Below, piece after piece: positions 1 to 64,000 of a stretch of DNA of 64,000 nt. The stretch is from Methylotenera sp. L2L1 (GTDB lineage Bacteria; Pseudomonadota; Gammaproteobacteria; Burkholderiales; Methylophilaceae). The stretch spans positions 1 to 64,000 of the forward strand of contig NZ_JQMG01000001.1 of the NCBI RefSeq assembly GCF_000744605.1, read 5' to 3'. The notes beneath the pieces were generated by a model, which saw only the letters and a program-made list of their open reading frames with translations, was not told the DNA's origin and made no database searches. Each line of letters opens with the position of its first letter. Position 1 is the stretch's first letter. A program made the translations under genes and the position numbers.

Positions 1-571
1 CGACCGTGTCGTTGCTGAGCACTGTGCCGCTCACCGTGTTCGGGGCGGCGTCTTCTGTGATGCTGGCGCTGTCGTTCACCGCCACTGGGCTGCTGTCGGT
101 GATCACGATGTCGAGGTTATTGATCGGACTGGTGGCGCCTAGGTCGTCGGTCACGCTAATCGCGATGCTATCGGTGACATCGCCGTTGACGCTTTGTACG
201 TTCGGGTCGTAGGTGTAGCTGACGACGCCTGTGCCGGCATTGTAGCCAGTCAGGATCAAGGTGCCTTCGCCAGTGTTGATGCTGACTGGGCTGCTGCCAA
301 GATTGCCGAGTTGTGCTTCGGTCACGGTGGTGCCGCCTACGCTAATGCTGGCGAGGCCGGCCGGGGTGCTGACACTGAAGCTACCTGCCGTCGCGCCTGC
401 GGTCTCAGGCAAGGTGCTGTCGCCAGCCGCAAGGCCGTTGGTGTCAGGGATACTGACGCTAGGCGCGCCATCGGTGTTGCCGTTAATGGTGATGTTGAGC
501 ACGGCTGTCGTTGTCGTGCCGTCGCCATCGGTCAGCGTGTAGGTGTAGCTGTCGATCAAGGTTTGACCGTT
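1..571 (-). pseudogene. Out-of-frame continuation of the LapA-like adhesin (partial, off window edge)
   Basis: This stretch encodes the same 234-residue repeat as 573-7120, but in the neighbouring minus-strand frame. At 570-572 there are three T where every other repeat copy has two (GACCGTTTGTTG against GACCGTTGTTG). The upstream frame therefore runs into unrelated sequence and stops at 483. One further difference from the other copies is a synonymous change at 259 (A for G). The reading frame remains open to base 1, so the protein would continue leftward if the extra T is a sequencing or assembly error. If the base is real, the adhesin is truncated before its C-terminal secretion signal and would not be exported. 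Confidence 0.7.
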
Positions 572-3500
572 TGTTGAGCGCGTTCACCGCTGGGTTGGCG
601 TTGTTCAGTGTGTAGCTGTAAGTGCCGTCGCTGTTCAACACCAGACTGCCGTACGTTAGGTTGCCACTGTAGGCGCTGATCGGGGTCGCGTTGCTGTCTG
701 CACCGACCGTGTCGTTGCTGAGCACTGTGCCGCTCACCGTGTTCGGGGCGGCGTCTTCTGTGATGCTGGCGCTGTCGTTCACCGCCACTGGGCTGCTGTC
801 GGTGATCACGATGTCGAGGTTATTGATCGGACTGGTGGCGCCTAGGTCGTCGGTCACGCTAATCGCGATGCTATCGGTGACATCGCCGTTGACGCTTTGT
901 ACGTTCGGGTCGTAGGTGTAGCTGACGACGCCTGTGCCGGCATTGTAGCCAGTCAGGATCAGGGTGCCTTCGCCAGTGTTGATGCTGACTGGGCTGCTGC
1001 CAAGATTGCCGAGTTGTGCTTCGGTCACGGTGGTGCCGCCTACGCTAATGCTGGCGAGGCCGGCCGGGGTGCTGACACTGAAGCTACCTGCCGTCGCGCC
1101 TGCGGTCTCAGGCAAGGTGCTGTCGCCAGCCGCAAGGCCGTTGGTGTCAGGGATACTGACGCTAGGCGCGCCATCGGTGTTGCCGTTAATGGTGATGTTG
1201 AGCACGGCTGTCGTTGTCGTGCCGTCGCCATCGGTCAGCGTGTAGGTGTAGCTGTCGATCAAGGTTTGACCGTTGTTGAGCGCGTTCACCGCTGGGTTGG
1301 CGTTGTTCAGTGTGTAGCTGTAAGTGCCGTCGCTGTTCAACACCAGACTGCCGTACGTTAGGTTGCCACTGTAGGCGCTGATCGGGGTCGCGTTGCTGTC
1401 TGCACCGACCGTGTCGTTGCTGAGCACTGTGCCGCTCACCGTGTTCGGGGCGGCGTCTTCTGTGATGCTGGCGCTGTCGTTCACCGCCACTGGGCTGCTG
1501 TCGGTGATCACGATGTCGAGGTTATTGATCGGACTGGTGGCGCCTAGGTCGTCGGTCACGCTAATCGCGATGCTATCGGTGACATCGCCGTTGACGCTTT
1601 GTACGTTCGGGTCGTAGGTGTAGCTGACGACGCCTGTGCCGGCATTGTAGCCAGTCAGGATCAGGGTGCCTTCGCCAGTGTTGATGCTGACTGGGCTGCT
1701 GCCAAGATTGCCGAGTTGTGCTTCGGTCACGGTGGTGCCGCCTACGCTAATGCTGGCGAGGCCGGCCGGGGTGCTGACACTGAAGCTACCTGCCGTCGCG
1801 CCTGCGGTCTCAGGCAAGGTGCTGTCGCCAGCCGCAAGGCCGTTGGTGTCAGGGATACTGACGCTAGGCGCGCCATCGGTGTTGCCGTTAATGGTGATGT
1901 TGAGCACGGCTGTCGTTGTCGTGCCGTCGCCATCGGTCAGCGTGTAGGTGTAGCTGTCGATCAAGGTTTGACCGTTGTTGAGCGCGTTCACCGCTGGGTT
2001 GGCGTTGTTCAGTGTGTAGCTGTAAGTGCCGTCGCTGTTCAACACCAGACTGCCGTACGTTAGGTTGCCACTGTAGGCGCTGATCGGGGTCGCGTTGCTG
2101 TCTGCACCGACCGTGTCGTTGCTGAGCACTGTGCCGCTCACCGTGTTCGGGGCGGCGTCTTCTGTGATGCTGGCGCTGTCGTTCACCGCCACTGGGCTGC
2201 TGTCGGTGATCACGATGTCGAGGTTATTGATCGGACTGGTGGCGCCTAGGTCGTCGGTCACGCTAATCGCGATGCTATCGGTGACATCGCCGTTGACGCT
2301 TTGTACGTTCGGGTCGTAGGTGTAGCTGACGACGCCTGTGCCGGCATTGTAGCCAGTCAGGATCAGGGTGCCTTCGCCAGTGTTGATGCTGACTGGGCTG
2401 CTGCCAAGATTGCCGAGTTGTGCTTCGGTCACGGTGGTGCCGCCTACGCTAATGCTGGCGAGGCCGGCCGGGGTGCTGACACTGAAGCTACCTGCCGTCG
2501 CGCCTGCGGTCTCAGGCAAGGTGCTGTCGCCAGCCGCAAGGCCGTTGGTGTCAGGGATACTGACGCTAGGCGCGCCATCGGTGTTGCCGTTAATGGTGAT
2601 GTTGAGCACGGCTGTCGTTGTCGTGCCGTCGCCATCGGTCAGCGTGTAGGTGTAGCTGTCGATCAAGGTTTGACCGTTGTTGAGCGCGTTCACCGCTGGG
2701 TTGGCGTTGTTCAGTGTGTAGCTGTAAGTGCCGTCGCTGTTCAACACCAGACTGCCGTACGTTAGGTTGCCACTGTAGGCGCTGATCGGGGTCGCGTTGC
2801 TGTCTGCACCGACCGTGTCGTTGCTGAGCACTGTGCCGCTCACCGTGTTCGGGGCGGCGTCTTCTGTGATGCTGGCGCTGTCGTTCACCGCCACTGGGCT
2901 GCTGTCGGTGATCACGATGTCGAGGTTATTGATCGGACTGGTGGCGCCTAGGTCGTCGGTCACGCTAATCGCGATGCTATCGGTGACATCGCCGTTGACG
3001 CTTTGTACGTTCGGGTCGTAGGTGTAGCTGACGACGCCTGTGCCGGCATTGTAGCCAGTCAGGATCAGGGTGCCTTCGCCAGTGTTGATGCTGACTGGGC
3101 TGCTGCCAAGATTGCCGAGTTGTGCTTCGGTCACGGTGGTGCCGCCTACGCTAATGCTGGCGAGGCCGGCCGGGGTGCTGACACTGAAGCTACCTGCCGT
3201 CGCGCCTGCGGTCTCAGGCAAGGTGCTGTCGCCAGCCGCAAGGCCGTTGGTGTCAGGGATACTGACGCTAGGCGCGCCATCGGTGTTGCCGTTAATGGTG
3301 ATGTTGAGCACGGCTGTCGTTGTCGTGCCGTCGCCATCGGTCAGCGTGTAGGTGTAGCTGTCGATCAAGGTTTGACCGTTGTTGAGCGCGTTCACCGCTG
3401 GGTTGGCGTTGTTCAGTGTGTAGCTGTAAGTGCCGTCGCTGTTCAACACCAGACTGCCGTACGTTAGGTTGCCACTGTAGGCGCTGATCGGGGTCGCGTT

Positions 3501-6500
3501 GCTGTCTGCACCGACCGTGTCGTTGCTGAGCACTGTGCCGCTCACCGTGTTCGGGGCGGCGTCTTCTGTGATGCTGGCGCTGTCGTTCACCGCCACTGGG
3601 CTGCTGTCGGTGATCACGATGTCGAGGTTATTGATCGGACTGGTGGCGCCTAGGTCGTCGGTCACGCTAATCGCGATGCTATCGGTGACATCGCCGTTGA
3701 CGCTTTGTACGTTCGGGTCGTAGGTGTAGCTGACGACGCCTGTGCCGGCATTGTAGCCAGTCAGGATCAGGGTGCCTTCGCCAGTGTTGATGCTGACTGG
3801 GCTGCTGCCAAGATTGCCGAGTTGTGCTTCGGTCACGGTGGTGCCGCCTACGCTAATGCTGGCGAGGCCGGCCGGGGTGCTGACACTGAAGCTACCTGCC
3901 GTCGCGCCTGCGGTCTCAGGCAAGGTGCTGTCGCCAGCCGCAAGGCCGTTGGTGTCAGGGATACTGACGCTAGGCGCGCCATCGGTGTTGCCGTTAATGG
4001 TGATGTTGAGCACGGCTGTCGTTGTCGTGCCGTCGCCATCGGTCAGCGTGTAGGTGTAGCTGTCGATCAAGGTTTGACCGTTGTTGAGCGCGTTCACCGC
4101 TGGGTTGGCGTTGTTCAGTGTGTAGCTGTAAGTGCCGTCGCTGTTCAACACCAGACTGCCGTACGTTAGGTTGCCACTGTAGGCGCTGATCGGGGTCGCG
4201 TTGCTGTCTGCACCGACCGTGTCGTTGCTGAGCACTGTGCCGCTCACCGTGTTCGGGGCGGCGTCTTCTGTGATGCTGGCGCTGTCGTTCACCGCCACTG
4301 GGCTGCTGTCGGTGATCACGATGTCGAGGTTATTGATCGGACTGGTGGCGCCTAGGTCGTCGGTCACGCTAATCGCGATGCTATCGGTGACATCGCCGTT
4401 GACGCTTTGTACGTTCGGGTCGTAGGTGTAGCTGACGACGCCTGTGCCGGCATTGTAGCCAGTCAGGATCAGGGTGCCTTCGCCAGTGTTGATGCTGACT
4501 GGGCTGCTGCCAAGATTGCCGAGTTGTGCTTCGGTCACGGTGGTGCCGCCTACGCTAATGCTGGCGAGGCCGGCCGGGGTGCTGACACTGAAGCTACCTG
4601 CCGTCGCGCCTGCGGTCTCAGGCAAGGTGCTGTCGCCAGCCGCAAGGCCGTTGGTGTCAGGGATACTGACGCTAGGCGCGCCATCGGTGTTGCCGTTAAT
4701 GGTGATGTTGAGCACGGCTGTCGTTGTCGTGCCGTCGCCATCGGTCAGCGTGTAGGTGTAGCTGTCGATCAAGGTTTGACCGTTGTTGAGCGCGTTCACC
4801 GCTGGGTTGGCGTTGTTCAGTGTGTAGCTGTAAGTGCCGTCGCTGTTCAACACCAGACTGCCGTACGTTAGGTTGCCACTGTAGGCGCTGATCGGGGTCG
4901 CGTTGCTGTCTGCACCGACCGTGTCGTTGCTGAGCACTGTGCCGCTCACCGTGTTCGGGGCGGCGTCTTCTGTGATGCTGGCGCTGTCGTTCACCGCCAC
5001 TGGGCTGCTGTCGGTGATCACGATGTCGAGGTTATTGATCGGACTGGTGGCGCCTAGGTCGTCGGTCACGCTAATCGCGATGCTATCGGTGACATCGCCG
5101 TTGACGCTTTGTACGTTCGGGTCGTAGGTGTAGCTGACGACGCCTGTGCCGGCATTGTAGCCAGTCAGGATCAGGGTGCCTTCGCCAGTGTTGATGCTGA
5201 CTGGGCTGCTGCCAAGATTGCCGAGTTGTGCTTCGGTCACGGTGGTGCCGCCTACGCTAATGCTGGCGAGGCCGGCCGGGGTGCTGACACTGAAGCTACC
5301 TGCCGTCGCGCCTGCGGTCTCAGGCAAGGTGCTGTCGCCAGCCGCAAGGCCGTTGGTGTCAGGGATACTGACGCTAGGCGCGCCATCGGTGTTGCCGTTA
5401 ATGGTGATGTTGAGCACGGCTGTCGTTGTCGTGCCGTCGCCATCGGTCAGCGTGTAGGTGTAGCTGTCGATCAAGGTTTGACCGTTGTTGAGCGCGTTCA
5501 CCGCTGGGTTGGCGTTGTTCAGTGTGTAGCTGTAAGTGCCGTCGCTGTTCAACACCAGACTGCCGTACGTTAGGTTGCCACTGTAGGCGCTGATCGGGGT
5601 CGCGTTGCTGTCTGCACCGACCGTGTCGTTGCTGAGCACTGTGCCGCTCACCGTGTTCGGGGCGGCGTCTTCTGTGATGCTGGCGCTGTCGTTCACCGCC
5701 ACTGGGCTGCTGTCGGTGATCACGATGTCGAGGTTATTGATCGGACTGGTGGCGCCTAGGTCGTCGGTCACGCTAATCGCGATGCTATCGGTGACATCGC
5801 CGTTGACGCTTTGTACGTTCGGGTCGTAGGTGTAGCTGACGACGCCTGTGCCGGCATTGTAGCCAGTCAGGATCAGGGTGCCTTCGCCAGTGTTGATGCT
5901 GACTGGGCTGCTGCCAAGATTGCCGAGTTGTGCTTCGGTCACGGTGGTGCCGCCTACGCTAATGCTGGCGAGGCCGGCCGGGGTGCTGACACTGAAGCTA
6001 CCTGCCGTCGCGCCTGCGGTCTCAGGCAAGGTGCTGTCGCCAGCCGCAAGGCCGTTGGTGTCAGGGATACTGACGCTAGGCGCGCCATCGGTGTTGCCGT
6101 TAATGGTGATGTTGAGCACGGCTGTCGTTGTCGTGCCGTCGCCATCGGTCAGCGTGTAGGTGTAGCTGTCGATCAAGGTTTGACCGTTGTTGAGCGCGTT
6201 CACCGCTGGGTTGGCGTTGTTCAGTGTGTAGCTGTAAGTGCCGTCGCTGTTCAACACCAGACTGCCGTACGTTAGGTTGCCACTGTAGGCGCTGATCGGG
6301 GTCGCGTTGCTGTCTGCACCGACCGTGTCGTTGCTGAGCACTGTGCCGCTCACCGTGTTCGGGGCGGCGTCTTCTGTGATGCTGGCGCTGTCGTTCACCG
6401 CCACTGGGCTGCTGTCGGTGATCACGATGTCGAGGTTATTGATCGGACTGGTGGCGCCTAGGTCGTCGGTCACGCTAATCGCGATGCTATCGGTGACATC

Positions 6501-7120
6501 GCCGTTGACGCTTTGTACGTTCGGGTCGTAGGTGTAGCTGACGACGCCTGTGCCGGCATTGTAGCCAGTCAGGATCAGGGTGCCTTCGCCAGTGTTGATG
6601 CTGACTGGGCTGCTGCCAAGATTGCCGAGTTGTGCTTCGGTCACGGTGGTGCCGCCTACGCTAATGCTGGCGAGGCCGGCCGGGGTGCTGACACTGAAGC
6701 TACCTGCCGTCGCGCCTGCGGTCTCAGGCAAGGTGCTGTCGCCAGCCGCAAGGCCGTTGGTGTCAGGGATACTGACGCTAGGCGCGCCATCGGTGTTGCC
6801 GTTAATGGTGATGTTGAGCACGGCTGTCGTTGTCGTGCCGTCGCCATCGGTCAGCGTGTAGGTGTAGCTGTCGATCAAGGTTTGACCGTTGTTGAGCGCG
6901 TTCACCGCTGGGTTGGCGTTGTTCAGTGTGTAGCTGTAAGTGCCGTCGCTGTTCAACACCAGACTGCCGTACGTTAGGTTGCCACTGTAGGCGCTGATCG
7001 GGGTCGCGTTGCTGTCTGCACCGACCGTGTCGTTGCTGAGCACTGTGCCGCTCACCGTGTTCGGGGCGGCGTCTTCTGTGATGCTGGCGCTGTCGTTCAC
7101 CGCCACTGGGCTGCTGTCGG
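1..7120 (-). repeat. Tandem array of 702-bp repeats inside lapA, about 10.1 copies
   Basis: The period is exactly 702 bp (234 codons): the same sequence recurs at 691, 1393, 2095, 2797, 3499, 4201, 4903, 5605 and 6307. By eye, copies from about 573 to 7120 are identical. Only the leftmost copy differs, by an extra T at 570-572 and a substitution at 259. The array ends sharply at 7120, where unique and much more AT-rich lapA sequence begins. The other edge lies outside the window. Identity this high makes copy number and any difference inside the array hard to trust from short reads. Confidence 0.97.
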
Positions 7121-7631
7121 TAGCTATTTCAGCAGCATCTTGCTGATTAATAACATCTGCAAAACTATTGCCCGACAATGCTGTATCAATAGGAGTTGCA
7201 GAGCCAAATTCATAAGCAAATCTAAAATTATTAAGATCGTCGTTAATTCTCAGAAGATCAACAAACCCAAAACCATAGCTATTAGAAGAGCCACCAGGAC
7301 CTGCGGCAGTTTCTTCCAACACCTCACTAATATCTTTACCCTCTTCAATCGCTTTAACAACAGTATCTATCGTGGCCACATTCACCGAACTATCCAGAGA
7401 TGCAGGCACAAAGGCCTCAACAAGCTCATCTGCAAAAGCGATCAACTGCTCAGCCCCGATATGGATTACTTGACCGTTGGCCAACTGCAACTCCACCTCA
7501 ACACCTGCACCAGTTTTAATGGTATCCGCAGTTTGAATGTTGTCACCTAATCTCAAGTCACGCTGATTACCGTTATTTGAAATTAATGTCGCAGTACCTG
7601 TGATTGCGATGATTTTGCCGATTAATGCCAT
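483..7631 (-). CDS. lapA: LapA-like giant surface adhesin, N-terminal and repeat part (3' end outside the window)
   Basis: This is a type I-secreted biofilm adhesin held in the outer membrane by its N-terminus. Residues 1-115 form the retention module typical of LapA-family proteins. TAAG at 108-111 matches the site cut by LapG-type proteases between the two alanines. From about residue 172 the protein consists of 234-residue units. Each has a VCBS-like half, recognisable by DGTYSYTLNN and TLTDGDG, and a second Ig-like half ending in DDLGATSP. The start is ATG at 7631 with AGGA about 8 nt upstream. lapG and lapD are divergent and lapBC lie nearby, which supports the assignment. The frame breaks at 570-572, so the last 32 residues before the stop at 483 are spurious. 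The C-terminal RTX and secretion-signal region is not in the window. Confidence 0.88.
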   Translation of the reverse strand: MALIGKIIAITGTATLISNNGNQRDLRLGDNIQTADTIKTGAGVEVELQLANGQVIHIGAEQLIAFADELVEAFVPASLDSSVNVATIDTVVKAIEEGKDISEVLEETAAGPGGSSNSYGFGFVDLLRINDDLNNFRFAYEFGSATPIDTALSGNSFADVINQQDAAEIATDSSPVAVNDSASITEDAAPNTVSGTVLSNDTVGADSNATPISAYSGNLTYGSLVLNSDGTYSYTLNNANPAVNALNNGQTLIDSYTYTLTDGDGTTTTAVLNITINGNTDGAPSVSIPDTNGLAAGDSTLPETAGATAGSFSVSTPAGLASISVGGTTVTEAQLGNLGSSPVSINTGEGTLILTGYNAGTGVVSYTYDPNVQSVNGDVTDSIAISVTDDLGATSPINNLDIVITDSSPVAVNDSASITEDAAPNTVSGTVLSNDTVGADSNATPISAYSGNLTYGSLVLNSDGTYSYTLNNANPAVNALNNGQTLIDSYTYTLTDGDGTTTTAVLNITINGNTDGAPSVSIPDTNGLAAGDSTLPETAGATAGSFSVSTPAGLASISVGGTTVTEAQLGNLGSSPVSINTGEGTLILTGYNAGTGVVSYTYDPNVQSVNGDVTDSIAISVTDDLGATSPINNLDIVITDSSPVAVNDSASITEDAAPNTVSGTVLSNDTVGADSNATPISAYSGNLTYGSLVLNSDGTYSYTLNNANPAVNALNNGQTLIDSYTYTLTDGDGTTTTAVLNITINGNTDGAPSVSIPDTNGLAAGDSTLPETAGATAGSFSVSTPAGLASISVGGTTVTEAQLGNLGSSPVSINTGEGTLILTGYNAGTGVVSYTYDPNVQSVNGDVTDSIAISVTDDLGATSPINNLDIVITDSSPVAVNDSASITEDAAPNTVSGTVLSNDTVGADSNATPISAYSGNLTYGSLVLNSDGTYSYTLNNANPAVNALNNGQTLIDSYTYTLTDGDGTTTTAVLNITINGNTDGAPSVSIPDTNGLAAGDSTLPETAGATAGSFSVSTPAGLASISVGGTTVTEAQLGNLGSSPVSINTGEGTLILTGYNAGTGVVSYTYDPNVQSVNGDVTDSIAISVTDDLGATSPINNLDIVITDSSPVAVNDSASITEDAAPNTVSGTVLSNDTVGADSNATPISAYSGNLTYGSLVLNSDGTYSYTLNNANPAVNALNNGQTLIDSYTYTLTDGDGTTTTAVLNITINGNTDGAPSVSIPDTNGLAAGDSTLPETAGATAGSFSVSTPAGLASISVGGTTVTEAQLGNLGSSPVSINTGEGTLILTGYNAGTGVVSYTYDPNVQSVNGDVTDSIAISVTDDLGATSPINNLDIVITDSSPVAVNDSASITEDAAPNTVSGTVLSNDTVGADSNATPISAYSGNLTYGSLVLNSDGTYSYTLNNANPAVNALNNGQTLIDSYTYTLTDGDGTTTTAVLNITINGNTDGAPSVSIPDTNGLAAGDSTLPETAGATAGSFSVSTPAGLASISVGGTTVTEAQLGNLGSSPVSINTGEGTLILTGYNAGTGVVSYTYDPNVQSVNGDVTDSIAISVTDDLGATSPINNLDIVITDSSPVAVNDSASITEDAAPNTVSGTVLSNDTVGADSNATPISAYSGNLTYGSLVLNSDGTYSYTLNNANPAVNALNNGQTLIDSYTYTLTDGDGTTTTAVLNITINGNTDGAPSVSIPDTNGLAAGDSTLPETAGATAGSFSVSTPAGLASISVGGTTVTEAQLGNLGSSPVSINTGEGTLILTGYNAGTGVVSYTYDPNVQSVNGDVTDSIAISVTDDLGATSPINNLDIVITDSSPVAVNDSASITEDAAPNTVSGTVLSNDTVGADSNATPISAYSGNLTYGSLVLNSDGTYSYTLNNANPAVNALNNGQTLIDSYTYTLTDGDGTTTTAVLNITINGNTDGAPSVSIPDTNGLAAGDSTLPETAGATAGSFSVSTPAGLASISVGGTTVTEAQLGNLGSSPVSINTGEGTLILTGYNAGTGVVSYTYDPNVQSVNGDVTDSIAISVTDDLGATSPINNLDIVITDSSPVAVNDSASITEDAAPNTVSGTVLSNDTVGADSNATPISAYSGNLTYGSLVLNSDGTYSYTLNNANPAVNALNNGQTLIDSYTYTLTDGDGTTTTAVLNITINGNTDGAPSVSIPDTNGLAAGDSTLPETAGATAGSFSVSTPAGLASISVGGTTVTEAQLGNLGSSPVSINTGEGTLILTGYNAGTGVVSYTYDPNVQSVNGDVTDSIAISVTDDLGATSPINNLDIVITDSSPVAVNDSASITEDAAPNTVSGTVLSNDTVGADSNATPISAYSGNLTYGSLVLNSDGTYSYTLNNANPAVNALNKRSNLDRQLHLHADRWRRHDNDSRAQHHH

Positions 7632-7851
7632 GTTAATATCCTAAGAAATATTAGAGCTTACGGTTAAGCTTTTATGCGTTACTTAACATTAAACACCTTG
7701 AAATAGCGAAAGCATATTGTACCAATGGCCAATATGTCACCAATCACTTTAAAAAGCATCAAGCGTCCTTAAAGTTTCAAGAATCAATGGTAGTTAAGGT
7801 ATGATATTTCAGGGCATTAATGTCAATCTGACATTACATTTTGGAGCATGA
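7632..7851. promoter_or_regulatory. Divergent intergenic region between lapA and lapG
   Basis: This 220-bp AT-rich spacer separates the divergent starts of lapA (minus) and lapG (plus), so both promoters should lie here. I see no clear sigma-54 element, strong palindrome or terminator. For lapG, GGAG at 7843-7846 lies 5 nt before the GTG start at 7852. Confidence 0.5.
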
Positions 7852-8553
7852 GTGACTGCTATCATTAATAAAACATTAGGCACACAAAAGTTGCGATTAT
7901 GCATCGTTGTGATGATGATGTTTTTGCCACTATGCTTTCACTATATTTCGGCAGAAGGCTATGACGCTAACAAACTCGCCACGCTAGCCAAGCAGAAATA
8001 TGGTGATGAAGCCCACGATGACTTCGTGGAATTACAACAACTCATCACAACACTGAGAAATGCATCCGACGCAGAGAAGCTCTCGCAAATTAATAACTTT
8101 TTCAACCAAAAAGTCACATTTGCAGATGATAGTCATGTGTGGGGGCAATCCGACTATTGGGCAACACCGCTTGAGCTTTTAGGTCTACATGCTGGAGACT
8201 GTGAAGATTTTAGCATTGCAAAATATGTATTCTTGAAAGCCGCCAACATCCCCAACGACAAATTAAGGCTTACCTACGTTAGAGCAGAGCTTTCAGAAAA
8301 CAACAGAAAAGTCATCAAAGCACATATGGTACTAAGCTACTATGCAACCCCACAATCTGAGCCGCTCATTTTAGATAACTTAGTACCCAATATATCTGCG
8401 GCATCTAGCAGAAAAGATTTATCACCAATATTTAGCTTTAACGATAAAGGGCTTTGGGTTGGAAACAGCACCAAACCAAAGTCAGACTCCCAATCAAACC
8501 TATCAAGATGGCGCGATGTGTTGGCACGTATGCGTGCTGATGGAATTGAATAA
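7852..8553 (+). CDS. lapG: LapG-like periplasmic cysteine protease
   Basis: This is a bacterial transglutaminase-like cysteine proteinase (BTLCP family). In the Lap system it cleaves the adhesin retention module and releases the adhesin from the cell. The family motif GDCEDF holds the nucleophile Cys117; His158 (KAHMVL) and Asp175 (LILDNL) complete the triad. The hydrophobic segment at about 14-33 is an export signal or anchor. The protein is 233 aa, normal for LapG. The start is GTG at 7852 with a good GGAG; an ATG at 7848 is in another frame and stops quickly. lapD follows after 20 bp, so the two are probably co-transcribed, and the likely substrate is encoded divergently next door. Confidence 0.93.
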   Translation: MTAIINKTLGTQKLRLCIVVMMMFLPLCFHYISAEGYDANKLATLAKQKYGDEAHDDFVELQQLITTLRNASDAEKLSQINNFFNQKVTFADDSHVWGQSDYWATPLELLGLHAGDCEDFSIAKYVFLKAANIPNDKLRLTYVRAELSENNRKVIKAHMVLSYYATPQSEPLILDNLVPNISAASSRKDLSPIFSFNDKGLWVGNSTKPKSDSQSNLSRWRDVLARMRADGIE

Positions 8554-8573
8554 ATGAAAGTAAGGATGAATTT

Positions 8574-10490
8574 ATGTCACTAATTAAGCAACTATGGTTA
8601 GCTATTATTTTAATTCTAGCGTTAGCTTCTAGCGGTAGTTTTATTTTGAGCACATTATCTGGCAAGCAATATTTAGAAAAACAATTGCAAATGAAAAATA
8701 ATGATAACGCAGTCACACTTGCCTTATCGATGACTCAGCTACCTAAAGACCCCGTCACATTAGATTTATTATTGTCGGCCCAATTTGACTCTGGCTACTA
8801 CCAACACATTGCGCTCACTGACACTAATGGCACAGTACTTAGTGAGCGTATTAACAAAAACATTAAAACCTACGCCCCCCAATGGTTTGTGAACGCAATC
8901 CCTTTACAAGTGGACGCGGGCCTTGCTGAAATACAAGAAGGCTGGTCACAGTTCGGCACATTAAGGGTTGAAAGCAACACCTCATTTGCCTATAACAAAC
9001 TTTGGGATGCCACCATACAAATTGCATTATGGGTATTATTGATTGGCCTTATCAGTTGCTACTTGGCTGGACAGTTGCTTAAAAAAATACTCAAACCACT
9101 TGATGAAGTTGTAGATCAAGCCAGAGCAATTGGTGAAAGCCGGTTTATCATGACCAAAGTACCTAAAACCAAAGAGTTTAAAGCTGTTGTAAATGCAATG
9201 AACACGCTGTCGAATAGAGTAAAGAAAACGGTCAGTGAAGAGTCTGCAAGGCTAGATCAACTCAGATTCGATAATAACTTTGACCATGTAACAGGCTTAA
9301 TGAACCATGATTATTTTGTTAAAAAAGTCAACGCAAGCATCAGTCATGAAGAGTACTTTAATGAAGGTGTACTGGTAATTACCAGAATACTGAACATTGC
9401 AGAAATCGATCAAAAATTAGGCTACAAAGAAACCAACCAATTATTAAAAATCATCAGTGATGCACTGCAGCATTTATGTGACCAAAATACAGCGCTATCT
9501 GCTAGTCGACTTAGTGGTGCTGATTTCTCTGTATTTTCGAACCAACCAGCAGACTGCTACAGCCTTGGCACCACGATTAATAGCGCCTTTGAAAAAGTGA
9601 GCAATATTACGGGTCAAGATATCTTGGTCAACTTCCTCACCATATCAACACGCATCACAAAATTAGACAGTGCAGAAAACATTATTAACTCAGTGCATCA
9701 TGTACTAGATGACATCGGTACCGAAAGTAGTAACAACTTACATGTCATTAACTCAGGAGAGCTTCATCAATACCAGGACCACAACTTACAAGAGTGGAAA
9801 AACCTTCTAAGCTCGGCTTTAGATAACAACAGAATCAAGCTTGAGAGCTACCCTGTCATCAATCAAGTTGGTGAATTAATCCACTATGAATCTCCGGTAA
9901 GACTGCAACTCGCAACCGACGGAAAATGGTTCTGCGCTGGCGAATTCATTACATGGGCAGACAAATTAAACTTGATTAACCGTGTAGATGAGCTCGTATT
10001 ACAAACTGCCATTAACTCACTCGCCAATGGCGCAATGCCCATTGGGCTTAATATATCAGCCAGCGCAATTTGCAACCCTGCATTTATTGATGTTGCAATG
10101 AGTAGTATTAAAAATCAGGCTCAAGTGGCAGATAAACTTTATTTTGAAGTTCCAGAACAAAGTGCTTTTGATCACTTATCAGAGTTCCGTCAATTTTGCA
10201 TTGCCGTGAAAGCGCTGGGATGCAAGGTGGGAATAGAGCACGTTGGTACACGTATTTCACGCTTAGGTGAGCTACATGATATTGGATTAGATTACATTAA
10301 AATTGATGCTTCAGTTATTCGTGACATTAATAAAAATGAAGCCAATAAAACGCTACTTAGAGGCTTGTGCATGATTGCACACTCTATTGGTGTAATTGCA
10401 ATTGCCGAGGGCGTGCAAAATAATGATGAGATAAGCACACTGAAGCTAATTGGCATTGATGGGATGACTGGCCCTGGCATTTCACTCTGA
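8574..10490 (+). CDS. lapD: LapD-like inner-membrane c-di-GMP receptor (degenerate GGDEF-EAL)
   Basis: LapD binds c-di-GMP in the cytoplasm and sequesters LapG in the periplasm. Domains in order are: membrane helix (about 5-27); periplasmic LapD_MoxY_N domain (about 28-148) with the conserved GW at 123-124 and LW at 143-144; second helix (about 149-170); HAMP (about 170-220); a GGDEF-like domain whose active site is RLSGADF (312-318) instead of GGDEF; and an EAL-like domain with KLESYPV (422-428) instead of the catalytic EAL. Both catalytic motifs are lost, as expected for a receptor rather than an enzyme. AAGGATGA precedes the ATG. It follows lapG in the same direction. Confidence 0.92.
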   Translation: MSLIKQLWLAIILILALASSGSFILSTLSGKQYLEKQLQMKNNDNAVTLALSMTQLPKDPVTLDLLLSAQFDSGYYQHIALTDTNGTVLSERINKNIKTYAPQWFVNAIPLQVDAGLAEIQEGWSQFGTLRVESNTSFAYNKLWDATIQIALWVLLIGLISCYLAGQLLKKILKPLDEVVDQARAIGESRFIMTKVPKTKEFKAVVNAMNTLSNRVKKTVSEESARLDQLRFDNNFDHVTGLMNHDYFVKKVNASISHEEYFNEGVLVITRILNIAEIDQKLGYKETNQLLKIISDALQHLCDQNTALSASRLSGADFSVFSNQPADCYSLGTTINSAFEKVSNITGQDILVNFLTISTRITKLDSAENIINSVHHVLDDIGTESSNNLHVINSGELHQYQDHNLQEWKNLLSSALDNNRIKLESYPVINQVGELIHYESPVRLQLATDGKWFCAGEFITWADKLNLINRVDELVLQTAINSLANGAMPIGLNISASAICNPAFIDVAMSSIKNQAQVADKLYFEVPEQSAFDHLSEFRQFCIAVKALGCKVGIEHVGTRISRLGELHDIGLDYIKIDASVIRDINKNEANKTLLRGLCMIAHSIGVIAIAEGVQNNDEISTLKLIGIDGMTGPGISL

Positions 10491-10566
10491 CCAAACATGC
10501 AAAGTTGAGTGCTCTAGACTTCCATCTAGCCTAGCGCTGACTTTGCGTAAACTAGCTTTGCGTTAA

Positions 10567-11199
10567 TTAGCGCGTGTTGAGCATCAACGCCAATTGCAAC
10601 CTATCCTTAGCGCCTAAACGCTCAAAAGTTGCAGCCAAATGCGCTTTAACCGTACGATCGGTAATATTCAGCACTCTAGCCACCTCTTTATTGCTTAACC
10701 CTTTAGCCACCTCAAGCGCCACTTCTCTCTCTCGGCTGGTTAACTGAGCAAGCAAGCTATCCACGTAAGCAGGCTGATTGCCAACTAATTTAGTGGATGT
10801 TTCAATTAATCGTTGCAGTAACTCCTGCCCTAACCATAAACCACCATGTCCGATGACTGTTTTAATTTCGCTTAACATTGCCGCAGATGAGTAAGCATGC
10901 GCATACCCCACTGCTCCTGCGCTTAATGCAGAAAAACAACCAGCCTGATTAGGCGCATTTGCAAGCACAACCACTTTTGCGGATTCAAACTGCTTAATAA
11001 TATTGCTGACCATGTTACTTAACCAAGCTGGCTCTTCTTCATTAATATGCAGCCAAAACACTGTGCCATCAGCCTCTAATTGAGCAGAGTTTGGATAATC
11101 AGTAACATTTAAAATGTCTGTCACGATTTCCGAATCTGGAAAAGCCTCAATCCAAGAATTAATACGTTCCGATAAATTACTAACAAAAATATCCTGCAT
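10567..11199 (-). CDS. LuxR/NarL-family DNA-binding regulator in the lap secretion operon
   Basis: The C-terminus (about 152-207) is a LuxR-type helix-turn-helix, with LTSREREV followed by GLSNKEVARVLNITDRTVK. The N-terminal 140 residues have the size and periodicity of a response-regulator receiver, but I do not see the usual acidic pair and phospho-acceptor Asp. It may therefore be a phosphorylation-independent or atypical receiver. The start codon directly abuts the stop of the HlyD-like lapC gene, so it is the third gene of a lapB-lapC-regulator operon. Its targets cannot be read from the sequence; autoregulation of the adhesin system is an inference. Confidence 0.82.
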   Translation of the reverse strand: MQDIFVSNLSERINSWIEAFPDSEIVTDILNVTDYPNSAQLEADGTVFWLHINEEEPAWLSNMVSNIIKQFESAKVVVLANAPNQAGCFSALSAGAVGYAHAYSSAAMLSEIKTVIGHGGLWLGQELLQRLIETSTKLVGNQPAYVDSLLAQLTSREREVALEVAKGLSNKEVARVLNITDRTVKAHLAATFERLGAKDRLQLALMLNTR

Positions 11200-12612
11200 C
11201 TATCTCTCACTGAAAGCGTACGACTTCGCTTTTAAAACTGGTTTTAATAAATAAGAAAGTATGGTTTTCTTGCCAGTCATAATATCAACTTGCGCCACCA
11301 TGCCAGGAATAATCGGCAACCCTTTACCAAGGTTAGATTTAAGCGTACGCACACGTACAATGTAATAAGCATTGCCTTTTTCATCAACAATAGAGTCTGG
11401 TGCAATATTCTCTACTGTTGCATCTAATGCACCATACACCGTATAGTCATAGGCGGTTAACTTGACCACTGCAGGCTGCAACAAACTAATAAAAGCAATA
11501 TCTCTAATCTGGATTTTAGTTTCTAATATTAAAGCATCATCGGTCGGCACAACCTCCAGCACCTCTTTACCTGGCTGAATCACCCCACCTACCGTATTAT
11601 AAAAAAGTCGACTCACTTTACCGTTAACGGGAGATTTTAGTGTGGACTGGTTCACTTTATCTTTAAGCGAAACACTGACCTCAGACACGCTATTTAAACG
11701 AGCCGTAATATCATTCAATTCAGTACGCACCTTACTTTGGAACGTTTGTTGCACTTCTGAAACCTTACGCCGTGCCTCTCCAATAGAGCTTTCAATTCGG
11801 CTGATTTGAGCACGCGCCTGATCAATATCCCCCTTAGCTTTATTCGTTTCTCGCTCCAGCTTCAGGATATCAATTTCAGACACCGCACCACTGGATAACA
11901 ACGGCTTATTGGCAGCAAGCTCTTTCTTGGCAGACTCATAATTCTTTTCAGCAATTTCTTTGCGGAACTGTACTTCGAGCAACTCTTTCTCACGCTGAAC
12001 CGTCTGATCACGCGCAATTTCAACAGCAGACTGCAACTCCTCCTTGCTTGAGTTGTAGAGCGCGTATTCTTGATCATAGGTTTCAGGCACCTCTTTACGC
12101 ACTTCTTCCGGCGGGTTAAAGCCTGTACCTTCAGCTAAAGCCCTTAGCCTGTATTGCTTAGCTAAGTAAGCCAAATATTGTGATTGGTTTTCTCTCAGTG
12201 ATGATATTGCACGTGTCTCATCGATACGAATCAGCGGCGCTCCCACTGCGACAGACTCCCCTTCACTCACTAAAATCTCGGAGACAATACCGCCGTCTAG
12301 TGATTGAATCACTTGTACCTGCTTGGATGGAATCACACGCCCATCACCCCGTACAACTTCATCAACCTTGGCAAAAAAAGCCCAAAGTACTAACAGTAAC
12401 ATCGTCACCGCAATTGTGTACAACAGCAATCTGGCTTTGACTGGTGTTTGCTCGAGAATGACTAGGTCTGCCTCTTCATGCCAAGGCAAATCCTCTTTGG
12501 TCTCAGTAGGGGTCCATTTATCTAAAAAATAGTAAATAGGTTTTGTCAGCCAAGATTGGCTTTTAAGAAAGCGATTAATTGTTTCTAGCTTTTTGAATAG
12601 GTCTTCACTCAT
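11200..12612 (-). CDS. lapC: LapC-like HlyD-family membrane fusion protein of type I secretion
   Basis: This periplasmic adaptor links the ABC exporter to an outer-membrane TolC-like channel. It has one membrane helix (about 62-82), followed by the HlyD lipoyl/barrel segment (residues around VIQSLDGGIVSEILVSEGE), a long coiled coil (about 165-320) and the C-terminal beta-barrel return (SPVNGKVSRL onward). Its 470 aa is typical for the family. The ATG overlaps the lapB stop by 4 bp, indicating translational coupling. The outer-membrane partner (LapE/TolC type) is not in this window. The substrate is presumably the adhesin encoded 4 kb away. Confidence 0.92.
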   Translation of the reverse strand: MSEDLFKKLETINRFLKSQSWLTKPIYYFLDKWTPTETKEDLPWHEEADLVILEQTPVKARLLLYTIAVTMLLLVLWAFFAKVDEVVRGDGRVIPSKQVQVIQSLDGGIVSEILVSEGESVAVGAPLIRIDETRAISSLRENQSQYLAYLAKQYRLRALAEGTGFNPPEEVRKEVPETYDQEYALYNSSKEELQSAVEIARDQTVQREKELLEVQFRKEIAEKNYESAKKELAANKPLLSSGAVSEIDILKLERETNKAKGDIDQARAQISRIESSIGEARRKVSEVQQTFQSKVRTELNDITARLNSVSEVSVSLKDKVNQSTLKSPVNGKVSRLFYNTVGGVIQPGKEVLEVVPTDDALILETKIQIRDIAFISLLQPAVVKLTAYDYTVYGALDATVENIAPDSIVDEKGNAYYIVRVRTLKSNLGKGLPIIPGMVAQVDIMTGKKTILSYLLKPVLKAKSYAFSER

Positions 12613-14762
12613 AGCGCTTTACCAATCTTGCCATTTCTTAACGCATCGGTCACTTGGTCTTTTGCACCGTCAGCAACAACTCTGCCTGAGTCAATCACGA
12701 TAATCCTGTTAACTAGCGCATAAAGTGATGATCGATGTGAAATTAAAAGTAATGTCTTGTTTTGGGTACTCTCAATCAAGCGTGTCTTAATTGCATCCTC
12801 ACCAGAATGATCCATCGCACTGGTAGGCTCATCCAATAGCAATATCGCAGGTTTGTTAATAAAAGCACGTGCGACACCAACGCCTTGTCGCTGCCCACCA
12901 GACAAGGTTTCACCTCGCTCACCAATCAACATATCAAAACCTTTGGGATGTGAGTTTACAAACTCATCTATACCGCCAACACGTGCAGCGGCAATCACAG
13001 CAGCATCATCCACATGTGGCGCAGAAATCGTTAAATTGTCACGCATTGATCCATAGAACAATTGTGTATCTTGCTGCACATAGCCAACACTACGGCGCAA
13101 TTCAGCTGGGTCAATCTGACGTGCATCAATGCCATCAATCAATACAGCACCTTCTGTAGGCTGATACAACCCTAAAATCAATTTATGTATAGTTGACTTG
13201 CCTGAACCCATGCGCCCCAGTATCGCAACATGCTCACCCGCTTTAATTTTAAAAGACACTTTAGTGAGCGCATTACCTTCTGCACCTGGATAGCTAAAGG
13301 AAACCTCTCTGAATTCAATATCTCCATTAAAAACTGGTCTGGATAGGAATGTGCTATCGGCCGGACGCTCCACTGGTCTTTGCATAATCTCATCAAGAGA
13401 GTTTAGAGACGTTGCTGCATTATGATACTGCGTCAGTAAACCAGCAGTTTGTGCAATAGGCACTAATGCACGTGAAGCAAGCATCGTACAAGCAATCAAA
13501 CCGCCCATGGTCAACTCACCATTAATCACCAAATAAACACCTAGTACCACCAAACTGACGGCAATTAACTGCTGCATCGTTGTTGCGCCATTGTTAATGG
13601 ATGACGATAACAAACGTAACTTGCTAGAAACCTCTGTCAGAAAATGCGCACTGTGCTCCCACTTACGTTGCATCTGCCCTTCGATACCTAATGCTTTCAC
13701 AGTCTCTAATCCAACCAAGCTCTCAATCAAGGTCGCGTTTCTGATGGCGCTGGCACGGTACATGGTTTCAGAAAGATCATGCATTTTAGTTTGCACGCTA
13801 AATGAATAGATAAGAATCACTACTGCACCTAACAGCACAGGGATAATCATCGGCCAAGCAATCCAAGCGATTACTCCGATAAAAATCAAGCCAAATGGAA
13901 TATCAATCAAAGTAGTAATCGTTGCCGAAGTAATAAAATCGCGTACCGTTTCAAACGAGCGCAGATTTGACGCAAAAGACCCAACGGAGTTTGGTCTCTG
14001 CTCTAAACGAATACCTAACACCTGCTCCATGATACGTGCAGTAAGTTTAATGTCGATTCTAGTGCTCGCCCAATCAAGAAAGTAACCTCGCATCGTACGC
14101 AGCACTAAATCGCCGATAAATATCAATGAAACGCCAAGAGACATCACCCACAAAGTCTCTGTCGCTTGATTAGGTAACACCCGATCATAAACATTCATTG
14201 TAAATAGGGGCATGGCTAATGCAAACATGTTCACCACAAATGCTGCCACCATAATATCTCGGTAAATGCGGCTATTTTCTGCTAAAGAACCCCAAAACCA
14301 GTGGCGCACAGTCACTTTACCAACACTTGGTGCACGCTGATCAAAGGTAAACTTAAGTTTAGCGACAATAAAATAACCAGCGCTTCTAGCCATTAACTCT
14401 TCTAATGGCACAGAAACTTCAGCATCACCTAACTCAGGGAAAATAACACCAACGAGCTTAGTCTCAAGATTAACATTGGTAATCACACAAGCTTCATCAT
14501 CTTTTAGCAGCAAAATGGCTGGTAAAAATTCTTGCCTTGTTTTAACCAATGACTTTTTTAAAATGGTTGCTGCTAATTGCACACGGCTTGCTGAGCGCTT
14601 GACTAAGGCTGGCGTCATCTTACCATCACGAAGCGGCAAGCCTGCAACTAGCGCGTCACGGGTGGTCGCTACGCCATGCATACGACAAACTAATAGCAGA
14701 CTTTCTAGTAATGTATCAACCACACCTTCGCTAGCGAACTGACTCACATCATCCTGACGCAT
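12609..14762 (-). CDS. lapB: LapB-like type I secretion ABC transporter (ATPase/permease)
   Basis: This inner-membrane exporter energises secretion of the large adhesin. An N-terminal C39-like domain (about 1-140) lacks the DCG active-site motif, so it is a docking rather than a processing domain, as in LapB and HlyB. The transmembrane domain spans about 165-450. The nucleotide-binding domain has Walker A GRMGSGKST (516-524), signature LSGGQ (620-624), Walker B ILLLDE (640-645) and the switch His in LISHRSS. The length of 717 aa is normal. It is the first gene of the minus-strand operon lapB-lapC-regulator. About 220 bp upstream without a gene should hold its promoter. Confidence 0.93.
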   Translation of the reverse strand: MRQDDVSQFASEGVVDTLLESLLLVCRMHGVATTRDALVAGLPLRDGKMTPALVKRSASRVQLAATILKKSLVKTRQEFLPAILLLKDDEACVITNVNLETKLVGVIFPELGDAEVSVPLEELMARSAGYFIVAKLKFTFDQRAPSVGKVTVRHWFWGSLAENSRIYRDIMVAAFVVNMFALAMPLFTMNVYDRVLPNQATETLWVMSLGVSLIFIGDLVLRTMRGYFLDWASTRIDIKLTARIMEQVLGIRLEQRPNSVGSFASNLRSFETVRDFITSATITTLIDIPFGLIFIGVIAWIAWPMIIPVLLGAVVILIYSFSVQTKMHDLSETMYRASAIRNATLIESLVGLETVKALGIEGQMQRKWEHSAHFLTEVSSKLRLLSSSINNGATTMQQLIAVSLVVLGVYLVINGELTMGGLIACTMLASRALVPIAQTAGLLTQYHNAATSLNSLDEIMQRPVERPADSTFLSRPVFNGDIEFREVSFSYPGAEGNALTKVSFKIKAGEHVAILGRMGSGKSTIHKLILGLYQPTEGAVLIDGIDARQIDPAELRRSVGYVQQDTQLFYGSMRDNLTISAPHVDDAAVIAAARVGGIDEFVNSHPKGFDMLIGERGETLSGGQRQGVGVARAFINKPAILLLDEPTSAMDHSGEDAIKTRLIESTQNKTLLLISHRSSLYALVNRIIVIDSGRVVADGAKDQVTDALRNGKIGKAL

Positions 14763-14981
14763 CGATTTACTTTCTTAGAATCAACTTTAACTACATTATG
14801 CTACTAATATGCGTATCGTACTAAGTATTAGGCGGTTACCACAATACAAATAATGTTAAATAATATTAATTTTTAGGCAAATGCGCACCTAGCCATTTGG
14901 ATGATTGACATTACTAGATTATTTATACGATAGAAGTCACAAGTAAAATTTACTTTTACAAAATGCACGCTATTAGCTTAA

Positions 14982-15650
14982 CTAACGGCATATCCTGCGA
15001 TTTTTTCCCTTACAGCCTTCAAACAGCCAAGCTTCATCTTTCTCTATATAGTAAGCGTCAGCGTTAAGCATGACATATCGATTCTTATAAATAATTGAAG
15101 TGGAAACCAATAACTCCACACCAGTCTCTCCTGGGTTAACTGCCTTATATCCATCATACGCACCTGCTACTGCGACAGAGCCCATAGCAAATGCAGTGCT
15201 AAAGCCATATTTTAAAGCATCACGTAATACCCAGAACCCAGCAACGCCACCTGTCGCCATTCCTGGTTGATATCCTAAAGATTTAGGATCAAAAGATGAT
15301 GCATGACGAATCACCTGCGCCTCATAGCCAACTTCAATTGCCCCCTCCTTTGTTGCAGAAACAGCATAGCCAGCATCTATCAAGCCAGCTATCATGTACT
15401 GACGAAATGCACGACCAAATTCAGTGCTACCATTATCAGAAACGTATAAAGGACTGCCAGCTAAAGTGACTTGCTTAGCTAATGCTGACCTAGTCTGCTC
15501 AACAGCATCGGTAGCAATCACGCCCCAATGTTGCGCCGCCATTGCTTTTCTTTGCGCTGTAGATTCAAAATTTTTTGCTTGTGGGATATTAGTGACACAA
15601 GCTGTTAAGCAACCTGATAAAACCATCAAAAACAAACCAGTTAATTTCAT
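14982..15650 (-). CDS. Putative outer-membrane lipoprotein at the end of the pilus operon
   Basis: I do not recognise the family. The start chosen is the ATG at 15650, which gives a short lipoprotein signal ending in LTAC with Cys18 as the lipidation site. An in-frame ATG 42 bp further upstream would add a polar extension before the signal and is less likely. The mature part has a glycine/alanine-rich hydrophobic stretch (roughly 105-145) and a basic, cysteine-containing C-terminus. It follows the secretin after a short gap on the same strand, so a role as a secretin-associated lipoprotein (pilotin-like) is possible, but there is no sequence signature for that. Confidence 0.75.
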   Translation of the reverse strand: MKLTGLFLMVLSGCLTACVTNIPQAKNFESTAQRKAMAAQHWGVIATDAVEQTRSALAKQVTLAGSPLYVSDNGSTEFGRAFRQYMIAGLIDAGYAVSATKEGAIEVGYEAQVIRHASSFDPKSLGYQPGMATGGVAGFWVLRDALKYGFSTAFAMGSVAVAGAYDGYKAVNPGETGVELLVSTSIIYKNRYVMLNADAYYIEKDEAWLFEGCKGKNRRICR

Positions 15651-15685
15651 ATTTTGTCTTTCAAATTTAGTTTGTAAGTACATCA

Positions 15686-17587
15686 TTACCACTCTTGCTC
15701 GGTCATTGGCTCCATGACATCTCTGGTAATATCATCAGATTCAGAAGCAGTACTAATAATGTGTGGTGTAATCAGTAGCACCATTTCCGTACGGCTACTC
15801 ACATCTTTTTTACCTTTAAATAGCTCACCTAATAAAGGAATACTGCTAAATACAGGGACTCTTGTATCAACCTTACTATCACTGTTCTTAATCAATCCAC
15901 CAATCGCAACAGTAAGCCCGTCTTTAGCCGTCACAATACCGTTAATCGTCGCCACATTTAGGCCATCAACAAATTGCTGTGTAAGGTTACCAGTCGCATC
16001 GGGTACTAGAACCTGAGATAAATCACGAATGATACTTGTCACGGCTTGATCAATTTCAATTGTTACTGTTTTATCTGCGTTGATCTTTGGCGTAATGGTT
16101 AACTTAGGCCCTACATCTTGTAGTTCAGTAATTGGAGTAGGTGCAACCGTAACTGGTGAACCATTAGCTGGTGTTACCACGGTGCCTGGATTAAAACCAG
16201 TCGTGATCAAGTTTTGCGTACCGACAAACAACTCTGATTTACGGTTGTTTGAAGCCAAGAGAACAGGAGAACTAATTGTTTTTACTTTATTCTTTGTTTC
16301 TAGCAATTGAATTTTTGCACTGATTCTGTCGCTTAAAAATTGATATACAAGAGAACCCGCACCTAATGTTAGATTATTTTGATTGCTTAAAGTACCTATC
16401 GGCAAAGTTGGGATTGCTGTTGAAAAAACACCAGGTCCTTTTGTAGTAGTACCAGCCTGATAATTTAAATCGAACAACTGCTCAAAACTATCCCCCATTG
16501 TTAATTCTAGTATTTTCATTTCTAATAATACTTGGGGTACAGGTCTATCCATTTCTTTAATTAGATGTTCTATGTCTTTAATCGCAGCATTATCACTAGT
16601 ACGTAAGATAATCAGGTTATGTTCACAATTTACACTTAAATAAATTGAGGGCTCACTACTAGATATTTTACTTAAACGCTCAGCCGCAATTGTGTTTCCA
16701 TTAGATGTAACGACAATCTCATCAAGCTGTTGAAGTTGATCAGCAGACATTTTTTCATTAACGAGATTTTCTGATTGTCCATTAATCCCCAAAATATTGT
16801 TACGATTGTTCGCATTTTGCTGTCTATTGTTTTGATTAGCAGATGCTCTATTGCTACTTGTAGTACGAACTGATCCAGTAGTATTGTTGGCAGCATTAGC
16901 TATGCCTCCCAGCTTTCTAACTGCTCCAGAATCACATAACTGAGAAACAATCACACGCGAACCATAAACATCTCTAATAACAGTTGCCACTTCGGTTGGG
17001 TTAGGATGTAATAAGTTAAAAATCTTTGTTGTGTCCTCACGATACACAACCATATCACGCTGATATTCTTCGGTACTCATAACACGATAAGTTTCACTTG
17101 TCTTGTCTTGCCTGTACCAAAGACCACTGTTTTTAGCTATCGTATCAAGCGCATTTTTCACTGTAATGTTTTGTAAAAAAACCGTTACATTTTTTTTCGC
17201 AGCATCTTCAGTTGCTACGATATTCAAACCAGACATATCTGCAAGCGCACGGACTACATCCACAATGTTAGCTTGTTTAAATTCAAGCTTACTGATAATA
17301 GCCTCCTCTCCAGAAGAAGCTATCTTTTTAGGTGGCGAGATCTTTTTATTAGATTGAACCGTTGAGTTAACTTCAGATGGATTGGACTGAACCACCCGCT
17401 CAGTGGCAGTTAAGGCTAAGCTTTCATCATCCGCCGCATGTAAATAAGACATATACGTCATATTTAATAGCATTGCTTGTAATAACAAGCTTAAATATCT
17501 ACACGTCGCAGCTTTTAAATTTTTATGTAGCACTATTTGATTCATACTTATTTTTTCCAAAATTTGATACACCTCTAAGGTACTCAT
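15686..17587 (-). CDS. MshL/PilQ-like secretin of an MSHA-type pilus system
   Basis: This is the outer-membrane ring through which the pilus or pseudopilus substrate passes. After an N-terminal export segment comes a secretin STN/N0-like domain (about 97-155, with FKQANIVDVVRALADMSGLN). An Asn/Gln-rich linker (about 235-265) and an N1-type domain with VPQVLLEMKILE (about 350) follow. The C-terminal secretin domain ends in the family signature VPVFSSIPLLGELFKG. The length of 633 aa suits an MshL-type secretin. ATG at 17587 overlaps the upstream gene's TGA by 4 bp (ATGA), supporting this start over an internal ATG at 17545. Among secretins it looks closest to MSHA/T2SS ones. Confidence 0.85.
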   Translation of the reverse strand: MSTLEVYQILEKISMNQIVLHKNLKAATCRYLSLLLQAMLLNMTYMSYLHAADDESLALTATERVVQSNPSEVNSTVQSNKKISPPKKIASSGEEAIISKLEFKQANIVDVVRALADMSGLNIVATEDAAKKNVTVFLQNITVKNALDTIAKNSGLWYRQDKTSETYRVMSTEEYQRDMVVYREDTTKIFNLLHPNPTEVATVIRDVYGSRVIVSQLCDSGAVRKLGGIANAANNTTGSVRTTSSNRASANQNNRQQNANNRNNILGINGQSENLVNEKMSADQLQQLDEIVVTSNGNTIAAERLSKISSSEPSIYLSVNCEHNLIILRTSDNAAIKDIEHLIKEMDRPVPQVLLEMKILELTMGDSFEQLFDLNYQAGTTTKGPGVFSTAIPTLPIGTLSNQNNLTLGAGSLVYQFLSDRISAKIQLLETKNKVKTISSPVLLASNNRKSELFVGTQNLITTGFNPGTVVTPANGSPVTVAPTPITELQDVGPKLTITPKINADKTVTIEIDQAVTSIIRDLSQVLVPDATGNLTQQFVDGLNVATINGIVTAKDGLTVAIGGLIKNSDSKVDTRVPVFSSIPLLGELFKGKKDVSSRTEMVLLITPHIISTASESDDITRDVMEPMTEQEW

Positions 17588-18072
17588 CGAACCAGAATCA
17601 CTTGGTTCACACGGCCGGCTTGTACTCTAACCCCATTAATGTCAATTTTAACGACCTTAATGACTGCATTTTGCCCAAGAGTTTGTAAGCCTATTTCGTC
17701 ACCCTCACTGACTAAATAAACACCTGCACCCTCTACTTCCAACAATGCAACCATTTTTTTTGCACCTCTATTCATAAAGCCTTTAAGACGCATTTTTGGA
17801 GCGGTCTGTGGGCCATATCCAGGTACGAACCCTTGCGCACCACCTGCGCGTTGAGGGTTGCCTACCTCGGAGTACATCAAATCGCTAGTCGTAAATGGGT
17901 CTCGTTGCGGTAATGCGCCTGACTGAATATTTTCAGGATGATTACTTGTAGCGGCATAAGAAAACGTTATATTCATGGCAGTAAGTGCCGCCACTGCTGC
18001 AAAAACACTTGGTTTGTATAAGCTGTAAAAATATGCTCTTAATCGTGATAAGTGATTGTTACCAATTTTCAA
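17584..18072 (-). CDS. Short PilP/GspC/MshK-like inner-membrane protein
   Basis: This is a short membrane-anchored periplasmic protein between the platform protein and the secretin, the position usually held by a GspC-, PilP- or MshK-like secretin connector. After a basic N-terminus and one membrane helix (about 20-38), the periplasmic part has a KMRLKGFM...VALLEVEGAGVYLVSEGDEIG stretch like the small HR/PilP beta domain. The start is uncertain: the frame is open to a GTG at 18144 inside the upstream gene. I prefer the TTG at 18072, 7 nt after that gene's stop with AAAGG about 10 nt upstream, because it gives a conventional N-in helix. Confidence 0.68.
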   Translation of the reverse strand: MKIGNNHLSRLRAYFYSLYKPSVFAAVAALTAMNITFSYAATSNHPENIQSGALPQRDPFTTSDLMYSEVGNPQRAGGAQGFVPGYGPQTAPKMRLKGFMNRGAKKMVALLEVEGAGVYLVSEGDEIGLQTLGQNAVIKVVKIDINGVRVQAGRVNQVILVR

Positions 18073-18079
18073 AATAAGC

Positions 18080-19312
18080 TTAGCCTTTCGCCAGTGAAAA
18101 CATTGCTTGAAAAAATGCATAATAGACAAAACCAACAATCCCACCGATAACCAAAATTAAGGCTGGTTCGATCATGGCACTTAAACGTTTAATACCTACC
18201 TGTAACTGCGCCTCGTAAAACACACCCAACTCCATTAACACATGGTCTAAAGTACCGGTGCGCTCACCAATTGAGATCATCTGTGTGACTAGCTCGGGAA
18301 TAGCAGGATTACGGATACTAGAAGCCATGTCTTTACCTGTTAAAATCATTTCAGAGGCAGATTTTAATTTCGTAGAAATCAGGCGGTTTGCAATCACGTT
18401 TGAGCTGATTTTCAGGGCATCAAACACTGTTAAACCACTACGCAGCATCATAGAAAGTGACCAAGTCAATTCAGCAACTGCCCCGCAGGTTAACAATTGA
18501 CCTATGACTGGAATTCGCAATAAAAACCCGTCAATTTTCAAGCGCCCATTAGGGGTGTTGTAAGCAACAACAATTGCCACCACTAAAATAACCAAAGACC
18601 CAATAATATGTAGGCCATATTTCAATGCAAAATTTGAGGCATCAATTAAGAACTGAGTAGATGGTGGCAAAGCGTTACCTTTTCCAGCTAAGAACTTTGC
18701 AAAGGTTGGGATGATTTTCACGACTAGGAATGTCACTACACCTAGTGCTACTAGCACTACCACTCCAGGGTAAATTAATGCATTGATGGTTTGTGACTTA
18801 AGTGCCACTCGCTTTTCAAGATGCGTAGCCAAACGATCGGCGATTGCATCGATATCGCCAGTAAACTCTCCAGCCACCATTAAATTAACAGCAATAAGTG
18901 GGAAAACACCGGGATGCTTAGCCATTGCCTGTGATAGCTGACTACCTGTTTCAATATCTGTAATCATTCTGCCAATCACGCTACGTAAGCGCCCGGCAGA
19001 CACTTGTGTATGCGAAAGTTGCAACGCTTGTAATACAGGCAGGCCTGCGCGCAACATAAATGATAATTGCTTAAAAAAGAACACCAAGTCCCGCGTTGGC
19101 ACAGAGCGCAAATCACTTAAGCCGGCAAAATTTAACTCTTTGGAAAGACCACCAGTGGCAGATGTTGTTTCTGATGCATTTTCATCGATTTTTACAACAA
19201 ACAAACTTTGTTGTCGCAATTGAGCTACGGCAGAACGAGAGTCAACTGCTTGAACCGCCCCCTTACTCTCTTTGCCTTTTGCATCCACCGCAATATATTT
19301 GAACGTAGCCAT
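18080..19312 (-). CDS. GspF/PilC/MshG-like inner-membrane platform protein
   Basis: This polytopic inner-membrane protein couples the assembly ATPase to pilin extrusion. Two GspF domains (about 70-195 and 275-400) contain the family pattern PTRDLVFFFKQLSFMLRAG and its repeat around LSMMLRSGLTVFDALK. The helices include about 170-195, 220-245 and 380-405. The length of 410 aa is standard. It starts 2 bp after the ATPase gene's stop, in the same minus-strand operon. Confidence 0.93.
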   Translation of the reverse strand: MATFKYIAVDAKGKESKGAVQAVDSRSAVAQLRQQSLFVVKIDENASETTSATGGLSKELNFAGLSDLRSVPTRDLVFFFKQLSFMLRAGLPVLQALQLSHTQVSAGRLRSVIGRMITDIETGSQLSQAMAKHPGVFPLIAVNLMVAGEFTGDIDAIADRLATHLEKRVALKSQTINALIYPGVVVLVALGVVTFLVVKIIPTFAKFLAGKGNALPPSTQFLIDASNFALKYGLHIIGSLVILVVAIVVAYNTPNGRLKIDGFLLRIPVIGQLLTCGAVAELTWSLSMMLRSGLTVFDALKISSNVIANRLISTKLKSASEMILTGKDMASSIRNPAIPELVTQMISIGERTGTLDHVLMELGVFYEAQLQVGIKRLSAMIEPALILVIGGIVGFVYYAFFQAMFSLAKG

Positions 19313-19314
19313 CG

Positions 19315-20955
19315 TTAATCTCGTTTAATCGCTACAGTTTTTATTTCAGCTAAAGTTGTTGCACCAGTTAATACCTTAGCACAGCCATCGTTCCACATTG
19401 ATCTCAAGCGGTTTCCTGCGCACGACACCAGCTCTTCTTCAGTACAATCGCGTGAAACCAGTTTGCTTAATTCTTCGTCAAACCACAAAGTCTCAAACAG
19501 ACCAAGACGTCCACGATAACCAGAGCCTTGACAATATGCGCAGCCCTTTGGCTCATATACATTGATTTTTTTCTCAGTCACGCATAGTAGATGCCGCTCT
19601 TCTTCAGTTGCTACACGCTCTACCCTACAATGTGGGCATAAACGCCGCACCAAACGTTGTGCAATCACTGCATTCATGGTGGAACCAATCAAAAATGGCT
19701 CGCAACCAATATCAATCAAACGCGCTACCGTGCCAGCAGCAGTATTGGTATGTAATGTTGAAAATACTAAGTGACCTGTCATCGCTGCTTTTAGCGCAAC
19801 ATCTGCAGTTTCCTCATCTCGAATCTCGCCCACCATCAATACATCTGGGTCATGACGCAGCAAGGAACGTAGCGCCCCAGCAAAACTAATCTTAGGACCA
19901 GTCTGTATTTGAGAAACCCCTTCCATCACATACTCGATAGGGTTTTCCACCGTCATGATATTCAGGTCTGGGGAGTTAATTTCTTGCAGCGCTGCAAAGA
20001 GCGTTGTTGACTTACCGCTACCTGTAGGCCCTGTAAGTAATATCATGCCAAAAGGCTTACGGATTGCTTGACGAAACATCACCAAATCATCCGCAGACAT
20101 GCCTAATTTTTCTAAAGTTAAATTCTGTGCCTCTTGCCCTAAAATACGCATGGTAACGCGCTCACCCAAGCGCGTAGGTGCAGTTGCGACACGTATATTA
20201 AACTCACTGTCTATAGGAGGAGGCAGGTAATACGACATACCACCATCCTGTGGCTCACGCTGCTCGGCAATATCTAGGTTGGACAATACTTTAATGCGCG
20301 AAATCAAGCCATTCGCCACGGTATTATTACCATCAGTGTTTAAGTTATAGTCTTGAAGCGCGCCATCTACACGCAAGCGCACGCGCAACCCAAACTCTTC
20401 CTGCACGATATGTACATCTGAGGCACGTCGCAAGAATGCTTCCTTTAGAACATCATTCAACAAGGCAACCAGATCTACCTCAGCAGCCTGAGATACTGCA
20501 GTGGCTGCTTGCCCCTGACTAGTAGCAGCTAAGCTACGGCTAATCATCGCATTAAGTGTATTAGGATCTGCCACAGCCAAACGTACGTTTCGCCCTAATA
20601 AGCGTTGAATGCTATCGATGGTTGCTCGATCATCAGGGTCAGCAACAGCAAGCAATATACCTTCAGCATTTTCTGATAATGGAAGGATTGCTTTACGTCT
20701 CAACAATGCTTGGGGGATTTTTTTAAGTAACTCAGGAGGTGGCGTTGTGCCTGTTGGGTCAACAAATGGCAAACCTCTTAGCTCAGCAACTGCCCTATAA
20801 AGCGCAGAAACAGGCAGCCGATAATGTGCAGTGACTGCATCCAGTAAGTCAACACGCTTACGGCGCGCCTCTGTACGCAAATGCGCCAATGTTTCAGCAT
20901 CAATAAGACGCTGCCTAATAGCAGCATCAATCAGTTGTTCAATTGCAATCGACAT
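19315..20955 (-). CDS. GspE/PilB/MshE-like assembly ATPase
   Basis: This is the cytoplasmic hexameric secretion or pilus-assembly ATPase. It has an N-terminal MshEN-like domain (about 1-150), then the ATPase domain with Walker A GPTGSGKST (about 316-324), Asp and His boxes, and a Walker B segment in DPDVLMVGEIRD. A tetracysteine zinc site (CPHC...CAYC) is followed by the conserved GYRGRLGLFE. The N-terminal domain and the zinc motif are typical of extension ATPases rather than PilT-type retraction ATPases. No PilT-like gene is in the window. Confidence 0.93.
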   Translation of the reverse strand: MSIAIEQLIDAAIRQRLIDAETLAHLRTEARRKRVDLLDAVTAHYRLPVSALYRAVAELRGLPFVDPTGTTPPPELLKKIPQALLRRKAILPLSENAEGILLAVADPDDRATIDSIQRLLGRNVRLAVADPNTLNAMISRSLAATSQGQAATAVSQAAEVDLVALLNDVLKEAFLRRASDVHIVQEEFGLRVRLRVDGALQDYNLNTDGNNTVANGLISRIKVLSNLDIAEQREPQDGGMSYYLPPPIDSEFNIRVATAPTRLGERVTMRILGQEAQNLTLEKLGMSADDLVMFRQAIRKPFGMILLTGPTGSGKSTTLFAALQEINSPDLNIMTVENPIEYVMEGVSQIQTGPKISFAGALRSLLRHDPDVLMVGEIRDEETADVALKAAMTGHLVFSTLHTNTAAGTVARLIDIGCEPFLIGSTMNAVIAQRLVRRLCPHCRVERVATEEERHLLCVTEKKINVYEPKGCAYCQGSGYRGRLGLFETLWFDEELSKLVSRDCTEEELVSCAGNRLRSMWNDGCAKVLTGATTLAEIKTVAIKRD

Positions 20956-20963
20956 TTATAATT

Positions 20964-21698
20964 TCAAAGCACTAAAATCATGGTAACTAATAGGGGCTGA
21001 GGATATCCTGCAGGCGGCGTTTGTGCTGATAACTCTACTTGCATCTGTGTCACAGTCACCATTGAGGGTAACTTACCAAGCTCGTCAATAAATCGTTGTA
21101 GCTGATAAAAATTCCCTTCTAAACTAACTCTTTGAAATGGTCTTGGTGAATCCAAATCATTTACCAATCGATAGCTCAACTCTCCTGGCAAAGGCGCAGT
21201 TCCCATGACGGCATCAGCACCTACTCCACCAAGCCTTCCCCCAGCGGCTTTTCTTGCTGCTTTTTGTGCACGCCTAGTTAAATTGGCCTTTGGTGTAGCT
21301 TGGCTTTTTACACCCGCAGCACTAGGGATTACGTAAGGAATATTTTCACGGATTCTCACGCCTACGTTATTGGCTAAATTGGAAATACTTAGCCTTAGCT
21401 CTTGGGATTCTTCAGGTGCTAAACGCTGTTCTAATTGAATAAATCTTGCATTCATAGTCTCCAATGTTTTATCTGCATAGGCAATATCAGCCTCTAACTC
21501 CTCAGGGTTATCATTTGGTTCATCTGGAATCACAGCTTTTTTAGTGCGCTCTGCCGTTTCTAAGTTACTAGCCTGCAATTTGGCAAGTTCTGCTAACGCT
21601 GGACGATAACGGAGCAACCCATAACCACCACCAATAAAAACGAGTGCAACAACAAAAATCAGGATTTGTTCGCGTGTTGAAATGTTGCGTAAATTCAT
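20964..21698 (-). CDS. PilO/MshJ/GspM-like inner-membrane assembly protein
   Basis: This bitopic protein has one N-terminal helix (about 12-28, LIFVVALVFIGGGYGLL), a coiled-coil region (about 30-100), a low-complexity Ala/Lys-rich linker (about 145-160) and a C-terminal ferredoxin-like half. The latter includes RPFQRVSLEGNFYQLQRFIDEL, the usual PilO/GspM pattern. It sits between the PilM/N-like protein and the ATPase, where MshJ or PilO genes normally lie. It should form the periplasmic alignment complex with the protein encoded upstream. The family assignment rests mainly on architecture and order. Confidence 0.8.
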   Translation of the reverse strand: MNLRNISTREQILIFVVALVFIGGGYGLLRYRPALAELAKLQASNLETAERTKKAVIPDEPNDNPEELEADIAYADKTLETMNARFIQLEQRLAPEESQELRLSISNLANNVGVRIRENIPYVIPSAAGVKSQATPKANLTRRAQKAARKAAGGRLGGVGADAVMGTAPLPGELSYRLVNDLDSPRPFQRVSLEGNFYQLQRFIDELGKLPSMVTVTQMQVELSAQTPPAGYPQPLLVTMILVL

Positions 21699-21746
21699 TA
21701 TTTATACCAGTATCTTTATACTTAAATTATTTTGAGCGACTACGCA

Positions 21747-23495
21747 CTATGTCTTACCAACATCAATAGCAGTTGCTGTTGGAGCCGGTTGTTTATCTAA
21801 CCTTAATCTCAAAATATATCCAGTCAGACCAAGCCTACCTACCTGACTGCCAACGCTAACCTCTACCACTTTTAAACCATATGGATCCATTGCAGACTGA
21901 AAGCTTTTTACAAACTGTTGAGCAGACTTTTCACTTAATGACCAAGCCGTAAACCTAAATCCATCTCTAGGCGTTTCTTCAATGCGTTCAAGCACCATGT
22001 CATCTGGCGTAATACTGCTTAGTTCAATTAACAATGCTTGCAAAAAGGCAGACCGCTTAGGTGCATCTACAGCCAATAAATCAGTGCGTGTTTTTAATAA
22101 ATCTATCTCTTCATTTCTTGCTTTTAAGCTATCTTTTAGCTTATTGATGGCATCAATCTGCACCTGTACACGGCCAACAGCCTCATCCATCACAGTCGCT
22201 TGCTCCGTTATTTCCTCATGCTCTTGCTCGGCTAGATTTTGTCGTAATTGCAGTATTGTTTCTGCAGCGCCCACCCCTAACAACAGCAATAATCCTGCTG
22301 CAATCGCGCGCGCTTCTACACTTTGCCAAAGTGGCACTGTAGGGCCTAGCACAGAAACACCGCAGCAACGTGCAGCGCCTTCCATCTCTAGTAAGTGACG
22401 CGCGGCTCCAAACATACCAGGCGTCACTTCACTGCTAACTAAACTTAATTGATTCACTGGACGGCCCAGCATACTAGTTAAGCTAATCTCAAGGCCATCA
22501 GACTCACCAATTGCACTACCTAACCAAATAGCTTTTACGTCTGGCGGTATTAATACATGAAAAGCCTCTAAACAAGCATCTAACGTATTTTTTAATGTAC
22601 TTTGCTGTAGATTAATCGCAGAAACTGAGCCAGATACAACCCTAATAGCAGCAACCAAGCCAGCATGCGCCTCTATTAATAATTGATCACCTGATTCATT
22701 CGCTGATAACTCAGATGCCGTTGCAGCACAACCTACCAATGGGTAAACACGCTGTAATATGACGCGACTTTCAGCAAATGCTGAAGCCCATTGTTGCATC
22801 ATGCCTTGATTGATACCGCAGACCAGCCAAGGATATTGGCCTTCATCTGTAGTTTGTCCTTTTGCAACCGGCTGTGCTGACCAGCCGCATGCAATCTCAT
22901 CTCCGCTACCTTGTAGCCATGCCTGACGTGTTAAACATTCCTCCATTTGGCGATGCGTGATGTACCCCATTTCAATCGCCATTTCGCCATAGCGTTTAAA
23001 AGAATATACATCTAATGCAGAAGCATCTTCTACGCCTTTACGACCTTGCTGGCGGTCAAGCACCTCTGTTGCCTGTGCCTCAGTGAGGTACCCTAGCCCC
23101 ACTAAAATCCTGCCAACAGACCATAATGTCGTATGCTGCATTAACAGCGGCTCAAGCTCCCAACGCACCAATTCCAACATTTGTTCTGGTGGCCGCTTAC
23201 TATTGGGGGCTACAGGAAGATCTACTAATGTAGAAAGTGCTCCAGGTGTTAGTAAAATGGCTGTTTTTCCTTGCCAGCCTTGCTTTTGTACACTAGCCAC
23301 AATTTCAGTAACAGCAGTTTGAAACTCTAGCGCTTCCGAGCGTGACGAATACGACACCACCAAACCATCACCGCTACGGCTGACAATAGCCCCTCGCAAC
23401 GTAAATCCATCGGTCTCACAGACGAGAACAGAAGATATGCGCCGAGAAAAAGGGAGTAATTGAGCAATACTTTTCAAACTCATTGGATATTCCAT
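21747..23495 (-). CDS. PilM/GspL-like plus PilN-like fusion protein
   Basis: This looks like cytoplasmic PilM/GspL and membrane PilN parts joined in one chain. The cytoplasmic N-terminal 390 residues include an actin-fold-like start (VLVCETDGFTLRGAIVSR) and two copies of a short motif seen in MshEN/GspE-N domains (LGYLTEAQATEVLDRQQ at about 133 and MGYITHRQMEECL at about 174). A membrane helix at about 398-412 is followed by a coiled coil (about 415-470) and a PilN-like domain containing LLIELSSITPDDMVLERIEE. The insertion of two MshEN-like helical motifs into the PilM-like part is unusual. The start overlaps the end of the preceding prepilin gene by 16 bp. Confidence 0.8.
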   Translation of the reverse strand: MEYPMSLKSIAQLLPFSRRISSVLVCETDGFTLRGAIVSRSGDGLVVSYSSRSEALEFQTAVTEIVASVQKQGWQGKTAILLTPGALSTLVDLPVAPNSKRPPEQMLELVRWELEPLLMQHTTLWSVGRILVGLGYLTEAQATEVLDRQQGRKGVEDASALDVYSFKRYGEMAIEMGYITHRQMEECLTRQAWLQGSGDEIACGWSAQPVAKGQTTDEGQYPWLVCGINQGMMQQWASAFAESRVILQRVYPLVGCAATASELSANESGDQLLIEAHAGLVAAIRVVSGSVSAINLQQSTLKNTLDACLEAFHVLIPPDVKAIWLGSAIGESDGLEISLTSMLGRPVNQLSLVSSEVTPGMFGAARHLLEMEGAARCCGVSVLGPTVPLWQSVEARAIAAGLLLLLGVGAAETILQLRQNLAEQEHEEITEQATVMDEAVGRVQVQIDAINKLKDSLKARNEEIDLLKTRTDLLAVDAPKRSAFLQALLIELSSITPDDMVLERIEETPRDGFRFTAWSLSEKSAQQFVKSFQSAMDPYGLKVVEVSVGSQVGRLGLTGYILRLRLDKQPAPTATAIDVGKT

Positions 23496-24547
23496 TGAAT
23501 ATTAATTGGCGGTGCAAACGCACGTGGTAACAAAGGAAAATAGAACGGTGAAATATCAACATCACTATCACAGTTACCATCGAAAATATGGCCATCTTCA
23601 CACACAAGAACGGCGGCCAACTTACCGATAGGCAGTACGCTGGTACCGCTCTCATGGGCCACATCAAACACTTGTGCAGGCACGCCTGAAACAGCAGTCA
23701 TTGCATTACTCACAAACGCATCAGCGTAACTAGAGGCCGCGTTGCTTTTCATAAAGAAAACATATAAACGCAAGTTAGGAAAATTTTGGTTGAGCAGTCC
23801 GTTAATCGTGACTCTAAAAGCAGGATCTATCGCAGAAAAATCAACTTGCCAGTCTCTAGGCTCTACTAAATTTCCAGAAGCTGGATAATCTTCCTCATAC
23901 ACACTAGTACCTGTCCCGGTAGGACCATCTGATCCATAACTTTTAATACTAAGCGCACTATGGTTTGGTGATGTACCACTGATAGCGACAGCCCAACCAA
24001 AATTATCTGTGCCATCGTCATTAGCCCATCCATCACGAAAAGCACGCACAGCGGATGCACCAGCACTTGGCATCACATCAAGGTAAGGGCCACGCCACCC
24101 AGCATATACTTCACCAACTGCCGATGCTGAAGAGGTGGCGATAGGGAAACCCTGCCAAACATTAGCACCAGCGGGCAGTTCAACCAACTCGTTAATATTG
24201 GTTGGTAAGCGCCCCATATCTATGGCAAATCCGCTTAACACAGGCTCACCATTGAATGTGCGTGATGTATCACCAATAATCGCCGTTCTTATTTGCTGCA
24301 AACGTGTGCGCGTTAACTCAAAGCGCTGTTGGTCATCAGTGTTATCTACCATCACCGTTGTAGCAAGTGCCAACATGCCAAGCAGAGAGACCACCACCAA
24401 AAGTTCTAGCAGTGAAAAACCACCGACAAAAGGCTTTTGCTTATTCAAACACCTAGATTGATTAAACTTAGCAACAATCAGGGCTCTAGTGTGAGAAAGC
24501 AATCCAGCGTCACCCATTGATGACATTTGATTTACATGAGTAGACAT
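23480..24547 (-). CDS. Prepilin-like protein (GspG/MSHA type), third of three
   Basis: A type IV prepilin signature, G|FSLLELLVVVSLLG, begins at about residue 43, with the conserved Glu at mature position 5. The globular part contains WRGPYLDV and FRDGWAN motifs like those of GspG-type pseudopilins. The leader before the cleavage site is about 42 residues, far longer than usual; no better internal start is obvious. The gene overlaps its neighbours by about 16 bp on both sides, so it is translated as part of the operon. A prepilin peptidase is not encoded in the window. Confidence 0.83.
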   Translation of the reverse strand: MSTHVNQMSSMGDAGLLSHTRALIVAKFNQSRCLNKQKPFVGGFSLLELLVVVSLLGMLALATTVMVDNTDDQQRFELTRTRLQQIRTAIIGDTSRTFNGEPVLSGFAIDMGRLPTNINELVELPAGANVWQGFPIATSSASAVGEVYAGWRGPYLDVMPSAGASAVRAFRDGWANDDGTDNFGWAVAISGTSPNHSALSIKSYGSDGPTGTGTSVYEEDYPASGNLVEPRDWQVDFSAIDPAFRVTINGLLNQNFPNLRLYVFFMKSNAASSYADAFVSNAMTAVSGVPAQVFDVAHESGTSVLPIGKLAAVLVCEDGHIFDGNCDSDVDISPFYFPLLPRAFAPPINIQWNIQ

Positions 24548-25308
24548 AGCACCAAATCATCCTTGCCTAAAGCCGAAGCATCGTTCGCTTTACAAATGTC
24601 TACAGGGTCAACAACCGCATGGTCTCCGCCATAAGCGCCATCTGCACCAAAACTAATGATGCGGATATCACTACCAAAGCCTCTCAACACATAGGGGTTA
24701 CCCCAAGGGTCGTTCACAAACACCGTATTACCATCACGTGATAGATATGGCCCATACCAACCACGAGCAGTGTCTATACTCCAATCTTTACAACCCACAT
24801 CATAAGTAGGCTCAGCGAGCGTCACTTTACTAATGTCCGTTGCTTGGCAAGTTCTTAATAAATTTAACTTCGCCGCCTCATAGTTCATATCCACAACTTG
24901 CTGCTTATCTTCATCTGGGTCAGGCGTACCAATATATTTAATCTCATTGGCAGCATCGGGGAAATGTCCAACATGATGTTTAAACAGCTTTAATGCCTTG
25001 CTGATTTCCACCATTTCACTACGCGCTACTTGAATAGCAGCAGTATCATCTACGTCTTCTAATGACATCACCGCAGCAACAGCCACCACCGACATTAACG
25101 CCACCACCACGAGTAACTCTAATAGAGTAAAACCAGCATTGCGTTGAAAAGCATGACGACATTGAAGGTGTTTCGGATTTAAACCATCAGCAATGACTTT
25201 AACAAACTGACATAACAACTCAAAAAAAGCACATACAACCTTATGCAAATCGCATAAAGAAGCCGCTACTACCATCATGTGTTTTTTCTGAAACGTCACT
25301 GACATCAT
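24532..25308 (-). CDS. Prepilin-like protein (GspG type), second of three
   Basis: G|FTLLELLVVVALMS begins at about residue 59 and marks a type IV prepilin, with Glu5 of the mature form present. The globular part carries the GspG-like motif DPWGNPYVLRGFGSD and two further cysteines. The apparent leader of about 58 residues is exceptionally long; the in-frame codons between it and the cleavage site offer no ATG, GTG or TTG close to the usual position. It lies downstream of a terminator-like hairpin that follows the first prepilin gene, so it is probably expressed at a lower level. Confidence 0.83.
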   Translation of the reverse strand: MMSVTFQKKHMMVVAASLCDLHKVVCAFFELLCQFVKVIADGLNPKHLQCRHAFQRNAGFTLLELLVVVALMSVVAVAAVMSLEDVDDTAAIQVARSEMVEISKALKLFKHHVGHFPDAANEIKYIGTPDPDEDKQQVVDMNYEAAKLNLLRTCQATDISKVTLAEPTYDVGCKDWSIDTARGWYGPYLSRDGNTVFVNDPWGNPYVLRGFGSDIRIISFGADGAYGGDHAVVDPVDICKANDASALGKDDLVLCLLM

Positions 25309-25342
25309 TTAATTATTAGGCCTAATAATAAATACGCAAAAA

Positions 25343-25365
25343 GGCAGGGCTCATAGAACCCTGCC
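25343..25365 (-). terminator. Terminator/attenuator after the first prepilin gene
   Basis: GGCAGGG and CCCTGCC form a perfect 7-bp stem with a 9-nt loop. On the minus strand five T follow (38-42 of the same hundred). It lies 32 bp after the stop of the first prepilin gene and just before the second, so it can release most transcripts after the major pilin while allowing some read-through. Confidence 0.8.
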
Positions 25366-25397
25366 AAGCTTTATTGCATTAAGATACTTTAGAAATC

Positions 25398-26291
25398 TTA
25401 TTGTGCATCAGCGATAGCATCATCAATTACTTTACCGTCTGGTGTAATTACAGCAAGTAAGCGAGCTTTTTCTAGAGCAGGACCAGTGACATTACCTGTA
25501 TCATCAGCCGCAACTTGGAATAGGCCGATATATCGTGCATAGTTCACTGCAGGATTTACGCTATTAACTTTGGTGTAAGTAGGCGCTTGTGAAATGGCTA
25601 CTTTAGAGCTTGATGTACTTGCAGCAGCATCACTACCAAAACCCAGAGCTAGCACTAAATGACATTCATCAGCCTCTAAAGAGTCATTAAATTTATTTTG
25701 AATTGTATTAGCTGAGGAAGCAGATAATGCTCCTGAGAAAGCTACGTTCAAGTTATCACCAGCAAATGCACAACCAGTGCCATTATTACCAGCAGATGGA
25801 ACAATAGATACAGTTAGCTGATCACCAGCAGCTATCATGTCTTCCAAATCCAACTCTTGTGCAAAACCAATGTTAACGCTCTCATTATGTTGACGATTTG
25901 GTGCTACAGGATTTGGGTTTGTACCTGTGATTTGTTGTAACTCATCAATACCAGCTGCTATTAATGAGTTTGCAACTGCTGCTGAGTTTGAAGCTGATAA
26001 AGTTACACCGCCGAAAATATCTAGAGCTGCTGTTGGTAATGTACTGATACCAGAAGTTGCTGTAACTGCAAGCACGTCCCACTGGTTTGGATAAACCTTC
26101 TCAACTGCACGGTATGTACGAATCGCACTATCTAATGTCACGTTTGCATTAGCAGCCGCTGCCGCTTCAGCATTGTCGCCCACATCTTCATACGCTACTA
26201 AAGCGCCAACAGCTAATACAGCCAGTAAAGTAATCACCACCAGCAACTCAAGCAAGGTGAAACCTTGTTGTTTTGATTTCAACATAAACAT
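25398..26291 (-). CDS. Prepilin, probable major subunit of the MSHA-like pilus
   Basis: It has a short basic leader (MFMLKSKQQG) followed by FTLLELLVVITLLAVLAVGA, a canonical type IV prepilin N-terminus with Glu5. ATG at 26291 has AAGGAG 6 nt upstream; an in-frame ATG 6 bp later is less well spaced. At 297 aa it is long for a pilin, with a mostly polar Ala/Ser/Thr-rich globular domain and two cysteines near the middle. It is the first gene of the operon, with its own sigma-54 promoter and a strong hairpin terminator, which fits the main subunit. A PglL-type ligase encoded upstream may glycosylate it. Confidence 0.9.
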   Translation of the reverse strand: MFMLKSKQQGFTLLELLVVITLLAVLAVGALVAYEDVGDNAEAAAAANANVTLDSAIRTYRAVEKVYPNQWDVLAVTATSGISTLPTAALDIFGGVTLSASNSAAVANSLIAAGIDELQQITGTNPNPVAPNRQHNESVNIGFAQELDLEDMIAAGDQLTVSIVPSAGNNGTGCAFAGDNLNVAFSGALSASSANTIQNKFNDSLEADECHLVLALGFGSDAAASTSSSKVAISQAPTYTKVNSVNPAVNYARYIGLFQVAADDTGNVTGPALEKARLLAVITPDGKVIDDAIADAQ

Positions 26292-26551
26292 TTAAAACTC
26301 CTTGGTTTTGAAATTTAATTTTAAAAAATTTTTATTTACTTAATTTAATTAAAAACTTCACGTTACTCCCCATGCTGTATTCAAGTGATCACTTAAACCT
26401 AGCTTTTTAACTAACGCTTTTTTCAACTAAACAAAACCTGACTCAATCAATAGCTGCTTTGTATATACAGCAACCAATGATTAAGGGCGGGAGGAACAGG
26501 CAGTCCCGACACACGGCTGGCCTGGCTCCCAGCGCATACCCCTTGTGTGCC
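26292..26551 (-). ncRNA. Structured 5' leader of the pilin transcript (candidate)
   Basis: If transcription starts 12 nt after the sigma-54 -12 element, the RNA begins at 26551 and has a 260-nt leader. The first seven bases (26545-26551) pair with 26508-26514 (GGCACAC with GTGTGTC, one G-U) around an inner CTGG/CCAG hairpin. CGGGA and TCCCG then form a second hairpin (about 26488-26508). The middle of this leader resembles part of the RNA candidate at 30235-30471. I could not match it to a known riboswitch class. The rest of the leader, to 26292, is AT-rich and unremarkable. Confidence 0.45.
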
Positions 26552-26562
26552 AAGCTATATAA

Positions 26563-26577
26563 GCAACGAATATGCCA
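26563..26577 (-). promoter_or_regulatory. Sigma-54 promoter of the pilin operon
   Basis: The minus strand reads TGGCATATTCGTTGC. The -24 GG and -12 GC are separated by exactly 10 nt, and the match to the consensus TGGCAC-N5-TTGC is nearly complete. The predicted start is at about 26551. A perfect palindrome about 110-130 bp upstream is a likely activator site. Confidence 0.78.
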
Positions 26578-26683
26578 ACAAATTGAAACAAATTGTAACT
26601 ATATGTAAATTATGAGTAATTCCTGAAATATATTCAGAAAACATCACAACGATTATTAGGATAATTGGTGGTTATTATGAATA

Positions 26684-26707
26684 GTGGTGGTTGTTAACAA
26701 CCACCAC
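26684..26707. promoter_or_regulatory. 24-bp perfect palindrome, candidate activator site for the pilin promoter
   Basis: GTGGTGGTTGTT at 26684-26695 is followed directly by its reverse complement. The core GGTTGTTAACAACC recurs, slightly varied, at 28996-29015 and 30098-30113. The centre is about 144 bp upstream of the predicted sigma-54 start, a typical position for an enhancer-binding protein. It also lies downstream of the pglL-like stop, but without a T-tract on either strand it is a poor intrinsic terminator. Confidence 0.6.
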
Positions 26708-26805
26708 CTTACTTATTTACACCCAATTATTTTCTACACCACCACTAAGCTAATAGATTTACTTACTTACATACTTAATAAGAATTTATTGTTAGTTGAT
26801 GGTTG

Positions 26806-28575
26806 TTAGCTGGATTTCTTGTCGGCTAGCGCCTGTCTTTTCAGTTTGCCAGCGTTTTGCAGGACCGAAGCAATTAAAGGCATAGTGCGTGCATCACCCT
26901 GCCTTAATAATTGCACGGCATATTCATTGGCATACTGCGGATATCGTATCAACGCAAGCTTCAACTGCTGTTGGGCTGCTGGTAATTGCCCACTCATGGC
27001 AAGCAAAGTTGCGTGCTGATAAACCTCTTTATCTCCGGGAATAAACTTAACTACTTGCGCACTAATCGCAAGCTTATGCGGCAGTATTTCGCTCACATTA
27101 GGGAGTATTCTTAGCACCACAAAATCGATATGCGGCGCCAATAGAGATTTGTTGCGAATCACCAACATTTCATCCAGCATTCGGTCTACATCTGCAGGCT
27201 TAACCTGTTTAGCTTGGCCACGCGTAAACCAATCTTCTAGTTTGTAATAGTGCATGCCAATATTCACCAAACTAATTGCACCAAACAAAATGAGCGACCC
27301 TATTGCAATTGGCCCAAGCTCCATCTTCCATTCTATAAACTTTTCATCACCCAAGCCTAAGGCAATTGCAGCAATACCAAGAAAATAAGCATACCAAAGT
27401 GGATACTCTAACGAGCTATGAATGGCTAATACGGCAAGCAACACATATACCCAAAATCGCTCTGGCGTGAGTGGATTACGCCATGCATTCACCACAAAAT
27501 AAATGAATCCAGACAGCATCAATACAGCGCCAATCACACCAGCTTCAACCATTACATTAATCACGATGTTATGTGTATGGTGATACCAACCCATGTGTTG
27601 GTCAAAAGACTCTGCTAACAGAAAGTCTTGCCATCCAAATTGCGCGAAGCCAATACCCAGCAATGGCTGCTGCAAGAACACTTGCCAAGCCTCAGTAATT
27701 AATTCCAAACGAATAGAGGAGCCTTGCATACCAACTACTACTTTTTCGGTAGGCATGGCAGGCAGCCCTGAAATAGGCAACATGGGGACAATTAACTGCA
27801 CACCCACAAATGCAGGTACCAGTAAAAGTAACAACCACGGACGCAGATACGTTTTATTTTTACTAAACTTTCTAATAGCCCACCAACCACCAATAGAAAG
27901 GATAAGCACATATAGCCAGCCCATACGCTGGCCAGTCATCGCAATTGGGAACAACAATAATATTGCGAATACCACCGCAAACTTTGGTTTAATTTTTTCC
28001 GTAATCCCTAAATAAATAAGCGAACCAAGCGCCAGTGCCAAATAGTTGGCAAGATGATTTACCTGACTAAGGTTAGCGCCATTTCCAGCCTGGTTATGTG
28101 GAACAATCACATTTGACAGCTCAACACCAGCAACCTGCAAAACCACTATCAGTATATTAAGCAACCCACCGATAAAAACCGCCCAAGCCAGTACAGATAC
28201 AACCTTTGGCATCCCAAACTCACGCTTAATCTCAGCACCAAGCGCAATCAACAGCACAGCCCAAAGCAAATACAAGCCTAGTAAAAAGTTCTGCTGCCAA
28301 TAATTAACCAAACCCAATGGCACTTGTATTGCAAATATAGCCATTAAACCCAACGGCACTAAAGCCACTACAGGCAACCTAAATGATTGCCAAGTGATTG
28401 GACGTAACAGCAAGATTGAAGCTAATAACCCTAAGACAGCAGCTGACCACTCACCGTAAAAAGTGGTCAGTGGGAATCGATGATGGGGGATTAAAAAAGG
28501 TACCACACACATAAGTGCTATAAACAATAAACTTAGATCAGGAAGCCTATAAGACTGGAAATACTTATTTATCAT
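26806..28575 (-). CDS. pglL: PglL-type O-oligosaccharyltransferase (pilin glycosylation ligase)
   Basis: This polytopic protein of 589 aa has about a dozen predicted membrane helices over the first 430 residues, the Wzy_C/O-antigen-ligase fold, and a periplasmic C-terminal domain of about 150 residues as in PglL ligases (Wzy_C_2). The conserved loop with LLGIGFAQFGWQ...HHTHNIVINVMVEAG fits the ligase active region, including the His residues. Known PglL enzymes transfer lipid-linked glycans to Ser residues of pilins. The gene immediately precedes the pilin operon on the same strand, so the Ser/Thr-rich first prepilin is a natural candidate substrate; this is inferred from position. Confidence 0.85.
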   Translation of the reverse strand: MINKYFQSYRLPDLSLLFIALMCVVPFLIPHHRFPLTTFYGEWSAAVLGLLASILLLRPITWQSFRLPVVALVPLGLMAIFAIQVPLGLVNYWQQNFLLGLYLLWAVLLIALGAEIKREFGMPKVVSVLAWAVFIGGLLNILIVVLQVAGVELSNVIVPHNQAGNGANLSQVNHLANYLALALGSLIYLGITEKIKPKFAVVFAILLLFPIAMTGQRMGWLYVLILSIGGWWAIRKFSKNKTYLRPWLLLLLVPAFVGVQLIVPMLPISGLPAMPTEKVVVGMQGSSIRLELITEAWQVFLQQPLLGIGFAQFGWQDFLLAESFDQHMGWYHHTHNIVINVMVEAGVIGAVLMLSGFIYFVVNAWRNPLTPERFWVYVLLAVLAIHSSLEYPLWYAYFLGIAAIALGLGDEKFIEWKMELGPIAIGSLILFGAISLVNIGMHYYKLEDWFTRGQAKQVKPADVDRMLDEMLVIRNKSLLAPHIDFVVLRILPNVSEILPHKLAISAQVVKFIPGDKEVYQHATLLAMSGQLPAAQQQLKLALIRYPQYANEYAVQLLRQGDARTMPLIASVLQNAGKLKRQALADKKSS

Positions 28576-29164
28576 AAAAATCCGAAGGAGTATCGAGTGA
28601 TTTTAGTCGCAAATAATATTGAAATATTATTTGCGTGCTTTGCAACCAAATTGATACGAGTTGATGCAAAAAGATAGGGTGATTAAGTCAAACCATGCTA
28701 ACCAGTTAATGTTACGCAAACACAATTTGACCATCACCCATCAGCAAGATGGTTAAAGTGATGCTGTATAACGCTCACCTTCATTGAAGAAAATCTAGAT
28801 TGAAGCAACATTGGATTGAAGCAAATCTAGACCACGCTTTTCTTAACCATCTCTCTCATTGCGCATCAACCAAAAAATTTGATTTGCTCATAGCCAGCAC
28901 TATTTATGCCATAACAATCAATATATTTAATAGTTATTAAAAATCAATAACATAAATATCAGCACCATCAATACTTACAGTTGAATTATGTATAATTTGG
29001 TTGTTATCAACCAAATATAGGGCTGATTTAAACCAAAATTACTCTAAACCCCACACTCTGAATTTAGAATAATTTTTAAAAATGCTATAATGCGCACGCC
29101 TGTGCCTAGGCAGGTGGCTAAATTGGTTGCCAAAATCAGTGGTCATCTTAGAAAGGAAGTAAAA
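28576..29164. promoter_or_regulatory. Intergenic region upstream of the PepSY gene, with palindrome and promoter elements
   Basis: No coding potential is evident. The palindrome at 28996-29015 (TTTGGTTG, TTAT loop, CAACCAAA) resembles the candidate activator sites at 26684 and 30098. TATAAT at 29086-29091 could be a sigma-70 -10 element, though the -35 is weak. At 29115-29130 TGGC...TTGC resembles a sigma-54 promoter, but its spacing is 11 rather than 10 nt. AAAGGAAG before 29165 is the ribosome binding site of the PepSY gene. The left half of the region shows nothing recognisable. Confidence 0.45.
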
Positions 29165-29686
29165 ATGAAAAAACTCGCAATGTTATCTATTATTGTTGGC
29201 GCATTTGCTGCAACCAACGCTCAAGCGGCAGAGACCATTTTCCCTAAATCAAAAGTTGGTGTTGAAAAGTGCTTAAGCGCTGCACTGGCTGCAAAAGCTG
29301 GTAATGTCGTTAAGGTTGAATACAAACTTGAAGACAAAGTACCTGTTTATGAATTTGATATTGAAACAGCCGACGGTAAAGCATGGGATGTTGAGTGCAA
29401 CAGCAAAACTGGTAAAATTACTGAAGTTGAAGAAGAAGTGGCTAACGCAGACGCTGCAGCATTTAAGGCTAAAGTTAAAATTTCAGAAGCTGATGCTAAG
29501 AAAACAGCACTTGCTGCATTTCCAGGTGAAGTAGTTGAAACAGAATATGAAATTGAACCTGATGGCGCTGCTTCATATGAATTCGACATCAAAACTAAAG
29601 ATGGTGAAATGAAGGTTGAAGTAGATGCAACCAGCGGTAAAATCGTTGAAAGTAGCAAAGAGCTATATCAAATCGGTAAAGAATAA
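29165..29686 (+). CDS. Secreted PepSY-domain protein with two PepSY repeats
   Basis: This small exported protein has a signal peptide at 1-22 (cleavage after NAQAA) followed by two PepSY-type domains (about 29-88 and 104-163). Each carries the pattern YEFDI(E/K)T.DGK/E...V(E/D)...SGKI. PepSY proteins are thought to bind or inhibit peptidases or act as periplasmic sensors; the ligand is not predictable here. The start is ATG at 29165, with AAAGGAAG upstream and the signal peptide beginning at once; the frame is open further upstream without support. A strong terminator follows, so it is a single-gene unit. It is acidic and lysine-rich. Confidence 0.88.
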
Positions 29687-29710
29687 ACCTCTGTCATCGT
29701 TTATTTCAAT

Positions 29711-29738
29711 AAAAAGCCCTCGTAACGAGGGCTTTTTT
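29711..29738 (+). terminator. Intrinsic terminator of the PepSY gene
   Basis: AGCCCTCG and CGAGGGCT form a GC-rich 8-bp stem around a short TAA loop, followed by a run of T and preceded by a run of A. It lies 25 bp after the stop, and the flanking A and T runs allow it to work in both directions. Confidence 0.92.
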
Positions 29739-30207
29739 ACATTCGAATCAAGCGACGCAGCACACAGCGCAAGCCTATACGCAATGCGAATTGCGCTATT
29801 GATCTAATCACTTGACTACAAAGACCTTATCACAACGCGCGCATAACCAACTATTCACCCACTCGCGCTAGATCACTATCTGGCATATTCACAGTTAATA
29901 TATCAGCTAGCGCAGATTATTCTGACGAGCGTACTGCCTAAGAATTTCCGGCTACCAATCAATATGTTAATTGGTTAATCCTTCGACAAGCTCAGGACGA
30001 ACGGAAGTTGCGAAAGGTCTCAGCCCTCCATTATTGAAGAGCCATTTAAGAAGCATTGAAGCTTACCAAAGATTAGCTAAGTTTTTATCATCAAAACTGG
30101 TTGTAAACAACCAAGTGGTTCTTTAATAGCAACCAAATCTACTAACAATCAAAAACTAAAGCTACAAAAATTAAATAATAATCAAAGGGTTAAACAAAAA
30201 CCTCTCT
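29739..30207. other. Non-coding region with a short interspersed repeat and a palindrome
   Basis: There is no convincing gene. Bases 29979-30006 contain CCTTCGACAAGCTCAGGAC followed by GAACGG, which I recognise as a short motif dispersed in many proteobacterial genomes, usually as one arm of a palindrome; only one arm is visible here. The palindrome TGGTTGTAAACAACCA lies at 30098-30113, with a second, looser TGGTT-N10-AACCA at 30116-30135. Both are upstream of the sigma-54 promoter at 30209. Confidence 0.5.
30098..30113. promoter_or_regulatory. Palindrome, candidate activator site for the sRNA promoter
   Basis: TGGTTGTAAACAACCA is a perfect inverted repeat (7-bp arms, 2-bp centre). Its centre is about 129 bp upstream of the predicted sigma-54 transcript start at 30235. 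A looser copy follows at 30116-30135. It has the same core as 26684-26707 and 28996-29015. Confidence 0.58.
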
Positions 30208-30208
30208 T

Positions 30209-30224
30209 TGGCATAGCTTTTGCA
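30209..30224 (+). promoter_or_regulatory. Sigma-54 promoter of a candidate small RNA
   Basis: TGGCATAGCTTTTGCA has GG and GC exactly 10 nt apart and matches the consensus at nearly all informative positions. The predicted start is about 30235, the beginning of a long stem. No protein-coding gene follows for 236 bp before a strong terminator. Confidence 0.78.
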
Positions 30225-30234
30225 TTATTAGAAC

Positions 30235-30471
30235 TTAGCGTAACTATGCGTTATGGGAGGGTGCTGGACCTAGGCCATGCAAAGTATTGTAAAGATATCA
30301 GCATGTTCAGTTACCTTCCCGCCCAACCATAGCGCTAAGGTATTTGATACCATGTTACTTTGAGTAATGCCAATTTCAAGTAATGCGAATCTAGGTAATA
30401 CCAATTCAGATTGAAATTTGATGTGTTGATTGCGAGTTAGCCCGAGGCGTTTACGCCCCGGGCTTTTTTTT
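30235..30471 (+). ncRNA. Candidate sigma-54-dependent structured small RNA
   Basis: A sigma-54 promoter and a strong terminator bracket about 236 nt without a plausible ORF. Nested helices can be drawn. The outer stem is CTTAGCG (30234-30240) with CGCTAAG (30333-30339), then TATGG (30252-30256) with CCATA (30327-30331), and GGGAGGG (30255-30261) can pair with the pyrimidine run at 30314-30324. Inside, CATGC (30276-30280) pairs with GCATG (30301-30305). A GGTAT/ATACC hairpin follows at 30339-30351. Parts of the core resemble the pilin leader at 26488-26551. The function is unknown; base-pairing regulation or protein sequestration are both possible. Confidence 0.55.
30439..30471 (+). terminator. 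Intrinsic terminator of the candidate small RNA
   Basis: AGCCCGAGGCG and CGCCCCGGGCT form a long GC-rich stem with one mismatch and a TTTA loop, followed by eight T. Confidence 0.92.
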
Positions 30472-30599
30472 ATGATAATCAATATTATGATGGGTAATCT
30501 AAAGAATATTCACCATCAATATATATTGATTTGCAGAGTGCATTAAAGTCGGCACCATTGTGTGAGATAAAAAGGGCTTTCTAATAAAAAAATATGTGA

Positions 30600-31565
30600 T
30601 TAGTGAATCACCACACCCCAAGGCAACTGTCCAACAGCAATGTCTTTAATAAGTTTGTTTTTATCGGTATCAATCACTGAAACACTGTTGCTACGACCAT
30701 TGGCTACATATAGCTTTTTACCGTCTGGGGTCATCGCCATGTTCCAAGGACGTTTACCTACTGGAATGGTTGCAATTACCTTTTGTTTTTGAGCATCAAT
30801 CACGCTTACATTACCATCGCCACCGTTACTCACGTAAACACGGCTGCCATCAGCACTCACCTTTACGCCATTTGAACGTAAACCCACTGGTATTTTTTTT
30901 ATCACTTTCCAGTCTGCCACATTCACAACTTCTAAAAGATTGGCAGCCTCATTAGCAATATACGCCAATTTACTATCTGGTGAGAAACCGATACCACGTG
31001 GGTGCTTGGTAGATTTAATCAAAGCGACTGAAGCATGTTTGGCAGTATCAATCACATCAACATCACCGCTTTTTTCATTACTAGCTAGTAACCATTTACC
31101 ATCTGGTGAATATACACAGTGCTCAGGGTTTTTACCTTGCGTTTTTGCTGTATGCGTTAATTTAAAGGTGGTTAAATCAACAAAAGAAACTGCATTTTCT
31201 TCTTCTAAACATGCAGCTAGTGTTTTACCATCTGGCGAGACGCTGATGCCTTCAGGCTCATCACCTACTTGGATGCGCAATTGCTCTTTCTTAGAGATTA
31301 AATCAATCATGGCAACAGCATTATCGTCACGCACAACGACATAGAGTTTTTGTCCTGCTGGATCCATGGCAACTGCCTGAATTTTATTGCCCAACTTCCC
31401 TTCGGCAGGTAGGTTGTACAACACTTTATCTGATTGAGTGTCTATCACAGAAACATTGCCGTCCTTCTCGTTAGGTACATAGGCTAATGGAGATGCAATC
31501 GCCATTTGGGCAATGCTGCTTAATGTAACGAGTAAAAGACTTGGTGCTGATATTAACTTAATCAT
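30600..31565 (-). CDS. YVTN-family beta-propeller protein of the xox cluster
   Basis: This 321-aa exported protein has a signal peptide (about 1-24) followed by seven or so repeats of about 42 residues with the YVTN/YVAN pattern (for example KLYVANGRSNSVSVIDTDKNK). Such propellers are often encoded beside PQQ-dependent dehydrogenases. Whether they bind a cofactor, a metal or a partner protein is not established. It is the last gene of the cluster, separated from the SoxYZ-like gene by 145 bp that contain a perfect GGGA-N5-TCCC palindrome, so it probably has its own promoter. A paralogue lies at 34290-35270. Confidence 0.88.
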   Translation of the reverse strand: MIKLISAPSLLLVTLSSIAQMAIASPLAYVPNEKDGNVSVIDTQSDKVLYNLPAEGKLGNKIQAVAMDPAGQKLYVVVRDDNAVAMIDLISKKEQLRIQVGDEPEGISVSPDGKTLAACLEEENAVSFVDLTTFKLTHTAKTQGKNPEHCVYSPDGKWLLASNEKSGDVDVIDTAKHASVALIKSTKHPRGIGFSPDSKLAYIANEAANLLEVVNVADWKVIKKIPVGLRSNGVKVSADGSRVYVSNGGDGNVSVIDAQKQKVIATIPVGKRPWNMAMTPDGKKLYVANGRSNSVSVIDTDKNKLIKDIAVGQLPWGVVIH

Positions 31566-31674
31566 AATTTACCTTTAATAAGTTGAGCTTGTAGTAACGT
31601 GATCGCACGTATTACAGTAATTACGATTTTAGTTTGCGCTGAGCATATGCCATATTCCAAAACTCCCGAATAGC

Positions 31675-31693
31675 ATCGGGATTTATTCCCGAT
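31675..31693. promoter_or_regulatory. GGGA-N5-TCCC palindrome upstream of the YVTN gene
   Basis: ATCGGGATTTATTCCCGAT has 7-bp perfect arms and an A/T spacer. It lies 110 bp before the start of the YVTN gene, with a half site (CTCCCGAA) at 31662-31670. Without a T-tract it does not look like a terminator of the SoxYZ-like gene. It is the longest copy of the motif shared by the methanol dehydrogenase genes. Confidence 0.65.
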
Positions 31694-31710
31694 CAAGACT
31701 TTAAGTTAGC

Positions 31711-32529
31711 TTAAGGTTTTAAGTTAATCGTATGGATAAATACGCGGCGCTCATTATCTGATAATTTTATGTGCACATTATTCACACTGGTTTGATGATG
31801 TGTTTTTGGCAAATCAAACTTAAAAGCTAAATGTGGGTTCTCAGCGGTACCCACGTTAAAATCAATCTGCATGATGCTATATTTCTCAAATATGATGTCT
31901 GCATGCTCTATATAAAACGCTGGTTTTAATTGCTGAGTTTTGGCATCTAATTGCAAGCCTGTGTACATGGGATGTTTGATTTGTAAGGTAGCAGCGGCTG
32001 TTTCATGCATTTTGTATGGCGGATTTATTTGGAATTTAACTTTCCCTGCGTTTTCCCTGACGATACTTTCATCTTCAGCAATAGTGCCAGCACAACCACC
32101 ACCTGCATTCACTGTAGCCGTTGCCATGAGAAGCGCACCGCTCTCAGTTTCTGCAATAGCACGAATATGCGAATCATTCTCCATGCGTATTCTGGTACTG
32201 AGTTCTAATGCATTAAAACTAAGGGGAAATTGATAATGCGCGACCATTGGCACTGGGTTGGCATCTACGAATAAATAAATACTTTTGATGGGGTCTTGCA
32301 GTTGGTTACTGACCTTAAGCGTCACTGGCACTTGTGCAGAATTTTCAGCGCCTAATGGCGCAATCACTTGTATTAGAGGGGTGGGGTTAATTGGCCGATG
32401 ATTAAAAAATCGTTCTTTAATCATCGGCCAGTTTTGAACTGACAACTCTGCATGGACAGCACTAGGCAACAACACAAGCCAACATAGCACTCCTGTGCAA
32501 ATTAGCGCTTTGATATATTTGACTACCAT
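31711..32529 (-). CDS. SoxYZ-like carrier associated with quinoprotein dehydrogenases
   Basis: It has a signal peptide (about 1-27), a SoxY-like immunoglobulin domain ending in GGGCAG with Cys146 (the SoxY carrier motif is GGCGG/GGCAG at the C-terminus), then a SoxZ-like domain (about 165-272). Fusions of this kind are known beside PQQ-dependent alcohol dehydrogenases. In SoxYZ the Cys carries covalently bound intermediates; what the dehydrogenase-associated form carries is unknown. It sits in the xox cluster downstream of two MxaD-like genes. The 272-aa length fits a full Y-Z fusion. Confidence 0.85.
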   Translation of the reverse strand: MVVKYIKALICTGVLCWLVLLPSAVHAELSVQNWPMIKERFFNHRPINPTPLIQVIAPLGAENSAQVPVTLKVSNQLQDPIKSIYLFVDANPVPMVAHYQFPLSFNALELSTRIRMENDSHIRAIAETESGALLMATATVNAGGGCAGTIAEDESIVRENAGKVKFQINPPYKMHETAAATLQIKHPMYTGLQLDAKTQQLKPAFYIEHADIIFEKYSIMQIDFNVGTAENPHLAFKFDLPKTHHQTSVNNVHIKLSDNERRVFIHTINLKP

Positions 32530-32584
32530 TTTAATCAGCCATGTCGGTTGATAGTACTTGATATTTAAAATTAGCTTTCTACAC

Positions 32585-33130
32585 CTAATTTTCTAGCGAT
32601 TTTTTCAGACCGACCATGGCAGCATCATAAAGCTCGTTAATTGCTTTATTTGCTGTTGGATTATCTAATCCTGGCGGCGCTTCCATGCTGTTGGCTTTGT
32701 TGTAAAAACGTGCAGTAATGGTCAGCAATGATTCTTGTGGGGTTGCACCAGCTTTTACTTGCATCACAGTGCGATAATTACTTACTGGTATCGTACTTTC
32801 TTTTACTTCTAGCATTTTGTAATCAACCTTCATGCCGGCATCATTCGCCTCACGCAATTTTTCTACAAAACCGTTGCCGTTTTTTAGCACCACTTCACGA
32901 TGCAACAATTCAGCACCTGTTTCAACGTCTGGTCTTGTATCAGTTTTAACGCTAACAACGTCAGGATGCCATTTTCCAATTGCACCAAAGTCTTTGACTA
33001 AAGCCCATACCTTTGCCGGCTCTGCTTTTATGACAATCTCTTTCACTACTTTTTGCGGGCTTGGTCCATGCGCAAAAGCGCTGATTGGCATTAAGCACAA
33101 ACCTGCAAATAACAACAAAAACTTTTTCAT
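32585..33130 (-). CDS. MxaD-like periplasmic SRPBCC protein (xox cluster copy 1)
   Basis: It has a signal peptide (about 1-20), then a START/SRPBCC-fold domain with the family segment KVVKEIVIKAEPAKVWALVKDFGAIGKWHPDV. MxaD has been implicated in the interaction between methanol dehydrogenase and cytochrome cL. This copy is 181 aa and lies 40 bp after a paralogue (33170-33706); a third copy is the true mxaD at 53134-53643. It probably serves the XoxF system. Confidence 0.85.
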   Translation of the reverse strand: MKKFLLLFAGLCLMPISAFAHGPSPQKVVKEIVIKAEPAKVWALVKDFGAIGKWHPDVVSVKTDTRPDVETGAELLHREVVLKNGNGFVEKLREANDAGMKVDYKMLEVKESTIPVSNYRTVMQVKAGATPQESLLTITARFYNKANSMEAPPGLDNPTANKAINELYDAAMVGLKKSLEN

Positions 33131-33169
33131 TTATATATCCTTAACTAATCTACAACACTCAGTGAGTGA

Positions 33170-33706
33170 CTACTGAGCCTCAACTACTTTTTTTAGGTTT
33201 TGCAAGCCAGAGTCATAAACACCTTCGATGGCTTTTACTGCTGTCGCGTTATCTTCACCCGCTGGCGCATCCACTTTGTTAGCTTTATTATAAAAACGAC
33301 CTGTCCATGTGACGGTTGCTTCATCAGCATTAGGGCCAGCTTTTACTTGCATAATTGCACGATAACCACTGACAGGCAGTACACCTTCTACAATGCGGTA
33401 TTCAACTTTCATCGTGCTATCTGTCACCCCAATTAATTTTTCTAGCAATGTGCCGCCGCCATTTAAGGTGAGTAATCGATGTTGTGCATCTGCACCAGCT
33501 TCATCTTTACGTGTCTCTAGCTTGGTTTCTGCAACGGCTGGATGCCATTGATGGATAGCGCCAAAATCTTTTACTAAATTCCAGACTTCTTCTGGGCTGG
33601 CTTTAATCACTACTTCACGAATCACTTTTTGCTGACTTGGCGCATTGGCAGCATTAGCTGTTAATGGAATAGTACAGATTGCTAATAAAGCTAATAAATA
33701 TTTCAT
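33170..33706 (-). CDS. MxaD-like periplasmic SRPBCC protein (xox cluster copy 2)
   Basis: This exported protein of 178 aa has a signal peptide (about 1-20) and the same SRPBCC domain as its neighbour, including KASPEEVWNLVKDFGAIHQWHPAV and a C-terminal LKKVVEAQ helix. The tandem arrangement with 32585-33130 suggests local duplication followed by clear divergence. It follows the DUF1924 cytochrome gene by about 80 bp in the same direction. Confidence 0.85.
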   Translation of the reverse strand: MKYLLALLAICTIPLTANAANAPSQQKVIREVVIKASPEEVWNLVKDFGAIHQWHPAVAETKLETRKDEAGADAQHRLLTLNGGGTLLEKLIGVTDSTMKVEYRIVEGVLPVSGYRAIMQVKAGPNADEATVTWTGRFYNKANKVDAPAGEDNATAVKAIEGVYDSGLQNLKKVVEAQ

Positions 33707-33784
33707 ATTTTTTTCCTTTAAAATAAAACATCAATATAAAAAGCAGAGATATCTGCCAGATGGTGCAAAAGTATTAATTTCGTA

Positions 33785-34261
33785 TTACTTTTTGCTCGGT
33801 GTTTTTTCGGTTAACAAGTAGGCAATATAGTTAGCTTTCTCTTGTGGTGAACAATCACTGCCTACTACTTCATTACAATGTTTAGTAAAGTTTTTCTCTA
33901 CCTCACGCGTTGATTGGAAACGCTTTTTATTAGCATGCGGTGATAATGGTTTGATCTGCTTGCCCGTCACAATGTGCTTACCAGCATCGGCTGGATTGGC
34001 GGTATGGCATGACGCACATGCAATTGCTTTACCCGGTGTGTTCACATCACCCTTGAACTGAATCACCTCACGATTGAAAAATTCTTTACCGTCCTCAGCC
34101 GATGGGCCTGTGTAGGCATGGTCAGTGGCTTTAGCCATAACTGCGTATTTATCTGCTAATTTTTGTGCAGTAGCGACATCAGCAGATGCGCTTACAGAAA
34201 ATACAGCTAATAGCGCTGCTAGCAAGTAATGTCTTGATTTCATAGAATGGCTTAACTGCAT
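33785..34261 (-). CDS. DUF1924/SHP-like monohaem cytochrome c
   Basis: The start is set at the ATG at 34261, preceded by AAGGAG with 7-nt spacing; an upstream extension would overlap the previous gene. It encodes a signal peptide and a small c-type cytochrome with one CASCH haem site, followed by conserved DUF1924 features (TGKQIKPLSPHANKKRF and a CNEVVGSDC pair that may form a disulfide). SHP, the characterised member of this family, binds ligands such as oxygen or NO at the haem. Here it lies within the xox cluster and could be an electron carrier or a sensor; the latter is inference. Confidence 0.85.
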   Translation of the reverse strand: MQLSHSMKSRHYLLAALLAVFSVSASADVATAQKLADKYAVMAKATDHAYTGPSAEDGKEFFNREVIQFKGDVNTPGKAIACASCHTANPADAGKHIVTGKQIKPLSPHANKKRFQSTREVEKNFTKHCNEVVGSDCSPQEKANYIAYLLTEKTPSKK

Positions 34262-34289
34262 AGAGTGCTCCTTGATTTTAAAAATATGA

Positions 34290-35270
34290 TTAATTGGTAA
34301 TGTTGCCAATAAACTGACCAAAAGATCGGCTTTGTGAGCCTGTGGGGATTGAGCTTATTTTCTTGTTGGTTTTTGCATCAATGACAGAGACCGCGTTATC
34401 CATCCAGCTTGCAACATACACACGGCTACTCTTTGCATCAAACGCAATGCCTTCTGGAAAGCCATCGACAGAGATGGTGGCAATGACTTTTTTAGACACT
34501 GTATCAATCACGGAAACGGTGTCAGCGCCTGTATTAGTGACATAAGCTCGAGTGCCATCCGTATTGGTAGTCACGCAATAAGGATGTTCGCCTACTGGAA
34601 TTGTTGCGATCACTACGTCGCTCCTGGTATCAATCATGCTGACTGAGTTGCTCTCAACATTCACGACATAAAGCGTTTTGCCATCACCACCTAGTGCAAC
34701 ACCAAATGGATGTTTACCTACTGAAATTTTGCTCACAAGTTTTTTACTGCGAATATCTATCACACCAACATCATCACTATCACGGTTTGCAACATACAAA
34801 GTTGCGCCTTCGCTACTAACAACCATGCCAGATGGTGCTTTGCCTATGGCAACTTCACCTGTTTGTTTAAGCGTGGCAGTATCGAACACAAGCACTTGAT
34901 CATGAAACCAATCTGCAACAAAAAGTTGGCCGCCACTTTTGCTTAAGGTGATGCCAACCGGGGCAATCTTAAGTTTTATCTCACTCATGACTAAATTAGT
35001 TTTCATGTCGATGACAGAAATAGAGCGACCTTCAACATTTGACACATAAAGCTTATGGTCGATGTCATCAATCGCAACACCGACAGGTGCTTTAGCTGTA
35101 ACAATTGTTGAAATTACCTGATTTGTTGTCAGTGATATGACAGAAACTGAATTCTCGCCCTGATTAGTAATATAAGCGCGAGGTTCTGCATCTACCGTAT
35201 TCATGACAAATAAGAAAAGACCGCCAGTGATGACTGGCAGACTTTTAATTAGCACCCTATAAACTGGCAT
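34290..35270 (-). CDS. YVTN-family beta-propeller protein next to xoxG
   Basis: After an export segment (about 6-28) the protein is made of repeats with patterns such as RAYVTNTGADTVSVIDTVSKKV, forming a seven-bladed propeller. The start is taken as the ATG at 35270; the frame can be extended to a TTG at 35285 that would overlap the xoxG stop by 7 bp. It is tightly linked to xoxG, so it is very likely co-expressed. It is a paralogue of 30600-31565 but well diverged. Confidence 0.86.
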   Translation of the reverse strand: MPVYRVLIKSLPVITGGLFLFVMNTVDAEPRAYITNQGENSVSVISLTTNQVISTIVTAKAPVGVAIDDIDHKLYVSNVEGRSISVIDMKTNLVMSEIKLKIAPVGITLSKSGGQLFVADWFHDQVLVFDTATLKQTGEVAIGKAPSGMVVSSEGATLYVANRDSDDVGVIDIRSKKLVSKISVGKHPFGVALGGDGKTLYVVNVESNSVSMIDTRSDVVIATIPVGEHPYCVTTNTDGTRAYVTNTGADTVSVIDTVSKKVIATISVDGFPEGIAFDAKSSRVYVASWMDNAVSVIDAKTNKKISSIPTGSQSRSFGQFIGNITN

Positions 35271-35278
35271 GTATTGAA

Positions 35279-35845
35279 TTACCAATCAGCTCTTGATGGA
35301 TCGCCACGATAGATAGAGCGTAAGAAAGTGACGATTCTCCACACCTCATCATCTGTTTTGATAATGCCGCCAAATGCTGGCATTGGACCAACAACGTTTT
35401 CACGTCCTTTACGTGTTTTTCCTGTTTGCTTCATGTACTCATCACTACCTAATGCAATGAGGCGAAACAAGGTGTCATCATCACTACCATACACCCAGGT
35501 TTCGTTTGAGATTGGTGGGCACATACCGCCACCACCTGTACCGCCATGACAGCCATTACAACTGTTTCCCATATAGCGCTTTTGACCCCACTTCACCATG
35601 TCAGCATTATCTTTGTATGGGTTTTTTAATTCGCCAATCGGCGTGATTTTAACGCGCTCTAGTGGAGACATTGCATCTGCCGGCGGAGGTGGTGCATCAC
35701 CTAACTTTTTCTTCTGCTGAGGAATCGCAAAGCCATCAGCACCAACTGCAGGCTCGGCTGCCACAGGCTCATCTGCTGCGTTGGCAGTGACTGATAACAG
35801 GCTAAAACTGAGGGTTAGAATCAACAATAAATGATGCAACTTCAT
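35279..35845 (-). CDS. xoxG: XoxG-like cytochrome cL (electron acceptor of XoxF)
   Basis: This exported monohaem cytochrome has signal peptide 1-23 and a Pro-rich linker with PPPPAD at about 52-57. The haem site is CNGCH at 96-100 and the likely axial Met155 lies in VVGPMPAFGG. GGGGMCPPI and SNETWVYGSDDDTLFRLI match the cytochrome cL pattern of methanol dehydrogenase acceptors. The 188 aa is normal for XoxG/MxaG. It lies between the XoxJ-like gene and a YVTN propeller, with copies of the GGGA-N5-TCC(C/T) motif about 85-120 bp upstream of its start. It should carry electrons from XoxF to downstream cytochromes. Confidence 0.88.
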   Translation of the reverse strand: MKLHHLLLILTLSFSLLSVTANAADEPVAAEPAVGADGFAIPQQKKKLGDAPPPPADAMSPLERVKITPIGELKNPYKDNADMVKWGQKRYMGNSCNGCHGGTGGGGMCPPISNETWVYGSDDDTLFRLIALGSDEYMKQTGKTRKGRENVVGPMPAFGGIIKTDDEVWRIVTFLRSIYRGDPSRADW

Positions 35846-35929
35846 ATACTACCTTTCAAAAAATAATCTACTTCAAAATGTTCTGGCGGCTAACATGCCA
35901 TTTAACGATGAATATGTAATTTTCATTTA

Positions 35930-35965
35930 CGGACTAAATCCTAATAAGCACTGGGATTTAATCCT
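35930..35965. promoter_or_regulatory. Two near-matches of the GGGA-N5-TCCC motif upstream of xoxG
   Basis: GGGATTTAATCCT at 35953-35965 and CGGACTAAATCCT at 35930-35942 each differ from GGGA-N5-TCCC by one or two bases. They lie about 85-120 bp upstream of the xoxG start, 11 bp apart. Confidence 0.5.
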
Positions 35966-35985
35966 TACGCCTAATCACTACCGTT

Positions 35986-37611
35986 TTAAATTGAGCCCTC
36001 TAACTGCACGATGGCTTTATCAGCACCGTTTTCTTTAGCAAGCATGAGCGCGGTTTTTCCATGGTCATCTTTAAGGTTAGGATTAGCCCCTGCTTTTAAT
36101 AGCAACGACACAATCATCTCGTGATTTGAAAATGCCGCAATCATCAGAGGTGTTAATCCGCCTGTATTTTTAGCATTTGGGTTAGCTTTATATTGCAACA
36201 AGGTTTGCGCCATTTGCTGATTGCCTTTTTTAACTGCTAGCATCAATGCATTGTACTTAGCCGCCCCCATTGCAAAATCAGGTTTTGCACCATTGTCTAG
36301 CATGGCCACTGCTGCATTGGCTTTGTTATCCATGACCGCCATTGCTAATGCAGTCATCTCATCACTATTCACTAAGTTATAGTTGGCTTTATATTGACCC
36401 ATTAAGCGAAATATTTTTGGCTCGTTTGAACGCACAGCATGCATACCAGCGGTCCAATTATCGTGATCCTGTGCATTTGGATCTGCGCCATAAGCGAGTA
36501 AACCACTGATTAAACTAATATCCTCGCTCGCTATGGCTACCATTAAAGGGGTTTTACCTTCATTATCTCTAGCATTAACTTTTGCACCAAGCTTTAATAA
36601 ATACTCAACCCTAGTTGCATCGCGTGCAATCGTAGCGTTATGAAGCTCTTGATCTAAGCTAGAACCCTGCTTTAACGCTTCATCTACTAGTGATGGCAAC
36701 GTTGAAATGTCAGAACTTTTAGGAACATAAGCTTTTCTTACCAATGCCTGATATGGGCCATGTGATGGAATATCACCTGAAATCACACATTCATTACACA
36801 GGACTAATGGAACACCGTACTCATCAAATATCTGCCTGATTTTATCTTTCTCTTTGATCATGACTGATTCAATTTGTGTTTTTAATTCTTTAGCATTTTT
36901 ACGCATACCAATCGCCAGTGGGAACTCCATAGGTGTCTTATCTTCCAGGCGATTAAGCGGTAGAATTGTGATTGGCTCTTTTTTAATGGTTTTGTACCAA
37001 CCAGCCATTGGGCCCCATATCGCAGCCACATCAAATTTACCATCGAGCATCAACTGCACATCCATATGGGGCTGTCTTTCTGGCCTTAAGTCAGCATCGT
37101 GTGCAATGGTGCGTACAATCGTATTTGCTCGATTAATGCCATGCTCCTGCAACACGGTGCGAATTGCAGAGTGCTGGAATACGCCTACTTTGTAATCATT
37201 TAATAACTTAGGATCTGATAGGTCTTGAATATCTATTCCTTTATCGCTTCTGTACGCCAGTACAAAGGTACTTTTATAAAGTGGTTTAGTGGTTAACATA
37301 CGCTCATCGTCTGGCGTCATATCCATCAAAATATCGCACTCGTTGTTATCAAAAGTTTGACGGGTTAGGCCTCGGTTTAAGTAAGGTCGATAAAAATAAG
37401 TGACACTTTTCCCCATGCCTTCTGCAATCACTTTCGCTATTTTGTTAGAAAAGCCTTCGCCCCTATCATTGGATATTGGCATGTTACCTGGGTCTGCGCA
37501 CACCCTTAGAATACTGTCATTGTTAGCTAATACTGTAGAACTTGAGGCCATGCCAAGGGTTAACAACGTAATCATTGGGATGACTTTCTTAGGCGCGAAA
37601 TGCTTTAACAT
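35986..37611 (-). CDS. xoxJ: XoxJ/MxaJ-like binding protein fused to ankyrin repeats
   Basis: After a signal peptide (about 1-29), residues 30-265 are a periplasmic binding-protein domain of the quinoprotein-dehydrogenase-associated type: LRVCADPGNMPISNDRGEGF, then GVFQHSAIRTVLQEHG. MxaJ and XoxJ are thought to help activate the dehydrogenase. Residues about 300-541 form about seven ankyrin repeats (LLKLGAKVNARDNEGKTPLM, LLKAGANPNLKDDHGKTALM). The fusion doubles the usual 270-300 aa length. It follows xoxF after a strong terminator, so it probably depends on read-through or its own promoter. The separate mxaJ at 60274 lacks the ankyrin part. Confidence 0.87.
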   Translation of the reverse strand: MLKHFAPKKVIPMITLLTLGMASSSTVLANNDSILRVCADPGNMPISNDRGEGFSNKIAKVIAEGMGKSVTYFYRPYLNRGLTRQTFDNNECDILMDMTPDDERMLTTKPLYKSTFVLAYRSDKGIDIQDLSDPKLLNDYKVGVFQHSAIRTVLQEHGINRANTIVRTIAHDADLRPERQPHMDVQLMLDGKFDVAAIWGPMAGWYKTIKKEPITILPLNRLEDKTPMEFPLAIGMRKNAKELKTQIESVMIKEKDKIRQIFDEYGVPLVLCNECVISGDIPSHGPYQALVRKAYVPKSSDISTLPSLVDEALKQGSSLDQELHNATIARDATRVEYLLKLGAKVNARDNEGKTPLMVAIASEDISLISGLLAYGADPNAQDHDNWTAGMHAVRSNEPKIFRLMGQYKANYNLVNSDEMTALAMAVMDNKANAAVAMLDNGAKPDFAMGAAKYNALMLAVKKGNQQMAQTLLQYKANPNAKNTGGLTPLMIAAFSNHEMIVSLLLKAGANPNLKDDHGKTALMLAKENGADKAIVQLEGSI

Positions 37612-37793
37612 TGCTTGAGAACCTCTATATAAAATTGTTGGAAGATATTGCTAAAATTTTGACGATGATATTGGTGATAAAAACCACTTGTCTGTGCAAG
37701 TTTGTTTGTAATAAACATAACGTCACGCTCATTACAAATAAACCTACGTAGCACTTAATATGTAATTAATACGATGTAATTGATAAATGAAAA

Positions 37794-37829
37794 AATCAGC
37801 AGGCAATGCTTAAGCACTACCTACTGATT
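37794..37829 (-). terminator. Intrinsic terminator of xoxF
   Basis: On the minus strand a nearly perfect inverted repeat of about 16 bp per arm, including several G-U pairs, is centred on GCTTAAGC and is followed by six T. It lies 31 bp after the xoxF stop and upstream of the xoxJ-like gene. Confidence 0.85.
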
Positions 37830-37859
37830 TATTTAGATCAACTTCTGCTTAACTGCGCA

Positions 37860-39764
37860 TTAGTCAATACGGAAAGTGAACAATGTGCCGCCTTGAGGAA
37901 CCTTATCAAGACCAGTTGCTTTAGCCATCGCTGTCGCACCAATTGCACCGTATTTGTCATCCATATCTAGTCCTGCAGTGACAGGTAGACCAATCCAGCC
38001 ACCGATACCTGTCCATACAGACACGTATTGTTTGCCTTTTACTTTGTATGTGATTGGGTTACCGATAATGCCTGATGCCAATTTACGTTGCCATAACACT
38101 TTGCCTGATTTACGATCAACCGCACGGAAATCACCGCCCAATGAACCGTAGAATGCCAAGCCACCATCAGTCACTAACACACCACTCCAGTTTGGATATG
38201 GGTCTGATACTTCCCAGATTGTTTTACCAGTCACTACGTCGAATTTTTTCAACTTACCAGTCACACCTGGTTTTTCTGGGTACATATACACGTTAGCAAA
38301 TACATAAACGGTACCTTGTTGTGTATGTGTACGTTCTTGTGGTTCATCTTCCATACACCAGTTATTAGTTGGCACATAGAACACGTTTGGTTCTTTTGGA
38401 TCAACCGCCGCTGGTTGCTGATCTTTACCACCCATTGCAGATGGACAAGCTTGCGTGTTTACATCACGGTCAAATGGTGAGTGCTCTTTAACTTTAACAG
38501 GGCGACCTGATTTCAAGTCAACCTTTTCAGCCCAGTTTACAGTCACAAATTTGTTTGCTCGCAACAATGTACCGTCTTTACGATCTAACACATAAGCAAA
38601 ACCATTACGGTCAAAGTTAACTAAAGCATCATGTTTTTTACCGTCAACCACTAAGTTGTCGACCAAGATGTTTTCGTTTACACCGTCATAATCCCATTGG
38701 TCAAATGGTGTTTTTTGGTATGCCCAAACCATTTCACCAGTGTCAACTTTACGCGCCATAATAGTCATAGACCATTTATTGTCGTATTTACCTACATTGG
38801 TTTTTGGATCAGGTGTGTTACATTTTTCATGCGTTAAGTTTGCACCTGTTTCACCGCAACGGTAAGCTGGAGACCAGTGACCTGGATTACCTGTACCTGC
38901 GTACATAATGCGTAATTTTGGGTCATAGCTGAACCATGCCCAAGGTGCACCGCCACCAATTTTCCACTCATCGCCTGGGTAAGTTAAACCAGTGTTTTGG
39001 CCATATAAACCATAATGTGGATTAGCTTTGTTGGTTTCTGGTGTCAAACAAAGGTCTTTATCTGAACCAGTGCTATGACATTTCCACACTTCTTTACCTG
39101 TTTTTAAATCATAAGCTACGGTACGGCCGCGTGCAGCAAACTCATCACCACCAAAACCGGCAATCACTAAACCTTCAGCCACCATTGCAGGGCCTGAATG
39201 TGTTTCACCTTTGTCTGGGAAAGCATGCTTAGTGACCCAAATTTCCTTACCTGTAGCTGCATCAAGTGCAATCAAGAAGCCATCCAATGTATGGAAAACA
39301 ACTTTACCATCTGCGTAATTCAAGCCACGGTTAATCGTATCGCAACATGCACGTGGCACGGCTGATTCATCACGATCTGTTTTTTTGGTGTAGTTCCAAA
39401 TTTGTTTCGGATGATCAGGGTCAGATAAATCTAGCGCTTGCACAATATTTGGCCAACCTGAAACCATATACATCATGGTTTTACCATTATGCTCCACCAC
39501 CACTGGCTGACCTTCATGGCCGCGTAATGTACCCGAAGACTGTGACCAGATCATTTGTAGATCTTTTACGTTTTTAGTATTGATATCTTTTAGCTGGCTA
39601 TGACGATGCAAAGCCAAGTTTTGACCCGGTGCTGCCCACATATTATGATCTTTACTGCGCTTGATGATTTCCTCATTCGCAGACGCCTGACCTACCATCC
39701 CTATAAATGCCAAAGCACCTAGAGCTAGTAAACCTGAGCGTAATGTAAAGTTTGGTTGTTTCAT
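37860..39764 (-). CDS. xoxF: XoxF-type, lanthanide-dependent PQQ methanol dehydrogenase
   Basis: This periplasmic PQQ dehydrogenase has eight tryptophan-docking blades and signal peptide 1-29. Key residues seen are the vicinal Cys140-Cys141 disulfide, Glu208 (GGDEF), Asn293 (TGNPG), catalytic Asp358 and, two residues on, Asp360 in QWDYDG. The second Asp is the extra lanthanide ligand that separates XoxF from calcium-dependent MxaF, which has Ala there. It oxidises methanol, possibly to formate, passing electrons to XoxG. The length of 634 aa is slightly long, with an insertion around 303-325. The exact XoxF clade cannot be assigned here. A GGGA-N5-TCCC palindrome lies about 140 bp upstream. 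Confidence 0.95.
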   Translation of the reverse strand: MKQPNFTLRSGLLALGALAFIGMVGQASANEEIIKRSKDHNMWAAPGQNLALHRHSQLKDINTKNVKDLQMIWSQSSGTLRGHEGQPVVVEHNGKTMMYMVSGWPNIVQALDLSDPDHPKQIWNYTKKTDRDESAVPRACCDTINRGLNYADGKVVFHTLDGFLIALDAATGKEIWVTKHAFPDKGETHSGPAMVAEGLVIAGFGGDEFAARGRTVAYDLKTGKEVWKCHSTGSDKDLCLTPETNKANPHYGLYGQNTGLTYPGDEWKIGGGAPWAWFSYDPKLRIMYAGTGNPGHWSPAYRCGETGANLTHEKCNTPDPKTNVGKYDNKWSMTIMARKVDTGEMVWAYQKTPFDQWDYDGVNENILVDNLVVDGKKHDALVNFDRNGFAYVLDRKDGTLLRANKFVTVNWAEKVDLKSGRPVKVKEHSPFDRDVNTQACPSAMGGKDQQPAAVDPKEPNVFYVPTNNWCMEDEPQERTHTQQGTVYVFANVYMYPEKPGVTGKLKKFDVVTGKTIWEVSDPYPNWSGVLVTDGGLAFYGSLGGDFRAVDRKSGKVLWQRKLASGIIGNPITYKVKGKQYVSVWTGIGGWIGLPVTAGLDMDDKYGAIGATAMAKATGLDKVPQGGTLFTFRID

Positions 39765-39895
39765 ACATCCCCCATTGATTCGGTTATTAGGAACTACTGC
39801 ATATCCAACGTGTTACATCTAGTTACAAGTTGATTACGTGTTAGCACTATAGGCAAAGATGCGTTGCACTACATGAGAAGAGTTCCTGTGTATGG

Positions 39896-39912
39896 TCGGG
39901 ATAAAATCCCGC
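39896..39912. promoter_or_regulatory. GGGA-N5-TCCC palindrome upstream of xoxF
   Basis: CGGGATAAAATCCCG is a perfect inverted repeat with an A/T centre, about 135-145 bp upstream of the xoxF start. A half site (CCGGGATA) follows at 39918. Closer to the gene, GTTACA is directly repeated at 39812-39827. Confidence 0.65.
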
Positions 39913-39937
39913 ATGGGCCGGGATAGTAAAATAAAAA

Positions 39938-39959
39938 AAGGCCATCGCTAGATGACCTT
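39938..39959 (-). terminator. Terminator of the Sel1-repeat gene
   Basis: On the minus strand AAGG-CATC pairs with GATG-CCTT around a GCTA-type loop with one mismatch, followed by seven T. It lies 26 bp after the Sel1 gene stop. Confidence 0.8.
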
Positions 39960-39984
39960 AAAAGTGAATAAAATTAAATGTAAA

Positions 39985-40827
39985 TTATTTTAATTTCAAA
40001 GGGTTAGCATCCGATATCACGATAGGGCTCGCCTTTACCCATTGAGAAGCAAGTAACTTACCTTGCGCAATTTGCTCTGGCGTCGCGGCTTTAACCAAGG
40101 CGTCACGTTCCTGCACTGCGGCGCCATGTCCATCGCGCCCTGCAACATCAAACAAAGCATAGGAAAGTGCAGCATTTTTTGTGACGCCACGACCGTCTCT
40201 ATACATTTTCGCGAGTGCATATTGAGCTTTCATATGCCCTTGCTCTGCGGATTTTTGCGTCCATTTAGCCGCTTCCTTTTCATTCTTAGGGACACCGCGT
40301 CCCTCAGCGCATATCTGCCCATAAACTAGCTGTGCTTTAAAATGATTTTGCTCAGCAGCTTGGCGATACCACTTTGCTGCCACTTTATCATCCTGCTTCA
40401 CCCCTCGGCCAATGGTATAGATTCGACCTAAGGCAAACTGGGAGAGTACGTGTCCTTTTTCTGCGGCTTTGTTAAACCATGACGCAGCTTTCTCATCATT
40501 TCTTGTAACGCCCTGCCCCTGCGCATACATCACCCCCAAATTGTATTGAGAGTCTAAATCACCTTGCAACCCGGCTTTTTCATACCAAACAGCCGCTTCT
40601 GTGTAACTTTGCTTCACGCCCTGACCTTCGTCATACATCATGCCTACAATGTGTTGCGACTTAGCATCTCCATTTTTAGCTAATGGCAAAAATTCTTGCA
40701 TGGCTTTAGTGTAATCATGGCTCAGCATCGCAGCTTTACCTTCGTCAAACCCAGCAAATGTCATATTGCTAGATAATAAAAAAAGCAATAACACGGGTAA
40801 TTTTCGCAACGAAAAAGATTTATTCAT
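39985..40827 (-). CDS. Sel1-repeat (TPR-like) exported protein
   Basis: It has a signal peptide (about 1-25) followed by five to six Sel1 repeats of 36 residues (pattern A..WY.KAAEQG...AQ..LG.MY..GRGV, for example AAKWYRQAAEQNHFKAQLVYG). Sel1 proteins act as scaffolds in many bacterial contexts; no partner can be named. The C-terminal 50 residues are not repeats. It lies between xoxF and the moxXY pair and has its own terminator. Confidence 0.88.
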   Translation of the reverse strand: MNKSFSLRKLPVLLLFLLSSNMTFAGFDEGKAAMLSHDYTKAMQEFLPLAKNGDAKSQHIVGMMYDEGQGVKQSYTEAAVWYEKAGLQGDLDSQYNLGVMYAQGQGVTRNDEKAASWFNKAAEKGHVLSQFALGRIYTIGRGVKQDDKVAAKWYRQAAEQNHFKAQLVYGQICAEGRGVPKNEKEAAKWTQKSAEQGHMKAQYALAKMYRDGRGVTKNAALSYALFDVAGRDGHGAAVQERDALVKAATPEQIAQGKLLASQWVKASPIVISDANPLKLK

Positions 40828-40930
40828 ATAACGTCCTTATACAAAATTAGGGTAACTGCCAAAAATTTAATCTATAAAATTTGTCATGTGGGGCTATAGT
40901 TTCAAGGCACAAATCAAAAAAGAACTTAGC

Positions 40931-41575
40931 CTAAGTCTCGATGACACCATGCCGCATTGCTAATCTGACCAACTCCACCGGACTGGATATTCCAAGTTTT
41001 TGCTTTAATAAAGTTTGGTAGTTAGCCACTGTTTTCTGGCTAATTTTGAGTGTTAGCGCAATATCCTCAACATTACTGCCTTCTGCCAGCATGCGGAAAA
41101 CTTCAAACTCTCTGGCAGATAAGCGCTGTGTCGGGTCTTCGCCACCGGACATCGACTGTAATACGATATTTTGTGCAACGGATGGACTTAAATAGCCTCT
41201 GCCTGCAAAAGCCTCTTTAACGGCGCGAACCAAGTCATCAGCCGCACCAGACTTTGCAACATAGCAACGCGCACCAGCAGATAGTGCCTGTGATGCAAAC
41301 GCAGCATTCTCATGCATAGAAAAAATAACGACACGTGCCGATGGGTAACGTGTCAGAATTCTTCTTAAAGACTCTAAGCCTCCCATCCCGGGCATCGACA
41401 TGTCCATAACTAAAACATCAGGCAAGTGCTCGCCATACAACTGATATGCCTGCTCACCACTATCGGCCTCTGCAACCACTTGCATCCCTGTGTTTTGCTC
41501 TAACAAACGTCTCAAACCAGATCGCACGACGGCATGGTCATCAACAAGCACAATACGAATACCAACACTCATCAA
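40931..41575 (-). CDS. MoxX/MxaX-like NarL-family response regulator
   Basis: The receiver domain (about 6-120) has Asp12-Asp13, phospho-acceptor Asp58 (VMDMSMPGMGG), Ser85 (VIFSMHE) and Lys107. The LuxR-type helix-turn-helix (about 148-208) contains LSAREFEVFRMLAEG and ISQKTVANYQTLLKQKL. The start overlaps the kinase gene stop by 4 bp, so the pair is translationally coupled. The pairing with a MoxY-type kinase and the location between xoxF and a TonB receptor point to control of methanol oxidation genes. The GGGA-N5-TCCC palindrome may be its binding site; that is inference. Confidence 0.88.
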   Translation of the reverse strand: MMSVGIRIVLVDDHAVVRSGLRRLLEQNTGMQVVAEADSGEQAYQLYGEHLPDVLVMDMSMPGMGGLESLRRILTRYPSARVVIFSMHENAAFASQALSAGARCYVAKSGAADDLVRAVKEAFAGRGYLSPSVAQNIVLQSMSGGEDPTQRLSAREFEVFRMLAEGSNVEDIALTLKISQKTVANYQTLLKQKLGISSPVELVRLAMRHGVIET

Positions 41576-42924
41576 ATTACTTTCTTTTTAAATGGCAGGT
41601 TTGCTTGAATTTGCACACCAAAACCAATACGGCTGTTAAGTTCGAAATGACCGCCTAACCCTTGTACGCGCTCTCGCATACCTGCAACACCAAAGCCTGA
41701 TGAAACTAATTTAGGATCAAATCCTTTACCATTATCTTCAACACTTAAAACCAGCTCATCTGATTGCCGATGAAGACTAACAACCACTTTGTTCGCTTCT
41801 GAGTGTCGTGCAATATTCGTTAAACACTCTTGCACAATGCGATATATTGCAATTGCTACAGTTTCATCCACACCGACAAAATCACCTAACAGCGAGACAT
41901 CTACAGAGATACTACGGTTTCTTTGCAACCAAGTATCAATTAAATCTTGCAGGGCAGCCTTGAGCCCAAGCTCATCCAGACTACCCGGTCTTAAGCGTTG
42001 CAACATACCGTGTACGATATTCATCATTTGCCTTGCGACAACATCAATAGCTTTTGCACTTTCACGTGCGTCATTGATAGTTTTGGCATGTAAAATCGTT
42101 GAGGCATCAATATGAATTGCAGTTAAATGCTGGCCGACTTCATCGTGCAAATCCCGAGCTAGACTTTTCCTTTCATCCTCTTGCAGGCTAATCATTTGCT
42201 GGGTTAATTGATGGTTACTTTTAATGCTATTTTGTAGGGTTTCTGCCATTGCGTTAAATTTGCTGCTAATACCTGTCAATTCAGGCAACGTAAAACTTGG
42301 CAAACGTGAATCTAAGTTACCTTGCTCTAATTCTGACAATGCCACCAGCACACGATTAACTGGTCGAAGTGCTCGACCAACTGCCCAATAGATCATCGCG
42401 TTTACTACGACAAAAAAGATGGATACCAGCACTAATATGCCTAGTATGTCATTCCAAATTTCAGCAATCTCATAGGATGAGTCAGGCGTGACTACTAACT
42501 CTCCTAATATTCGTCCATTGGCAAATATTTGCCGTTTAATAGGGGGCATCGTTTCAGAAACTGCATCCATTGCACTCACAAACCATACAGGAGCAGGCCA
42601 CTCATCTACTTTAGCAACAGAGCGATTACTATCTCTAAGGTTTCCTCTGGCATCAAAAAAGTCAATGCGCAAATGACGTACATTTTCCAGGCTCTGCAAT
42701 CTAAATATTGAAGCTTTATTAGGATTTATTCCGTTTAACCATACATAGTCGGAGGTGTAATGCAGAATCTCAGCATCCAATAAATGTAAAGCCAGTAGCG
42801 CTGTAGATTCTACTTCCGCACGTACATCATCCCGTGCGCTTCGAATCATCAACAATGCACCAATCAACATTACCAATAAAAGCAATGTTGTAATGATTAA
42901 ATTGAGTCGGAGTTTAAGATTCAT
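41572..42924 (-). CDS. MoxY/MxaY-like sensor histidine kinase
   Basis: Order of domains: membrane helix (about 8-28), periplasmic LapD_MoxY_N domain (about 30-155), second helix (about 160-183), HAMP (about 183-235), HisKA_3 dimerisation domain with phospho-acceptor His260 (RDLHDEVGQHLTAI), and HATPase domain (VEDNGKGFD, GVAGMRERVQGLGG). Kinases of this family regulate methanol dehydrogenase genes in other methylotrophs. The 450 aa is full length. The upstream 528 bp contain a hairpin with a T-tract and GGGA-N5-TCCC motifs. The sensed signal is unknown. Confidence 0.9.
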   Translation of the reverse strand: MNLKLRLNLIITTLLLLVMLIGALLMIRSARDDVRAEVESTALLALHLLDAEILHYTSDYVWLNGINPNKASIFRLQSLENVRHLRIDFFDARGNLRDSNRSVAKVDEWPAPVWFVSAMDAVSETMPPIKRQIFANGRILGELVVTPDSSYEIAEIWNDILGILVLVSIFFVVVNAMIYWAVGRALRPVNRVLVALSELEQGNLDSRLPSFTLPELTGISSKFNAMAETLQNSIKSNHQLTQQMISLQEDERKSLARDLHDEVGQHLTAIHIDASTILHAKTINDARESAKAIDVVARQMMNIVHGMLQRLRPGSLDELGLKAALQDLIDTWLQRNRSISVDVSLLGDFVGVDETVAIAIYRIVQECLTNIARHSEANKVVVSLHRQSDELVLSVEDNGKGFDPKLVSSGFGVAGMRERVQGLGGHFELNSRIGFGVQIQANLPFKKKVI

Positions 42925-43010
42925 GAGGGAGGACGATTAAGTTACCACTGCATTTTAATGAGTTTTTCAAAAACGGATACAGGAGAAATTCCCGACCTAG
43001 GGGAAAAAAT

Positions 43011-43034
43011 GCCATGCAGTGTTAACTGCATGGC
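43011..43034 (-). terminator. Hairpin with T-tract in the moxY leader (attenuator candidate)
   Basis: GCCATGCAGT and ACTGCATGGC form a perfect 10-bp stem with a 4-nt loop. On the minus strand it is followed by ATTTTTT. It lies 87 bp upstream of the moxY-like start, downstream of the palindromes at 43101-43144, so a transcript starting there would meet it before the gene. Confidence 0.6.
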
Positions 43035-43131
43035 TAAGAGAGGTACTTATCTAGCTAATTTGGAGATTAACTGGTTGCCAGTTTAGCAATAACAAAATCA
43101 ACTCCCTAGGGAGTTATACCACTTTAAACTT

Positions 43132-43144
43132 GGGATTTTATCCC
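43132..43144. promoter_or_regulatory. GGGA-N5-TCCC palindrome between moxY and the TonB receptor
   Basis: GGGATTTTATCCC is a perfect match to the shared motif. It lies about 210 bp before the kinase start and 310 bp before the receptor start. The receptor has a closer, one-mismatch copy (GGGATTTTTTCCT, 43354-43366). Confidence 0.62.
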
Positions 43145-43452
43145 TTTGTAATCAATACATTCATAAATTATTAATAAAGCTAACTAGAGTATGAAGTTAT
43201 ACAAGCCTATCTCTAAAAAGATAAAAATAAAGATAAATGCTAATTATCGAAAATCGGTCACTCAGTATATGGATCATCATATGATACTTAATGATACTTA
43301 TGTATTTAACAGCTTATTGCCATTCTTCTTAAAAAATACATTCTGTAAATATAGGGATTTTTTCCTATATGCCAACGTGAATTAACTCACGGCTTTGGAT
43401 GACTTTTTAACGGGATAATTGAACCTCTCATGTAAATCCGAGGTTTATCATT

Positions 43453-45663
43453 ATGATGTTTAAGAAGAAAGTTTTAGCTTCCCTAATTCCGCTGGTATTT
43501 ATACAACCAGTTTACGCAGATGAAAATAAAGAAGCGATTAAGTTAGATAAAGTGGAAGTCACAGGCATTTTGCCTGAAAAATTAGAGTCAGTACCAGGCT
43601 CTTTCGATATTGTTAGCGAAAAAGAGTTAGAGGCTAGCCGCCCTTTCTCCATTAAAGAAGCATTAGGTAACGTACCTGGTGTGAATGTTGTACAAAATGA
43701 AGATCCATTAGGTTTAGCACAAAACATTGGCATCCGCGGTATGGATCCACGCCGCACTTCACGCACACTTTTACTTGAAGATGGTATGCCGTTATTCTTA
43801 GCGCCTTATGGCGACCCTTCTTCGCACTATATCCCCATGCTTGAACGGGTTGGTCGTATTGAGGTGGTTAAAGGCTCAGGCCAAGTATTGTATGGCCCAC
43901 AAACAGTAGGTGGCATGATTAACTTTGTTAGCAAGCCAGTACCCAAAGATGGTTTTGCAGGTAGCGTATCTGCTGTGGGGGGCAATAACGATTTTTATGG
44001 CTTACATGCCAATGTTGGTTATGGTACTGACCTAGGTGGATTCATGGTCGACGCCATTAAAAAAGAAGGCGATGGTATTCGTGAGAATCACGAGTTTGAT
44101 GTAGAAGAATACACGTTAAAGGGTCAATTAAACATCACAGACCGTCAAACACTGATTGCTAAAGTTGGTTACTACAAAGAAGACTCAAATGTATCTGAAA
44201 CTGGCCTAGGTGAAGTAGACTACATCAACGATAAGTTTCAAGCACCGTCTGGCAAGAATGACTTTTTTGAGCATGAACGTAAATCTGCACAGTTACAGCA
44301 TATTTTCCAAATTGATGACAAAATGAAGTTATCGACCCAAGCGTACTATGCTGATTCGTATCGAACATCATTCCGCCAGACGGATGCACCTGGTGGTTAC
44401 GATGAAGCAAATAATGCGACTGGCATCACGGTGTTGGAACGATGTGACACACCAGGCGTGCCATTTACTGAAGATCAGGCGAATGCATGTGGTGGCCGCC
44501 ATCGCCCAAGAAGTTATAACTATTGGGGTATTGAACCTCGTTTAGACGTAAGCCATAATTTGTTTGGCATAGACAGTGATGCAGTACTTGGCTTCCGTTA
44601 TCATGAAGAAGATATCAGCCGTCAACAATACCGTGGGGATACTGCAGACTTTCAAAGCCTATCTTATGCCAAAGCCAACTCATTGGCTCGTGAAGATATA
44701 GGTATCAAAGTTGAAGCTAAATCTTACTATGCGCAAAACACGTTTCACGTAAACGACTGGGCAATCACACCTGGTGTGCGAGTTGAGGATATCCAAATTA
44801 AAACGGATATTCGTCGTGCAGGCAATGCGGTCCAAAATAATCCTGAATCAAACTCAACCAATAACCAAACGGAAGTATTGCCAGGTTTTGGTGTAGCTTG
44901 GAATGGCATTGCCAACACCACAGTCTTTGGTGGTGTGCATAAAGGCTTTGCACCACCGAGGCCAGATAGAGATTTGCGTGTAGCTGGTGCGAACACAGCT
45001 GTCGTAGATAAAACCAAACCTGAAACCAGTACCAATTGGGAAGTCGGCGTACGCTCAAACTATTTTAAAGGCGTTAATTTCTCATCAACCCTATTTCATA
45101 CTAAATTTGATGATATCGTCATCAATAATGGTGCGGGTAACTTTGTGAATGGTGGTGAATCAGCCATGTCTGGCTTAGAAGTTGGTGGCCGTATCGACTT
45201 TGGTACTATTTACAATACAACGCATAACATTTATGTGTTGGGCTCGTACACCAATACGTTCACAGCAGAATTCAAGAAAGATGGTCAGGTGGCAAGTAGC
45301 GGTATCCAAAGTGGCTCACGTTTGCCCTATGCACCTCGTCATTTAGCTTCTGTGAGCTTAGGTTATCAACATCCGGTTGGTCTGGATGCGCGTGTTGGTG
45401 TGACATACATCAGCCAGCAGGAAGTTGACGCGTTTGCTAGAGCACTTGGTCCTGTTGATGCAGCGCTTTCTGGACTCGCTGGCAACATTCCTGCATACAC
45501 ATTACTTAATGCATCTGTGAACTTTAAACCGGTAGGCTCTAAAGTGACGTACTTCGCTAGTGGCCATAACTTAGCAGACCGTGAATACTTAGCAAGCCGT
45601 GTAGATGGTATGTCTGTAGGCCGTGGCCGTCAGGTGTTTGGTGGGATTCGTTACGACTTCTAA
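43453..45663 (+). CDS. TonB-dependent outer-membrane receptor (FecA-like)
   Basis: This 736-aa receptor has a signal peptide (about 1-22), a TonB-box-like segment (DKVEVTG, 32-38), a plug domain (about 48-160, with GIRGMDPRRTSRTLLLEDG and RIEVVKGSGQVLYGPQTVGG) and a 22-strand barrel ending in the usual aromatic residue (YDF). It lacks an N-terminal STN signalling domain. It looks most like siderophore or ferric-dicitrate receptors. Because it lies between moxXY and a second mxa-like cluster and has the shared palindrome upstream, uptake of a chelated metal needed by methanol dehydrogenase is a reasonable inference, but iron or another ligand is equally possible from sequence alone. Confidence 0.92.
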   Translation: MMFKKKVLASLIPLVFIQPVYADENKEAIKLDKVEVTGILPEKLESVPGSFDIVSEKELEASRPFSIKEALGNVPGVNVVQNEDPLGLAQNIGIRGMDPRRTSRTLLLEDGMPLFLAPYGDPSSHYIPMLERVGRIEVVKGSGQVLYGPQTVGGMINFVSKPVPKDGFAGSVSAVGGNNDFYGLHANVGYGTDLGGFMVDAIKKEGDGIRENHEFDVEEYTLKGQLNITDRQTLIAKVGYYKEDSNVSETGLGEVDYINDKFQAPSGKNDFFEHERKSAQLQHIFQIDDKMKLSTQAYYADSYRTSFRQTDAPGGYDEANNATGITVLERCDTPGVPFTEDQANACGGRHRPRSYNYWGIEPRLDVSHNLFGIDSDAVLGFRYHEEDISRQQYRGDTADFQSLSYAKANSLAREDIGIKVEAKSYYAQNTFHVNDWAITPGVRVEDIQIKTDIRRAGNAVQNNPESNSTNNQTEVLPGFGVAWNGIANTTVFGGVHKGFAPPRPDRDLRVAGANTAVVDKTKPETSTNWEVGVRSNYFKGVNFSSTLFHTKFDDIVINNGAGNFVNGGESAMSGLEVGGRIDFGTIYNTTHNIYVLGSYTNTFTAEFKKDGQVASSGIQSGSRLPYAPRHLASVSLGYQHPVGLDARVGVTYISQQEVDAFARALGPVDAALSGLAGNIPAYTLLNASVNFKPVGSKVTYFASGHNLADREYLASRVDGMSVGRGRQVFGGIRYDF

Positions 45664-45709
45664 GTTTAAAAATTCGGCCACTTAATACAATTAACAGCCG
45701 ATCTGTCAA

Positions 45710-45744
45710 TGAGCGTCTAAACCCTTTAAAAGTTTAGACGCTCA
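45710..45744. terminator. Strong inverted repeat between convergent genes, probable bidirectional terminator
   Basis: TGAGCGTCTAAAC and its exact reverse complement form a 13-bp stem with a 9-nt loop, 47 bp after the TonB receptor stop and about 120 bp after the end of the convergent mxaL-like gene. There is no long T-tract, so termination strength is uncertain. Confidence 0.6.
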
Positions 45745-45864
45745 ACATTCACATTAACAACTATGGTGCATTAAAACGCTAGCCATTCAAATAATCTTGT
45801 AATAACAGCTAAAAATCATCACTATTTTTACACTATCGTCCGAGCAACTTTTCACCACAGCAAA

Positions 45865-46803
45865 CTATCGCCTTATAAAACTTGGGATGTAGGTAGATAA
45901 GATCAATATTATCGCCATCATTAAATATATCCAACGCACTGAATATGCAGTTACAAAACTAGCCGCTGGCTTCTGTTCCTGCACATACTCATAAAACTGT
46001 GGTGTATTGCTCCCTTCTATATAGCTCGCCTTAATCTCCGTGGCTAACTCTTTAAGGTGCTCATCTTCAAGCTTAGATAGATAGCGGTCATACTCTGCCG
46101 ATGCCACTTGAGGATCTGGCTCATCTTGACTAGTATCGGTATAGTTCACACCACCACCTGTACTATTATTTTCACCAGATGGCCAAAAGCCAATCCATTT
46201 ATTTAATGAGTTATAACGTGGAACAGCAACTTGCTCTTTGCCCCCTACACCAACAAATAGTACGTGTTTACCTATTTGAACACCATCTAGGTTCTGTCTA
46301 ATGGTCACATTAAGCTTTGGTGCTTCATCACCATCAGTAAAAAAAAGTAGCTTGGCTGGTGTGTTTAAAGAGTCGAATAAAGTAGCAGCAGCGCGCACGC
46401 CTATGCTTAATCGACTATCACCTTTCCACGCCATGCGCCACTCAATATGGTCTATGGTGTCGTTAAGTACATCATAGTTTTCACACACTTCTAAAGGGTT
46501 AATCAATAAGGCAACATTGTCTGATGCAAAGACTCCGACACTGATATGTGTGCCACATGGCGATGACTCTACAATTTTTGTCATTAAATGTTTCGTGTAA
46601 GCCATTCGACTGACATTCTGGTTGTTGAGCTTCACATCCTCAGCATTCATACTTTGTGAAACATCTGCCAGCAATAGATAATTATGCACTTCCTGCTTTA
46701 ATTGAATTTCTGGCTTAATTAAAGCAAGCAGTAACAGAACTGATGCCGCTATGTAAAGTACCGTTTCGTAGTTACTTCTTAACAAAATCAATAACTTACT
46801 CAT
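45865..46803 (-). CDS. MxaL-like VWA-domain membrane protein, second cluster
   Basis: A von Willebrand A domain lies between an N-terminal helix (about 14-30) and a C-terminal helix (about 290-308). The metal-binding MIDAS is intact: Asp47, Ser49 and Ser51 in DVSQS, followed by TDGDE. MxaL in the mxa operon is needed for calcium insertion in methanol dehydrogenase; this paralogue (312 aa) ends a six-gene operon with the mxaRSACKL order. The start overlaps the mxaK-like gene by 4 bp. Its target enzyme is not encoded in the operon. Confidence 0.85.
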   Translation of the reverse strand: MSKLLILLRSNYETVLYIAASVLLLLALIKPEIQLKQEVHNYLLLADVSQSMNAEDVKLNNQNVSRMAYTKHLMTKIVESSPCGTHISVGVFASDNVALLINPLEVCENYDVLNDTIDHIEWRMAWKGDSRLSIGVRAAATLFDSLNTPAKLLFFTDGDEAPKLNVTIRQNLDGVQIGKHVLFVGVGGKEQVAVPRYNSLNKWIGFWPSGENNSTGGGVNYTDTSQDEPDPQVASAEYDRYLSKLEDEHLKELATEIKASYIEGSNTPQFYEYVQEQKPAASFVTAYSVRWIYLMMAIILILSTYIPSFIRR

Positions 46804-47336
46804 GGCAATCCAATCGGTAAGTTGCTAAGTTCCATAGCGGACTGTTCTTTAAGTGCTATTTTTGTATTCTGAGCTAAAGTAGATTGCAACAAACTAAGAT
46901 TAAACTTTGCTGAACCTAGCGCTGGGTCTAACCGTAACGATTGCTCATATGCCATTTTGGCTTGCGTGTAAGCGTACCGTGCATCATCCTGCAGCGAGCC
47001 ATCGTCATTCACCCGTCGAATGAGACCTAATATAAATAAATTGTTAGCGATATTAAACTGTATTTTTGCCTGTTCACTAATAGAAGGATTAGTTTCTAAT
47101 AGTTGCCCGTATGTCTGAACCGCATGCTTATAACCTTGCTTACTCCCCTGATCATATGCTGCTGCAAACTTTTGTTGGTAAGGAAAAGTATTGTCACTAA
47201 TTTGCTGATTAGTAGATATTGCATCATTTACCAGTGATATTTTCTTATATTGGTAAGCCTCATATACAGTCCCTATCAGGCCCGTCACAAGAAGTAGTCC
47301 AAATATAAGATTACTGTTCTTTATGTATTTTGCCAT
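46800..47336 (-). CDS. MxaK-like TPR membrane protein, second cluster
   Basis: This 178-aa protein has one N-terminal helix (about 11-28) and a periplasmic TPR-like region (about 55-165: AKIQFNIANNLFILGL, AKMAYEQSLRLDPALGSAKFNLSLL). Size, topology and position between mxaC- and mxaL-like genes match MxaK. It overlaps its upstream gene by 16 bp and its downstream gene by 4 bp. The precise role of MxaK is not known. Confidence 0.82.
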   Translation of the reverse strand: MAKYIKNSNLIFGLLLVTGLIGTVYEAYQYKKISLVNDAISTNQQISDNTFPYQQKFAAAYDQGSKQGYKHAVQTYGQLLETNPSISEQAKIQFNIANNLFILGLIRRVNDDGSLQDDARYAYTQAKMAYEQSLRLDPALGSAKFNLSLLQSTLAQNTKIALKEQSAMELSNLPIGLP

Positions 47337-48301
47337 GAATGCACCCTTAAATTTTTAATGATTAATATGAGTAAGGCAAGCACCAACGCCATGATGATTA
47401 AGTTTTTTGAGTAATCATGCCCAGGTACAACCACTGTATATTGAATGACATTTTTCTCTTTTGAGTCGATATACTGCAAAGCTGCCTGTAATGTCGTTGG
47501 GTTATCCGCCTCAAATGCTTTGTACTTAATTTTAAGGCCACTAAAATACTTATGAAGCTCAAGGCTTGTGACTTCGCCCTCTCTAAATTTTTGCTTGGTG
47601 AAGATGCTGACTTGGTCTGGCTCGTGTAATACAATCCAATACAAATTGATTTTCTTCTCAGTCAGTTGCTCGGCAATTTTTTGCTTAACACGAGGGCTAA
47701 TTTTCCCTGCACCATCTGACAACAAAATCACGGCCCGAGAACCTGAGCTTTGAATCTTGTCAAACATGGCAATACCAGCAGTTACTCCAGACCCGATGTT
47801 GGTTTGATTTAGCGCTGAGCTAGTAGCTGCTTTAATGGCTGAGTGAATCGCATCTCGGTTATTTGTGATTTTTACGTTATACAACGCCGAGTTGGTAAAA
47901 CTCACCACGCCCATCATGTCGTCAGGACGCTCGTTAATAAACTTAGTAATTAGACGCCTAGCAGCCGCTGATTTAATTTCCGTGGCGACACCGCTAGTAG
48001 GATCGCCGGCAAAAGGCTTGTCCATACTTACGCTACGGTCAATCACCAATACCGTCTGCGCACCTTTACCAATCTTTTGTATTTTTCTCTCGGCTCCTTG
48101 AGGCGATGCAAGTGCAAAAATAATACTTAATATCAGTAAAGTAATGATTGCTTTAATAATGTGATTGGCAATTTCTGAAAATTTATCTTCTGGCGCTATC
48201 GCTAGCCAAGAATACATCTGGCCTTGATGGCTTTTGAGCCAAAATGGCGCAAATGCAAACGGTAACAACAGAAGAAACCATGGGTTTAGTAATGTCATCA
48301 A
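47321..48301 (-). CDS. MxaC-like VWA-domain membrane protein, second cluster
   Basis: This BatA-like protein of 326 aa has helices near the N-terminus (about 5-22 and 50-66), a VWA domain with intact MIDAS Asp88-Ser90-Ser92 (DRSVSMD), and a C-terminal helix (about 300-318). The metal site, topology and gene order match MxaC at 55198-56193. It overlaps the mxaA-like gene by 4 bp. Confidence 0.85.
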   Translation of the reverse strand: MMTLLNPWFLLLLPFAFAPFWLKSHQGQMYSWLAIAPEDKFSEIANHIIKAIITLLILSIIFALASPQGAERKIQKIGKGAQTVLVIDRSVSMDKPFAGDPTSGVATEIKSAAARRLITKFINERPDDMMGVVSFTNSALYNVKITNNRDAIHSAIKAATSSALNQTNIGSGVTAGIAMFDKIQSSGSRAVILLSDGAGKISPRVKQKIAEQLTEKKINLYWIVLHEPDQVSIFTKQKFREGEVTSLELHKYFSGLKIKYKAFEADNPTTLQAALQYIDSKEKNVIQYTVVVPGHDYSKNLIIMALVLALLILIIKNLRVHSWQNT

Positions 48302-49215
48302 ACGCCCCGTTCACAATCACGTAAGCGACGGCTTAATACCATTAAGTCAGCCATCAATTGCTCACTATTTTGGGTTTTCTGTGCAAATAGCGATTGGTTA
48401 GACTGCTCAAAAAAGGCTTCAATTTCTTTTGCAAATTTCACGAAGGCTGGATGTTTAGATAAAAACTCATTCAGTTCATTTACAAATAGATTTCCACCAT
48501 GTAATTGATTGAATGCTAGGTGCATATGGCTTAGTGCCTGCTTCTCTCCATCTTCATTACGAGGAAGTTTTTTAAGTTTTCGGTGTGCTTTTGCAAAAGC
48601 ACCGTTCATAAATGGCAACCAGCGCTTGTCTGCATTGATGTAGACTAAACCTAGTAAACCAACGATTAACATGCCTGAAAATACAAGCACTTTGTTTGCA
48701 TATGGCTTTAAATCTATCAACGTAGGCTTAAATTGCATATGCATATTTTCTCTCGCCTTAGTCATTCCTTTGGGGGCTAAAGGAGAAAACCAAAACTTCC
48801 AAGCTGGGAGATTAACCGACAGCGCCTGCGCGCCACCAGTGAGTGCAAATTTTTCTGCTGGCAACTGCAATACGCTAGGAACAAATACGGCACTGAACAC
48901 CTGATAACGTAAATCAATGCTGTACCTAATGGCCTCTTGAGAGGCCGTCTGAGTAATGCTAATTTGGCTTAACTCAACATCATTAGTTCTGGTGCCCTTC
49001 ATTGGTAATGTTTGTTGCGACAGCTGATATGGCGCTTTCACTTCCAATACAATTTTTCTGCTTAATACATCACCAACTTGTATACCGTGACTCTGTAATG
49101 GGTTACTAATACTAATGATTTTAGCTTCGGATATTTTTGATTCCTGCGCTACTGCTCCGTTAAAAATCGCAAATATCCCCAATAGCACATAACACTTGGT
49201 TTTAAAATTTTTCAT
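48298..49215 (-). CDS. MxaA-like membrane protein, second cluster
   Basis: It has a signal peptide (about 1-23), a periplasmic domain (about 25-185) containing LSRKIVLEVKAPYQL, a membrane helix (about 188-207) and a cytoplasmic tail of about 100 residues. The architecture and position match MxaA at 56222-57160, although the sequences are clearly diverged. MxaA is required for active calcium methanol dehydrogenase in other methylotrophs; the function of this copy is inferred from the operon only. Confidence 0.78.
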   Translation of the reverse strand: MKNFKTKCYVLLGIFAIFNGAVAQESKISEAKIISISNPLQSHGIQVGDVLSRKIVLEVKAPYQLSQQTLPMKGTRTNDVELSQISITQTASQEAIRYSIDLRYQVFSAVFVPSVLQLPAEKFALTGGAQALSVNLPAWKFWFSPLAPKGMTKARENMHMQFKPTLIDLKPYANKVLVFSGMLIVGLLGLVYINADKRWLPFMNGAFAKAHRKLKKLPRNEDGEKQALSHMHLAFNQLHGGNLFVNELNEFLSKHPAFVKFAKEIEAFFEQSNQSLFAQKTQNSEQLMADLMVLSRRLRDCERGV

Positions 49216-49258
49216 AGACTCTTCAATATCTTTTTTAAGGTGGATGCGAAAGCCTTAC

Positions 49259-50119
49259 TTAGCCCATAAATTGTTCAAAATACTCAGACATAGCCTCAGG
49301 ATTAAAAGCCTCACTTAGGTAAATTGGCTGGTAATCAAAGCTTGCAAATATGTTTTCCAGTTGCTCTTTACGTTCCATAAAGGCCGCTTCAAACTGTTTT
49401 CTCACAGAGTCTCTAAAGAAAATACTACGGCACATCCCAGTTTCAGGATCTAGCATGTTGCCAAATCCAAACTTAGGCAGTTTTTTATATTCCTGATCAT
49501 CCCAAAGCACTACTGGGACAACTTGGTGAACCGACATCGCATTAAGCGCCTGCTCAAGCAACTCTATAGGCATATGAAAATCAGAAATCCAAAAGACCAA
49601 CCCGCGATGTTGACTAAGGTATTGTGGCACGGCGAGTATGCCATCAGCGCCTATATGCATTTTTTTATAATTTTTCAACTGATCGATCAATTCAAAAGAT
49701 TGATAGACGTGATGACTTAAAGGCAAGGTGAGGTCTTCAAGCACTTCATGGTTGTATCCTATGAAGCTAAATACATCTCCAGCATTAAAAGCTGAATAGG
49801 CTACAGATGCAGCTACTTCCATCGCCAAATCAAGCTTACGCACATGTCCTTTAAACTGCATTGAACTAGAGCAGTCACATACAGCAAAAATCGGCGTCGT
49901 ATTATCCTGATTGAAAAGCTTAACTTGTATTTGCTCATAAGGGTCACGCAGCGTCTGCCGCAAATCCATGCGTCTAGCATCAGGATGATCAATCAGTGAA
50001 ACATTACCCCTATACTCAAACCCTAGTCCGCGCTGTGAGCCTCGGTGGTCTCCAGCATGAATGCTGCTGGATTTCCATGGAATTTGATAAGAAAAAGGTT
50101 TGGCGTATGCTGGAATCAT
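49259..50119 (-). CDS. MxaS-like DUF58/VWA protein, second cluster
   Basis: This soluble, cytoplasmic VWA/DUF58-type protein of 286 aa carries Asp82-Ser84-Ser86 (DCSSS) at exactly the same residue numbers as in MxaS (57160-58023). Other shared motifs are RGN..L.D.P..RR.DLR near the N-terminus and the ISDFHM segment. It overlaps the MoxR-like ATPase gene by 4 bp. MoxR ATPases and VWA proteins commonly act together in cofactor or metal insertion. Confidence 0.87.
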   Translation of the reverse strand: MIPAYAKPFSYQIPWKSSSIHAGDHRGSQRGLGFEYRGNVSLIDHPDARRMDLRQTLRDPYEQIQVKLFNQDNTTPIFAVCDCSSSMQFKGHVRKLDLAMEVAASVAYSAFNAGDVFSFIGYNHEVLEDLTLPLSHHVYQSFELIDQLKNYKKMHIGADGILAVPQYLSQHRGLVFWISDFHMPIELLEQALNAMSVHQVVPVVLWDDQEYKKLPKFGFGNMLDPETGMCRSIFFRDSVRKQFEAAFMERKEQLENIFASFDYQPIYLSEAFNPEAMSEYFEQFMG

Positions 50120-51159
50120 GCTGCTTTAGCCTGTGCTGGCACCGCCACAGTGCTTAATATCTGCGTTGTAAACTCACGCGCTAACTGCGTTCTTCGATTT
50201 TCATACATAGAGTTAAACACCAACCTATGTGCAATCAACTCATGGAACACAGCATGGATATCTTCAGGATATAAACTATCGCGATTCATCAGCCAAGCAT
50301 TGACACGTGCTGCCTTAAGTAACATACCCATGCCTCTAGGGCTTGCACCTGTATGTACTAAACGATTGACATCAACGCTATCCATTTTGATGCCGTATTT
50401 AGCTGGTGATTGTGTTGATTCCCATAAATCGATTGCGTAATCCTCTAAGGTTGGACTTGATTTAATATGACTTTGCAGGATGTCTGAAAAATTATTAAGC
50501 TGATCAAACTGCAGTACATTAGACGCTACTTGCTTAGTCAGATTTTCCGCATGCTGGAACTTCACGTTAAACATGAGTGATTTTCTTAATTCACGATCTT
50601 CAGGAATCTCAATCGGAATTTCCATCATAAAACGGTCACGTGCTGCAGATGGAATTTCAAAGGTTTCATTTTTCTCTACTTGATTACGGTCTGCAAACAC
50701 CACCATGTGCGGCAAACGGTACTCTTTCTTAAACGCACTGATGTGTCGTTCAGCCATGACGCGCAACATAAGCGCATGTACTTGAGGCCTAGCCCGGTTT
50801 ATTTCATTAAAGAAAAAAACAGATAGGTTCTCACCTGCGCGTAACAAAGGACCTTCATCAATTTTAGGTCTTCCGTCTTCGCCTAAATAGGTGTGATAGA
50901 TTAAGTCATTAGGCATCAAATCTACAGTGCCTTCAATACGCTCATAAGCACCGCCAATACATCGTGCAATAGACTGCAATAATGTCGTCTTCCCTACACC
51001 AACCCCACCCTCCAGTAACACATGACCACGCGCAAAAATAGCAATATTCATTAACCTAATGGCTTTATCTTGGCCTACGATAACTTTTTTAACTTCATTT
51101 TCCAGCTTTAAAGCATGATTACGCCAGTCTGATAATTGATGATCTAGTGGTGGTGACAT
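50116..51159 (-). CDS. MxaR/MoxR-like AAA+ ATPase, second cluster
   Basis: This MoxR-family AAA+ chaperone has Walker A GGVGVGKTT, Walker B VFFFNEINRARPQ, and the family motifs PHMVVFADRNQVE and ASPRGMGMLL. The start is moved to the ATG at 51159, which has AAGGAA with 6-nt spacing; the frame extends 39 bp further without support. It is the first gene of the second RSACKL set and is divergent from a MocR regulator across about 280 bp containing inverted repeats. It probably drives a metal-insertion machine for a quinoprotein. Confidence 0.9.
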   Translation of the reverse strand: MSPPLDHQLSDWRNHALKLENEVKKVIVGQDKAIRLMNIAIFARGHVLLEGGVGVGKTTLLQSIARCIGGAYERIEGTVDLMPNDLIYHTYLGEDGRPKIDEGPLLRAGENLSVFFFNEINRARPQVHALMLRVMAERHISAFKKEYRLPHMVVFADRNQVEKNETFEIPSAARDRFMMEIPIEIPEDRELRKSLMFNVKFQHAENLTKQVASNVLQFDQLNNFSDILQSHIKSSPTLEDYAIDLWESTQSPAKYGIKMDSVDVNRLVHTGASPRGMGMLLKAARVNAWLMNRDSLYPEDIHAVFHELIAHRLVFNSMYENRRTQLAREFTTQILSTVAVPAQAKAA

Positions 51160-51440
51160 GAGTATTCCTTTGCTAACCATTGTTGTTAAAAGGTTCAATC
51201 AATAGAACCAAGCTATCTGCTACATGACTTTTAAGCCATGCTGTAACAAGTAGTGAATACAATGTAACAGAATGTAAAAGTCAATAAACCATCCAGTTTA
51301 AATAACCTAACTGGTCCAGTAAAATTTAGAGTTACAATGTGGTTTAGATCAACCAGATTTTAAAAAAGATAGGTTCAATACAACCATTTTTGGATTTTCA
51401 TCATGCGTTGTTCGCTAATTTATGTTGAAAAGGAGAGGAA
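51160..51440. promoter_or_regulatory. Divergent region between mxaR-like gene and MocR regulator with inverted repeats
   Basis: CCAGTT at 51293-51298 and AACTGG at 51309-51314 form an inverted repeat with a 10-bp spacer. The latter continues as ACTGGTCCAGT, itself palindromic (51310-51320). Upstream are direct repeats of TGTAAC (about 51242, 51264) and TGTAAA (51274). MocR regulators typically bind direct or inverted repeats in such shared promoters. AGGAGAGG precedes the MocR start. Confidence 0.5.
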
Positions 51441-52907
51441 ATGCTTCGCTCATGGAGTCTTAATTTAACAATTACGAGCACGTCTGGTGTAGCCGTATAT
51501 TTGCAAATAGCGCAGCAAATCATTGATGAAATCCAACGAGGCCGGCTTGTGCCGTCAACGGCAATGCCAGGCACAAGAGATTTATCTGAAAAGCTAAAGG
51601 TGAATAGAAAAACTGTTGTGCTGGCATATGATGAATTGATCGCTCAGGGCTGGCTTACCACCCAAAGCAGAAGGGGTACTTTTGTTTCTGCTGACTTACC
51701 TAACTTCACTGCCCTGGAAAGTGCTAATCAAGTAAGCGACAAGTTAGCTTCTAACTTGGAAGATACAATAGATTCGCAAACTTTATATCATACATCTTCT
51801 GCTGGTACGATTGATTTCAACGATGGCATTCCAGATACACGTTTGATTCCTTGCGAGACTCTTTCGCGCGTATTTAGACATATATTACTAGGCTCCAAAA
51901 AAGCCAATAAGCTTGGGTATGGTGACCCAAGAGGCAACATACGATTACGCCAAGCAATTGCTACCATGCTCAATATGGAAAGAGGTCTTAATGTTGATGA
52001 TGATAAGGTGTGTATTACACGTGGTAGCCAAATGGGTATCTTTTTGGCGGCTCGCATTTTAACCAAGCATGATGATTATGTCGTTGTGGAAGATTTAAGT
52101 TACCCGCCAGCAAGGGAAGCATTCCAGTCTTGCGGCGCAAGAATCTTGACTGTAGGTCAGGATAAATACGGCATAGACGTGGTTGCACTTGAAAAGCTGT
52201 GCAAAATGTATCCCATTAAAGCCATTTACGTCACCCCTCACCATCAGTTTCCAACCACTGTCATTATGACTGCAGAGCGCAGACTAAAACTACTCATGCT
52301 TGCTAAGCAGTATGACTTCACGATTGTAGAGGATGACTACGACCACGAATTTCACTTTTTGCATCGCCCCGTATTTCCACTTGCAAGCACCAATCACGCA
52401 GATAGAGTTGTCTACGTGGGGTCACTATCAAAAGTACTTGCGCCCGGGTTGCGAGTTGGCTATCTAGTCGCATCAAAAGCATTTATTGATCGGTGTGCAC
52501 ATGAGGTGATGTTGATTGATAGACAAGGGAACTCGATTACCGAGTTAGCGGTTGCAGAACTGATGATGTCAGGTGAGATAAAACGGCATATTCGCAGAAC
52601 ATTTAAAATTTATAACGAACGTCGCAATGTCTTAATGAATCTAGTTAGTAGCCAGTTAAGTGATTTTGTAAATTTTGATGAGCCCAGTGGAGGGCTTGCA
52701 CTCTGGTTACGCCTTAATAGCGGCTTAAATATAAACGACTTGGAGAAAAGCGCGTTAAATAAGAACGTACGCATTCTACCCGGTACGCTTTTCTCAGCGT
52801 CAGCTAAAGAGGTACATGCCATTAGACTTGGTTTTGGTAGTCTAGATGTTAAGGAGTTGGAGCTAGGCATTAAAAAATTACGTGATGCTTTTTGTGAGAA
52901 ACTCTAA
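51441..52907 (+). CDS. MocR-type transcriptional regulator (GntR HTH plus aminotransferase domain)
   Basis: The N-terminal winged helix (about 15-88: LSEKLKVNRKTVVLAYDELIAQGWL) is followed by an aminotransferase class I fold (about 120-485). PLP-binding features are present, with Lys331 in SLSKVLAPGLRVGYL and EDDYDHEF upstream. Members sense PLP or amino-compound ligands (GabR, PdxR). The gene is divergent from the second mxaRSACKL set, so it may control that set or itself. No vitamin B6, taurine or GABA gene is adjacent, so the ligand is unknown. Confidence 0.92.
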   Translation: MLRSWSLNLTITSTSGVAVYLQIAQQIIDEIQRGRLVPSTAMPGTRDLSEKLKVNRKTVVLAYDELIAQGWLTTQSRRGTFVSADLPNFTALESANQVSDKLASNLEDTIDSQTLYHTSSAGTIDFNDGIPDTRLIPCETLSRVFRHILLGSKKANKLGYGDPRGNIRLRQAIATMLNMERGLNVDDDKVCITRGSQMGIFLAARILTKHDDYVVVEDLSYPPAREAFQSCGARILTVGQDKYGIDVVALEKLCKMYPIKAIYVTPHHQFPTTVIMTAERRLKLLMLAKQYDFTIVEDDYDHEFHFLHRPVFPLASTNHADRVVYVGSLSKVLAPGLRVGYLVASKAFIDRCAHEVMLIDRQGNSITELAVAELMMSGEIKRHIRRTFKIYNERRNVLMNLVSSQLSDFVNFDEPSGGLALWLRLNSGLNINDLEKSALNKNVRILPGTLFSASAKEVHAIRLGFGSLDVKELELGIKKLRDAFCEKL

Positions 52908-52944
52908 TCTGATAGTCCCAAACAATTAGGAGCAATCAGATTAG
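52904..52944. other. Inverted repeat after the MocR gene
   Basis: CTAATCTGAT and ATCAGATTAG form a perfect 10-bp inverted repeat with a 21-nt loop, overlapping the MocR stop codon. There is no T-tract. It lies between convergent genes (MocR and mxaD) and may act in factor-dependent termination. The rest of the gap to 53133 shows nothing. Confidence 0.4.
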
Positions 52945-53133
52945 ATGTGCTAACTCAAATCTGAGCTAATGATAAGTTTAATAAAGGATTAAGCACAGAT
53001 ATCAAATATCAAACTGGTCATCCTCAATTTTACAAATTCATTGTCGCTTTTGTTTTTAAACAACTTTAACCAAATAAACGTTTGAACTTTCCCCACCAAG
53101 AATCTTGTCCTTTTGTTGATTCTTTAGGGGACT

Positions 53134-53643
53134 TCACTTTTTTGGCACAGGATTTTCTAAACCAATTAAAGCTGCTTTAACGTAAGCGTTGACGGCATTT
53201 AACGCAGATTCATCATCCAGACCTTTTGGTGGCTCATTAGTTGTATCAGCGCGATAATAACGCGCAACCCACACCACTTTAGATCCAGCGCCGTCTGCAG
53301 TAACTTTAAGGCGGCCAGTCAATGAACTAACAGGTAGTGCTTTAATATCAATATCACCCAAGCGATATGAAATACTCATTTCACCAGGTAATATCTCATC
53401 AATTTCCTCGTTAATTTTGCTCCCGTTTTTTAGCACTAATGTACGCTTAAGTGCTGCTGAAGATTCACATCCAACGACATCTGGATGCCAATCTTTAATG
53501 GCACATGGCTCACTTAGCAGCTTCCAAACTACATCTGGCTTGGCGCCAATCAGCGCGGACTGATCAGTTTTTTGTGGCGTTGGTCCGTGTGCAATCGCTG
53601 GTGCTGCAATTGCCATCAATATCAGTGCATATATTTTCTTCAT
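53134..53643 (-). CDS. mxaD: MxaD, periplasmic SRPBCC protein of the mxa operon
   Basis: It has signal peptide 1-18 (AIAHG), then an SRPBCC domain with PDVVWKLLSEPCAIKDWHPDVVG. The 169 aa and the last position in a mxaFJGIRSACKLD operon identify it as MxaD. In methylotrophs MxaD affects electron transfer from methanol dehydrogenase to cytochrome cL. It overlaps mxaL by 4 bp. Two paralogues lie in the xox cluster (32585-33706). Confidence 0.9.
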   Translation of the reverse strand: MKKIYALILMAIAAPAIAHGPTPQKTDQSALIGAKPDVVWKLLSEPCAIKDWHPDVVGCESSAALKRTLVLKNGSKINEEIDEILPGEMSISYRLGDIDIKALPVSSLTGRLKVTADGAGSKVVWVARYYRADTTNEPPKGLDDESALNAVNAYVKAALIGLENPVPKK

Positions 53644-54650
53644 TTTCTCTTTCTCTTAATCACACGTTGAAATAATTGGTTTAAAAATGTAGCTGGTATA
53701 AAGAACACGATAATCAGCAAGATAGCTGGCGTAGCAAGCCATGGACGTAAATCGGTATCTGCCATGCGCCATACAGACATTTTTCTGCTAGAAAATGCAT
53801 CATTCAGTTGATGAATAGCTTCGAGTTGTACATAGTTGAGCGTTGTTTCTTTTGCTAGCCGCTGTAAATTACCTTGATCTAGCCCAGAAAGATTGGCGTT
53901 ATTAACTTCCGCAGGGTCACTGCCATGTGGCGCGTTCCGCCCATGCATGCCATCAGCCTGTTGCTGCTCCATTTCTAATGCTGATTGAACGCTTGCCATA
54001 CCAAAAGTAGCATAGCGTTGCACATCATCTAACTCCCAATAGCCAGTAATATTATCTTTGTCATCTAACTTAGGGATTAGACTTGGCTTTAAACCACCCA
54101 CCCCAACAACCAAGCCTTTGACCTGTCCTGGTTTACCTTCAAACTTAGGCATATAGTCGGGGTTTCCTGGCGGCGCTTGATGGCCGTCAGTAATAAAGGC
54201 AATATTCATTTGCTCATCAATTTTTGCAGTTTTTGCAATCGCATCAAATAAGCCATGGCTAATAAAAGAGTCAGCTGCCCAAGCCATTCGCCAATCTAAA
54301 CGTGAAACAGTTTCATCCAACGTACTAAAGTGAGCACAGACCTCTAACGGGTGTGTAATCGTGGTTGCATTTCGCTCAGTAAATAACCCTAACGCCACGC
54401 GAGAACCGCATGGCAACGCACGTAGCGCCTCACGAACACTCTCTTTAGAAAATGCTAAACGGCTTATTGAGCGGTCATCTGTTTCCATATCACGCACGTT
54501 CATGCTTTGTGTGATATCCAACACAATCAACCAGTCGTACACGCGTTTAGGCAGTTTCATATGCGGTTGAAATAAACAAATCACTAACAATGTGATTGCA
54601 AAAAATAATGCTTTACCACGCAAATCTAGCTTATGCCACCAATGCATCAT
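53640..54650 (-). CDS. mxaL: MxaL, VWA-domain membrane protein
   Basis: A helix (about 13-28), a VWA domain with a MIDAS of Asp45-Thr47-Ser49 (DITQS), and a C-terminal helix (about 305-325) match MxaL. The ATG at 54650 gives an ATGA overlap with the mxaK stop; the frame could extend 36 bp further into mxaK. Part of the RSACKL machinery needed to insert calcium into methanol dehydrogenase. The paralogue at 45865 is shorter in the mid-region, where this protein has a Gln/Met-rich insert. Confidence 0.9.
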   Translation of the reverse strand: MMHWWHKLDLRGKALFFAITLLVICLFQPHMKLPKRVYDWLIVLDITQSMNVRDMETDDRSISRLAFSKESVREALRALPCGSRVALGLFTERNATTITHPLEVCAHFSTLDETVSRLDWRMAWAADSFISHGLFDAIAKTAKIDEQMNIAFITDGHQAPPGNPDYMPKFEGKPGQVKGLVVGVGGLKPSLIPKLDDKDNITGYWELDDVQRYATFGMASVQSALEMEQQQADGMHGRNAPHGSDPAEVNNANLSGLDQGNLQRLAKETTLNYVQLEAIHQLNDAFSSRKMSVWRMADTDLRPWLATPAILLIIVFFIPATFLNQLFQRVIKRKRK

Positions 54651-55213
54651 GGCATACCACGTGGAAACCCTGGGATGGATGGCCAACCATCGGGAGGAAC
54701 GCCCATATCTTTTTCTTCATCATCGTCTTTAGTCGCTGTTCTCCCCTGACTTTCTATGGTGGGAGACAAGCGGAGCGCTAACTCATAGTTGTACTTAGCC
54801 TCCATCCAATCTGGTTTCAGGCGTAATGCGTCACGGTAACTCTCTTTAGCCAACGATAATAATGGCATGGCTTTATCCCATGCTTCTAAGCCATGATCAT
54901 CAAGTAGTTTAATGGCTTGGTTTAAGTAGATATTTGCGCTGTTGTAATGCGCTGATTGACCAATATACGTATCTTTTGAATTTGCAATACTGGCATATAA
55001 GGCTAATGACTTTTGGTCGTTCGACTTTTGTTTCCATAGATAAGCATCTGCAAAAACAGCATCATGTGTAGTGCCATTATGTAGACGATTGCTACTGAGG
55101 TTTTCGTTATAGCGATTGACTAAATACAGATCTCTAGCACTCATCACCATGATAATCATCGATGCAATCGTCACAAAAAGCATCAATGGCATGATATTTA
55201 GGCGGTGCGCCAT
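54647..55213 (-). CDS. mxaK: MxaK, TPR-like membrane protein
   Basis: One N-terminal helix (about 8-25) is followed by TPR-like helices (about 80-160, including AKESYRDALRLKPDWMEAKYNYELALRL) and a Pro/Gly-rich C-terminus. At 188 aa, with its position between mxaC and mxaL and 16-bp and 4-bp overlaps, it fits MxaK. The biochemical role is not established. Confidence 0.88.
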   Translation of the reverse strand: MAHRLNIMPLMLFVTIASMIIMVMSARDLYLVNRYNENLSSNRLHNGTTHDAVFADAYLWKQKSNDQKSLALYASIANSKDTYIGQSAHYNSANIYLNQAIKLLDDHGLEAWDKAMPLLSLAKESYRDALRLKPDWMEAKYNYELALRLSPTIESQGRTATKDDDEEKDMGVPPDGWPSIPGFPRGMP

Positions 55214-56193
55214 TGCTTAACCTCCGTTAGATGTAACGCAAATAGTCCACAACCACACAACAAGGCTAGCAGATAAAATACGCTTGCTAGATTGTGACGT
55301 GGAGCTGCTTCAAAATAGCGTACGGGTTGATTTTTCAATCGTGCGATATCCGCGATTGCTGTCTCAACCGCACGAGGGCTTTCAGCCTCATAAGCTTTGT
55401 ATGGCACGCCTAATGTGCCAAAAAATTGATGTAAGTGATATTCTGGGTAAGCATCTTCACGTCCCTCTTCTGGCGGCACGGACAAGCTAGAACCATTAGC
55501 GGACCTTAGAAAAATCCAATAAAGTGAAGCGCTCTGCCGAATAAACATGGCCCGTAGCATATCTTGCGTTTTGCTATCCAAATGCGCACCACCATCGGAT
55601 ACCAACAAGACTACGCGCGAGCCTGTCATGGGTTTTCCTTCGTAGTAATCCAGCGCTAACCCAAGCCCTCGCGCAATGGCAGTAAACCCCATGCCACCAG
55701 CATCAGTTGCCTTTAAAGCAGCCTTCACAGCCTCTCTATCCCCACCTAATGGTGCTACTAAAATTGGTGATGTGCTAAACGTCACCATCCCAATTAAATC
55801 TTCACGACCTTTATCTACAAACTGTTGTAATACGCGTCGTGCAGCAGCCATTTTAGAAGCACTACCTTCAGCTGGCTTGTCTGCAAAGTCATCATTCATA
55901 CTTGCGCTTCTATCAAGCACCATCATGATGTGAGCACCACGTCCGACTCTTTCAACGACAGGCTCACCCCAGTAAATACCAGCAAGTGCAAGCACAATAA
56001 ACAAGATAAATAACGACCCTAGCAAACGCCATACGCGTTCTACCCAAATTGAAAACGTATCTTTAGGTAGGCTCAGCATAGATGGATGTGGGAATGCTTC
56101 ATGTCCGCGCACAAACCAAGGGAATAATCCTAAAAAAAGCAGCAACAGCAGCCAAGGGTATTCAATACCTGAATGATGAAAAAAATCGCTCAT
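55198..56193 (-). CDS. mxaC: MxaC, VWA-domain membrane protein
   Basis: This BatA-like protein of 331 aa has N-terminal helices (about 12-28 and 55-75), a VWA domain with MIDAS Asp94-Ser96-Ser98 (DRSAS) and VSDGGAH, and a C-terminal helix (about 303-320). It is required for calcium methanol dehydrogenase maturation in other methylotrophs. It overlaps mxaK by 16 bp and follows mxaA after 28 bp. Confidence 0.9.
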   Translation of the reverse strand: MSDFFHHSGIEYPWLLLLLFLGLFPWFVRGHEAFPHPSMLSLPKDTFSIWVERVWRLLGSLFILFIVLALAGIYWGEPVVERVGRGAHIMMVLDRSASMNDDFADKPAEGSASKMAAARRVLQQFVDKGREDLIGMVTFSTSPILVAPLGGDREAVKAALKATDAGGMGFTAIARGLGLALDYYEGKPMTGSRVVLLVSDGGAHLDSKTQDMLRAMFIRQSASLYWIFLRSANGSSLSVPPEEGREDAYPEYHLHQFFGTLGVPYKAYEAESPRAVETAIADIARLKNQPVRYFEAAPRHNLASVFYLLALLCGCGLFALHLTEVKQWRTA

Positions 56194-56221
56194 TTAAACA
56201 AAAGACATATATTTTAAAGAT

Positions 56222-57160
56222 TTAGATAGACTCTAGACGCATCAGTTGATGGCTCAATTTTTTGAGTTGTATCAGACTTAACTTAGGCTGGTCTCCAGCA
56301 AAGAATGCTAGCTCCGAAGTTAAATAAAAATGCTCAATGTTCTGCTGCATAGAAATCAACCATGGGCAATGTTGATAAAGTAGTGATAACCGCTCTATCG
56401 TTAGTGTTAATTCGGCACTTTCATCAAAAGCGCTACGTAAAATCCGCATTGCTTTAAAAGCATTTGCAGTCTGAGCACTGTTAGCGTTGCTCAGTTTCTT
56501 GATTTCACGGCAGGCCCGTCTAAATGGCTGAATCTTTCGTACACGTAAATGAAACCAATCAAAGTGCCAAGTAAAATATACAAGTGTCAATAAAAACGTA
56601 AATGAGGCTAACGCTAACATCGCTAAATAGATTGATATATCGTGCAGTTGAGGTTTGATATCCGTGCGCAGTAACATCGTGTCTTTATTCATCTGCGAAG
56701 GTAATACCGATGAAATCAACACGTGCGCTGGTTTAATATCAATAGAAATAGACTTTTTTTCCTGCTTAAACTGCAAATGTAATGGTCTTAAAGCGTAATA
56801 TCTTGCCTCTTGCATCACTCTAAAAACTTGCCACTCCAATGTAATGAAGTGATGAGTATTGTTAGCAAAATCACGATGCTCCCAATTTGCATGCCGTAAC
56901 TCTATATTGGCAGCACCCTTACCAAGAGCCGGTATTGAAGTTTCATCTAAGCGATAGCCTTTCGGTGTAATCACTTCAACTGACTGGCGTGCAATATCAC
57001 CAACACGGTAACCAAGCTCATCAACGCTAGATTTCACTAAAACCGCACGACCCTGTTGTTCGCCATTTTTTGTTTGACCTTGCTCATCTGACGCATAAGC
57101 TAATGAGGTCATTAACATAAAAAATAAGCTGAATAAAGACATACAAGCGTTCGACATCAT
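56222..57160 (-). CDS. mxaA: MxaA, membrane protein for calcium insertion
   Basis: It has a signal peptide (about 1-23), a periplasmic domain (about 30-180), a membrane helix (about 177-197) and a cytoplasmic tail. The sequence family is poorly conserved; the call rests on topology, the 312-aa length and its exact place between mxaS and mxaC. The ATG shares one base with the mxaS stop. MxaA mutants elsewhere make calcium-free, inactive methanol dehydrogenase. Confidence 0.85.
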   Translation of the reverse strand: MMSNACMSLFSLFFMLMTSLAYASDEQGQTKNGEQQGRAVLVKSSVDELGYRVGDIARQSVEVITPKGYRLDETSIPALGKGAANIELRHANWEHRDFANNTHHFITLEWQVFRVMQEARYYALRPLHLQFKQEKKSISIDIKPAHVLISSVLPSQMNKDTMLLRTDIKPQLHDISIYLAMLALASFTFLLTLVYFTWHFDWFHLRVRKIQPFRRACREIKKLSNANSAQTANAFKAMRILRSAFDESAELTLTIERLSLLYQHCPWLISMQQNIEHFYLTSELAFFAGDQPKLSLIQLKKLSHQLMRLESI

Positions 57161-58023
57161 TAACTAGCCTCCAACATATGGCGTGTCAAAGCTTCTATAT
57201 CAAAGTGATCTTCAATAAAAAATGGCATGCGTGTTCCTGCCATTAAACAGGTAGAAACAATTTTTGAGCGATGCTCTGCATAAGAGTTTTTTATACGGCT
57301 GACTAGGCTTGGCCTAAGAAATAAGGATTGATAACGGCCTGTTTCTATGTCTCGAACACGCGCCCAACCCCAGTTAGGAATATCGCGATATTCAGCACTA
57401 TCCCATAACACGACTGGCACAACATCATGTGGCGATAGCGCGGTTAATGTCGCCTTGAGTAAATAATCATCTAAGTGATAGTCTGAAATTAAAAAGACTA
57501 AAGACCGTTTCCTTCTTAATTGTGTGATTGCGCGAGGAAGCGCACTTGCGCCAACCTGCTCAACGCTGCGTATGTTGATTAATTTTTCATGTATCTCGTC
57601 TGCAATACCTCGCCGATACGAAGGCGCTTCAAACAAATCACTCCTCACTTCATCATCGCAAGCAACCATACCAAAGGCATCACCATTGCGTTGTGCCGAC
57701 CATGCAATGGACGCGGTGATATCTGCCATCAGTTTAGTTTTATTGCTATTACCAGAAAACCGCATGGATGCAGACAAATCAAGCATGGCATAAACAGCAA
57801 TGGCGCCTCGCTCATGATAAGCACGCACCATCAGTTGCTTTGGAAATGCGCGTAAACTCGCATGTAAATCGATGCGCCTTGGATTAGGGTTTGCTAAAAA
57901 TGGAACATATCCACGAAAATCCGCACTTCCACCAGATGTGCGCGTGGCATGACTACCAGGCTGTACACTTCTGGCACGCCACCCTAGACGATAGTAAAAT
58001 TCACTAGACAAAAATCGACTCAA
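57160..58023 (-). CDS. mxaS: MxaS, DUF58/VWA protein
   Basis: This soluble VWA/DUF58 protein of 287 aa has MIDAS Asp82-Ser84-Ser86 (DLSAS) and the ISDYHL segment. An N-terminal region contains RGYVPFLANPNPRRIDLHASLR, shared with the second-cluster paralogue. It presumably works with the adjacent MoxR ATPase MxaR. It starts 34 bp after the mxaR stop. Confidence 0.9.
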   Translation of the reverse strand: MSRFLSSEFYYRLGWRARSVQPGSHATRTSGGSADFRGYVPFLANPNPRRIDLHASLRAFPKQLMVRAYHERGAIAVYAMLDLSASMRFSGNSNKTKLMADITASIAWSAQRNGDAFGMVACDDEVRSDLFEAPSYRRGIADEIHEKLINIRSVEQVGASALPRAITQLRRKRSLVFLISDYHLDDYLLKATLTALSPHDVVPVVLWDSAEYRDIPNWGWARVRDIETGRYQSLFLRPSLVSRIKNSYAEHRSKIVSTCLMAGTRMPFFIEDHFDIEALTRHMLEAS

Positions 58024-58057
58024 TTGATTGATGAAAACGATTGGTTAATAAAAATAC

Positions 58058-59083
58058 TTAAGGTGCAGATACTTGATCTAACACGCTATTAAGCAAGCGT
58101 GGTGCAATATTTTCGCGGCGTAACTCATAAGCTGGCGTGAAAAATATGCGATGTGCCACCGTCTCGTAAAACACAGCTCTAATATCATCAGGCGTTAAGT
58201 AGTCTCGCCCCTCCAACCATGCTCGACACCTCGCAGCACGCATCAACATGGCCATCCCTCTAGGGCTTGCACCACCAGCTACCAACCTAGAAACATCAAT
58301 ATCTTCTAAAACGACCCCAACATCACTAGGCGTGCGCAGCGCCCGCCATAAATTAACGGCATAATCCTGCAATGCTAACTCCGCACGAACACTAGACTGA
58401 ATTTCCTCAGCCACCTCATTAAGCGCTGCATAAGGCACTAAGCCAGCAGGTAAGCTATCAATCAAAGTATCTACATTGTGGAAACGTGCGTTAAACATCA
58501 ATTCCCGCTGTAAATCTCTGTCATTCGTCGCCTCTACTGATATCTCCATAAAGAACCTATCTCTAGCAGCAGCTGGCAGCTCAAATGTTTCTTCTCTTTC
58601 CAAGCGGTTTCTATCTGCAAATACTGTGAGATGAGGGAATGAATATTCACGATTAAATGCCTGCGTGCTACGTTCAGCCATCAATCGGAGTAACAAGCTA
58701 TGTGCTTGTGGCCTAGCACGGTTAATTTCATTAAAGAAAAAAACCGCCAAGTTCTCTTCATGCTGCAATAAAGGACCAGGCGCAACTGCTGGCTGTCCTT
58801 TTTCATCGAGGTACGCGTGATATAAAAAATCGCTAGGCATTAAGTCAATCGCACCTTCAATACGCTGATACTGACCGCCAAGCAAATGTGCTGCAGCGCG
58901 CAATAAGGTTGTTTTACCTACGCCCACATCACCTTCTAGCAGCACGTGGCCACGAGAAAATATACTAATCGTCAACGCACGGACTTGTTTATCTAATCCG
59001 AGCACAACACTATTAAGCGATTGTTCAAATTGAATCGCGCGTTCACGCCACTCTGGTAAATTAATGTGGTTGTTAAGCATCAT
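58058..59083 (-). CDS. mxaR: MxaR, MoxR-family AAA+ ATPase
   Basis: Walker A GDVGVGKTT, Walker B VFFFNEINRARPQ, and HLTVFADRNRLE and GGASPRGMAML are typical MoxR motifs; this is the family's founding genomic context. The 341 aa is standard. It lies downstream of a hairpin terminator that follows mxaI, so the RSACKLD part is likely expressed at a lower level than FJGI. Confidence 0.93.
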   Translation of the reverse strand: MMLNNHINLPEWRERAIQFEQSLNSVVLGLDKQVRALTISIFSRGHVLLEGDVGVGKTTLLRAAAHLLGGQYQRIEGAIDLMPSDFLYHAYLDEKGQPAVAPGPLLQHEENLAVFFFNEINRARPQAHSLLLRLMAERSTQAFNREYSFPHLTVFADRNRLEREETFELPAAARDRFFMEISVEATNDRDLQRELMFNARFHNVDTLIDSLPAGLVPYAALNEVAEEIQSSVRAELALQDYAVNLWRALRTPSDVGVVLEDIDVSRLVAGGASPRGMAMLMRAARCRAWLEGRDYLTPDDIRAVFYETVAHRIFFTPAYELRRENIAPRLLNSVLDQVSAP

Positions 59084-59199
59084 GCTGATTGAATGTCACT
59101 CTAAAATTAAAAATTCTACTAATTAAATACAAAGATGATTTCAGAAGCGTCTGCGATTAGCATGTTTAACTCAGCCTCTACTGAAATAACCCTCAAAAA

Positions 59200-59221
59200 G
59201 CCGATGCCATACGACATCGGC
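59200..59221 (-). terminator. Terminator/attenuator between mxaI and mxaR
   Basis: GCCGATG and CATCGGC form a 7-bp GC-rich stem (extended by AAG/CTT) with an 8-nt loop; on the minus strand five T follow. It lies 17 bp after the mxaI stop. Partial termination here would make the abundant structural proteins without equal amounts of the accessory proteins. Confidence 0.85.
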
Positions 59222-59237
59222 CTTCAATCACGATCGA

Positions 59238-59513
59238 TTAATCTATATCGTAGTCAAATTTACCTGTGGCTTTAGCATTAGCAATCCGTTTGGCATTGCG
59301 TGCATCCATTGCCTGAATAGAAGCTTGTTGTTTACCGACTTCTTTAGGATCATGTTTTGGATCGTATTTAGAACCAGCAATTTTTTCAGGGTAGCCAGGC
59401 TTTGCCTCCCAGCAATTGCCCGATTCTTTACAGTTATGGCCGTCATATGCAAAAGCTGCGCCTGATGCAACCATTGCACTTGCGATTGCTACTAAAGTCA
59501 AAATTCGTTTCAT
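59238..59513 (-). CDS. mxaI: MxaI, small subunit of calcium methanol dehydrogenase
   Basis: A 91-aa precursor with signal peptide 1-22 and a mature part starting YDGHNC. It has the diagnostic Lys-rich long helix and the two Cys (28, 34) that form a disulfide (YDGHNCKESGNCWEAKPGYP). The beta subunit wraps the MxaF large subunit in the alpha2-beta2 enzyme; XoxF enzymes lack it. It is fourth in mxaFJGI, followed by a terminator. Confidence 0.96.
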   Translation of the reverse strand: MKRILTLVAIASAMVASGAAFAYDGHNCKESGNCWEAKPGYPEKIAGSKYDPKHDPKEVGKQQASIQAMDARNAKRIANAKATGKFDYDID

Positions 59514-59646
59514 TCAAATCTCCTTGTCATATGGTCGCTGGTGAAATTGCACTATTAACAAAACGCCACCAGTGAGCGCTTTGCTATGTTCATTTAATCT
59601 ATTTATCCAAAATTACTTCTGGCACTAAACTGTTTGTTCCATTTAG

Positions 59647-60222
59647 CTATTTCTTCCATTTAGCTTTCTTGGGGTCGCCAACATACACACTACGAATCCA
59701 GCTCATGATCTGAAGAATCTCATCTTGAGAAATCAATCCTTTTTGTGGGCCCATCATGCCTTGTCCACCGCCATAAATTGTCTCAAAAAAGCCTTTGTCA
59801 TAAGCATTGCCTGGATATGTCCAGTAATCATCCGCCAATGCAGGACCAAGTTTTCCTTCAGCCAAATGTCCATGGCAACCCGAGCATGCTGTTGAAAACA
59901 ATGTGTAACCATTTTTAATCACGTTTTCATTCAAGTTATATGGATTTTTCCCAGTTCTTTTAAACTCTTGAACTGCCGGAGAGTCAGCACCTTTACCATC
60001 ATTAAAATCTAATGGCTCACCAGAAATGGTCCCCCTAAAATCTAAAACAGGGCCTAAAGACTCTGGGTTAGGATGAACTAGGCCTTCTTTTGCAACAATT
60101 GCCTTTTGCTCGCCTGAAGTTGCAGATTGCGGGGAGGCATTACATGCCGATAAAAAAGTTGCCATCACAGCGGCTGTACACAATGCTGAAACTTGGCTAC
60201 GTTTAAAAGATAAAGCTAACAT
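59647..60222 (-). CDS. mxaG: MxaG, cytochrome cL
   Basis: This is the specific electron acceptor of MxaFI. It has one haem site, CSGCH (113-117), Met156/157 in GQGMMGPQ as the probable axial ligand, and the cytochrome cL pattern DFRGTISGEPLDF and WTYPG..YD.G. The length of 191 aa is typical. The signal sequence ends in LSAC at Cys27, a lipobox, which is odd because characterised cytochromes cL are soluble. It lies between mxaJ and mxaI. Confidence 0.94.
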   Translation of the reverse strand: MLALSFKRSQVSALCTAAVMATFLSACNASPQSATSGEQKAIVAKEGLVHPNPESLGPVLDFRGTISGEPLDFNDGKGADSPAVQEFKRTGKNPYNLNENVIKNGYTLFSTACSGCHGHLAEGKLGPALADDYWTYPGNAYDKGFFETIYGGGQGMMGPQKGLISQDEILQIMSWIRSVYVGDPKKAKWKK

Positions 60223-60273
60223 CTTGACCTCTACATATTTTCTAAATGGTATTAATTAACTGAAAAACTTCGT

Positions 60274-61107
60274 TTAAATTGGCAAAAGTGGGATGCCTTC
60301 ACGCTTAAGCACTGATTCAATCTCACTACGCTTTTCATCAATAGCTTTGTTAAGCGCTTGCTGTAATTGCACATCATCCTTACGTACGCCCATCACAATT
60401 TCATAGTGCATTTGCACAGATTCACCATTAGATTTTGTTGCATCATCTTTCACCAACTGAACCTTCAATGGCTCTTTAGATTGCTTCACATAACGTGCTG
60501 CTTCTGGTGCCCACAACATGGCTGCGTGGATATATTTGTTAGATACATCATTCACAACTTCTTGCGGGTCAACCCTCACATACTTGTTACGTGTTGATTG
60601 GTATTTTTGCTTCTCTGCAAAATAATCAAACATGTCATCAAATCGATTAATTTGTAGCAACATCACCTTACCTGGGCTATCCGGCATGACACCAATGCGG
60701 AAATTTCTCTCTTTTAATAAATCATCATTCCATGAAGAAATATCAATTTCACGATCTTCCCTAGTAATAAACACGTAACCAGTTTTGTAATAAGGATTAG
60801 TCTTAAGCACACGTGGGTCTGTACTATCCACCCCTAGCACTAAATCGCATTTCTTTTTATCTAAGAAAAAACCAACGGCATAGCGTGGATCATCCCAGTA
60901 CACATAATTCAATTTCTTATTCAATGACTTAGCCATTATTTCTGCAATATCATTTTCAAAGCCATCTTTCTTATCGTTAGAAAAAGGCATCTCATTTTTA
61001 CCTGCACAAACATTCAACTCATCGGCATACACCTGCACTGCCCACAAACTTAAAACGCCAAGCACTAAAGACTTAAACCCAGAACGCAAAAACTTTTTAT
61101 TTTTCAT
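60274..61107 (-). CDS. mxaJ: MxaJ, periplasmic binding-protein-like component
   Basis: The start is set at the ATG at 61107, which gives a signal peptide at once and has GAGGAG about 10 nt upstream; the frame is open 129 bp further without support. The mature protein (about 28-277) is a solute-binding-protein fold with LNVCAGKNEMPFSNDKKDGF, as in MxaJ/XoxJ. It is required for active methanol dehydrogenase, probably in assembly. The xox-cluster homologue (35986) has an added ankyrin domain. Confidence 0.92.
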   Translation of the reverse strand: MKNKKFLRSGFKSLVLGVLSLWAVQVYADELNVCAGKNEMPFSNDKKDGFENDIAEIMAKSLNKKLNYVYWDDPRYAVGFFLDKKKCDLVLGVDSTDPRVLKTNPYYKTGYVFITREDREIDISSWNDDLLKERNFRIGVMPDSPGKVMLLQINRFDDMFDYFAEKQKYQSTRNKYVRVDPQEVVNDVSNKYIHAAMLWAPEAARYVKQSKEPLKVQLVKDDATKSNGESVQMHYEIVMGVRKDDVQLQQALNKAIDEKRSEIESVLKREGIPLLPI

Positions 61108-61281
61108 GCTAAAAATACTCCTCATGCTAAAAAATTCAGGACACATCCAAATAAACATCATGAAACATCCCAACAATGGTGATGTGTGAAACTCATTTGG
61201 ATAAGCCTTGGGGTGAAAATGCAGGCCAGGTATCAACCCACCCAGCCTGCACAGCCTTACTAGTTCAACTAAACTTTTGGT

Positions 61282-63081
61282 TTAAAGACTAAACACCATC
61301 AAACCACCGCCCATGTTGGTATGGTTTTGTAGCTCTTTGAAAGCACCTACAGCACCAAGACCAGCACTTGGGTCAGTCAAGTCAAACACCAGACCAACAC
61401 CTGGCCAACCACCTACGCCATACATACTTGCAACGTATTGTTTGCCCTTAAATGCATAAGTCATAGGAGACCCGATACCACCTGAAGGCATTTTGAATTT
61501 CCACAATTCTTTACCGTTGTTTTTATCCAATGCTTTGATATGACCATCTAAAGTGTTGTACCAAACCAAGCCACCTTTGGTGTACAAAGTACCGCCCCAA
61601 GCTGCAAATTTCTCCCATTTAGACCACTTCACTTTTCCTGATACAGTGTCAAAAGCACGTACAGTACCCATCTCTGTTTTAGTAGGGCCACTAGGTCCAG
61701 GGTACATTGCTAGCGTTGCGCCAACAAAGAACTGGCCTGCACGGTATGGCAGCATGAACGGCTCCCAATCCATACAAATATGATTCAAACCAGCGTACAA
61801 GGTACGTGATTCTGGGTCATATGAGTCGACACCTTGGTTATGGAAGCCCATCGCGGATGGACAGATATTGGTACCTTTATGATCCATACGTGTTGAGAAC
61901 TCTGGATCACGTACTGGCAAACCAGTTTTTAAATCAACTTTCTTAAACACGTTAACCGCTGGGTCAACCTTGTCAGCCAAGATTAATTTACCTGTGTCAC
62001 GATTAAGCGTGTACATAATGCCGTTACGGTCAATGTGCGTAAGAAGCGGTGTCATTTTGCCTTGAACAGGTTGATCAGTAAGCACCATTTGGTTCACACC
62101 TGCAAAGTCCCACTCATCATGTGGTGTCTTTTGGTAGCCCCACTTTGCTTCGCCCGTATCTACATCACGCGCCCAAATAGTCATCGTCCACTTATTATCA
62201 CCAGGGCGCATGGTTTCGTTCCAAGGTGCAGGATTACCTGATCCGTAATAGAACAAGTTCAATTTAGGGTCATATGCATACCAACCCCAGTTAGTACCGC
62301 CACCGATTTTCCAAGCATCACCTTCCCATGTTTTGGTACCTAAACCAAATTGACCATAGTGGGGATTATGTTCATTAAAGTTTTTAGCTAAGCGAATTTC
62401 ATTATCAGGACCAGTTGCAAATGCACGCCATTTCAATGCACCAGTTTTTATATCAACAGCATTCACCGCACCACGCACACCCAACTCAGCGCCAGAACAA
62501 CCAATTAACACGGTATCTTTCACCACATAAGGCGCTTGCGTAAACGTCATGCCAACTTTAGGATCACAAAGCTCCACTTTCCAATTGACCTTACCCGTTT
62601 TTGCATCTAAAGCTAATAAGTGGCCATCCGCTTGCTTTTTAACGATTTGACCAGCACCATAAGCCACGCCACGGTCAACAATATCGCAACACATGACTGC
62701 TTTAGTAGAAGCGTCTTGTTTTGGCTTATGAGACCAAACAATTTTGCCTGGGTCATTTAAGTTAACAGCGAACGTATTATTTGGAAATGCTGAATGGATA
62801 TACATCATGTCACCAATCACAAGTGGCGCACCTTCATGACCATGCAATACACCGGTTGAGAATGACCAAGCAGCCTTAACATTCTTTACATTGTTTTTAT
62901 TAATCTGATCTAAAGTACTATTGTGCTGGCTGTTATAACCACCAGTTTGTGTTGCCCATTGGTTTGGGTCATTCACACGTTTGGTTAAATCCTCATCTGC
63001 AAAAGCAGTTTGCGCTGCTGCAAGAACAAGTAAACCGCCGATTGCTGCACTAACACTGACGTTAGCAACTTTGCGTTTCAT
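61282..63081 (-). CDS. mxaF: MxaF, large subunit of calcium-dependent methanol dehydrogenase
   Basis: This periplasmic PQQ enzyme has signal peptide 1-28 (TAFADE). It shows the vicinal disulfide Cys131-Cys132, Ca/PQQ ligands Glu199 (GAEL) and Asn283 (SGNPAPW), and catalytic Asp325 in EWDFAG. Residue 327 is Ala, not Asp, so the extra lanthanide ligand is absent and this is the calcium form. The 599 aa is exactly the usual length. First gene of an eleven-gene operon; a GGGA-N5-TCCC palindrome lies about 185-200 bp upstream, between it and a divergent histidine kinase gene. Confidence 0.97.
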
Positions 63082-63318
63082 ATTGATCGTCTCCCTATAA
63101 ATTGGTTAAACCGTATAAATCCGAAGCCATCATGATTATCAATTTGGCGAGGTGCATTATGTGCCTTGGCTATTTTCCAAATAAGATGAAACATTCCCGA
63201 TGAAAAATGAAATTACTCATTGCAGTTACATCTTGTAACTAGTTATTTACCTCATTACACATCGTCGGGAATTATTCCCCTATTCAAGATTCTGTATTTA
63301 CAGAACAATCACTCCCTT
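63082..63318. promoter_or_regulatory. Divergent mxaF/kinase regulatory region
   Basis: CGGGAATTATTCCC at 63266-63279 is a perfect copy of the GGGA-N5-TCCC motif. A half site (TTCCCGAT) is at 63194-63201. GTTACATCTTGTAAC at 63225-63239 is another perfect palindrome (6-bp arms, TCT centre) and shares GTTACATCT with the xoxF upstream region at 39812-39820. The mxaF and kinase promoters must both lie here. Confidence 0.68.
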
Positions 63319-64000
63319 ATGAAAATCAAAGAACTCTGGAATTTACGTAAGGACTCTCAACGCGATGCAGCGGTTATTGCAGTCGTCATTGCGCTGATAT
63401 ATATCCTCATATTGTCAGTTAACTTAGCAGAAACGCTTGCCAATTGGTTTGCACAGTACGAAGAAGTACAACTAGATGAAGTGCCATTCCTCTTGTTACT
63501 AATCGCTCTTGGAATGGCATGGTTCTCAAGACGAAGAATGGTTGAACTGAATAAGGAAATTCATCTGCGTGTATCAGCAGAAGAAAAAATCATGCAACTA
63601 CTAGTACAAAACAAAGCACTCACTAGACACGTATTAAAAATCCAAGAGGCCGAACGCTTACATCTTGCTAGAGATTTACATGATGATATTGGGCAATATT
63701 TATTAGCGATTCGCTTAGATGCATCTGCATTAAATTTAAGTAAAAAAGATCAAAACCTACATGCATCTACCACCCTTTATGCAAAAAGAATTTTAGCCAA
63801 TGCCCAGCATATACAAGAGATGACCAGAACACTGATGCGTCGCCTAAGGCCAGCACCAACCAGTAGCCAGGACTGCACAGCAGCCATCAGCATATTGATT
63901 AAAGAGTGGCATGAGCAACAGCCACATATTCATCTAGAGATAAATGTTGAGGCCTGCTCCTCTTTATTCACAGAACAAATCAACATCACCATTTATAGAT
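63319..64000 (+). CDS. MxaY-like sensor histidine kinase, N-terminal part (runs off the window)
   Basis: The frame is open from ATG 63319 to the window end (227 codons). It has two helices (about 19-36 and 55-70) separated by a short periplasmic loop, a coiled-coil stretch (about 80-110), then HisKA_3 with RDLHDDIGQYLLAIRLDAS (phospho-acceptor His at about 121) and LRPAP. The ATP-binding domain is beyond the edge. It differs from the MoxY-like kinase at 41572 in having only a short periplasmic segment. Divergent position from mxaF suggests control of methanol dehydrogenase; a partner response regulator probably follows outside. Confidence 0.85.
   Translation, partial: MKIKELWNLRKDSQRDAAVIAVVIALIYILILSVNLAETLANWFAQYEEVQLDEVPFLLLLIALGMAWFSRRRMVELNKEIHLRVSAEEKIMQLLVQNKALTRHVLKIQEAERLHLARDLHDDIGQYLLAIRLDASALNLSKKDQNLHASTTLYAKRILANAQHIQEMTRTLMRRLRPAPTSSQDCTAAISILIKEWHEQQPHIHLEINVEACSSLFTEQINITIYR

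What the first reader, a model, noticed from the sequence alone, without database searches (positions are those of the whole stretch)
31675..63279. A 13-bp operator-like palindrome, GGGA-(A/T)5-TCCC, marks the methanol oxidation genes
Perfect copies occur at 31678-31690 (YVTN gene), 39898-39910 (xoxF), 43132-43144 (moxY/TonB region) and 63267-63279 (mxaF/kinase). One-mismatch copies are at 35953-35965 (xoxG) and 43354-43366 (TonB receptor). The eight fixed bases should occur about once by chance in a window this size, yet all copies I found are intergenic and next to related genes, about 90-200 bp upstream of starts. A two-component regulator such as the MoxX-like protein is the obvious candidate to bind. 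I am not aware of a published description of this site.
Basis: partly seen in the sequence, partly recalled or inferred. Interest (0 to 1): 0.82.

Follow-up and report, generated by a model that had tools for sequence, protein, structure and literature searches.

The report
Operator of a methanol-oxidation response regulator
A short palindromic DNA sequence probably lets one bacterial response regulator switch on the genes for lanthanide-type methanol oxidation, its own operon and perhaps a small RNA; it gives the long-studied methanol dehydrogenase switch a DNA address that can be tested.

Summary
The four perfect GGGA-W5-TCCC copies are the only four in the complete 2.64-Mb genome (reversed control 0), and orthologous promoters keep the site.

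It stands before xoxF, xoxG, a beta-propeller gene, the TonB receptor and a promoter beside the kinase operon. The 63267 copy fits the divergent kinase promoter; mxaF has its own degenerate site at 63186.

Best binder: the NarL/LuxR-family regulator at 40931-41575 (RR1). Its kinase-regulator operon carries a site in 16 of 16 promoters read, and RR1 is in 14 of 14 genomes with this xoxF. Relatives with a KTxAN recognition helix have sites nearby in 43 of 52 loci, xTxGT/GH relatives in 2 of 26.

Unexpectedly, the 43132 promoter meets a conserved terminator after about 70 nt, a candidate small RNA, with possible counterparts in other genera.

No binding, transcript or expression was measured. New member of a known kind.

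The parts
39898..39910 (-). site A of the xoxF promoter (perfect copy)
   Evidence: within 1 mismatch in 13 of 14 orthologous promoters, the 14th has 2 mismatches
39875..39887 (-). site B of the xoxF promoter, AGGAACTCTTCTC
39846..39851 (-). xoxF -10 box TATAGT
   Evidence: TATAGT in 14 of 14 aligned promoters; coordinates
39919..39923 (-). extra upstream half-site TCCCG of the xoxF promoter
   Evidence: columns conserved at 85% or more; coordinates derived
31678..31690 (-). site A of the YVTN beta-propeller gene promoter (perfect copy)
31655..31667 (-). site B of the YVTN promoter
31626..31631 (-). YVTN -10 box TAAAAT
35953..35965 (-). site A of the xoxG promoter (one mismatch)
35930..35942 (-). 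site B of the xoxG promoter
35900..35905 (-). xoxG -10 box TTAAAT
43354..43366 (+). site A of the TonB receptor promoter (one mismatch)
43377..43389 (+). site B of the TonB receptor promoter (weak)
43414..43419 (+). TonB receptor -10 box GATAAT
43132..43144 (-). site A of promoter P1 (perfect copy)
   Evidence: same in L107 and L108
43109..43121 (-). site B of promoter P1
43080..43085 (-). P1 -10 box TAAACT
43004..43073 (-). candidate small RNA of about 70 nt started by P1 (both ends inferred)
   Evidence: terminator; conserved in two close relatives; no Rfam match
43011..43034 (-). intrinsic-terminator stem-loop between P1 and the kinase promoter P2
   Evidence: stem changes keep pairing in L107 and L108
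   Evidence: a site is present in 16 of 16 orthologous promoters read
42952..42957 (-). P2 -10 box TAAAAT
63267..63279 (+). perfect copy; by geometry the proximal site of the divergent kinase (HK2) promoter
   Evidence: 24 bp from AACAAT
63304..63309 (+). HK2 -10 box AACAAT
63186..63198 (-). mxaF proximal site GGGAATGTTTCAT
   Evidence: the degenerate form is matched in 29 of 30 mxaF promoters, the 30th is masked
63156..63161 (-). mxaF -10 box CATAAT
40931..41575 (-). RR1, NarL/LuxR-family response regulator, best candidate binder
   Evidence: Response_reg + GerE domains; distribution
41572..42924 (-). HK1, HAMP/HisKA_3 sensor kinase of the RR1 operon
37860..39764 (-). xoxF, nearest solved structure 7o6z
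43453..45663 (+). TonB-dependent receptor
61282..63081 (-). mxaF

Best explanation
The 13-bp dyad GGGA-N5-TCCC (A/T-rich centre) is the dimer site of a NarL/LuxR-family response regulator, most likely RR1 (40931-41575), phosphorylated by its operon partner HK1. RR1 activates promoters that lack a -35 box. One dimer sits at about -42, next to RNA polymerase; in most target promoters of this cluster a second, stronger site two helical turns upstream (about -65) recruits it. Shown by sequence: the sites, their conservation, the fixed A-10-B-23/24-(-10) spacing, co-occurrence with RR1, and the site in front of the HK1-RR1 operon. Inferred: that RR1 is the binder, that the effect is activation, that the operon autoregulates, the start sites, and that the 43132 promoter makes a small RNA. 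The signal (methanol, a lanthanide, or the dehydrogenase itself) is not known.
For: Only 4 perfect copies in the genome, all here. xoxF promoters: site within 1 mismatch in 13 of 14 orthologues while the W5 centre and one outer base change. In 250,329 bases (14 stretches from 13 relatives) there are 42 sites within one mismatch, 11 of them perfect; reversed control 0. Spacing test on 41 sites, both directions, no gene information: site-B score peaks at spacing 10 (3.11 against 1.75, sd 0.21), -10 score peaks at offset 46 = 10+13+23 (2.49 against 1.83, sd 0.19). Composite model R1 finds in the own genome, at E up to 10, its five training promoters and one weak hit. 39 of 120 family genomes with mxaF or this xoxF: 134 perfect sites, 20 controls; the other 81: 64 and 42. 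HK1-RR1 promoter: a site in 16 of 16 read, six genera (17 asked, one truncated). RR1 at E 1.3e-74 or better (55% identity or more) in 76 of 120 genomes, in 14 of 14 with this xoxF and 38 of 39 with mxaF or this xoxF (counted by hand). KTxAN-helix relatives: 63 sites within one mismatch in 43 of 52 loci, 2 controls; xTxGT/GH relatives: 2 sites in 26 loci, 2 controls.
Against: No binding, start-site or expression data. Paralogue RR2 and the RR3 type share the KTxAN residues and could bind too. The two-site element was not found before YVTN in 1 of 12, xoxG in 3 of 12 and TonB in 1 of 7 orthologues, and P1 only in 3 of 9 kinase promoters. Of 30 perfect copies from other family genomes, 18 lie in an open frame of 120 codons or more and only 3 have a two-site score of 9 or more in either direction. 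A site within 1 mismatch lies in the 1500 bp upstream of mxaF in only 14 of 30. The 63267 assignment needs HK2 to start at the ATG at 63319, almost at the inferred transcript start; the longest open frame starts further upstream, at a TTG. Genome G006 has 8 perfect copies but no mxaF at E 1e-200, no close RR1 and no R1 hit. 9 of 52 KTxAN loci have no site. The helix comparison is confounded by operon context, and 11 of the 51 KTxAN loci are Bradyrhizobium.
Confidence: 0.78

Rival explanations
1. The main binder is the paralogue RR2, encoded beside mxaF at genome position 64327-64965, or RR1 and RR2 share sites and compete, one for xoxF and one for mxaF.
For: RR2 has receiver and GerE domains and the same KTxAN residues; the 63267 site lies before its kinase gene; in L119 an RR2-type regulator adjoins xoxF.
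Against: The most conserved site is before the HK1-RR1 operon. RR1 is in 14 of 14 genomes with this xoxF, three of which have no mxaF match at E 1e-200. RR2 was not searched family-wide.
Confidence: 0.25
2. The site is a repressor operator, not an activator site.
For: A palindrome alone does not tell the sign; PedR2 of Pseudomonas putida is described as activating pedE and repressing pedH (passages).
Against: Sites lie upstream of the -10, replace the -35 and keep fixed spacing to the -10, the usual place for class II activation, not over the start site.
Confidence: 0.12
3. The copies are chance or hitch-hike in conserved intergenic DNA.
For: Outside the locus one-mismatch copies are near background (25 outside; control 19 genome-wide); 18 of 30 perfect copies from other family genomes, of both kinds, lie in open frames.
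Against: Shuffles, reversed controls, base changes that keep the core, and the spacing peak.
Confidence: 0.02
4. The palindromes are hairpins or terminators acting as RNA.
For: The scan scores 43132-43144 and 42980-42994 as 5-pair terminator-like sites.
Against: In the window promoters described here the sites lie upstream of a -10 at fixed distance; the clear terminator is longer, with 10 pairs.
Confidence: 0.02

Closest known systems
MxaY/MxaB and MxaYX regulation of methanol dehydrogenase genes (Methylotuvimicrobium buryatense, Paracoccus denitrificans; PMC5018670, passages read)
   Same: Sensor kinase and response regulator next to or controlling mxaF/xoxF genes; HK2-RR2 divergent from mxaF has a layout like mxaXYZ.
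   Different: No operator sequence appeared in the 12 passages shown; MxaB is an orphan and MxaY controls its transcript level; here HK1-RR1 forms an operon by the xoxF cluster.
PedS2/PedR2 rare-earth switch of Pseudomonas putida (PMC6115532, passages read)
   Same: LuxR-type response regulator acting on PQQ alcohol dehydrogenase promoters.
   Different: 'binding motif' and 'palindrom' occur 0 times in its text; the GGGA/TCCC strings shown are in its primer table. Homology of RR1 to PedR2 was not tested.
DosR/DevR of Mycobacterium tuberculosis (PMC4082495, one passage; operator and helix letters recalled)
   Same: NarL-family regulator, GGGA/TCCC half-sites (recalled GGGACTWWAGTCCC), recognition helix with KTVxN (recalled); Lys179, Lys182 and Asn183 contact bases (passage).
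   Different: Half-sites are 6 bp apart in DosR (recalled), 5 bp here; the Lys182 position would be alanine here; no shared regulon.
MnoSR of Mycobacterium smegmatis (PMC11303327, passages read)
   Same: Two-component system for methanol metabolism with a palindromic site upstream of an alcohol dehydrogenase.
   Different: One copy in that genome; its letters were not in the passages, so the sites were not compared.
GacA with RsmY/RsmZ small RNAs (recalled)
   Same: NarL-family regulator that switches on small RNAs.
   Different: Relatives with the xTxGT/GH helix (which I call GacA-type from recall) mostly lack these sites, 2 of 26 loci; most of the RNAs proposed here carry CUCCA.

Membership tests
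NarL/FixJ (LuxR-type) response regulators | receiver domain plus GerE helix-turn-helix | tested here: met
   PF00072 and PF00196 in RR1 and RR2; solved relatives of RR1 include NarL, DevR, RcsB, VraR
NarL/FixJ (LuxR-type) response regulators | inverted-repeat dimer site bound by the protein | not testable with these tools
   site found and conserved, binding not measured
Class II activator promoter | site near -42 at fixed distance from -10, poor -35 | tested here: met
   start sites inferred, the -35 judged by eye
GacA/UvrY | reaches the curated family cut-off | tested here: not met
   best NCBIfam hit UvrY/SirA/GacA, 195.7 bits against cut-off 280
DosR-type operator | half-sites 6 bp apart (recalled) | tested here: not met
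   in 250 kb spacing 6 gives 0 perfect and 1 within one mismatch, spacing 5 gives 11 and 42; spacing 4 gives 0 and 30, which I take for the same sites read one base shifted
MxaYX/MxaB methanol switch | required for mxaF expression | not testable with these tools
   needs mutants
XoxF lanthanide methanol dehydrogenase | closest to XoxF structures | tested here: met
   7o6z 843 bits, 4mae 578, 6oc5 (named XoxF) 490; that 7o6z is an XoxF1 is recalled; the metal ligand was not checked

The most novel reading that the evidence does not exclude
One ancient kinase-regulator module, with a KTxAN recognition helix and a GGGA-N5-TCCC operator before its own kinase gene, is spread over Alpha-, Beta- and Gammaproteobacteria. 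In Methylophilaceae it also drives a hitherto undescribed small RNA beside the operon: about 65-130 nt, usually with a CUCCA stretch, ended by an intrinsic terminator. This would add an RNA arm to the methanol dehydrogenase (rare-earth) switch.
Probability: 0.5. Interest if true: 0.75.

Novelty: new member of a known kind. Interest (0 to 1): 0.62.

Why it matters
[quoted passage not shown] A defined operator, a defined promoter geometry and a named regulator make it directly testable, and would give Methylophilaceae a promoter design to build on. The site before the kinase gene in relatives without a nearby methanol dehydrogenase suggests that one regulator-operator pair was reused for different pathways. 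The candidate small RNA was not expected.

Tried and rejected
Chance: rejected. 63267 as a site of mxaF: judged less likely on geometry; a kinase -10 lies 24 bp downstream, while mxaF keeps its own degenerate site. The 43001 one-mismatch copy: overlaps the terminator T-run, not counted as an operator. Composite hit at 45831 (E 0.52): judged spurious because it overlaps the end of a minus-strand ORF. A site before pqq genes: none among the R1 hits, but pqq promoters were not fetched and R1 is poor at single-site promoters, so open. Small-RNA pairing with the mxaF ribosome site: mxaF was not among the 8 best of 26 window gene starts, and there was no control; no target is proposed. PQQ-dehydrogenase loci of 12 genomes picked: 30 loci scanned, 7 matches within 1 mismatch in 5 loci, control 0; in the 400 bp before the match start these are L244 (a Methylophilus orthologue), L249 and L272. 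For matches that start inside the gene the promoter may lie outside the stretch. Extra xoxF-like genes (13 regions): site in L128, L129 and L137 only. Pattern GGGAAWWTTTCNC in the 12 genomes: 8 of 28 loci have a kinase match, not analysed further. Rfam: nothing at the candidate RNAs (one chance match elsewhere in L142). Terminators behind sites: 6 of 10 stretches and 6 of 17 regions, so many are not RNA-like; L180 has a terminator but no CTCC before it. Model E-values come from a shortened calibration.
Full report
1. The observation. The pattern GGGA-W5-TCCC has four perfect matches in the window at the stated places and eight with one mismatch allowed, against 0.00 and 0.64 in shuffles. The complete genome has exactly those four perfect copies and no copy of the reversed control. 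With up to one mismatch it has 32 against 19 controls, 25 of them outside the locus, so away from here such copies are near background; 6 of 7 examined lie in long open frames.

2. Conservation. The xoxF here (37860-39764) has close orthologues (86-99% identity) in 13 other genomes of the 120 drawn from its family. Its promoter keeps the site within one mismatch in 13 of 14; the 14th (L116/L057) has GTGAAAAATTCCT at the same place. The centre and one outer base change between species while the core stays, and TATAGT downstream is present in 14 of 14. In 250,329 bases (14 stretches from 13 relatives) there are 42 sites within one mismatch, 11 of them perfect, against 0 reversed controls. They stand mostly before xoxF, xoxG, a YVTN beta-propeller gene, the TonB receptor and kinase genes.

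3. Anatomy. Reading the promoters side by side shows a stereotyped element: site A (13 bp), 10 bp, site B (a weaker 13-bp copy), 23 or 24 bp, a -10 box. In the window: xoxF, YVTN, xoxG, TonB and P1 (coordinates). I first saw this by eye in the window, so I tested it on all 49 sites within one mismatch of the window beyond 20 kb and the 14 stretches, 41 after dropping near-identical neighbourhoods, using both directions and no gene information. The site-B score peaks at spacing 10 (6.5 sd) and the -10 score at offset 46, which is 10+13+23 (3.4 sd). Orthologous promoters are still in this set. Misses: YVTN 1 of 12, xoxG 3 of 12, TonB 1 of 7; for TonB of the window and L108 that scan ranked another pair first, and the 43354 element was taken by hand. 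A sequence model of 30 such promoters (R1) finds in the own genome its five training members and one weak hit at E up to 10, and hits at E up to 0.05 in 70 of 120 family genomes. The element is not seen at most perfect copies of other genomes: 3 of 30 score 9 or more, and 18 of those 30 lie in open frames.

4. mxaF and its kinase. A site within one mismatch lies in the 1500 bp upstream of mxaF in 14 of 30 orthologues, control 0 of 30. A proximal degenerate site, GGGAATCTTTCAT-like, is present in 29 of 30; the 30th is masked. In the window it lies 24 bp before CATAAT. The perfect 63267 copy is 24 bp before AACAAT on the other strand, just ahead of an ATG of the kinase gene at 63319, so it fits the kinase promoter. 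The kinase start is uncertain: the longest open frame begins at a TTG upstream of the site.

5. The kinase-regulator operon. All 16 orthologous HK1 promoters that could be read, from six genera, carry a site, in most about 23-24 bp before a -10-like hexamer picked by eye (L111 fits better at 21). A site before the regulator's own operon suggests autoregulation.

6. Who binds. RR1 has receiver and GerE domains. At E 1.3e-74 or better it is in 76 of 120 family genomes, in 14 of 14 with this xoxF and 38 of 39 with mxaF or this xoxF, G071 being the exception (hand count). Family-wide, 39 genomes with mxaF (E 1e-200) or this xoxF hold 134 perfect sites and 20 controls; 81 without hold 64 and 42 (Mann-Whitney p 8.5e-15). 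Among 80 named relatives of the regulator (the best 80 kept of at least 553), 52 loci with a KTxAN recognition helix have 63 sites within one mismatch in 43 loci (2 controls), 26 loci with xTxGT/GH have 2 sites (2 controls); 2 loci fit neither class. At -1700 to -1300 from the regulator start, where a kinase gene would begin, 22 of 51 KTxAN loci and 0 of 24 xTxGT/GH loci have a site, no controls; by hand-assigned taxon 13 of 31 and 0 of 22. Caveats: related taxa, and the two classes differ in operon context. KTxAN resembles the recalled KTVKN of DosR, whose Lys179, Lys182 and Asn183 touch bases (PMC4082495, one passage). RR2 and RR3 types share KTxAN, so shared binding is possible.

7. A candidate small RNA. 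Promoter P1 (43132 copy) points at the kinase, but a 10-pair stem with a T-run lies between P1 and the kinase promoter. In two close relatives the stem changes on both sides and the 5' part is nearly unchanged. The predicted transcript is about 70 nt (43073-43004). In L166, L175, L178, L216 and L364-L366, L376 a protein-like reading frame follows instead, read by eye. Overall 6 of 10 stretches and 6 of 17 have a terminator behind the site. The nine candidates folded all hold CTCC, and CUCCA can be read in each of the six genus groups among them; that word was chosen after looking, and L180, not folded, lacks it. Rfam has no match at them. No target is claimed.

8. Known or new. The regulator class and promoter type are known. 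Ten searches of the open-access library and the passages I read of PMC5018670, PMC6115532, PMC5784242, PMC12997753, PMC11845868, PMC11303327 and PMC12628762 showed no description of this operator; no paper was read whole. Most subscription papers are not held, so an earlier description cannot be excluded.

9. Verdict. A real, conserved operator and promoter module, with confidence about 0.78 that a NarL-family regulator, chiefly RR1, activates through it. Unexplained: the 8 perfect copies in G006, which has no mxaF at E 1e-200, no close RR1 and no R1 hit.

Noticed in passing
43004-43073, minus strand: Terminator-ended stretch after promoter P1, a candidate small RNA conserved in two close relatives, with look-alikes beside RR1 in other genera.
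   Followed up: partly
35986-37611: A MoxJ-like binding-protein domain seems fused to ankyrin-type repeats (matches to Ank-named families).
   Followed up: no
G006 (L152, L163): Eight perfect copies of the site in a same-genus genome without an mxaF match or a close RR1; only two were looked at: one between open frames, one at the start of one.
   Followed up: partly
L147, L149, L153, L155, L159: The site lies about 1.1-1.3 kb from a DUF58 gene (query 49259-50119), perhaps with a MoxR-type ATPase gene between, in other genera; no copy within one mismatch lies before the window's MoxR-type gene 50116-51198.
   Followed up: partly
L361-L363 (g13, 1.3-Mb genomes): Streamlined relatives keep an RR1 relative (56-57%), a two-site promoter and a terminator right behind it although they have no mxaF or window-type xoxF match.
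   Followed up: partly
32585-33130 and 33170-33706: Two tandem Polyketide_cyc2-like proteins inside the xox cluster, about 50% identical to each other's orthologues.
   Followed up: no
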